In this document: piece by piece, positions 1 to 27,627 of the stretch | Numbering within the stretch: position 1 is the first letter of the stretch | Layout of the letters: each line of letters opens with the position of its first letter | Source of the DNA: a bacterium | GTDB lineage: Bacteria > T1Sed10-126 | Assembly (NCBI GenBank): GCA_003557545.1 | Contig: PWOD01000061.1 | Location: forward strand, 1-27,627 | Direction: 5' to 3' | Length of the DNA: 27,627 bases | The notes under the pieces: generated by a model | Databases searched by the model: none | What the model was told of the DNA's origin: nothing | What the model saw: only the letters and a program-made list of their open reading frames with translations | Translations under genes and position numbers: made by a program

Positions 1-1
1 C

Positions 2-292
2 GGCGACCAGGTTGAACTGGCCCCCGAAACGACTAATCTGGCGGAGCTTTTCTACCTGATCAACCAGGCTAAGCTGCTGATATCGGTGGACTCGATGCCG
101 ATTCACCTGGCCGATCTTGTGAAAACTCCGGTGGTGGGAATCTATGGTTATCCGAAACTTCAGGTAAACTCACCGCTATTCAGTCCTTTCCGCGCGGTTA
201 TTCGCCAGACCAATGAAAAAACTACCCGGGAAATACCGGTCCAGCGAGTTTATGAAACAGTTGAAAAGTTATGGGAGGAGCTGGCCGGCTGA
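2..292 (+). CDS. Glycosyltransferase family 9 (heptosyltransferase-like), C-terminal end, partial
   Basis: The reading frame is open from the first bases of the window and stops at TGA 290-292, so only the last 96 residues are seen. The segment SVDSMPIHLADLVKTPVVGI, followed by YG, matches the nucleotide-sugar-binding C-terminal half of GT9 enzymes, where a D[ST]xPxHLA...PVV.[LI][FY]G signature is typical. GT9 members such as WaaC, WaaF and WaaQ move heptose from ADP-heptose onto the LPS inner core at the inner face of the cytoplasmic membrane. Which transferase this is cannot be told from the tail. The next genes include two LPS-kinase-like proteins, consistent with an envelope glycan locus. 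Family assignment is fairly safe; acceptor and donor are not known. Confidence 0.8.
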   Translation, partial: GDQVELAPETTNLAELFYLINQAKLLISVDSMPIHLADLVKTPVVGIYGYPKLQVNSPLFSPFRAVIRQTNEKTTREIPVQRVYETVEKLWEELAG

Positions 293-306
293 CCGGGAGA
301 TAACAG

Positions 307-1110
307 TCAAAGCCGCTTTAAGAAGCTCCCCGAGGGGAGATTTAGCTTTTTTTCTATCCGATAAAAAAGAAACCATTTACTCCAGGAAGCCAGGGAATAA
401 TTGGCTGTCAACTGCTGAACAAGGCCGGAAAAAACCTCCTCGGCCGGATACTCAAGCTCCAGTAAGCGCTCTGTCAAAGGAACCAGTAACCGGCGCAGAT
501 CTCGTAGTTTGCTGGCGGGCCAGTAATAGTTAATTTTTAGATCATCGTAATCTGTCCAGAAAATCTCCCGGTTACCCCCAACAAGAAGATTTTTAGGGTT
601 TGTATCACCAAAAGCGATCTTCCTCCGGTGCATCTGCCGCAGCTGCTGAATAATTGTACCGGTTACCCGGCAGATTTCTGAAAAAGCAGGCCGGTCCGCT
701 AACCACTGCATAATATTTGTTCCCTTTAAAGCTTCAAACAGGATCAGGCTGCGATAAACCAGCAGAGACTCCCGACGGGCCAGGGCAAGACAGGGCAGCG
801 CCAGATTAAATCCGGCGCGGCGCAGGTGTTCAACCCGGTGATACTGCTGAAAAGCCCGCCGGGTGGGGCTGATGCAGCGGCGAACTATATCATAATAACG
901 ATCGGAATCCTGGTAAGTAAAAAACTTTAAATAATAGTCCTCACCGGCCAGCTGCAGACGAAAAGTTTTCCGGGAATGATGATCTTTAAGAGGCGCTGAA
1001 GGAAAATTGTTCTCAAACACCCGGTACAGGGGTTCAAGCGGAAGGTCAGGCGCCTGCGGATGACGGAAGCCATAGGAACGCCTATGGCTGATGGTTTCTG
1101 GTTGTTCCAC
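307..1110 (-). CDS. WaaP/Kdo-kinase-like lipopolysaccharide kinase family protein
   Basis: A 267-residue protein with a minimal protein-kinase-like fold. Visible landmarks are a candidate ATP-binding Lys (YYLKFF, K62), a catalytic loop H161...FGDTNPKNLL with D169 and N174 in the usual D+5 spacing, and TDYDD (D187/D189) in place of DFG as the metal-binding motif. Members of this family (WaaP, KdkA, RIO-like) phosphorylate sugars of the LPS core in the cytoplasm. No membrane segment is present. The start is GTG at 1110, with GGGAG 11 bases upstream. It lies 40 bases downstream of the phosphatase lipoprotein gene on the same strand and is probably cotranscribed with it. The neighbouring heptosyltransferase supports an LPS-core role, but phosphorylation of another small substrate cannot be excluded. 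Confidence 0.7.
   Translation of the reverse strand: MEQPETISHRRSYGFRHPQAPDLPLEPLYRVFENNFPSAPLKDHHSRKTFRLQLAGEDYYLKFFTYQDSDRYYDIVRRCISPTRRAFQQYHRVEHLRRAGFNLALPCLALARRESLLVYRSLILFEALKGTNIMQWLADRPAFSEICRVTGTIIQQLRQMHRRKIAFGDTNPKNLLVGGNREIFWTDYDDLKINYYWPASKLRDLRRLLVPLTERLLELEYPAEEVFSGLVQQLTANYSLASWSKWFLFYRIEKKLNLPSGSFLKRL
326..353 (+). terminator. Possible intrinsic terminator of the GT9 gene
   Basis: A GC-rich hairpin with arms CTCCCC and GGGGAG (326-331 and 334-339) lies 34 bases past the GT9 stop and is followed, after seven bases, by a run of seven T (347-353). The gap between stem and T-run is longer than usual. The element lies inside the last codons of the convergent kinase-like gene, so its sequence is also under coding constraint. 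Confidence 0.35.
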
Positions 1111-1150
1111 CAGTTTTCAGGCTCCCAACCGGCAACAACTCAAGGATTGA

Positions 1151-2512
1151 TCACTCAAGCAGATCTTCCAGGACAGTTCCCTGGGCATCCAGGTGAAGCA
1201 GGGGATCCAATCCCAGCAGATGCAGTATCGTCGGAGCAATATCAACGGTTTGTGCAGCACCGGCTTGATCGATCTTCAAACCCTGCCGGATACCCGGTCC
1301 GACCATGATCAGCGGAACATACATATCACTGTCCCGCAGTGAGCCGTGCTGACCCCGGCTGGGAAAACCAACCGTATAGTTGTTATCGACGGAAATAAAA
1401 AAGTCACCGGTTCGACCCGGGTAGTAATAGTTAAGTTCAGACAGAGTTCCATCAAGCCCGGACAGCTCATGTTCGGAATAGATCATTTCCGCCCAGCTCT
1501 GTTCCCGCAGCCAGTCATAGGTCTCCTCTATCCGCTCAGAATCACGGATGTAAAGGGAAAAAGAAAGACCGCCTCGACTGTGGGCCGAATGTTCAATACC
1601 CAGCTCATCAAGTTGAGGAAAATCTGGATCTTCCCAATGTCCACCCATGATAACATTTTCCGGATTTGTCGGGGTCATGCCATGATCAGAAGTAATAACA
1701 ATAGTGCTATTTTCCCGTAAACCATGCTCCTCTAACAGCTGTAAAAACTCACCGATTAAACGATCAGCATTGGTGATGGTATTGAGGTAATCATCCTCCA
1801 CGCCATGCTGATGGCCAACATAATCAAGCGCGGCAAAATTTGCCAATATCAGATGGGGATTATCGGTCTCCACCAGATCCACGAGCTGTTCAAACAGATA
1901 CTGGTCCATCTCCTGTTTGAGTTCAACCGCCCGATCCCAGGAGCCATCAATTTCATCTTGATAACGATTTTGCCAGTGTTCCGCCGGCAGATACTCCTCG
2001 CCATAAGTCTGAAAATCAGCTCCCCGGGCACCCACCAGTTCATACCCTTTCATCGCATAGTAAGCAGAACTCATCCCCAGTTCCTGCCCGACAACCTCAA
2101 AGATCGTCGGCACCGGCAGATTATTTTGAGCCCCCTCATAGTCGGGAAAATCGGTGCTTCTAAAGCGCCAGTCCGGATTCCGATAACTGGAGCCAACCAC
2201 GCCATGTCGATCCGCATGAGTTCCAGTCGGAAGGGTGACAAAATTAACCCGGGTCTGTGAAGGTACAGTTACCCGGGTCGACTCAACGTAGGCCCCCTGC
2301 TCGATCAAACCGTCAAGTGTCGGAGTCTCAGCTACAGCCAGTTTGTCGGCACGAAAAGCATCTATCGCCAGAATGTAGACCCGAGCTTCAGCGGAGATTT
2401 CCGGTTGTTCAGCCGGGCCACAGCCGCCAAGTAAAAAAACCGGCACCAACAAACCGATCAATAAAATTAAGCCTGTCCTGCTCAAAAAAGCCCTCTTAGT
2501 GTTAAATATCAT
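1151..2512 (-). CDS. Alkaline-phosphatase-superfamily (type I phosphodiesterase/nucleotide pyrophosphatase-like) lipoprotein
   Basis: A 453-residue exported lipoprotein: hydrophobic segment 14-28 and lipobox LLGGC with Cys31. The rest follows the phosphodiesterase/NPP branch of the alkaline phosphatase superfamily. Metal and nucleophile residues visible are D51 (AIDAFRAD), T87 (VPSQT) followed by TLPTGTHADRHG, D230 and H234 (ALDYVGHQHG), D276-H277 (TSDHGM) and H389 (GQHG). These make a complete two-metal site. Such enzymes hydrolyse phosphodiesters or phosphomonoesters, or transfer phospho-head groups, on the outer side of the inner membrane or in the periplasm. The ATG at 2512 is preceded by an excellent GAGGAGG (2519-2525 region). 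It leads the minus-strand pair with the LPS-kinase-like gene. Its substrate (nucleotide, phospholipid head group or LPS phosphate) cannot be read from the sequence. Confidence 0.8.
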   Translation of the reverse strand: MIFNTKRAFLSRTGLILLIGLLVPVFLLGGCGPAEQPEISAEARVYILAIDAFRADKLAVAETPTLDGLIEQGAYVESTRVTVPSQTRVNFVTLPTGTHADRHGVVGSSYRNPDWRFRSTDFPDYEGAQNNLPVPTIFEVVGQELGMSSAYYAMKGYELVGARGADFQTYGEEYLPAEHWQNRYQDEIDGSWDRAVELKQEMDQYLFEQLVDLVETDNPHLILANFAALDYVGHQHGVEDDYLNTITNADRLIGEFLQLLEEHGLRENSTIVITSDHGMTPTNPENVIMGGHWEDPDFPQLDELGIEHSAHSRGGLSFSLYIRDSERIEETYDWLREQSWAEMIYSEHELSGLDGTLSELNYYYPGRTGDFFISVDNNYTVGFPSRGQHGSLRDSDMYVPLIMVGPGIRQGLKIDQAGAAQTVDIAPTILHLLGLDPLLHLDAQGTVLEDLLE

Positions 2513-2663
2513 ACTGTGCCTCCTCTAAAATTATGTTGGGTTAGTTTCCCTGTATGCTCTAAAAATTATTACTGATAGAGGTTATAATAGTGCCAAACGA
2601 TTGGTGTAATGTCCAGTAAACAGCCGGCCACAGACGCAGTGCTGAAAGAAGTTTCAAATAACC

Positions 2664-2679
2664 GGCCACACAGGTGGCC
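2664..2679 (+). promoter_or_regulatory. Tetraloop hairpin just upstream of the small kinase gene
   Basis: Perfect 6-bp arms GGCCAC and GTGGCC close an ACAG loop. The element sits directly before the purine-rich AGGGAG (2680-2685) that precedes ATG 2698. It could affect ribosome access or mRNA 5' stability. There is no T-run, so it is not a terminator. Confidence 0.3.
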
Positions 2680-2697
2680 AGGGAGAACAGTTAACCG

Positions 2698-3306
2698 ATG
2701 GAACTGCAGGAGGGTAATCAGAGCAAAGTTAGAATAGCCGATTTCAAGGGAGAGAAAGCCCTAATTAAATCGGTCCCGCACCCTCGAATACCTGGTTTAC
2801 GAAGGATTGAATGGGGAATTTTAAAACGGGAAGCAAAAATTCTTCAAAAACTATCCGATATTCCCCAGATCCCCCGCTTTCTCGGTTTTACCGGTCAGTA
2901 TGGTTTTGCCATGGAATGGCGGGAAGGTCGCTCACTGCGGGAAATCAACCCCGGCAGCCTACCGGCGGTTTTTTTTCAAACTCTGGAAGCAACTGTTAAA
3001 AAAATTCATCAACGAGGTATTGTTCATTCCGATCTCAAACGAAAAGAGAATATCCTGGTCGATCCGAACAATCTTCCCGTCCTGCTGGATTTTGGAGCCA
3101 GTTTTGTAAAAAAATCCGGCTGGCGACTGTTTAATAACTGGCTGTACCGACAGTTTCGTCAGATCGATCTCAACGCTGTTGCCAAATATAAGGTTCGCTA
3201 CGCTCCCAGCCTGCTGACCGACAAAGAAAAGCAGCAGCTTGAACACCCGGTGTTTTTTGAACGGGTTAGCCGCTTCGGACGGAAATATATACTGTTCAGG
3301 GAATAA
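2698..3306 (+). CDS. Small kinase-like protein (RIO/LPS-kinase type)
   Basis: A 202-residue protein with compact kinase landmarks: K24 in ALIKS, E45 in the LKREAKIL helix, a catalytic loop HSDLKRKENIL with D112 and N118, and DFG at 131-133. The Asp-to-Asn distance is D+6, one residue longer than the HRDLKPEN loop of ordinary protein kinases. The C-terminal lobe is very short (about 70 residues after DFG), as in bacterial sugar or LPS-kinase-like families rather than Ser/Thr kinases. It is predicted to be cytoplasmic with no membrane segment. It is transcribed divergently from the phosphatase lipoprotein and LPS-kinase-like pair, and the cluster suggests envelope phosphorylation. ATG 2698 has only a moderate upstream AGGGAG at 12-base spacing. 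The substrate is unknown. Confidence 0.65.
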   Translation: MELQEGNQSKVRIADFKGEKALIKSVPHPRIPGLRRIEWGILKREAKILQKLSDIPQIPRFLGFTGQYGFAMEWREGRSLREINPGSLPAVFFQTLEATVKKIHQRGIVHSDLKRKENILVDPNNLPVLLDFGASFVKKSGWRLFNNWLYRQFRQIDLNAVAKYKVRYAPSLLTDKEKQQLEHPVFFERVSRFGRKYILFRE

Positions 3307-3388
3307 GTTCGGCAACTAAAAGCTTTCACAGGCCGGGCTCAACAGCAAAAGCAGGCGGCCTGAATAAGGGACGAAACCAGCATCTGTA

Positions 3389-3417
3389 TTGACAAAACAA
3401 CCCTTTGGACGTATGAT
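3389..3417 (+). promoter_or_regulatory. Sigma70-type promoter of the DHH phosphoesterase gene
   Basis: TTGACA (3389-3394, perfect -35) is separated by exactly 17 bases from TATGAT (3412-3417, five of six -10 bases). Transcription is expected to start near 3424, leaving a leader of about 146 nt before the TTG start at 3570. This is the best promoter match in the window. Confidence 0.75.
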
Positions 3418-3432
3418 TTTCTGTTGTTTATT

Positions 3433-3527
3433 CCTCTCTTACCCATCTGTCCGGGCCAAACGACGCTTTCCCTAACGGGCTTTAGCTACAGTTGGTTTTT
3501 GACCCGAAAAATATGGTAATAGAGAGG
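3433..3527 (+). promoter_or_regulatory. Possible structured 5' leader of the DHH gene
   Basis: Within the leader, CCTCTCT (3433-3439) pairs perfectly with AGAGAGG (3521-3527), and the adjoining TACC (3440-3443) pairs with GGTA (3515-3518) across a two-base bulge. This makes an 11-bp stem closing about 70 nt. Inside it, further short complementarities exist (CTGT 3447-3450 with ACAG 3488-3491, CGGG with CCCG). The closing stem ends 27 bases before the Shine-Dalgarno at 3555-3560. I recognise no known riboswitch class, and the pairing could be chance. Confidence 0.3.
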
Positions 3528-3554
3528 TTAGAGCAAAATAGCACAATAATTTTT

Positions 3555-3560
3555 AGGAGG
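3555..3560 (+). promoter_or_regulatory. Ribosome binding site deciding the TTG start
   Basis: Perfect AGGAGG with a 9-base spacing to TTG 3570. It argues that translation starts there and not at the upstream ATG 3492. Confidence 0.75.
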
Positions 3561-3569
3561 TTGCACAAT

Positions 3570-4943
3570 TTGAATTATCAAGATTTTATTCAGCAACAGC
3601 AGGAAAAATATCCGGTTTTAAACGAGATTGCCGAGCTACTCGATCCGGCAGAAAGCAAAAATTTTCTGATCTACACCCATGACGATCCTGACGGTCTACT
3701 GGCCGGGGCGATCCTCTGCCGGCAGTTGGACAAAGCGGGCCACAACTATCAGCTAAAGATGCCCCATACTTTCGAACTGGAAACCGATCGGGTTAAAAAA
3801 CAGCTGGCCGATAAGGCCGACAACTATGATGGTATTTTCATCATGGACAAAGGCACACTAAAACAGTATGACGAACTGACCGAGATAATTTCACCGGTAG
3901 TGGTGATAGATCACCATTATACGGCGGGAGAGCCGGAAAACTGTCTGCTGTACAATCCTGACGGTCAGTGCTGCAGTGGTCTGCAGGCCCACATGATCGC
4001 CAACCTGTTTGGTGAAACTGACAGTTTTGATGATTTCATGGCCCTGGTAGCCCTGAGATCTGACTGGACAATTATGCCGATGAAAGGGGTAATTCCTGAG
4101 TTTGTTGAGCCGTTCTATCAGATGGCCAGTCCAAACTGGGAAAATCTCCTGCAGCCCTTCTCCGGAAGGCCCACCTGGATGGAGATAGACCAACGGGAAA
4201 AAACATTGTTATTAAACCAGATTTCCGAACTACTGTTTGCAGTTTCGGGTGGAGGTTTCCAGTATTTTTATGGTGACCGCGATGCCGAACTGGCCGAGCT
4301 TGATGCTACCTGGCTCTGCTACGAAGATGTTCTGGCCCTGGCCGATGTTGTATCGGATCTGCAGGCGGCTAACAGCCTGGAAGAGGTTATCGCCCTGTTT
4401 CCCCGGAAAGATCTCATCGAAAAGATCTTCAGCTATTTCTGTGAAGACTGGGACGGCAGCCTTGAACTGTTTGAATCGAGTTTTTTCTACGGAGAGCTGG
4501 GACCGGTCGATCTCTATCTGTTCACCGGAGAAGACACCCCTTTGATGCCGATGGTGGGCAGTGTTAAATTAGGAAATATTTCGCGCAGCAACGACGACAA
4601 ACCGTCAGTCATGGTGATGGCTAACAACCAGACCGAGGGCGGAGGACATTTTTCCTTCCGGGCGGTCGGACCCAATATTCACCTGGGTAGAATTGCCGAC
4701 GTGCTGTCAAACCAGCTGGCCGAGGAGTTCAACTGTCCCGATTTAATAACCGGAGGCGGCCACCCGTTTGCTGCTGAAGTGAAGATCTTCCATACTGAGA
4801 TCGAAATGGCCATCCCCTTTACCCGGTTGATCCAGCATCTGGAAAAGCTCTATCAACTGGCCCAAAAAGCCAGCGACGGCGAACTGACGGGAGAGGCAAG
4901 AGAGGAAGCAATCTCCCTTGGACTCAGTTATCTGGACAAGTAA
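3570..4943 (+). CDS. DHH/DHHA1-family phosphoesterase
   Basis: Taken from a TTG start, the protein has 457 residues. TTG 3570 is preceded at 9 bases by a perfect AGGAGG (3555-3560). An in-frame ATG at 3492 would add 26 poorly conserved-looking residues and has no comparable ribosome site. DHH motifs are complete: THDDPDG (H37, D39, D41), IMDKG (D93) and IDHH (D114-H116), with a C-terminal DHHA1 signature GGGHPFAAEVKI. Relatives include RecJ-like nucleases, nanoRNases and cyclic-dinucleotide phosphodiesterases, all Mn2+-dependent and cytoplasmic. No membrane or accessory DNA-binding domain is visible, so the specific substrate is open. It is monocistronic, with its own strong promoter, and converges on the dtd/DUF123 pair with a 24-base gap. 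Confidence 0.8.
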   Translation: MNYQDFIQQQQEKYPVLNEIAELLDPAESKNFLIYTHDDPDGLLAGAILCRQLDKAGHNYQLKMPHTFELETDRVKKQLADKADNYDGIFIMDKGTLKQYDELTEIISPVVVIDHHYTAGEPENCLLYNPDGQCCSGLQAHMIANLFGETDSFDDFMALVALRSDWTIMPMKGVIPEFVEPFYQMASPNWENLLQPFSGRPTWMEIDQREKTLLLNQISELLFAVSGGGFQYFYGDRDAELAELDATWLCYEDVLALADVVSDLQAANSLEEVIALFPRKDLIEKIFSYFCEDWDGSLELFESSFFYGELGPVDLYLFTGEDTPLMPMVGSVKLGNISRSNDDKPSVMVMANNQTEGGGHFSFRAVGPNIHLGRIADVLSNQLAEEFNCPDLITGGGHPFAAEVKIFHTEIEMAIPFTRLIQHLEKLYQLAQKASDGELTGEAREEAISLGLSYLDK

Positions 4944-4967
4944 ACAACAGCTGTTACGGGAAATTTT

Positions 4968-5447
4968 CTAAACAAAGGTAGCCCGATCATCCTGCAGTTC
5001 AATCCGGCGAGCGACCGGGACACCGGCGGGCTGGAGGATGTTATAAAGCCGCTCCGGTGGCAACTGACCGGTCCAGGCGTGAGCCGCACAACCAGCCCGA
5101 CAGTCGGACGCACCAAAACGACCGGATAGAGGCAGTAGATCAGTTGTTTGATGAAGAATCCCAGACAGCCGACACTCACCATCACCGGGCCAGCTAACAG
5201 GAATAATCCCTTTCAATCCAGAAGGATTGGCAGCAACCAGGTAATCTATATGCCAGAAGCGGCGAAACCCACCAGGGGCAAAAAACCGTTTGATCCGGGT
5301 AGGCCAGCCCCGGGAGGCGCGACCGCTATAATATGTCCAACCAGACGGCCAGTCAATTTTACCCAGGCTACCAACCCGCAGCTGTTTGGTTAGCGGATTA
5401 TAAAGACAGAGTAGATAGCAGCTAGCCGCCGGATCATGCTCAATCAT
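4968..5447 (-). CDS. DUF123 family protein (GIY-YIG-like fold)
   Basis: A 159-residue protein carrying the DUF123 pattern: an N-terminal YLLCLYNP strand, WTYYSGRASRGWPTRIKRF, FWHIDYL in the middle, and the C-terminal GRFGASDCRAGCAAHAW with its cysteine/His cluster. DUF123 is related to GIY-YIG nucleases and is sometimes fused to endonuclease III in archaea, which has prompted a DNA-repair guess; no activity is established here. Its ATG lies inside the last codons of dtd (8-base overlap) and no separate ribosome site is visible, so it is probably translated by coupling. It is a soluble protein. Product family is confident, function is not. Confidence 0.75.
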   Translation of the reverse strand: MIEHDPAASCYLLCLYNPLTKQLRVGSLGKIDWPSGWTYYSGRASRGWPTRIKRFFAPGGFRRFWHIDYLVAANPSGLKGIIPVSWPGDGECRLSGILHQTTDLLPLSGRFGASDCRAGCAAHAWTGQLPPERLYNILQPAGVPVARRIELQDDRATFV

Positions 5448-5883
5448 CGCTATCGATAATAATTGTAACCGGCCCGTTATTTTCAGCAGATATCTGCATC
5501 ATGGCGCCGAACTTTCCGGTCGCCACGGAAACTCCGGTAAGGGCAGCCTGTTCGACAAAATAGTGATAAATCTCCCGGGCCCGCCCGGGAGGAGCAGCTG
5601 CATCAAAGCTCGGGCGCAACCCCCGGCTAACATCACCGTAGAGGGTAAATTGGGGAATTAGCAGAAGTTCACCGGAGATAGTTTTTAAATCATAATTCAT
5701 CCGCCCTGACTCATCCGGGAAAATTCTCAATCCGAGCAACTTACTGAGCAGCTGATCGGCAGTTTCCCTGTTATCCCCCCTGCCAATCCCCAAAAAAACC
5801 AGCGATCCCCGGTTGATTTTTCCCACTATACGACCATCCACACTGCAGCGAGCCGCATCTACCCGTTGAACAACCAGTCGCAT
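5440..5883 (-). CDS. dtd: D-aminoacyl-tRNA deacylase
   Basis: A 147-residue protein of the usual DTD length. It hydrolyses D-amino acids (and glycine mischarged on tRNA-Ala) from tRNA, proofreading chirality in the cytoplasm. Visible are the N-terminal MRLVVQRV, LRIFPDESGRMNYD, the active-site QFTLYGD with RPSF, and the cross-subunit NNGPVT (Gly-cisPro) motif. The start is ATG 5883: AAGGAG (5893-5898 on this strand) lies 9 bases upstream, whereas an in-frame TTG at 5892 abuts that site with no spacing. The usual SQFTL motif reads PQFTL, with Pro at residue 77, the column of E. coli Ser77. The DUF123 gene overlaps its end by 8 bases. Function is nearly certain; the effect of Pro77 is not known. 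Confidence 0.93.
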   Translation of the reverse strand: MRLVVQRVDAARCSVDGRIVGKINRGSLVFLGIGRGDNRETADQLLSKLLGLRIFPDESGRMNYDLKTISGELLLIPQFTLYGDVSRGLRPSFDAAAPPGRAREIYHYFVEQAALTGVSVATGKFGAMMQISAENNGPVTIIIDSDD

Positions 5884-5892
5884 TTCAGCCAA

Positions 5893-5898
5893 CTCCTT
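5893..5898 (-). promoter_or_regulatory. Ribosome binding site of dtd
   Basis: On the minus strand AAGGAG precedes ATG 5883 by 9 bases. It supports this start over the in-frame TTG at 5892, which directly abuts the site. Confidence 0.65.
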
Positions 5899-5972
5899 CC
5901 TCTCAAAATTGACCGGTTTACTGTTGATTACCCGGTCAATCAGGGTTTTCGGGAATTTATTTAAATAAAAAC

Positions 5973-6001
5973 TGTTATTAATAGAACCTAACTATTATAC
6001 T
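5973..6001. promoter_or_regulatory. AT-rich divergent promoter candidate between dtd and the first protease gene
   Basis: TATACT (5996-6001) is a good -10 for the rightward protease gene, and the same stretch read leftward gives a perfect TATAAT (5999-5994) for dtd. The -35 boxes are weak on both strands, so the two promoters, if real, may rely on activators and would compete for the same bases. Confidence 0.3.
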
Positions 6002-6066
6002 TTCTATGAAAGGTTTAAAAAGTTGTTTAAGTTGTATCATCCGGGCAAATAGTTACAATTTAGCAA

Positions 6067-6081
6067 TAGGATTTAATCCTA
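6067..6081. promoter_or_regulatory. Inverted repeat, possible operator
   Basis: TAGGATT and AATCCTA form perfect 7-bp arms around one base. It lies about 65 bases downstream of the putative -10 and 75 bases upstream of the P1 start. It could be a dimeric regulator site. The evidence is symmetry alone. Confidence 0.25.
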
Positions 6082-6100
6082 ATACAGTGCCCGCAGAAAG

Positions 6101-6126
6101 TTAGCCGGCGATCAATCACCGGCTAA
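6101..6126 (+). promoter_or_regulatory. Stem-loop in the 5' leader of protease P1
   Basis: Perfect 8-bp arms TTAGCCGG (6101-6108) and CCGGCTAA (6119-6126) enclose a 10-base loop. The stem ends 15 bases before the AGAGG ribosome site (6142-6146). A stem in this position could protect the transcript or modulate initiation. There is no T-run for termination. Confidence 0.4.
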
Positions 6127-6155
6127 ACATCTATTTTGAAAAGAGGTTACAGTCT

Positions 6156-8084
6156 ATGAAAACCAGGCTTTATCTAGTTCTTATGCTAACAGGATTTATC
6201 TGTGGAGCGGCTCTACTGTCCGGCTCCCTGGCCGGTTCCCACCGATTAAAACCAACCATCGAACCCCAACTTCAGCAGCTAATTTCAACCGCTGAACAGC
6301 AGGGCCAGATTAAAGTAATGATCAGCCTTAACTTATCGACCAGAGCAGAATCCAGGATCAGCACCGCCGCGGTGAGCAGCCAGCGAGCAGCGATCAGCCA
6401 GGCCGCCAACCAGCTATCTCAACTGCTGATGAGTCGGGGAGCAACAGATATCAGACGGGCAAAAACTGTTCCCCTGGTGGGAGCAACAATAGATGCCGAA
6501 ACTCTGCGAGCAATAAAGGATTCCCCCCTGGTTAAATCGATCAGAGAACAGCAGGTTCTCCGCCCGTTAGACGGTCCTAACCTGCGACCATTACTGGACA
6601 CATCCGTCCCGCAAACCGAGGCAGATGATCTACACGGGGAGGGAATTAAGGGTGCTGATCAGTTGATTGCCGTGCTGGATACAGGAGTCGATACCCATCC
6701 GGCCTTCCGTGGTCGGAAACGAATCGTTGCTGAAGCCTGCTTTTCAAATGGTGGATGTCCGGATGGATCGGATGAAATGATCGGACCGGGAGCCGGCGCT
6801 GCTCTGCTGGTAAATGGTCAACCTGATCCGCACGGAACCCATGTGGCCGGAACAGCGCTGGGGGATTCGGTCCCCGCTCTCTCCCTGGCCGATGGGATGG
6901 CCCCTCGCTCGGGCCTGATCGCTGTAAATGTTTTTTCTGAGGATAACGGCGAAGCCAATACGGGAGATTTTAATTTGATTGCCGGACTTGAATGGGTGGC
7001 TGAACTGGCGGAAGATTCCCCGGTGGTTGCTGTTAATCTCAGTCTGGGCGGGGACCTCTACGACGAAGTCTGTGACGCGCAGTTTGGTTTCTATAAAGAT
7101 CTGTTCGATAACCTGCTGGGACTGGGAGTCGTCCCGGTGGCCTCCAGTGGTAACTCCGGGGAAACAAATAAGGTTGTTTTCCCGGCCTGTCTGTCCAACA
7201 CAGTAACAGTTGGAGCAACAAATAATTCAACTATTGCCAACTTTTCCAACCAGCACCCGGAGCTCGTCGATCTGGTTGCTCCGGGAACCAGTATTAAAGC
7301 GGCGGGGCCGAACAACAGCACAACGACAAAACAGGGAACCTCCATGGCCGCCCCCCACGTCGCCGGAGGAGTTGCCCTGCTGCAGGAGGCACTGACGGGG
7401 GAAGATTTAACTCCGGAAGAGCTGATCTTCGGACTTCGTCAAACCGCTGTGATGGTTGAAGATCAACGTAACTCAACCGGCAACCTATATCCAGCAATAC
7501 AGCTGGCGGCAGCCCGGGACTATCTTGCAAGTTTTAAACTTGATACCAATATTTTAACAATTAATGTAACTGGTCAGGGCCAGATCCTGGTGAATGGCGA
7601 CACCTGTTTTAGTGGTTCCACCCAGCTTCCAGTGGCAAATGGCGAAACTGTCACACTGGAAGCAATAGCCGAGGAAAAATGGCAGTTCGAAAACTGGGCC
7701 GGGGCTGTAATCTCCTCCGATACATCGGTTAAACTTTTTATCGACTCCCACAAAACTGTCTCTGCTGATTTTTTTGAACTACAACCAGGGCTGGACCAGA
7801 TGATCGTCGGACCAAATCCCTATCGGCCGCACGATGGGAATCCCGCCACCGGCAGCGATAAAATCATTTTTGACTTCAACTCTCCCCTGGAATCAGAGTT
7901 TGAGATTGAAATCTATACAATCGGCGGTTCGCTGGTTTACCAGACCAGAACCAGTGGAAATCGATACGAGTGGAATGCTCGCAACAACCAGAATCAGGCG
8001 GTTTCCAGCGGACACTACCTGTATCGGATCAAAGAGCTGACCCGCGGTCAGATCAAAACAGACCGGTTAGCAATTATCAGATAA
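6156..8084 (+). CDS. Secreted subtilisin-like serine protease P1 (short form) with one B-repeat and a FlgD-like C-terminal domain
   Basis: A 642-residue exoprotease of peptidase family S8. Order of parts: signal peptide 1-26 (SLAGS cleavage region), I9-like propeptide about 40-140 with a VKSIREQQVLRP end, S8 domain about 165-460, one B-repeat of the divergent InlB type 465-541, and a FlgD-like Ig domain 545-642 (GPNPYRP, IEIYTIGG, SSGHYLYRI). The catalytic set is complete: D175 (LDTG), H226 (HGTHVAG), N333 (SSGNSG) and S396 (GTSMAAPH). Four cysteines, C195, C201, C306 and C345, recur in all four paralogues and probably form two disulfides. The B-repeat has an extra Cys (GDTCFSG) and a short insertion not seen in the others. 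ATG 6156 has AGAGG nine bases upstream. It is the compact member at the head of the array. The substrate is unknown. Confidence 0.88.
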   Translation: MKTRLYLVLMLTGFICGAALLSGSLAGSHRLKPTIEPQLQQLISTAEQQGQIKVMISLNLSTRAESRISTAAVSSQRAAISQAANQLSQLLMSRGATDIRRAKTVPLVGATIDAETLRAIKDSPLVKSIREQQVLRPLDGPNLRPLLDTSVPQTEADDLHGEGIKGADQLIAVLDTGVDTHPAFRGRKRIVAEACFSNGGCPDGSDEMIGPGAGAALLVNGQPDPHGTHVAGTALGDSVPALSLADGMAPRSGLIAVNVFSEDNGEANTGDFNLIAGLEWVAELAEDSPVVAVNLSLGGDLYDEVCDAQFGFYKDLFDNLLGLGVVPVASSGNSGETNKVVFPACLSNTVTVGATNNSTIANFSNQHPELVDLVAPGTSIKAAGPNNSTTTKQGTSMAAPHVAGGVALLQEALTGEDLTPEELIFGLRQTAVMVEDQRNSTGNLYPAIQLAAARDYLASFKLDTNILTINVTGQGQILVNGDTCFSGSTQLPVANGETVTLEAIAEEKWQFENWAGAVISSDTSVKLFIDSHKTVSADFFELQPGLDQMIVGPNPYRPHDGNPATGSDKIIFDFNSPLESEFEIEIYTIGGSLVYQTRTSGNRYEWNARNNQNQAVSSGHYLYRIKELTRGQIKTDRLAIIR

Positions 8085-8164
8085 TCTATAGAGCCGGGCG
8101 AAAATCCGCGAAACCAGACGGCCGAACCATCAAAACCGCTGATAAAACAAGGTAATGAAGAGAG

Positions 8165-8193
8165 TTTATAGTGATAACTGTATCTGCTAAAAT
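8165..8193 (+). promoter_or_regulatory. Extended -10 promoter candidate for protease P2
   Basis: TTTATA (8165-8170, four of six -35 bases) lies 17 bases from TAAAAT (8188-8193), which carries the extended-minus-10 TGC immediately upstream. Start of transcription near 8200 would give a leader of about 33 nt. Confidence 0.45.
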
Positions 8194-8232
8194 TTAACCC
8201 TTTCACCTATCCTGCGGTTCGGGACGATAGCT

Positions 8233-11200
8233 ATGAATAGATCTCCGGTCAGCGGTTTAAACTGGCAACCAATTGAGCAAATGGTTCTATCCGCTCTGAC
8301 CTTGCTGTTAATGCTGTTACTAATCCTACCTGCTCCAGCAGAAGCAACTCCAGTTTCAGAGACGCTCTACGAAGCCGCACGGCGTGAGGGCAGTTTTCGG
8401 GTAATAATCACCCTGCGACTACCGTTACAGCCCCAGGCAAGCTCCCTGCCCGACGACAGGCCGCCTCTGCCCGAGATGATCGCCCTGATCAGCCAGGAGA
8501 TAGATAACCAGCTAAAAACAACCAGCAGTCGAGTAGAGAACCATTTGACCCGTGTTCCCCTTGCCGTGGCTCAAATAACCGAGGACGGGCTGGCCCTGCT
8601 TGACAGTAGCCCCTACGTCAAAACAGTCCATCGAGAGCAGATTCTCCGCCCCCTTAGCGGACCCACAATGCAGCCTCAGCTTGCGCAAAGTTCACCCACA
8701 ATTCAGGCCCCAACTCTGCATGGACAGGGCCATACGGGTAGTAACCGGCGGGTGGCAATTCTGGACACAGGAATCGCCACTCATCCAGCCTTCGGGGGAA
8801 GAACCAGAATAGTTGCCGAGGCCTGTTTTTCCAGCGGCGACTGTCCTGACGGTTCTGACCGAATGTTTGGAGAAGGAGCAGCAAAACCACTGATAATCAA
8901 CGGTCAACCGGACAGTCATGGTACCCATGTGGCAGGGATAGCGGCGGGCCAGGCGGTCGGATCGCTTAATCTCAACGACGGTGTTGCACCAGCAGCTGAT
9001 ATTATTGGAGCGAATGTCTTCCACGCCGGATTTTTTGGTCCTGGAGCCCGAGAAATGGATGTGCTTGATGGACTCGAATGGGTATTGAATTTAGCCGCTG
9101 ATACAGCGGTGGATTCGGTCAACCTGAGTCTCGGTGGTGGACGTCACAACAGTCCCTGTGACGCCAATTTTCCCGCCCAGAAGGAGCTGTTTGATCAACT
9201 TCTCGATGCCGGGGTCATCCCGGTGGCGGCCAGCGGGAACGATGGGCTGACCAACCAGGTTGCCTGGCCTGCCTGTCTATCTAATGTGGTGGCGGTCGGA
9301 GCTACATCCCAGGGACTGTTCGGCGGGAATGAAGAGATAGCCAATTTTTCCAATCAAAACCCCCAGATGACACCACTGGTCGCACCCGGAGCAAACATTC
9401 GAGCCGCTCTACCAAACAATGGTGCCGGCGACCAGAGCGGGACTTCAATGGCCGCCCCTCACCTGGCTGGCGGTATTGCTCTACTGCGTTCAGCTCTTGT
9501 GGAAGAAAATCCCGATCATGCTACACTGCTGCAGACGCTTGAAGAGACCGGCGAGGAGGTCCCCGACAACCGGCGAAATGGCCAGGGACCTTATAAAAGC
9601 ATCCGCCTGGCCAATGCCTTTGAAGAGCTGGCCGAAGAGGTTCCAGATAGCTATATATTAACGATCAACCGGCTAGGAAGCGGCGAGGTACTGGTCAACG
9701 GTGAAACTTATGTGGAGCCCCTGACTGTTTATGATGGGGACACAGTGACAGTTGAAGCAATCCCTGAATACAGCTGGTCATTTCACCGGTGGAGCGGCGA
9801 CCGAACCGATTCCGACAGCCTTCTACAGCTACTGGTGGAGGAAGATCTCAACCTGACGGCTGAGTTTAAACAACATGATACCTTCCTGGTAGAGATCGAC
9901 CAGCAGGGGGAGGGCGAGGTGCTGGTCGACGGACAGCTTTACAGCCAGCCGCTTCCGGTGGTGGCTAACCAACCGGTAGAGTTCCAGGCAGTCGCTGAAG
10001 ATTACTGGTATCTGGCCGAATGGGGGGGAGATTTAAGCGGTTCCGATACAGTAACCACACGTACTGCCGATACCGACCTGCTGATCACTGTAATCTTTGA
10101 AAAACATGATACAAACATCCTGACCGTAACAATTGAGGGTGAAGGTGAGGTCAGGATCGATGGGACAAGCTATTCAGAACCGGTCACGCTGATCCGTGGA
10201 GAAACGGTGGAACTCCGGGCTCTGCCCGAGCAGCACTGGATATTTTCTAACTGGCAGGGAGACATTTCCGGGCAGGATACAGCTGTTCAACTTCCGGTCG
10301 ATGATGATTATCATGTTACCGCCAGCTTTCGGCGGGATAGTTATACGATAGAGCTGGGGATAAACGGAGAAGGAACTGCCAGTATCAATGGAGAAACCTA
10401 CCTGAGCCCGATTGAAAAGCCGGCCGGAGAAACTCTACTGCTGAAAGCCTTTCCTGCCGACTACTGGAGTTTTACCGGCTGGTCGGGTGATATTACAGCC
10501 AGCGGTCAAACAACCACAGTTTACCTGGAAGATGACAGCCTGGTTACAGCAAATTTTGAGCGGGATGAGTTTGCCGGCGGCAGTGGAACAGAACAGGATC
10601 CCTATAAAATCGCCGACTGGTATCATCTTGACTCGGTTCGTAACCATCTCGATGCTAATTTTTTACTGATAAATAACCTTGATAAAACTTCGATGGGCTA
10701 TACCGAACTGGCCGGTGATACGGCGAATAACGGCGAAGGATGGCGACCCCTGGGGACAGCGGCAACCGCATGGTGGCTCCCGGGCAACCCTTTCACCGGA
10801 CAGTTTAACGGACAGCACTACCAGATTGCCGATTTTATTATTAACCGGCCAAACAGCAACAGTATAGGGCTGTTTGGACTGATGGAGGGAGTGATTACCG
10901 GAGTACATGTGATCTCCGGAGAAGTTACGGGGAACGACAACAGCGGGCTGCTGACCGGGCGGAATCGGGGAGAGATTAGCCAGGCGTCGGCGGCGGGGAC
11001 GGTCATCGGTAATGAACGGGTTGGAGCACTGGTAGGAGACAACTGGGACGGAGTAATCAGCGATTGTTATGCCACCGGGACCGTCGAAGGAGTTAATATG
11101 GTAGGTGGGCTGGTAGGAGATAACTGGGGTGAAGTTTATCGAACCTACGCCACTGCAACAGTTAGCGGTCAGAATAATTTTGGCGGCCTCATCGGGGCTG

Positions 11201-14200
11201 AAAATGACGCTACCACCGTCGATAGTTTCTGGGATCTGGAGCTATCTCAGCAGGCTAACAGCGCCGGTGGTGAGGGACTGAGCTCTTTAGATTTGAAAAA
11301 ACTCAGCACCTATCTCAACGCCGGTTGGGAGATCACAGAAACAGATGAGGATATTAATGATGGCTATCCCTATCTGGCTCCCACCGGAGCAACCTGGCGG
11401 ATACCCGGCAAGATTTTCACGCTGACTGTTACGATAGAAGGTGAAGGAACCGTCTTAGTCGACGGCGACAGCTATATCTCACCGGTTAGTTTTGGTGAGG
11501 GGGACAGTTTGTCTCTACAGGCAGTGGCGGCTAACGACTGGCGATTTGCCGGATGGAGCGGCGATATCAACAGTGACTCAACTACCCAGGTAGTAGCGGC
11601 CGATACAGATCAGTCTGTCACAGCAAGCTTTATCGAACATGACACCTGCCTGCTGACTGTCAGCCTGGTGGGTGAAGGCAGCGTCCTGGTTAATAATGAG
11701 ACCTATACGACACCGCTGGAAATAATTCAGGGAGAGACTGTCGAGTTGACCGCCTTACCGGAGGAATTCTGGGAGTTTACCGGCTGGAGTGGAGCGGGCA
11801 GCGGAGATAAAAAATCCCTGACTGTTCAGATAGATACCGACAGCCATTTCATAGCCAGCTTTATTCAACATGAAACAATCAGTCTATCCATCGATATCAT
11901 CGGGTCGGGAAATGTCCTGGTTAATTCAGAAACATATCTGGCCCCTCGACCACTGATCAAAGGTGATACTGTCATAATTAAAGCAGCACCGGCAGAGTTC
12001 TGGTCCTTTGCCGAATGGCAGGGCGATAGGGTGGATAGCTCTGTCCGATTGGAGTTTGTTGCCGACACCAATCTCCAGCTGACCGCCGTTTTCACCGAAC
12101 ATGACACCCTGACCCTGACAGTGATTATTGAAGGCGAAGGTACTGTCCTGGTTGATTCTAAAAAATATACAGAACCACTGTCTGTACGAAAAGAAGATAC
12201 AATTACATTAAGCGCAATTCCCGACAGCCATTTTAGTTTTACCGGTTGGAGCCAGGACCTCAACTCAAGCTCACCAGTGGAGCAGCTCTACCTGGATACT
12301 GATCTCACGGTGACGGCCAGTTTCCAGAGAGATACTCAGCTGCTGGAAATAATCCGCGAAGGGGAGGGAGATGTCCTGGTGAATGGTGAGCTGTATACCG
12401 ATACAAGAATAATCTTTTCAGGGGACAGCTTAACCCTTGAAGCTAATCCGGCTGAGTTCTGGAGCTTTGAACGGTGGGAAAACGGCTTCAGTTCAGATAG
12501 CGACAAGCTCCTGTTACATCCTGATTCTAACCTCACGATAACTGTCATCTTTCAACCGGTAAAATTTCTCGTTCGACTGGCCGTGGATGGTCCGGGACAG
12601 CTATTGCTCAACGGTGATACCTACCTCGAACCACAACGTATTCGAGGCGGCGAAACTATAACAATTAAGGCGGTTGAGACCGACCTCTGCTACCGGTTTA
12701 AACAGTGGACCGGGAATTTCACTGGAACAGCTACTTACGAGGAATTGACCGTGGTCGACGATTTCCACTCAACAGCCCAGTTTGTGCCAAATTTTCACGC
12801 TGGTGAGGGTAGTTCGGTAGATCCCTATCAGATTGAAAACTGGTATCATCTGCATAGTATCCGCTGTTTTCCGGAAGCAAAGTTTGACTTGATCAAACAG
12901 CTTGATGCAGCTGACAGCGGCTACGCTGAGCTGGCCGGGCCAGCCGCCCACTCGGCGACAGGGTGGCTTCCTGTGGGAGATAACAGTTCACCCTTCGCCG
13001 GGGTGTTCAGCGGGAACAACCATAAAATTAAAGATTTTCAGATAGATCGAACCGGTCACAGCTCTACCGGACTGTTCGGTGAAACTGCTGACAGCAGTAT
13101 TATCAGCGACCTGAAACTGAGAAATTTCGAGATTAAGGGCGATACCTTTACCGGTGCCATAAGCGGTTTAAACAGGGGTGAAATCAACAACAGTTCAGCC
13201 CTTGGTGAAGTTTCTGGAGGGTCCGGTTCAGGCGGCCTGGTGGGAGTCAACTGGCGGGGTCAGCTGAACGCTCTCTATTTCCATGGTAAGGTTGAGGGAA
13301 CCACAATGGTGGGGGGTGTCAGCGGGGTAAATTTTGAAGGAAAAATCAGCAACAGCTATGCCCGGGGAGAGCTTACCGGCAGCCGCAAAGTCGGGGGAAT
13401 AACCGGTCGCAATCTGGGCGGCGATCTATTAAACACCTATTCCACAGCAGCTGTCCAGGGAACTGAATATACCGGTGGAATCAGTGGTAAAACTGAAGCC
13501 ACCTGGACCGGACCGCCACCCACAGTTGTTGCCAGCTTCTGGGATGAAACTGCCAGCGGAATTAGCAGCAGTGAGGGTGGCGAGGGTAAACCGACCGGAG
13601 CGATGCAGGCGCTGGCAACCTACCTGGAAGCCGGATGGACAATCCGGGGGGCCGCCGAAGATCAAAATGACAGCTATCCCTTCCTCTCTGAGTCGGGTGA
13701 TGAATGGTTAATAGCGGTTCCAGAACTGACCCTAACAATTGATATTGAGGGGGAAGGCAGCGTATTAATTAACGGTGAGACCTATCTTGCCCCAATAAAA
13801 ATAGATGGTGGGAGCAGTGTCACACTGGAAGCAGTTCCTGGAGAAGATTTCTTTTTTGATGGCTGGTCTGGTGAACTGCTCAGCGCCGACACTAAAATCG
13901 CCCTGCTGGTTAACCGGGATAAAGAGTTTGTCGCGAGATTCCGGGATAGCTACCGACTTGACCTGTCAATCATTGGTGAGGGCAGGATAGAAGTCGATGG
14001 CCTTCCGGTAACCGGGTCGGTAGAACGCACCCCCGGCAGTCAGCTGCTGGTGGAAGCAACCCCGGACAGCTACTGGCAGTTCAGCGGCTGGGAAGCGCTT
14101 CCGGATACTAATCCACAGCGCTCTATCCAGCTAAACTCTGATACCCAGCTAACTGCTCTGTTTGAACCGATCATCTATGAATTTTCAGCAATATTTGTCG

Positions 14201-14994
14201 GTTCAGGAAATTTACTGGTCAATGGTGATAGCTACAGCCAGCCACAGCAGTACCAGATGGGAACCGAACTGCTGCTGGAAGCTCAACCAGCTCCGGGCTG
14301 GGGGTTTAAAGGCTGGTCAACCGGTGAAACGGTCAGCCAGCGTCAGATCACAATTTTATCCGATAAAACTGTACTTCTTGAGTTTGCCGAGCGAATTCCT
14401 CTGGAGATTAAGCTTTCCGGTCCAACCGGAGTAACAATTCCACGGACGGGAGAACGCAACTTAACCTATCAGGCTCGCACCATCGATCAGTTCGGGGAAA
14501 CCCTCAATGATAGCCCCAGCTGGCGAATCAGCGGCGGCGACAGTACCGGAATTAGCATCGACTCTCAAACCGGACTGGTGACCGTTAAAGATTGGGCTGA
14601 AAGGACTACAATAGAGATAACCGTAGAATCATCCCTGGACAGCGGGGTGACCTCGCAGCAGGAGCTGTTAATCACCGGTGGTGAACCGGGCCTCTCCGAT
14701 TTAATCGTCGGACCCAATCCATTCCGCCCGGGTGACGGACGACCCGCGACCGGCCAGAACCGGCTGTATTTTCAATTTAACTCCCGGGAACCAGGACCCT
14801 TTTTGATTGAAATCTACTCGCTGACCGGCGGGCTGGTCTACAGAGCAACCACTACAACAGTAAGATATGAATGGGATCTGCGTAATCTATCCGGTGACAG
14901 AGTTTCCGGCGGTTATTATCTGTACAGGGTAGTGGAGCAAACTGGTGGGGCCGAACGGACTGGTAAGCTGGCGATCGTTGGAAGTCGACGCTAA
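8233..14994 (+). CDS. Giant secreted subtilisin-like protease P2 with 13 B-repeats and two GLUG blocks
   Basis: A 2253-residue S8 exoprotease. Parts in order: signal peptide to about residue 38 (PAPAEA|TP), I9-like propeptide about 48-145, S8 domain about 165-465 with D178, H229, N336 and S405, B-repeats 1-4 (474-779), GLUG block 1 (780-1060), B-repeats 5-10 (1062-1520), GLUG block 2 (1521-1831), B-repeats 11-13 (1832-2054), an Ig-like (BIG2-resembling) domain 2055-2152 found in no other member seen here, and a FlgD-like domain 2153-2253 (GPNPFRPGDG, IEIYSLTGG, SGGYYLYRV). B-repeats and GLUG motifs are known from bacterial surface adhesins and large exoproteases. The S8 domain keeps the four family cysteines. 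The translation start is weakly marked (GGGA eight bases upstream); in-frame ATG 8281 would shorten the signal peptide but lacks a better site. It is predicted to be a protease head on a long extracellular stalk, possibly anchored by the C-terminal domain. Host function is unknown. Confidence 0.88.
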   Translation: MNRSPVSGLNWQPIEQMVLSALTLLLMLLLILPAPAEATPVSETLYEAARREGSFRVIITLRLPLQPQASSLPDDRPPLPEMIALISQEIDNQLKTTSSRVENHLTRVPLAVAQITEDGLALLDSSPYVKTVHREQILRPLSGPTMQPQLAQSSPTIQAPTLHGQGHTGSNRRVAILDTGIATHPAFGGRTRIVAEACFSSGDCPDGSDRMFGEGAAKPLIINGQPDSHGTHVAGIAAGQAVGSLNLNDGVAPAADIIGANVFHAGFFGPGAREMDVLDGLEWVLNLAADTAVDSVNLSLGGGRHNSPCDANFPAQKELFDQLLDAGVIPVAASGNDGLTNQVAWPACLSNVVAVGATSQGLFGGNEEIANFSNQNPQMTPLVAPGANIRAALPNNGAGDQSGTSMAAPHLAGGIALLRSALVEENPDHATLLQTLEETGEEVPDNRRNGQGPYKSIRLANAFEELAEEVPDSYILTINRLGSGEVLVNGETYVEPLTVYDGDTVTVEAIPEYSWSFHRWSGDRTDSDSLLQLLVEEDLNLTAEFKQHDTFLVEIDQQGEGEVLVDGQLYSQPLPVVANQPVEFQAVAEDYWYLAEWGGDLSGSDTVTTRTADTDLLITVIFEKHDTNILTVTIEGEGEVRIDGTSYSEPVTLIRGETVELRALPEQHWIFSNWQGDISGQDTAVQLPVDDDYHVTASFRRDSYTIELGINGEGTASINGETYLSPIEKPAGETLLLKAFPADYWSFTGWSGDITASGQTTTVYLEDDSLVTANFERDEFAGGSGTEQDPYKIADWYHLDSVRNHLDANFLLINNLDKTSMGYTELAGDTANNGEGWRPLGTAATAWWLPGNPFTGQFNGQHYQIADFIINRPNSNSIGLFGLMEGVITGVHVISGEVTGNDNSGLLTGRNRGEISQASAAGTVIGNERVGALVGDNWDGVISDCYATGTVEGVNMVGGLVGDNWGEVYRTYATATVSGQNNFGGLIGAENDATTVDSFWDLELSQQANSAGGEGLSSLDLKKLSTYLNAGWEITETDEDINDGYPYLAPTGATWRIPGKIFTLTVTIEGEGTVLVDGDSYISPVSFGEGDSLSLQAVAANDWRFAGWSGDINSDSTTQVVAADTDQSVTASFIEHDTCLLTVSLVGEGSVLVNNETYTTPLEIIQGETVELTALPEEFWEFTGWSGAGSGDKKSLTVQIDTDSHFIASFIQHETISLSIDIIGSGNVLVNSETYLAPRPLIKGDTVIIKAAPAEFWSFAEWQGDRVDSSVRLEFVADTNLQLTAVFTEHDTLTLTVIIEGEGTVLVDSKKYTEPLSVRKEDTITLSAIPDSHFSFTGWSQDLNSSSPVEQLYLDTDLTVTASFQRDTQLLEIIREGEGDVLVNGELYTDTRIIFSGDSLTLEANPAEFWSFERWENGFSSDSDKLLLHPDSNLTITVIFQPVKFLVRLAVDGPGQLLLNGDTYLEPQRIRGGETITIKAVETDLCYRFKQWTGNFTGTATYEELTVVDDFHSTAQFVPNFHAGEGSSVDPYQIENWYHLHSIRCFPEAKFDLIKQLDAADSGYAELAGPAAHSATGWLPVGDNSSPFAGVFSGNNHKIKDFQIDRTGHSSTGLFGETADSSIISDLKLRNFEIKGDTFTGAISGLNRGEINNSSALGEVSGGSGSGGLVGVNWRGQLNALYFHGKVEGTTMVGGVSGVNFEGKISNSYARGELTGSRKVGGITGRNLGGDLLNTYSTAAVQGTEYTGGISGKTEATWTGPPPTVVASFWDETASGISSSEGGEGKPTGAMQALATYLEAGWTIRGAAEDQNDSYPFLSESGDEWLIAVPELTLTIDIEGEGSVLINGETYLAPIKIDGGSSVTLEAVPGEDFFFDGWSGELLSADTKIALLVNRDKEFVARFRDSYRLDLSIIGEGRIEVDGLPVTGSVERTPGSQLLVEATPDSYWQFSGWEALPDTNPQRSIQLNSDTQLTALFEPIIYEFSAIFVGSGNLLVNGDSYSQPQQYQMGTELLLEAQPAPGWGFKGWSTGETVSQRQITILSDKTVLLEFAERIPLEIKLSGPTGVTIPRTGERNLTYQARTIDQFGETLNDSPSWRISGGDSTGISIDSQTGLVTVKDWAERTTIEITVESSLDSGVTSQQELLITGGEPGLSDLIVGPNPFRPGDGRPATGQNRLYFQFNSREPGPFLIEIYSLTGGLVYRATTTTVRYEWDLRNLSGDRVSGGYYLYRVVEQTGGAERTGKLAIVGSRR
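9652..10569 (+). repeat. P2 B-repeat block A, four copies
   Basis: Four protein-level repeats at 9652, 9883, 10114 and 10342. The first two are 77 codons and end in HDT; the last two are 76 codons and end in RD plus one residue. The shared core is G.GEV.V[DN]G..Y..P......GE.V.L.A.P...W.F..W.GD..., ending in ...TA.F. The DNA copies are strongly diverged. Confidence 0.85.
10570..11412 (+). repeat. P2 GLUG block 1
   Basis: It opens with AGGSGTEQDPYKI and WYHLDSVR, contains tandem GLUG motifs of about 25-30 residues (GLLTGRN, ALVGDNW, GLVGDNW, GLIGAEN), and closes with SFWDLE, GGEGL and NDGYPYL. The same opening and closing recur in every GLUG block of the family. It is probably a beta-helical or beta-solenoid segment. 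Confidence 0.75.
11416..12792 (+). repeat. P2 B-repeat block B, six copies
   Basis: Copies begin at 11416, 11647, 11878, 12109, 12337 and 12565. The first three are 77 codons ending H[DE]T, the last three 76 codons. The sixth has GPG in place of GEG and a unique Cys (codon 12688-12690), features shared with the sixth copy of block B in P3. Confidence 0.85.
12793..13725 (+). repeat. P2 GLUG block 2
   Basis: Same frame as block 1: HAGEGSSVDPYQI and WYHLHSIR at the start, GLUG motifs (GAISGLN, GLVGVNW, GVSGVNF, GITGRNL, GISGKTE), and SFWDETAS, GGEGK and NDSYPFL at the end. It has a Cys (SIRCFP, codon 12864-12866) absent from block 1. Confidence 0.75.
13726..14394 (+). repeat. P2 B-repeat block C, three copies
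   Basis: Copies begin at 13726, 13951 and 14173 and are slightly shorter (75, 74 and 74 codons) and more diverged than those of blocks A and B. The corresponding block of P3 has twelve copies. Confidence 0.8.
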
Positions 14995-15111
14995 AACCGT
15001 CTTTTTCAGATTACTGGCCAGTAAAAAAAACAGTATTGAGCTGCCAAATTTTCCAGCCGAGAGGAACAATACCGCACGCAGAGAAAATTCTCCCGGCTAA
15101 AATGGATTCAG

Positions 15112-15140
15112 TTTATTATAAAGCTCAGTTCTGCTATGAT
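15112..15140 (+). promoter_or_regulatory. Extended -10 promoter candidate for protease P3
   Basis: TATGAT (15135-15140) with TGC directly upstream is a good extended -10 box; TTTATT (15112-15117) stands at 17-base spacing as a weak -35. The arrangement copies that before P2 (TTTATA, 17 bases, TGC before the -10). The leader to the GTG start would be about 120 nt. Confidence 0.45.
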
Positions 15141-15255
15141 ATAGTGTGTAGAATTTTTTTCTGAAACAGTTTTAAATGATTGAAACTATCAGTTTTAAGC
15201 GACAAGCTACCGGAATTTTCAGGGTGGTGTGAAACTCAATGGGCCAACCAACGGC

Positions 15256-15261
15256 AGGAGG
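15256..15261 (+). promoter_or_regulatory. Ribosome binding site favouring the GTG start of P3
   Basis: Perfect AGGAGG seven bases before GTG 15269. It lies inside the reading frame if ATG 15239 were used, which argues for the downstream start. Confidence 0.6.
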
Positions 15262-15268
15262 TGGTGCT

Positions 15269-18200
15269 GTGCGTAATCAGCTCCTGGTTTTTTTTCTAAT
15301 CTTTGCAGGGCTGCTGCTGGCCTCAATCCCCCGAGCCGGGCGGGCAAACCTGCCACCAGAACTACTGGAACAGATTGAAACTGAAGGTGAATTCCGGGTT
15401 ATTATCCAGCTTGAAATGCCCGATACTCTCAGACCGTTCAGCCAGCTGAGCCCGGTGGACCGACAGCAGCGCCAACAGCAGATCCAGACAGCCCAGGAGA
15501 CAGTTTCCCAACAACTATCAGCCACCGGCAGCACTGTTGAGGGGCGTTCCCGGAGGGTCCCGGCCCTGGTAGCCCGGGTGAACAGGCAAGGGCTTGAACA
15601 GCTGGCCCAATCAACCGCTGTCCGCTCAATTCATCGGGAACAGATTTTAACTCCCCTGACCAGCCAGCCAATCAGCCCGATGCTGGCTGAATCAGCCCCG
15701 ACAATTGAAGCCGATACAATGCACAGCCGGGGATTTACCGGTGCTGGCCGGGGGGTGGCGATTCTTGATACCGGGATTGACGACCATCCGGCCTTCGGTG
15801 GGCGCTCCCGAATAGTTGCCGAAGCCTGTTTTTCAGATGGAGATTGTCCCAACAACTCCGATACCATGGTCGGGCCCGGGGCGGCAGCGGCACTGATGGT
15901 GGGCGGAACTCCCGACAGTCACGGAACCCATGCTGCCAGCATTGCCGCCGGATCGGCAGTTCCCTCACTAAATATTCAGCAGGGTGTGGCCCCGGAAGCT
16001 GATATTATCGGAATAAATATTTTTCATGATGCTGCGGGAGAGGCTAACGCCCGGGAATGGGATCTCTATTATGCTATTGAGTGGCTAACAGAGCTGGCCG
16101 AAGATTCTCCCGTGGTCTCGGCCAATCTTAGCCTGGGTGCCGGCAGTTATGACGATCACTGTGATAATGTTGGAAGTTTTGGGATCGGAAAAGAGTATTT
16201 TGACGATCTGATAGCAGCAGGAGTTATCCCAATTGCGGCCAGCGGTAATGCCGGACAAACAGACCGGGTGGCGTTCCCGGCCTGCCTGTCAAATACCGTG
16301 GCAGTAGGGGCCACTTCTACCAGCGGTGGCAGTGAACAGATTGCCAGCTTTTCCGATCTGCACCCCGACCTGGCTGACCTGGTGGCTCCCGGCCATAATA
16401 TCTGGGCGGCCAAACCGGGAAATGATGCCGGTGAGCAGAGTGGTACCTCCTTCGCCGCCCCCCACGTAGCCGGAGGAATAGGTTTATTAAGAGAAGCCCT
16501 TGCCTGGGAAAATCCCAGCGATTCAGAGCTAATAAACGCCCTTAAAGAGACCGGTGAACCGATTCAAGACCAACGTTTTCAAGGACAGGGAAGCTACAAA
16601 AGTATCCGGCTGAACGCCAGTTATGAGATGCTGGCCGCCATGGGCGACACCTATCTTTTAACGGTTGATATCGAGGGTGATGGGGAGGTCAGGGTCGACG
16701 GTGCCAGCTATACAGAACCCCTGGTGCTGTTTGAAGGGTCAACCGTGACGCTTGAAGCCATCCCCGAAAAGCTTAACTATTTTGACGGATGGACCGGAGA
16801 TCTGACCGGCTCTGACAGCACTGTCCAGCTATTTATTGATGCTGACAAACAGCTGACCGCCAGATTTGAAGCTCATGATACCCAGCTGCTGACAATCAAT
16901 CAGACCGGACAAGGTGAGGTGGCTGTTGATGGGGAGCTTTACACAGCTCCCCGCCCGGTGATAGCTAATGAAACAGTTGAACTGTCTGCTGTGGCGGAGG
17001 AGTTCTGGTATTTCGTTGACTGGTCGGGTGATCACAGCAGCTCTGATAGTACAACTTCCCTGCTAATCGATACAGACAAGACAGTTGAAGCCAGCTTTGC
17101 ACCGCATGACACCTATAGTTTGACCCTGGACATTAACGGCAATGGTACCGTCCTGGTGGATGGGGATAGTTACACAACCACCCGAACAGTAATTGCCGGG
17201 GAGACAGTTGAGTTGACCGCTGTGGCTGACCAGTTCTGGCTTTTTGACAGCTGGGAAGGTGACCTCAGTGGCAGCACTGAGTCGGAACAGCTGCTGGTTG
17301 AGCAGGACAAACAGGTAACGGTAAATTTTCTCCAGGATCAATACAATCTAACAATAGTAATAGAGGGTGAAGGAGAGGTTTTGGTTGAGGGTGACACCTA
17401 CGTGGGACCGATTCAGCTGCTGGCCGGCGAGACGGTTGTGCTGGAAGCAATACCCGCCAATTACTATGAGTTTTACGGTTGGGAAGGGGGAACCAGCGGG
17501 AGCAGCCAGATAACCGGTCTGTTTATGGATGACGACAAACTGGTAACTGCTGTCTTTGTTCCTGAACAGTTTGCCGGCGGTGAGGGAACAGCTCTTGAAC
17601 CCTATGAGATTTCTAACTGGTATCATCTTGATTCTGTGCGCCACCATATGCAGGCCTATTTCCGGGTGATCGATCATCTGGATTCAAACTCTTTTGGATA
17701 TACAGAGCTGGCCGGACCAGATGCCAACGGAAACACCGGGTGGCAACCCCTGGGCAGCTCGTCTAATGCCTTCGGTGGCAGCTTTGACGGACAAAATTAT
17801 CAACTGTCCGGACTTTTCATCAACCGTCCGGCTGAGGAAGATATTGGACTATTTGGTGCCTCCGTAGGAACAATCGAAAATCTCCACCTGAAGGATCTGA
17901 CAATCAGCGGCGGCTCGAACAGCGGAGGAGTAGCCGGGATAAACCAGGGTTCAATTCTCTGGTCCTCCAGTTCCGGAACTGTCAGTGGAACCAATGCAGT
18001 GGGTGGACTGGTCGGATCTAACAGCCTCAGCGACACCCTGGCAAATTCCTACTCCCGGGCAGCGGTAGAGGGAGAGGAAAATGTTGGTGGCCTGGTGGGA
18101 AACAACTTCTTGGGAAATATCTCTAAATCATATTCGGCCGGACCGGTTACCGGTATCGATAATACCGGTGGCCTGGCCGGAAATAACCTATGGGGCAACA

Positions 18201-21200
18201 TCCAGGACAGTTTCTGGGATACGGAGACGAGCAATCAATCCAGCAGCGCCGGAGGGGAGGGACTGACAACCGAAGGGATGCAGAATATCGATAACTATCT
18301 TGCCGCCGGCTGGGATATCGCTGAAACGTCAACAATTACAAACGACGGTTATCCCTTCCACCCGAGCGGAAGTGCCAGCTGGAAAATATCGGAGAACTCG
18401 ATTGATCTGACGGTTAATATAATCGGCAGTGGAAATGTCTATATAGACGGAGAAACCTATACCACCCCGACCGAACTACCGATTGAAGAAACTGTTGATT
18501 TTGAAGCTGTCCCGGCGCCGGGCTGGCGGTTTGATGGTTGGAGTGATGACCTGAGTGGTACAGAACCGGTGACCAGCCTGTTTACCGGAGTTGACGACAA
18601 GTCGATAACTGCCAGCTTCACACAGCTGGATACCAGCTTTCTAACAATTGATTTACAGGGAGAAGGAACTGTTCTGGTTGATGGAGACAGCTACACAGCA
18701 GCCGTGCTGCTGGCCCGGGGAACTACTGTTACAGTGGAAGCAGTTCCTCAACATCTCTGGTATTTTACCGGCTGGACGGGAGACTATACTGTGGCTGACA
18801 CCAGCTTTCAGCTGCTGGTCGATGATCCGGTTGATCTAACCGCCAATTTTGCTGCCCATGACACTCATCTACTAACCGTACAGATCAATGGCGGGGGGAC
18901 TGTCGCTGTGAATGGTGCCGATTATCAGCAGCCGCTGGCAGTACAGGCGGGAGAAACAGCCACCCTTACAGCCTGGCCGGAATACTACTGGTTTTTTGAA
19001 GTATGGACCGGAGCCGCCAGTGGAACCGACACAGAGATTGAACTGCTGATTGATAGCGATATGCTGGTCGCAGCTAATTTTGGCCAGTTTGACACCTATC
19101 TGCTGGAAATAGATATTACCGGTAATGGGACAGTGCTGGTCAACCAGCAGCCCTACAGCTCCGCCCAACCGGTCATTGCTGGTGACAGTTTCAGTCTCGA
19201 GGCGGTTCCCGACAGTTACTGGTCGTTTGACGGTTGGGGGGGAGCCAGCACTCAAACCGATAGCTCAATCGAACTGGTGGCCGATGACGACATCTTTTTG
19301 AGCGCCAGTTTCACCCGGGACACAGAGATTTTTTCGGCCAGCATTAGCGGAGAAGGTGAGCTCCTGGTGAATGGAACCAGCTACACCACGCCGCTTATTA
19401 TTGAGGCCGGAGAGACAGTTTTATTAGAAGCGGTTGCGGAAAAACATTGGTATTTCAGTGGATGGGGCGGAGATTTAACCGGGTCTGACAGCAGTGAGAT
19501 TTTGCTGATTGATGAGCACAAACAGGTGGAGTTGAATTTCCAACGAATTCCCCGGCTGATAGTTATTAATACGGTGGGACCCGGTGTTGTCCTGGTAGAC
19601 GGCGACAGCTATAGCGGCCCGTTTATAGCTGAATCCGGAGATACCCTGGAGTTGAAAGCGCAGCCAGAAAGTTTTTGTTACCGGCTGGATAGCTGGACGG
19701 GTGGACTGACCGGTGAGACAGCAGTCAAGGAGCATTACCTGGAGGCCGATCTATTCGCCACCGCCAGTTTTATACCAAATTTTGCCGGTGGTACCGGAAC
19801 AGCGGCTGATCCCTTTGAGATAGCTACCTGGACGGAGCTCAACAGCCTCCGCTGTTTCCCGGATTCAAGTTTTTTGCTGATCGAAAATCTCGATCCCCAG
19901 ACAGCTGGTTACCAGGAATTTGCTGACGAAGCCGCTCATGGTGGAAAAGGATGGGAACCACTGGGTACCGTCTCCCAACCGTTCAACGGAGGGTTTGACG
20001 GCGAGGATCGACTTATCGAGGGGCTTCAAATTAACCGCCCAGACAGTGACCATATCGGACTGTTTGGCCAGGCTGGGGACAGCAGCCAGATCAAACGGCT
20101 AAACCTGATAAATACAACCGTTCAGGGAAGAGATTATGTGGCTGCTCTGGCCGGCTCCAACCGGGGGGCAATCTACCGACTGGCAGTTGACAGCGGCAAC
20201 ATCAGAGGACAGAACAAAGTTGGTGGACTGATCGGAGAACAGCAGGGAGAAACAATCAGCATCAGCTATTCCGACCTGCCGGTGGAAGGAACCAATAATT
20301 CCGGGGGGCTGGTTGGAAGCAATTATCAAGGTACAATTATTAACAGCTATGCCATGGGTGCAGTCACCGGGCAGGCCCAGACCGGTGGATTAATTGGAGA
20401 AAATATCAGCGGGCTGGTAATCAACAGTTACGCCGTCGGATCTATCCCGACAAACCTTAATTCGGGCGGGCTAATTGGTGAGTCTAAAAGTTCAGCTGCC
20501 GGACCACCTCAGATAATTTCCAGTTTCTGGGATCTAGAACGCTCAGGGATCACGATCAGCTCCGGAGGCCAGGGCCTTTATACAGGCCAGCTAAAAAATA
20601 TCTATACTCTGCAAAATGCCGGCTGGGCGATTGAGCCGACCGGCCAGGATCAAAACCGGGGTTATCCCTATCTCTCCGGCGATAGCCCACCCTGGATTGT
20701 CCCGGTCGACCATGTTGAGCTACAGCTGGAGACTATTGGCGAGGGCCAGATTAAGTTCGGCGGGGAACCGGCCGGCGAAACAATCTCCCTGGTGCGAGGT
20801 GAAACTATTCCGCTGCAGGCTGTAGCCGATGATTACTGGCATTTTGTCGAATGGTCGAATGGGATCAACGGTGAGAGCGCCACAAAGAGTTTCTACCCGG
20901 AACAGAACAGTACGATCAGCGCCCGGTTTGAACGTGATACCCACCTGGTTGAATTAAACCGGATTGGTCCCGGAACTGTGCTCCTCAACGGGGATACGGT
21001 TAATTCACCCCGGGTCTTTTATGGGGGGGAGAGTGTCACAATCACAGCCCTCCCTGAAAAATTTTATCAACTGCAAGAATGGCAGGGCGACCTGCAGGGG
21101 GACACAGCAGAACAACAGCTATTAATCGACTCCGATAAGAGTATAACTGCCCTGTTCAGCCGGGATTCTTACAGTCTGACAATCGATCTGGTTGGCCAGG

Positions 21201-23773
21201 GGGGAGTAACCGTTAATGGTGAACCATATCAGGGTCCAGTGGAAGTAACCGCCGGAGAAACCGTCCAGCTTGAGGCCCATCCTGATACCCACTGGCAGTT
21301 TTCCGAATGGGATAATTCAATCAACAGTTCAGCGCTATCTTTCGATCTGTTTGCAGATACTGATAAATTTATCACTGCCCGCTTCGAACGTGATACGATT
21401 CTGCTTTCAATCGATCAACAGGGGGAGGGAACTGTCCTGGTGGCGGGAGAAACATACCAGCAGCCGGGAATCTCTCTTTACAGCGGAGAAACTGTTGAGC
21501 TGGTAGCAATCAGCGACGATTTCTGGTCGTTTGATCGCTGGGATAATTTGACCCATAGCTCCGGTGAAACAGCCCTGCTATATGCTGAACAGGATCGTGA
21601 AATTAAGCTATTTTTTACACAGGATACACGGGTTTTACAGCTGCATATCGAGGGAAATGGGACAGTTCTGGTTGACTCAGAAAACTATACAACCACCCTG
21701 GACGTACCGGCCGGCGATACGATTGATCTCACAGCTGTTGCTGAAGCTAATTGGCGCTTCTTCAGCTGGCAGGGTGACCTGACAGGAAACCGGCCCCAAC
21801 AGGGACTGTTTGTTGATGACGATAAAATCGTCACCGCCAGCTTTAAATTTGCTCCGCTAAATCTAACGATAACCACTCGCGGCGAGGGGGCAGTCCTGGT
21901 AGAGGGTGAGACCTACATCTCAACCGTTTCACTGATCCCGGGGGAAACAGTTACTCTAACAGTTAATCCAGAGTTTGGCTGGCATTTTAAAAAGTGGACC
22001 GGTGAGCTTGACAGTTTTGACAGTCAACTGCAGATCGCAGCTGATACCGATCTCAGCCTGACTGCAAACTTTCAACGCGATACCCATATTTTGACTGTGA
22101 CCGCGGTAGGCGAGGGGGAGATCTTAATCAACGGAATAAAATACGAACAGCCCTTTGTCCTGCCGGCGGGCGAAACTGTCCAGCTGGAGGCTGTTCCCGA
22201 TGAGTTTTCAAGATTTTCCAGCTGGAGTGGCGCCCTGAGTGGGACAGAACCGGTGCAACCCCTGGCGATTTATCGGGATAGAACTGTCGGAGCATTATTT
22301 GTAAAGAAAAGTTACACTCTGGAAGCCGAACTACTGGGTGAAGGAGAACTTCTAATTGACAGTGACACCTATGTATCACCGCTATCTCTGACTGCCGGAG
22401 AGACTATACAGTTGACGGCGCTACCAGCAGAATACTGGAGATTTGACAGCTGGGATAAAGATCTCAGCGGCGAAACCCCCCAGCTCGAGCTGCTGGTCGA
22501 TCGCGATTTCCAGTTAGAACTAAACTTCCTGCGAAAACTCCATGAACTGAAGTTACAGGTCGAGGGTAACGGACTGGTAACTATCAACGGTCAGCTCTAT
22601 CAAGAGCCTCTGATCCTGACCGCCGGGGAAACTGTTGCACTACAGGCAACTGCCGGTCCCGGGGCCTATTTTGCAGGCTGGCGAGGGGATCTGCTTTTCG
22701 ACCAGCCAGTTAAAAACCTGCTAATCGATACCGATAAGCTAATTACTGCAGTATTCTGGAATGATTACTACAGCCTGGAGATCGAAATTATTGGCGAAGG
22801 AGATATTTTTGTGGAAGGGCAGCCCTATGTTGGACCGATCGATCTGGCCTCCGGTGACACGATAGTTCTGGAAGCATCTCCGGAGCAGTTTTATCTATTC
22901 TCCGCCTGGCGGGGTGACATTGATTCCCGCGATCTAACAACGGAGGTTTTTATTGATTCAGACAAAAAAATCACCGCTGACTTTAACCGCGACAGCTATC
23001 TGCTAACAGTCGATATCACCGGATCGGGAAAGATCCAGGTTGACGACAGTTACTATACTACTCCTCGCCCTATCTTCGCGGGTGAAACCCTCACACTAAC
23101 TGCCCACCCGGAAGATTTCTGGAAATTTGAGGGCTGGGAGGGAGCTTTAACAAGTTCCGATACGACCATTCAGATCTTTGTCGAATCTGATCTGGAACTA
23201 ACAGGAGTTTTTCAGCGGCGCAGTTACCTGCTGGAAATTACGGTTGACGGCCGGGGGGATATCATTGTTGACGGGGTCAAATATGATAATCCGCTAGCTG
23301 TCACAGCTGGTGAAACTGTTATTCTGTCAGCAATCGACCAGCGATACTGGCCGTTTATACAATGGACCGGTGATCTCAGCGGGACTGATACCACAACAGT
23401 GCTATTCATTGATGGGGACAAACAGATCCAGGCCAATTTTGACCGGGGCGGGCCAGGACTTTCACAGCTCAGAGTCGGGCCCAACCCCTTCCGCCCCGAC
23501 GACGGACGCAGTGCAACCGGCGAGGCCGGGGTCCGCTTTGAATTTAACTCATTTGAAGATGGTCCCTATGAGATAGAGATCTATACAATCACCGGACGCC
23601 GGGTCTATCGGACAACCACCCATACTGACCCATTTGTCTGGGACGGTAGAACCCCCGGAGGCCGGGCGGTTTCCAGCGGATATTATCTGTACAATGTCAG
23701 GGAAAAATCGTCCGGACAGAATCGCACAGGTCGGCTGGCAATCATCTGGGAGAGAGATCCTTACGACGATTGA
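15269..23773 (+). CDS. Giant secreted subtilisin-like protease P3 with 22 B-repeats and two GLUG blocks
   Basis: From GTG 15269 the protein has 2834 residues. This start gives a clean MRNQLL signal peptide ending AGRA|N; ATG 15239 would prepend ten uncharged residues, has only AGGGTGG at 11 bases and remains possible. Parts: I9-like propeptide about 30-130, S8 domain about 155-450 with D167, H218, N327 and S394 (GTSFAAPH), B-repeats 1-4 (462-767), GLUG block 1 (768-1044), B-repeats 5-10 (1045-1504), GLUG block 2 (1505-1815), B-repeats 11-22 (1816-2726), and a FlgD-like Ig domain 2727-2834 (GPNPFRPDDG, IEIYTITGR, SSGYYLYNV). The four S8 cysteines are kept. It has the same plan as P2, without the extra Ig-like domain and with nine more repeats in the last block. 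It is exported; attachment through the C-terminal domain is inferred. The substrate is unknown. Confidence 0.88.
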   Translation: MRNQLLVFFLIFAGLLLASIPRAGRANLPPELLEQIETEGEFRVIIQLEMPDTLRPFSQLSPVDRQQRQQQIQTAQETVSQQLSATGSTVEGRSRRVPALVARVNRQGLEQLAQSTAVRSIHREQILTPLTSQPISPMLAESAPTIEADTMHSRGFTGAGRGVAILDTGIDDHPAFGGRSRIVAEACFSDGDCPNNSDTMVGPGAAAALMVGGTPDSHGTHAASIAAGSAVPSLNIQQGVAPEADIIGINIFHDAAGEANAREWDLYYAIEWLTELAEDSPVVSANLSLGAGSYDDHCDNVGSFGIGKEYFDDLIAAGVIPIAASGNAGQTDRVAFPACLSNTVAVGATSTSGGSEQIASFSDLHPDLADLVAPGHNIWAAKPGNDAGEQSGTSFAAPHVAGGIGLLREALAWENPSDSELINALKETGEPIQDQRFQGQGSYKSIRLNASYEMLAAMGDTYLLTVDIEGDGEVRVDGASYTEPLVLFEGSTVTLEAIPEKLNYFDGWTGDLTGSDSTVQLFIDADKQLTARFEAHDTQLLTINQTGQGEVAVDGELYTAPRPVIANETVELSAVAEEFWYFVDWSGDHSSSDSTTSLLIDTDKTVEASFAPHDTYSLTLDINGNGTVLVDGDSYTTTRTVIAGETVELTAVADQFWLFDSWEGDLSGSTESEQLLVEQDKQVTVNFLQDQYNLTIVIEGEGEVLVEGDTYVGPIQLLAGETVVLEAIPANYYEFYGWEGGTSGSSQITGLFMDDDKLVTAVFVPEQFAGGEGTALEPYEISNWYHLDSVRHHMQAYFRVIDHLDSNSFGYTELAGPDANGNTGWQPLGSSSNAFGGSFDGQNYQLSGLFINRPAEEDIGLFGASVGTIENLHLKDLTISGGSNSGGVAGINQGSILWSSSSGTVSGTNAVGGLVGSNSLSDTLANSYSRAAVEGEENVGGLVGNNFLGNISKSYSAGPVTGIDNTGGLAGNNLWGNIQDSFWDTETSNQSSSAGGEGLTTEGMQNIDNYLAAGWDIAETSTITNDGYPFHPSGSASWKISENSIDLTVNIIGSGNVYIDGETYTTPTELPIEETVDFEAVPAPGWRFDGWSDDLSGTEPVTSLFTGVDDKSITASFTQLDTSFLTIDLQGEGTVLVDGDSYTAAVLLARGTTVTVEAVPQHLWYFTGWTGDYTVADTSFQLLVDDPVDLTANFAAHDTHLLTVQINGGGTVAVNGADYQQPLAVQAGETATLTAWPEYYWFFEVWTGAASGTDTEIELLIDSDMLVAANFGQFDTYLLEIDITGNGTVLVNQQPYSSAQPVIAGDSFSLEAVPDSYWSFDGWGGASTQTDSSIELVADDDIFLSASFTRDTEIFSASISGEGELLVNGTSYTTPLIIEAGETVLLEAVAEKHWYFSGWGGDLTGSDSSEILLIDEHKQVELNFQRIPRLIVINTVGPGVVLVDGDSYSGPFIAESGDTLELKAQPESFCYRLDSWTGGLTGETAVKEHYLEADLFATASFIPNFAGGTGTAADPFEIATWTELNSLRCFPDSSFLLIENLDPQTAGYQEFADEAAHGGKGWEPLGTVSQPFNGGFDGEDRLIEGLQINRPDSDHIGLFGQAGDSSQIKRLNLINTTVQGRDYVAALAGSNRGAIYRLAVDSGNIRGQNKVGGLIGEQQGETISISYSDLPVEGTNNSGGLVGSNYQGTIINSYAMGAVTGQAQTGGLIGENISGLVINSYAVGSIPTNLNSGGLIGESKSSAAGPPQIISSFWDLERSGITISSGGQGLYTGQLKNIYTLQNAGWAIEPTGQDQNRGYPYLSGDSPPWIVPVDHVELQLETIGEGQIKFGGEPAGETISLVRGETIPLQAVADDYWHFVEWSNGINGESATKSFYPEQNSTISARFERDTHLVELNRIGPGTVLLNGDTVNSPRVFYGGESVTITALPEKFYQLQEWQGDLQGDTAEQQLLIDSDKSITALFSRDSYSLTIDLVGQGGVTVNGEPYQGPVEVTAGETVQLEAHPDTHWQFSEWDNSINSSALSFDLFADTDKFITARFERDTILLSIDQQGEGTVLVAGETYQQPGISLYSGETVELVAISDDFWSFDRWDNLTHSSGETALLYAEQDREIKLFFTQDTRVLQLHIEGNGTVLVDSENYTTTLDVPAGDTIDLTAVAEANWRFFSWQGDLTGNRPQQGLFVDDDKIVTASFKFAPLNLTITTRGEGAVLVEGETYISTVSLIPGETVTLTVNPEFGWHFKKWTGELDSFDSQLQIAADTDLSLTANFQRDTHILTVTAVGEGEILINGIKYEQPFVLPAGETVQLEAVPDEFSRFSSWSGALSGTEPVQPLAIYRDRTVGALFVKKSYTLEAELLGEGELLIDSDTYVSPLSLTAGETIQLTALPAEYWRFDSWDKDLSGETPQLELLVDRDFQLELNFLRKLHELKLQVEGNGLVTINGQLYQEPLILTAGETVALQATAGPGAYFAGWRGDLLFDQPVKNLLIDTDKLITAVFWNDYYSLEIEIIGEGDIFVEGQPYVGPIDLASGDTIVLEASPEQFYLFSAWRGDIDSRDLTTEVFIDSDKKITADFNRDSYLLTVDITGSGKIQVDDSYYTTPRPIFAGETLTLTAHPEDFWKFEGWEGALTSSDTTIQIFVESDLELTGVFQRRSYLLEITVDGRGDIIVDGVKYDNPLAVTAGETVILSAIDQRYWPFIQWTGDLSGTDTTTVLFIDGDKQIQANFDRGGPGLSQLRVGPNPFRPDDGRSATGEAGVRFEFNSFEDGPYEIEIYTITGRRVYRTTTHTDPFVWDGRTPGGRAVSSGYYLYNVREKSSGQNRTGRLAIIWERDPYDD
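16652..17569 (+). repeat. P3 B-repeat block A, four copies
   Basis: Copies begin at 16652, 16883, 17114 and 17342. Two 77-codon copies ending HDT are followed by two of 76 codons, the same succession as in P2 block A. Confidence 0.85.
17570..18400 (+). repeat. P3 GLUG block 1
   Basis: It opens AGGEGTALEPYEI and WYHLDSVR, carries GLUG motifs (GVAGINQ, GLVGSNS, GLVGNNF, GLAGNNL), and closes SFWDTETS, GGEGL and NDGYPF. Confidence 0.75.
18401..19780 (+). repeat. P3 B-repeat block B, six copies
   Basis: Copies begin at 18401, 18635, 18866, 19097, 19325 and 19547. The first three end in DT at 77-78 codons. The sixth has GPG and a Cys (FCYR, codon 19676-19678), as in P2. Confidence 0.85.
19781..20713 (+). 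repeat. P3 GLUG block 2
   Basis: It opens AGGTGTAADPFEI and continues SLRCFPD with the same Cys (19852-19854) as P2 GLUG block 2. GLUG motifs include GLIGEQQ, GLVGSNY, GLIGENI and GLIGESK. It closes SFWDLERS, GGQGL and NRGYPYL. Confidence 0.75.
20714..23446 (+). repeat. P3 B-repeat block C, twelve copies
   Basis: Copies begin at 20714, 20942, 21170, 21398, 21629, 21854, 22085, 22313, 22541, 22769, 22997 and 23225. Most are exactly 228 bases (76 codons) and many end RD[ST]. Two to four consecutive copies are never near-identical in DNA, so expansion is not very recent. Confidence 0.85.
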
Positions 23774-23870
23774 TCAGCGGAGCTTAACGCTTAACCAGTA
23801 AAACTCTATTACCAGCCTCAAAAAGCTGTCGATCGGTTACAGCACAATCGCCAGCAGGAGAGTTAATAAA

Positions 23871-26800
23871 ATGAAACAGTATTTTTCAACAGGATTGCTG
23901 TCAACTGTTACCTGGCTAACTTTTATAATACTGGCATGTACAGCAGGCTCAGGCCTACCGGCAAACGCTCACCCGGCCGGACCGGGAGTTGCAGAACTAA
24001 AAGCCACCGCCCGCCAGCAGGGGACAATCCGACTGATGGTCGAGCTGAATCTAACAACCAGAGCCGAAGCAGGACTTAGCCCGCAAGGGGTGGCTGCTCA
24101 ACGGGAGCGGATCGCCAGGACAGCCGACCAACTTGGCCGCCAACTGGTAAATCAACCGGGAGGAATCAAACGACAACTGCGAAGCATTCCACTGCTGGTG
24201 GTAGAAACAACTCCTGAAGGAATAGCCCAACTGGCTGACAACCCTCTGGTAAAAAATCTGCGGCAGGAACAGCTGTTCAGACGGTTGGAACAGCCCACCA
24301 TCTCCCCACAGCTAAACCTCACTGTTGACCGAATTGAAGCCTCAGAGCTACACTCTTCAGGCTTCACCGGTGAAGGTCTTAACCTGGCCGTAATTGATTC
24401 CGGGATCGATACCCATCCGGCCTTTAACGGCCGGCAGAAGATCATCGCTGAAGCCTGCTTCACTGACGAAGCCTGTCCCAACGGTGAGGATTCAATGATC
24501 GGCCCCGGAGCTGCTATTCCGGCTGATGACGCCGGAACTCCCGATCCCCATGGAACCCATGTGGCAGGCATTATGGCAGGACTGCCGGTTGCTTCACAAA
24601 ACCTCGACAGTGGAATAGCTCCGGGAGCTAACCTGGTTGGAATAAATGTTTTTTATCAGAATAACAATAACGAACTAAATGCGCGAGAAGGCGATGTTCT
24701 CTCAGCACTTGACTGGCTGCTGGAAATTAATCCCGATACACCGGTGGCTGTGGTTAACCTGAGCCTGGGCATGGGAGAATACGACAGCGTCTGTGACGCA
24801 CAGTTTCCAACAATCAAAAACCTCTTCAGCGATCTGCGGGATGCGGGGGTTGTTCCGATAACCGCCAGTGGCAACGATGGAAAGAGCGCCCAGACAGTTT
24901 TTCCGGCCTGTCTGTCCAACACCCTGGCAGTTGGTGCAACAAAACTCAGCGGAAACAGCGAAGCGATAGCCGATTTTTCTAACCAGCACCCGGAACTGAT
25001 CGATTTTGTCGCCCCGGGCGACCAGATCTACGCTGCCGGTCCCGGCGGCAGCGGGCTGTTTAAAAGCGGCACCTCAATGGCAGCCCCCCATCTAAGCGGA
25101 GGGGTCGCTCTCCTCCGCCAGGCGGTCGCTCCGGAATCGCTGTCAATTAAAAAGCTGGTGGAAGCCCTGGCTGAAACCGGTAAACTGATAGCCGATGATC
25201 GTGAGGAACACGGCCCGGTTTACGAATATAGAAGCATCCGACTGAAGTCGGCCGCCGACTATCTGGAGACTGCTCTGCGCGACAGCTATACTCTGGAGAT
25301 TCAGCTGGACGGATCGGGCGATGTGATGGTGGACGGTGAATCATACCTGGAACCGGTCCAGCGGTATGAGGGAGAGACTCTCCTGCTTGAAGCGGTCCCG
25401 GACCCCCTCTGGATTTTTGACGGATGGAGCGGAGCAATCAGCAGTGGAGACAGTACGATTGAACTAACCCTGGATTCAAACAAACAGCTCACAGCCAGCT
25501 TTAATAAACTTTCCACTGTCAAATTACAGCTGGATATCCAGGGAAAAGGAGCAGTTGAAATTGCCGGCGAAGCAGTCTCCGATACAATAAAATTAATTAA
25601 AAATCAGCCGGTCGAACTACAGGCCATAGCGGACGAACTGTGGTATTTTGAAAACTGGAGCGGAGATTTGAACAGTCCCGACCCAACCCTTAATTTGATC
25701 CCCGATACCGATCTTAATCTAACTGTTAATTTTATTCAACACGATACATACAGTATTACTGTGCATAAATTCGGGGAGGGCGAAGTTTTCATCAACGGGC
25801 AGCCCTATGTCGAAACTCGTGATGTTGTCCAGAACGACACCGTTCATCTCCAGGCTGTGCCGGACGAACTCTGGTATTTTTCCGAATGGAGTGGAGAGTT
25901 TATATCGAACGAACCGGAGATTCAGCTGCTCGCCGACTCAAATCTTTTGATCGAAGCTAGATTTTCTCCCCATGATACCCGGTTGCTGACAATCGACCAG
26001 ATCGGCGACGGGACTCTCCTGGTCAACGGAGACAGCTATCTTGAACCGCGCTCCATCAGAGCAGGAGATACCGTCACTCTGGAGGCCAAAGCTGCCTCTT
26101 TCTGGAACTTTTCTAACTGGAGTGGCGCGGTGGAAAGTTCTGATACAATCATCCAGATGATCATGCATACCGACCAGCAACTAACGGCTGAATTTATTAG
26201 ATTAACCTTCACCCTGACAAGCGAGATAAATGGACAGGGAGCACTGCTCGTCAACGGAGAAACCGCTCCTCAGGAAATGGTTGTGAACGCCGGGGAAACT
26301 GTTCTGCTCGAGGCCCAACCGGCCGCCGGCTGGCTATTTCGGCAGTGGGGGTTGGATATCACCGATACAGTACCGGTAAAACAGTTGTTTATCGATGAGG
26401 ATCAGCTCGTCACCCTCTATTTTAAAGAAACTGGACTGGCTGATGGCCAGGGCACTTTAGAAGATCCTTTTCTGATCACTGACTGGTACCATCTTGATGC
26501 CATGCGGAATTATCCTGACGCTGTTTTTATTTTAGGCGCCGATCTCGACAAACAGAGCAACGGCTACCAGCAGATGGCCGGTCCCCTCGCCCGGGGCGGA
26601 GCAGGTTGGAAACCTGTCGGTGACTACTTACCCGCTCCCTTTAAGGGGATAGTTGATGGGCAGAACCATACTATTAAAGATCTTTATATTAACCGGCCAA
26701 CGGAATCAAGCATCGGCTTATTTTCCAATATCGAAGAGTGTACAGTTAAAAATTTAGAGCTGGACGAACTGACTATTAAAGGTCATATACGGGTGGGAGG

Positions 26801-27627
26801 ATTAACCGGCCGGATGGATAATGGTCTGATAAAAAATCTTAAAGTGTCGGGCAGGATCGAGGGTGACAGTTTTATCGGAGGGGTGGTGGGAGATAACTGG
26901 AACGGAACGCTCAACCAGGTGGCAAGCCATGTTGAGATAACCGGCGGGGAATTTATCGGGGGAATTATTGGGGATGGATTCAATGGCGAGCTGACCAACT
27001 GCTATAGCCGGGGGAGTATCAGTGGACGGCGCACCGCAGGCGGGCTGGTGGGACGGCTGTGGGACAGCACCATTGAAAACTGCTATTCAATCTCCCAGCT
27101 GAGCGGACTGACCCAGATTGGTGGCTTGATCGGCGCCACCGAATTCACTCCAACAATTACCGCCAGCTTCTGGGATACTGAACGCTCCGGACAGATGACA
27201 AGCGCCGGAGGCACCGGCCTCAGCAGCCGCGAGATGCAAAATATTAACAGCTACCAGGGGAGCGGCTGGGAGATCTCCCCGACCGGTGGGTTAACTAACG
27301 ATGGCTATCCCTATCTTTCGGGTGAAACCGATCCTGTATGGTTAAAAAGCACTCTGGTTCTGGTTGAGATTAAAGGCCAGGGTTCAGTTCTGATTAACGG
27401 TGACAGCTATCTTCAGGCGCTCCCGGTTACCCCCGGTGAAACGGTAACAGTCACAGCCCGGCCAGCTGAATTCTGGAGTTTCCAAAACTGGGAAAACAGC
27501 CTGACTACCGGACTGAAAGAGATCGTTCTTACAGTCGATCAGGACCTCCCGCTAACAGCCCGATTCATCCAGGACACCTATCTGCTGAATATCACTACTG
27601 TTGGTGAAGGTTCAGTTAAACTGGATA
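23871..27627 (+). CDS. Giant secreted subtilisin-like protease P4, 5' part (runs off the window)
   Basis: The frame is open from ATG 23871 (AGGAG ten bases upstream) to the last base: 1252 codons with no stop. Parts: signal peptide with two possible ends, a lipobox-like IILAC (Cys23) or ANA|H at 33/34; I9-like propeptide about 40-140; S8 domain about 160-460 with D176 (in DSG rather than the DTG of its siblings), H227, N335 and S402 (GTSMAAPH); B-repeats 1-5 (473-854), one more than P2 and P3 have here; a GLUG block (855-1160); B-repeat 6 (1161-1236); and the start of repeat 7. The four S8 cysteines (ACF, ACP, VCD, PACLSN) are present. It lies 97 bases after P3 without a clear promoter, so it may depend on readthrough. 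A second GLUG block and a FlgD-like end are expected beyond the window but not seen. Confidence 0.87.
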   Translation, partial: MKQYFSTGLLSTVTWLTFIILACTAGSGLPANAHPAGPGVAELKATARQQGTIRLMVELNLTTRAEAGLSPQGVAAQRERIARTADQLGRQLVNQPGGIKRQLRSIPLLVVETTPEGIAQLADNPLVKNLRQEQLFRRLEQPTISPQLNLTVDRIEASELHSSGFTGEGLNLAVIDSGIDTHPAFNGRQKIIAEACFTDEACPNGEDSMIGPGAAIPADDAGTPDPHGTHVAGIMAGLPVASQNLDSGIAPGANLVGINVFYQNNNNELNAREGDVLSALDWLLEINPDTPVAVVNLSLGMGEYDSVCDAQFPTIKNLFSDLRDAGVVPITASGNDGKSAQTVFPACLSNTLAVGATKLSGNSEAIADFSNQHPELIDFVAPGDQIYAAGPGGSGLFKSGTSMAAPHLSGGVALLRQAVAPESLSIKKLVEALAETGKLIADDREEHGPVYEYRSIRLKSAADYLETALRDSYTLEIQLDGSGDVMVDGESYLEPVQRYEGETLLLEAVPDPLWIFDGWSGAISSGDSTIELTLDSNKQLTASFNKLSTVKLQLDIQGKGAVEIAGEAVSDTIKLIKNQPVELQAIADELWYFENWSGDLNSPDPTLNLIPDTDLNLTVNFIQHDTYSITVHKFGEGEVFINGQPYVETRDVVQNDTVHLQAVPDELWYFSEWSGEFISNEPEIQLLADSNLLIEARFSPHDTRLLTIDQIGDGTLLVNGDSYLEPRSIRAGDTVTLEAKAASFWNFSNWSGAVESSDTIIQMIMHTDQQLTAEFIRLTFTLTSEINGQGALLVNGETAPQEMVVNAGETVLLEAQPAAGWLFRQWGLDITDTVPVKQLFIDEDQLVTLYFKETGLADGQGTLEDPFLITDWYHLDAMRNYPDAVFILGADLDKQSNGYQQMAGPLARGGAGWKPVGDYLPAPFKGIVDGQNHTIKDLYINRPTESSIGLFSNIEECTVKNLELDELTIKGHIRVGGLTGRMDNGLIKNLKVSGRIEGDSFIGGVVGDNWNGTLNQVASHVEITGGEFIGGIIGDGFNGELTNCYSRGSISGRRTAGGLVGRLWDSTIENCYSISQLSGLTQIGGLIGATEFTPTITASFWDTERSGQMTSAGGTGLSSREMQNINSYQGSGWEISPTGGLTNDGYPYLSGETDPVWLKSTLVLVEIKGQGSVLINGDSYLQALPVTPGETVTVTARPAEFWSFQNWENSLTTGLKEIVLTVDQDLPLTARFIQDTYLLNITTVGEGSVKLD
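25287..26432 (+). repeat. P4 B-repeat block A, five copies
   Basis: Copies begin at 25287, 25518, 25749, 25980 and 26205. The first three have 77 codons (the second and third end HDT), then come 75- and 76-codon copies. The equivalent block in P2 and P3 has four. Confidence 0.83.
26433..27350 (+). repeat. P4 GLUG block
   Basis: It opens ADGQGTLEDPFLI and WYHLDAMR, carries GLUG motifs (GLTGRMD, GVVGDNW, GIIGDGF, GLVGRLW, GLIGATE), and closes SFWDTERS, GGTGL and NDGYPYL. It lacks the RCFP cysteine, matching the first rather than the second GLUG block of P2 and P3. Confidence 0.73.
27351..27627 (+). repeat. P4 B-repeat block B, cut by the window end
   Basis: One full copy (27351-27578) and 16 codons of the next (from 27579). 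More copies are expected downstream by analogy with P2 and P3. Confidence 0.75.

Follow-up and report, generated by a model that had tools for sequence, protein, structure and literature searches.

A tandem array of four S8 protease genes

The window analysed here, a stretch of 27,627 nucleotides, is an entire contig (C104) from a soda-lake bacterium of the sparsely known phylum T1Sed10-126 (Ca. Busufiota). Positions 6156-27627 hold four paralogous S8 protease genes, P1 to P4, arranged in tandem on the forward strand. P1 (6156-8084; 642 aa) encodes an S8 protease with a single B-repeat and a C-terminal tail, while P2 (8233-14994; 2253 aa) and P3 (15239-23773; 2844 aa) have the orders S8-4B-GLUG-6B-GLUG-3B-tail and S8-4B-GLUG-6B-GLUG-12B-tail, respectively. 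P4 (23871-27627; at least 1252 aa) reads S8-5B-GLUG-1B followed by the start of another repeat, its frame being open at the contig end.

The peptidase S8 domains lie at 6654-7448 in P1 (E 2.6e-38), 8740-9549 in P2 (E 7e-37), 15749-16552 in P3 (E 8e-31), and 24369-25148 in P4 (E 2e-35), all on the forward strand. A Pfam search returned PF00082 in all four proteins with E values of 9e-29 to 2e-37 and scores of 101-131 bits against a curated cut-off of 21.8. Asp175, His226, Asn333, and Ser396 (P1 numbering) are invariant across P1-P4 and the sister-genome homologue; D175, H226, and S396 form the triad and N333 is the oxyanion Asn, completing the catalytic set of an S8 peptidase. The initial annotation's description of four same-strand S8 paralogues with intact catalytic residues was thus borne out. 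Matches to mycosin, dentilisin, and PatA fell far below their cut-offs, reflecting the common S8 fold, and were discarded as identities of the heads. Upstream of the peptidase domain, P1 residues ~50-133 (6303-6554, forward strand) are predicted to adopt the beta-alpha-beta-beta-alpha-beta order of an inhibitor-I9-like prodomain, modelled at a pLDDT of ~90 over most of its length; PF05922 (Inhibitor_I9) gave no Pfam match in P1-P4. The S8 core was poorly predicted in the P1 model, and a Foldseek search of the P1 chain returned, among other matches, pro-subtilisin E (3whi) and pro-Tk-subtilisin.

Pairwise identities among the array heads range from 43 to 55% (E 1e-129 to 1e-138), which makes a chance origin of the array unlikely. 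Mis-binning of the contig is also unlikely: the GC content is 52% in the array and 49% in the flank, against 47% in the compared contigs, but counterparts of its B-repeats and tails occur on many other contigs of the bin, and its heads match the sister genome. A contig scan with the P1 sequence alone as query retrieved no relatives, and a scan with an alignment query found the sister-genome contig, the remaining matches being generic subtilases. The head tree has the topology ((P1,P4),(P2,P3)), with support of 96/93 for the array clade against its only relative in the phylum, and the sister to this clade is an S8-plus-tail gene of the sister genome that is followed by a PorV-family gene. The initial annotation had held that finding such genes as unlinked, unrelated exoproteases in related genomes would speak against it, and this was observed in part in the one related genome: the sister genome has two S8-plus-tail genes, which are not linked and carry no B-repeats. 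The left flank of the window showed no synteny with these two loci, no continuation of P4 emerged when the ends of the compared contigs were searched for shared 15-mers, and promoters or terminators between the array genes were not detected above shuffled sequence. The single clade formed by the four heads supports a true tandem family.

Stalks of B-repeats and GLUG blocks

An HMM built from the window's own units counted 1 complete B-repeat in P1, 13 in P2, 22 in P3, and 6 in P4, where the first 15 residues of a seventh follow at the contig edge. The earlier counts for P1-P3 were therefore reproduced, and the figure of at least 7 given for P4 holds only when the cut unit is included. PF18998 (Divergent InlB B-repeat) scored well above its cut-off in P2-P4; P1 reached 21.6 bits, just under the cut-off of 23.6, and its single repeat (7554-7778) was picked up by the local HMM. 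PF07581 (GLUG) passed its cut-off in P2, P3, and P4, with none in P1, and segment mapping confirmed the 0, 2, 2, and at least 1 GLUG blocks initially described for P1, P2, P3, and P4. In P2, B-repeats 1-4 (9658-10566), GLUG block 1 (10567-11418; 284 aa), B-repeats 5-10 (11419-12789), GLUG block 2 (12790-13728; 313 aa), and B-repeats 11-13 (13729-14391) follow one another on the forward strand, the repeats being placed with the local HMM. P3 presents the same succession, with B-repeats 1-4 at 16655-17566 and 5-10 at 18407-19777 (local HMM), GLUG block 1 (17567-18406; 280 aa) best matching P2 block 1, and GLUG block 2 (19778-20719; 314 aa) best matching P2 block 2; its B-repeats 11-22 (20720-23446) account for its greater length. 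P4, likewise on the forward strand, carries B-repeats 1-5 (25290-26429; local HMM), a GLUG block (26430-27359; 310 aa; PF07581 and segment mapping), and repeat 6 with the start of repeat 7 (27360-27626).

The stalks of P2 and P3 are co-linear (permutation p 0.004), and their GLUG blocks pair up by position; the common layout 4B-GLUG-6B-GLUG differs solely in the tail-proximal B segment, with 3 versus 12 repeats, and has been kept at ~50% unit identity. Median nearest-neighbour identities between units are 42-50% across P1-P4, no array unit is more than 61% identical to another, and tandem DNA repeats were not detected in the array, which together rule out recent repeat slippage. The initial annotation's adaptive reading, in which the four genes were retained to place a single proteolytic activity at several fixed distances from the cell, we consider unlikely. 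The complete members do keep heads and tails around 1, 13, and 22 repeats, and the lack of near-identical repeats gives the lengths the appearance of being long established and not currently changing. However, the lengths do not form the graded series that had been proposed, since P2 and P3 differ in one segment and the single-repeat P1 is sister to P4, a position from which we conclude that P1 probably lost its stalk. The divergence of the heads further means that the specificity of P1-P4 may differ, and the array occurs in one genome only, with one genome of the genus compared.

A further point against such distance grading is that the B-repeat stalk is a genome-wide scaffold, not private to the array. 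The 2.15-Mb genome contains ~513 B-repeats in ~45 open frames, 5% of the genome; most of these frames have no protease head, and the scaffold, with 0-48 repeats, follows unrelated heads (GLUG, BspA-type LRR, glycine-rich, beta-helix). An alternative explanation is that stalk length is largely non-adaptive, the four protease genes having been included by happenstance in a lineage-wide expansion of the B-repeat module. The contrast with the sister genome, where the Pfam model scored 8 matches, points in this direction, as do the nearest neighbours of most window units, which sit in other genes, and the tails, which are not array-specific. On the other side, the four long frames are open, unit boundaries and hydrophobic pattern are conserved, and the P2/P3 layout has persisted despite divergence of the units, all of which suggests purifying selection. 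We regard a non-adaptive length as possible but rather doubtful; it can hold alongside our preferred reading of P1-P4 as surface proteases on spacers, which concerns what the proteins are.

The same repeats could instead bind cells, polymers, or each other, so that P1-P4 would be adhesin or matrix proteins trimmed or released by their protease heads. Both B-repeats and GLUG blocks occur in large numbers where no protease head is present, heads of the beta-helix or LRR type that is common in adhesins are seen in several relatives, and GLUG blocks break up the rod in P2-P4. Nevertheless, none of the four proteins has lost its catalytic residues, and head and tail persist in P1 and the sister-genome homologues, where the repeat region is short or absent. 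The combination of head and tail is thus what has been conserved, and an adhesive primary function is improbable.

The C-terminal tail and a putative type IX-like export machinery

P1, P2, and P3 share a C-terminal domain, as initially described, at 7800-8081 (profile and predicted structure), 14701-14979 (E 1e-44), and 23468-23749 (E 1e-45), respectively, on the forward strand; P4, cut by the contig end, would presumably terminate in one as well. The FlgD-like label given to this domain did not hold, because PF13860 (FlgD Ig) found no match in P1-P4 at E 0.001 and CTDs of type IX secretion (T9SS) were better structural matches. Among the Pfam domains named at the outset, PF00082, PF18998, and PF07581 were thus matched, whereas PF13860 and PF05922 were not. 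With the tail modelled at pLDDT 90, VIA-align of the P1 tail placed the PorZ CTD first (Z 10.4, 89 aligned, rmsd 2.6, 27% identity), with the PorU CTD (Z 10.3), the mirolase CTD (9.8), the RemA-CTD bound in the T9SS complex (9.7), and the NucA-CTD (8.8) among further matches; generic Ig/FN3 structures mostly reached Z 8-9, against 8.8-10.4 for the T9SS CTDs. The best PDB sequences for the tail profile were PorZ (E 3e-6), PorU (4e-4), and the T9SS substrate chain 8glk_D (0.007). Scores against existing family models were lower: TIGR04183 (T9SS type A sorting domain) gave 20.3 bits in P1 against a cut-off of 23 and no match in P2 or P3, CHU_C (PF13585) was sub-threshold, and TIGR04131 (type B CTD) had no match in P1-P3. 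In each of the 27 ORFs checked, the tail ends 0-7 residues from the C-terminus, and its predicted fold looks like a type IX secretion CTD. For every array tail, the nearest tails are found outside the array, in other genes of the genome, which, together with the divergence of the heads, contradicts the earlier view that head and tail are held constant.

A PorV-family gene follows the tail gene immediately on its 3' side in 7 of 7 cases in the array genome and 8 of 11 in the sister genome, at a spacing of 87-287 bp; of these, 6 in the array genome and 7 in the sister genome exceed the curated PorV cut-off. No PorV gene lies within the window, where the 3' side of P4 is beyond the contig end. 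The sister genome has several PorV-family barrels, one of which (C45) is seen only with neighbours in the frame, and the barrel there is of the PorV/PorQ family. Searching with TIGR04189, for which Algoriphagus served as control (PF14349 was dropped, having no control match), yielded a partial SprA-like homologue (E 2e-21; 74.8 bits against a cut-off of 200) in a gene cut at a contig end; a homologous fragment occurs in the sister genome. Neither PorU (PF01364, C25 family) nor GldM/PorM (TIGR03517) was found in the array or sister genome, with positive Algoriphagus controls for both, so the system is not a canonical T9SS; as both MAGs are ~92% complete, these absences are not proven. Tentatively, T1Sed10-126 may possess a type IX-like export system that lacks an identifiable PorU sortase and PorM motor, in which many cargo genes are paired with their own PorV-family shuttle and one genus displays an arsenal of giant B-repeat proteins (~10% of the genome) that includes the four stalked proteases.

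Proposed role and relation to known systems

We favour, as reasonably probable, an interpretation of P1-P4 as surface S8 proteases that are exported by a T9SS-like route, held on spacers, and derived by tandem duplication. They would be secreted as subtilisin-like enzymes activated via the prodomain, crossing the outer membrane through a SprA-like translocon, with the tail acting as a type IX-type signal and anchoring domain; PorV-family barrels would collect the tails, which would keep the proteases at the surface. In P2-P4, B-repeat rods interrupted by GLUG blocks may space the protease from the envelope, whereas the P1 protease would stay close to it; long stalks between a catalytic head and a putative anchoring tail most naturally suggest that proteolysis is presented at a distance from the envelope. 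The duplication would have taken place within the lineage once it had separated from the sister genus; the common precursor was probably already stalked, with P2 and P3 inheriting one layout, and later length changes would comprise unit gain beside the tail (P3) and stalk loss (P1). The computations establish the domains, catalytic residues, paralogy, and stalk layout, the fold of the tail, the spread of stalk and tail through the genome, the pairing of PorV and tail genes, and the presence of a SprA-like protein. For P1-P4 we infer export, surface anchoring, rod-like extension, activity, and substrate, the likely role being protein digestion at the cell surface or close to it, in the hypersaline sediment of a soda lake.

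Several known systems offer partial parallels. Mirolase of Tannerella forsythia and other Bacteroidota S8 proteases likewise combine an S8 domain with a C-terminal Ig-like T9SS CTD, and the mirolase CTD ranked third among the structural matches of the P1 tail. Mirolase is not known to carry a B-repeat/GLUG stalk and is part of a complete T9SS, whereas the array tail falls under the type A cut-off in sequence and belongs to a genome in which PorU and GldM were not found. Gram-positive envelope S8 proteases (ScpA, SpyCEP, lactocepins) also hold the head off the surface by downstream domains, and C5a peptidase ScpA and SpyCEP were among the structural matches; these enzymes use sortase/cell-wall anchoring and other spacer domains, and the array proteins have no LPXTG-type end. 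In periscope proteins, as would be the case here, the number of stalk repeats sets the projection of an N-terminal head, but at the DNA level their repeats show high identity, and repeat number differs from strain to strain (PMC8201768). The array units are ~50% identical and vary between paralogues; the periscope mechanism is ruled out for the array by the same identity ceiling and lack of tandem DNA repeats that exclude slippage. In Flavobacterium johnsoniae, type B cargo of the T9SS has a cognate PorP/SprF shuttle gene directly downstream (PMC12618676, PMC9143113), and type A cargo has one PorV in common (PMC12618676). The position of the barrel gene directly 3' of the cargo gene, known also for the giant repetitive SprB, is shared with our genomes, but the barrels here are of the PorV/PorQ family, the tail is type A-like, and the pairing is drawn from tail genes outside the window.

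The four proteases belong to a genome-wide set of ~45 giant B-repeat genes for putative surface proteins. Parts of the T9SS, namely a CTD-like tail, PorV-family barrels, and a SprA-like protein, would extend to a phylum with two GTDB genomes, where type A-like cargo is followed by a PorV-family gene, a layout described in Bacteroidota for type B cargo and SprF. Further T1Sed10-126 MAGs have been reported from salt-mine and saltmarsh settings (PMC10104926, PMC12942990). The layout bears on the matching of shuttles with their cargo and on how few parts a type IX-like system may need, and paralogues with 1, 13, and 22 spacers are natural material for asking how stalk length relates to proteolysis at the surface.

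Four tandem S8 protease genes

The window spans an entire assembly contig, C104. From position 6156 to the contig end, it carries four forward-strand genes, P1 to P4, each encoding a peptidase S8 domain (the head) that scored far above the Pfam cut-off. P1 (642 aa) consists of the head, one B-repeat (PF18998) and a C-terminal tail. P2 (2,253 aa) comprises the head, four B-repeats, a GLUG block (PF07581), six B-repeats, a second GLUG block, three B-repeats and the tail; P3 (2,844 aa) follows the same order with twelve B-repeats before the tail, and P4 (at least 1,252 aa, cut by the contig end) runs from the head through five B-repeats, a GLUG block and one further B-repeat. An HMM built from the window's own units counted 1, 13, 22 and 6 complete B-repeats, respectively, and in P4 the opening residues of a seventh. 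Across the four proteins and the sister-genome homologue, the catalytic positions (Asp, His and Ser, with the oxyanion Asn) were invariant. Together, these results confirmed the S8/B-repeat/GLUG array proposed in the initial annotation, which accounts for four of the five S8 domains of the source genome (G000). A structure model of P1 predicted a prodomain at residues ~50–133, and pro-subtilisins were among the Foldseek matches. Since the S8 core of this model was poorly predicted, the catalytic assignment derives from sequence. The left flank (307–5892) encodes Kdo/WaaP-type kinase, type I phosphodiesterase, protein-kinase-like, DHH, DUF123 and D-Tyr-tRNA deacylase genes; no neighbours common to this flank and the S8 loci of the sister-genus genome (G001) were found.

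G000 is a metagenome-assembled genome of 2.15 Mb in 239 contigs, broken up at repeats, with 46.6% GC in the contigs analysed. The phylum-level comparison comprised G000, the one genome representing its genus, and G001 (2.2 Mb), in line with the two genomes (2.15–2.2 Mb, 46–48% GC) from hypersaline soda lake sediment reviewed for T1Sed10-126 (Candidatus Busufiota) (2024 review, PMC11382960). One G000 contig, C128 (L166), had a GC content of 35.7% versus ~47% in the other contigs analysed, making mis-binning possible.

The tail and its putative export partners

The tail, covering the last ~94 residues (GPNPFRP...GxLVY...W...SSGYYLY...GRLAIIR), was alignable over 27 genes, ending at the stop or at most seven residues before it. 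Its earlier label as a FlgD-like domain was abandoned, as Pfam gave no FlgD match and the best PDB sequences for the tail profile were PorZ (E 3e-6), PorU (4e-4) and a substrate chain of the type IX secretion system (T9SS), 8glk_D (0.007). Matches below cut-off included CHU_C (Pfam) and the PorZ and PorU C-termini and Por sorting tail (NCBIfam). In an AlphaFold2 model of a B-repeat plus tail (mean pLDDT 90), T9SS C-terminal domains (CTDs) gave the best structural matches, with top Z-scores for the CTDs of PorZ (10.4), PorU (10.3) and mirolase (9.8), followed by Vpr and the T9SS-complex-bound RemA CTD (both 9.7); generic Ig/FN3 domains mostly scored 8–9. The tail is taken to be T9SS CTD-like; because the TIGR04183 cut-off was not passed, it was not assigned as a type A member.

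Six PorV-family barrels (NF033709) exceeded the cut-off in G000. Among listed matches, leaving out partial ones at C141 and C164 (G000) and C99 (G001), a PorV-family match lay directly 3' of a same-strand tail gene in 7 of 7 cases in G000 and 8 of 11 in G001, with gaps of 87–287 bp between tail and barrel matches. On C118 of G001 (L170), a tail gene, a PorV-family gene, an S8-plus-tail gene and another PorV-family gene form two cargo-barrel pairs side by side. In F. johnsoniae, one PorV is common to type A cargo, and type B cargo often adjoin their own PorP/SprF shuttle gene (PMC12618676; PMC9143113); here, in contrast, type A-like tails are paired with PorV-family barrels, an arrangement for which a limited literature search found no earlier description.

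A SprA-like protein on C23 of G000 (L152; TIGR04189, E 2e-21, 74.8 bits versus a cut-off of 200) is cut at the contig end, and a candidate C-terminal part lies at the edge of C86 (L153:7270–9369, minus strand). This SprA-like translocon homologue, from outside Bacteroidota, is apparently split over two contigs; G001 contains a homologous fragment. Searches of G000 and G001 (both ~92% complete) recovered neither PorU nor GldM, although the Algoriphagus control was positive.

For the export, anchoring, extension and activity of the proteases, we infer the following route. Sec export would most likely come first, and the predicted prodomain may assist folding and activation. The tail would guide passage through the SprA-like pore, the PorV-family barrel would capture the cargo for retention at the surface, and the B-repeats may act as spacers.

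A genome-wide stalk scaffold

In the G000 contigs analysed, 45 open frames, some of them pieces of a single gene, contained ~513 B-repeat units and covered 112 kb, or 5.2% of the assembly. When every frame carrying either B-repeats or a tail was counted, the total came to ~220 kb (10%). G001 had eight PF18998 matches. Other heads on B-repeat proteins included GLUG blocks, BspA-type LRR_5, glycine-rich and beta-helix-like regions, and tandem neighbours with the same scaffold occurred on C20, C105, C112, C133 and C152. Given this distribution, and because the array's units and tails had their nearest neighbours mostly at other loci, the array represents those members of a genome-wide set that bear protease heads.

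Several other G000 loci were also observed. The fifth S8 protease (C133, L165:941–4714; at least 1,258 aa, open at the contig end) has an S8, CBM_X2 and metallo-beta-lactamase-fold chain, directly follows two giant B-repeat genes and is not close to P1–P4. C214 (L154) carries consecutive same-strand B-repeat frames of 4,459, 489 and 403 aa separated by single stop codons, with unit identity up to 98.6% in the last; this may be a giant gene interrupted by stops, a recent duplication or an assembly error. Proteins on C31 (L134:5476–7848) and C11 (L140:2691–5840) each combine a BspA-type LRR_5 head, one B-repeat and a tail; their B-repeats are 91% identical, probably reflecting recent duplication. 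On C152 (L164:738–8681), three tandem paralogues from a different family have 2, 2 and 5 B-repeats, and no tail was recognised in them.

Origin of the array and its stalk lengths

The maximum-likelihood tree of heads resolved ((P1,P4),(P2,P3)), with support of 96/93 for the four-member clade, and placed an S8 head on C45 of G001 as its sister, which dates the expansion of the array to after the divergence of the two genera. A scan of named genomes with the head alignment led to contig PWHN01000032.1 (bacterium isolate T1Sed10_126), and in scan and tree, named relatives from outside the phylum were more distant S8 proteases. The G001 S8 genes, on different contigs, encode head and tail without B-repeats, each followed by a PorV-family gene. 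The single repeat of P1 is more simply read as a loss than as the starting state, because P1 groups with the stalked P4.

The P2 and P3 stalks were co-linear: same-slot units outscored units paired otherwise (p 0.004 in a double-centred permutation test). This signal was clearest at slots 1–4 and 10, and both GLUG blocks had their best match in the block at the equivalent position. The length difference is therefore wholly tail-proximal (3 versus 12 units). No tandem repeats were detected at the DNA level and no array unit exceeded 61% identity to another unit, giving no sign of recent slippage. The initial proposal of the same activity displayed at graded distances was upheld in part: the stalk lengths do differ, but the recurrence of the same stalk across the genome, together with the head tree, argues against a purpose-built graded set, and the different lengths may possibly have adaptive value.
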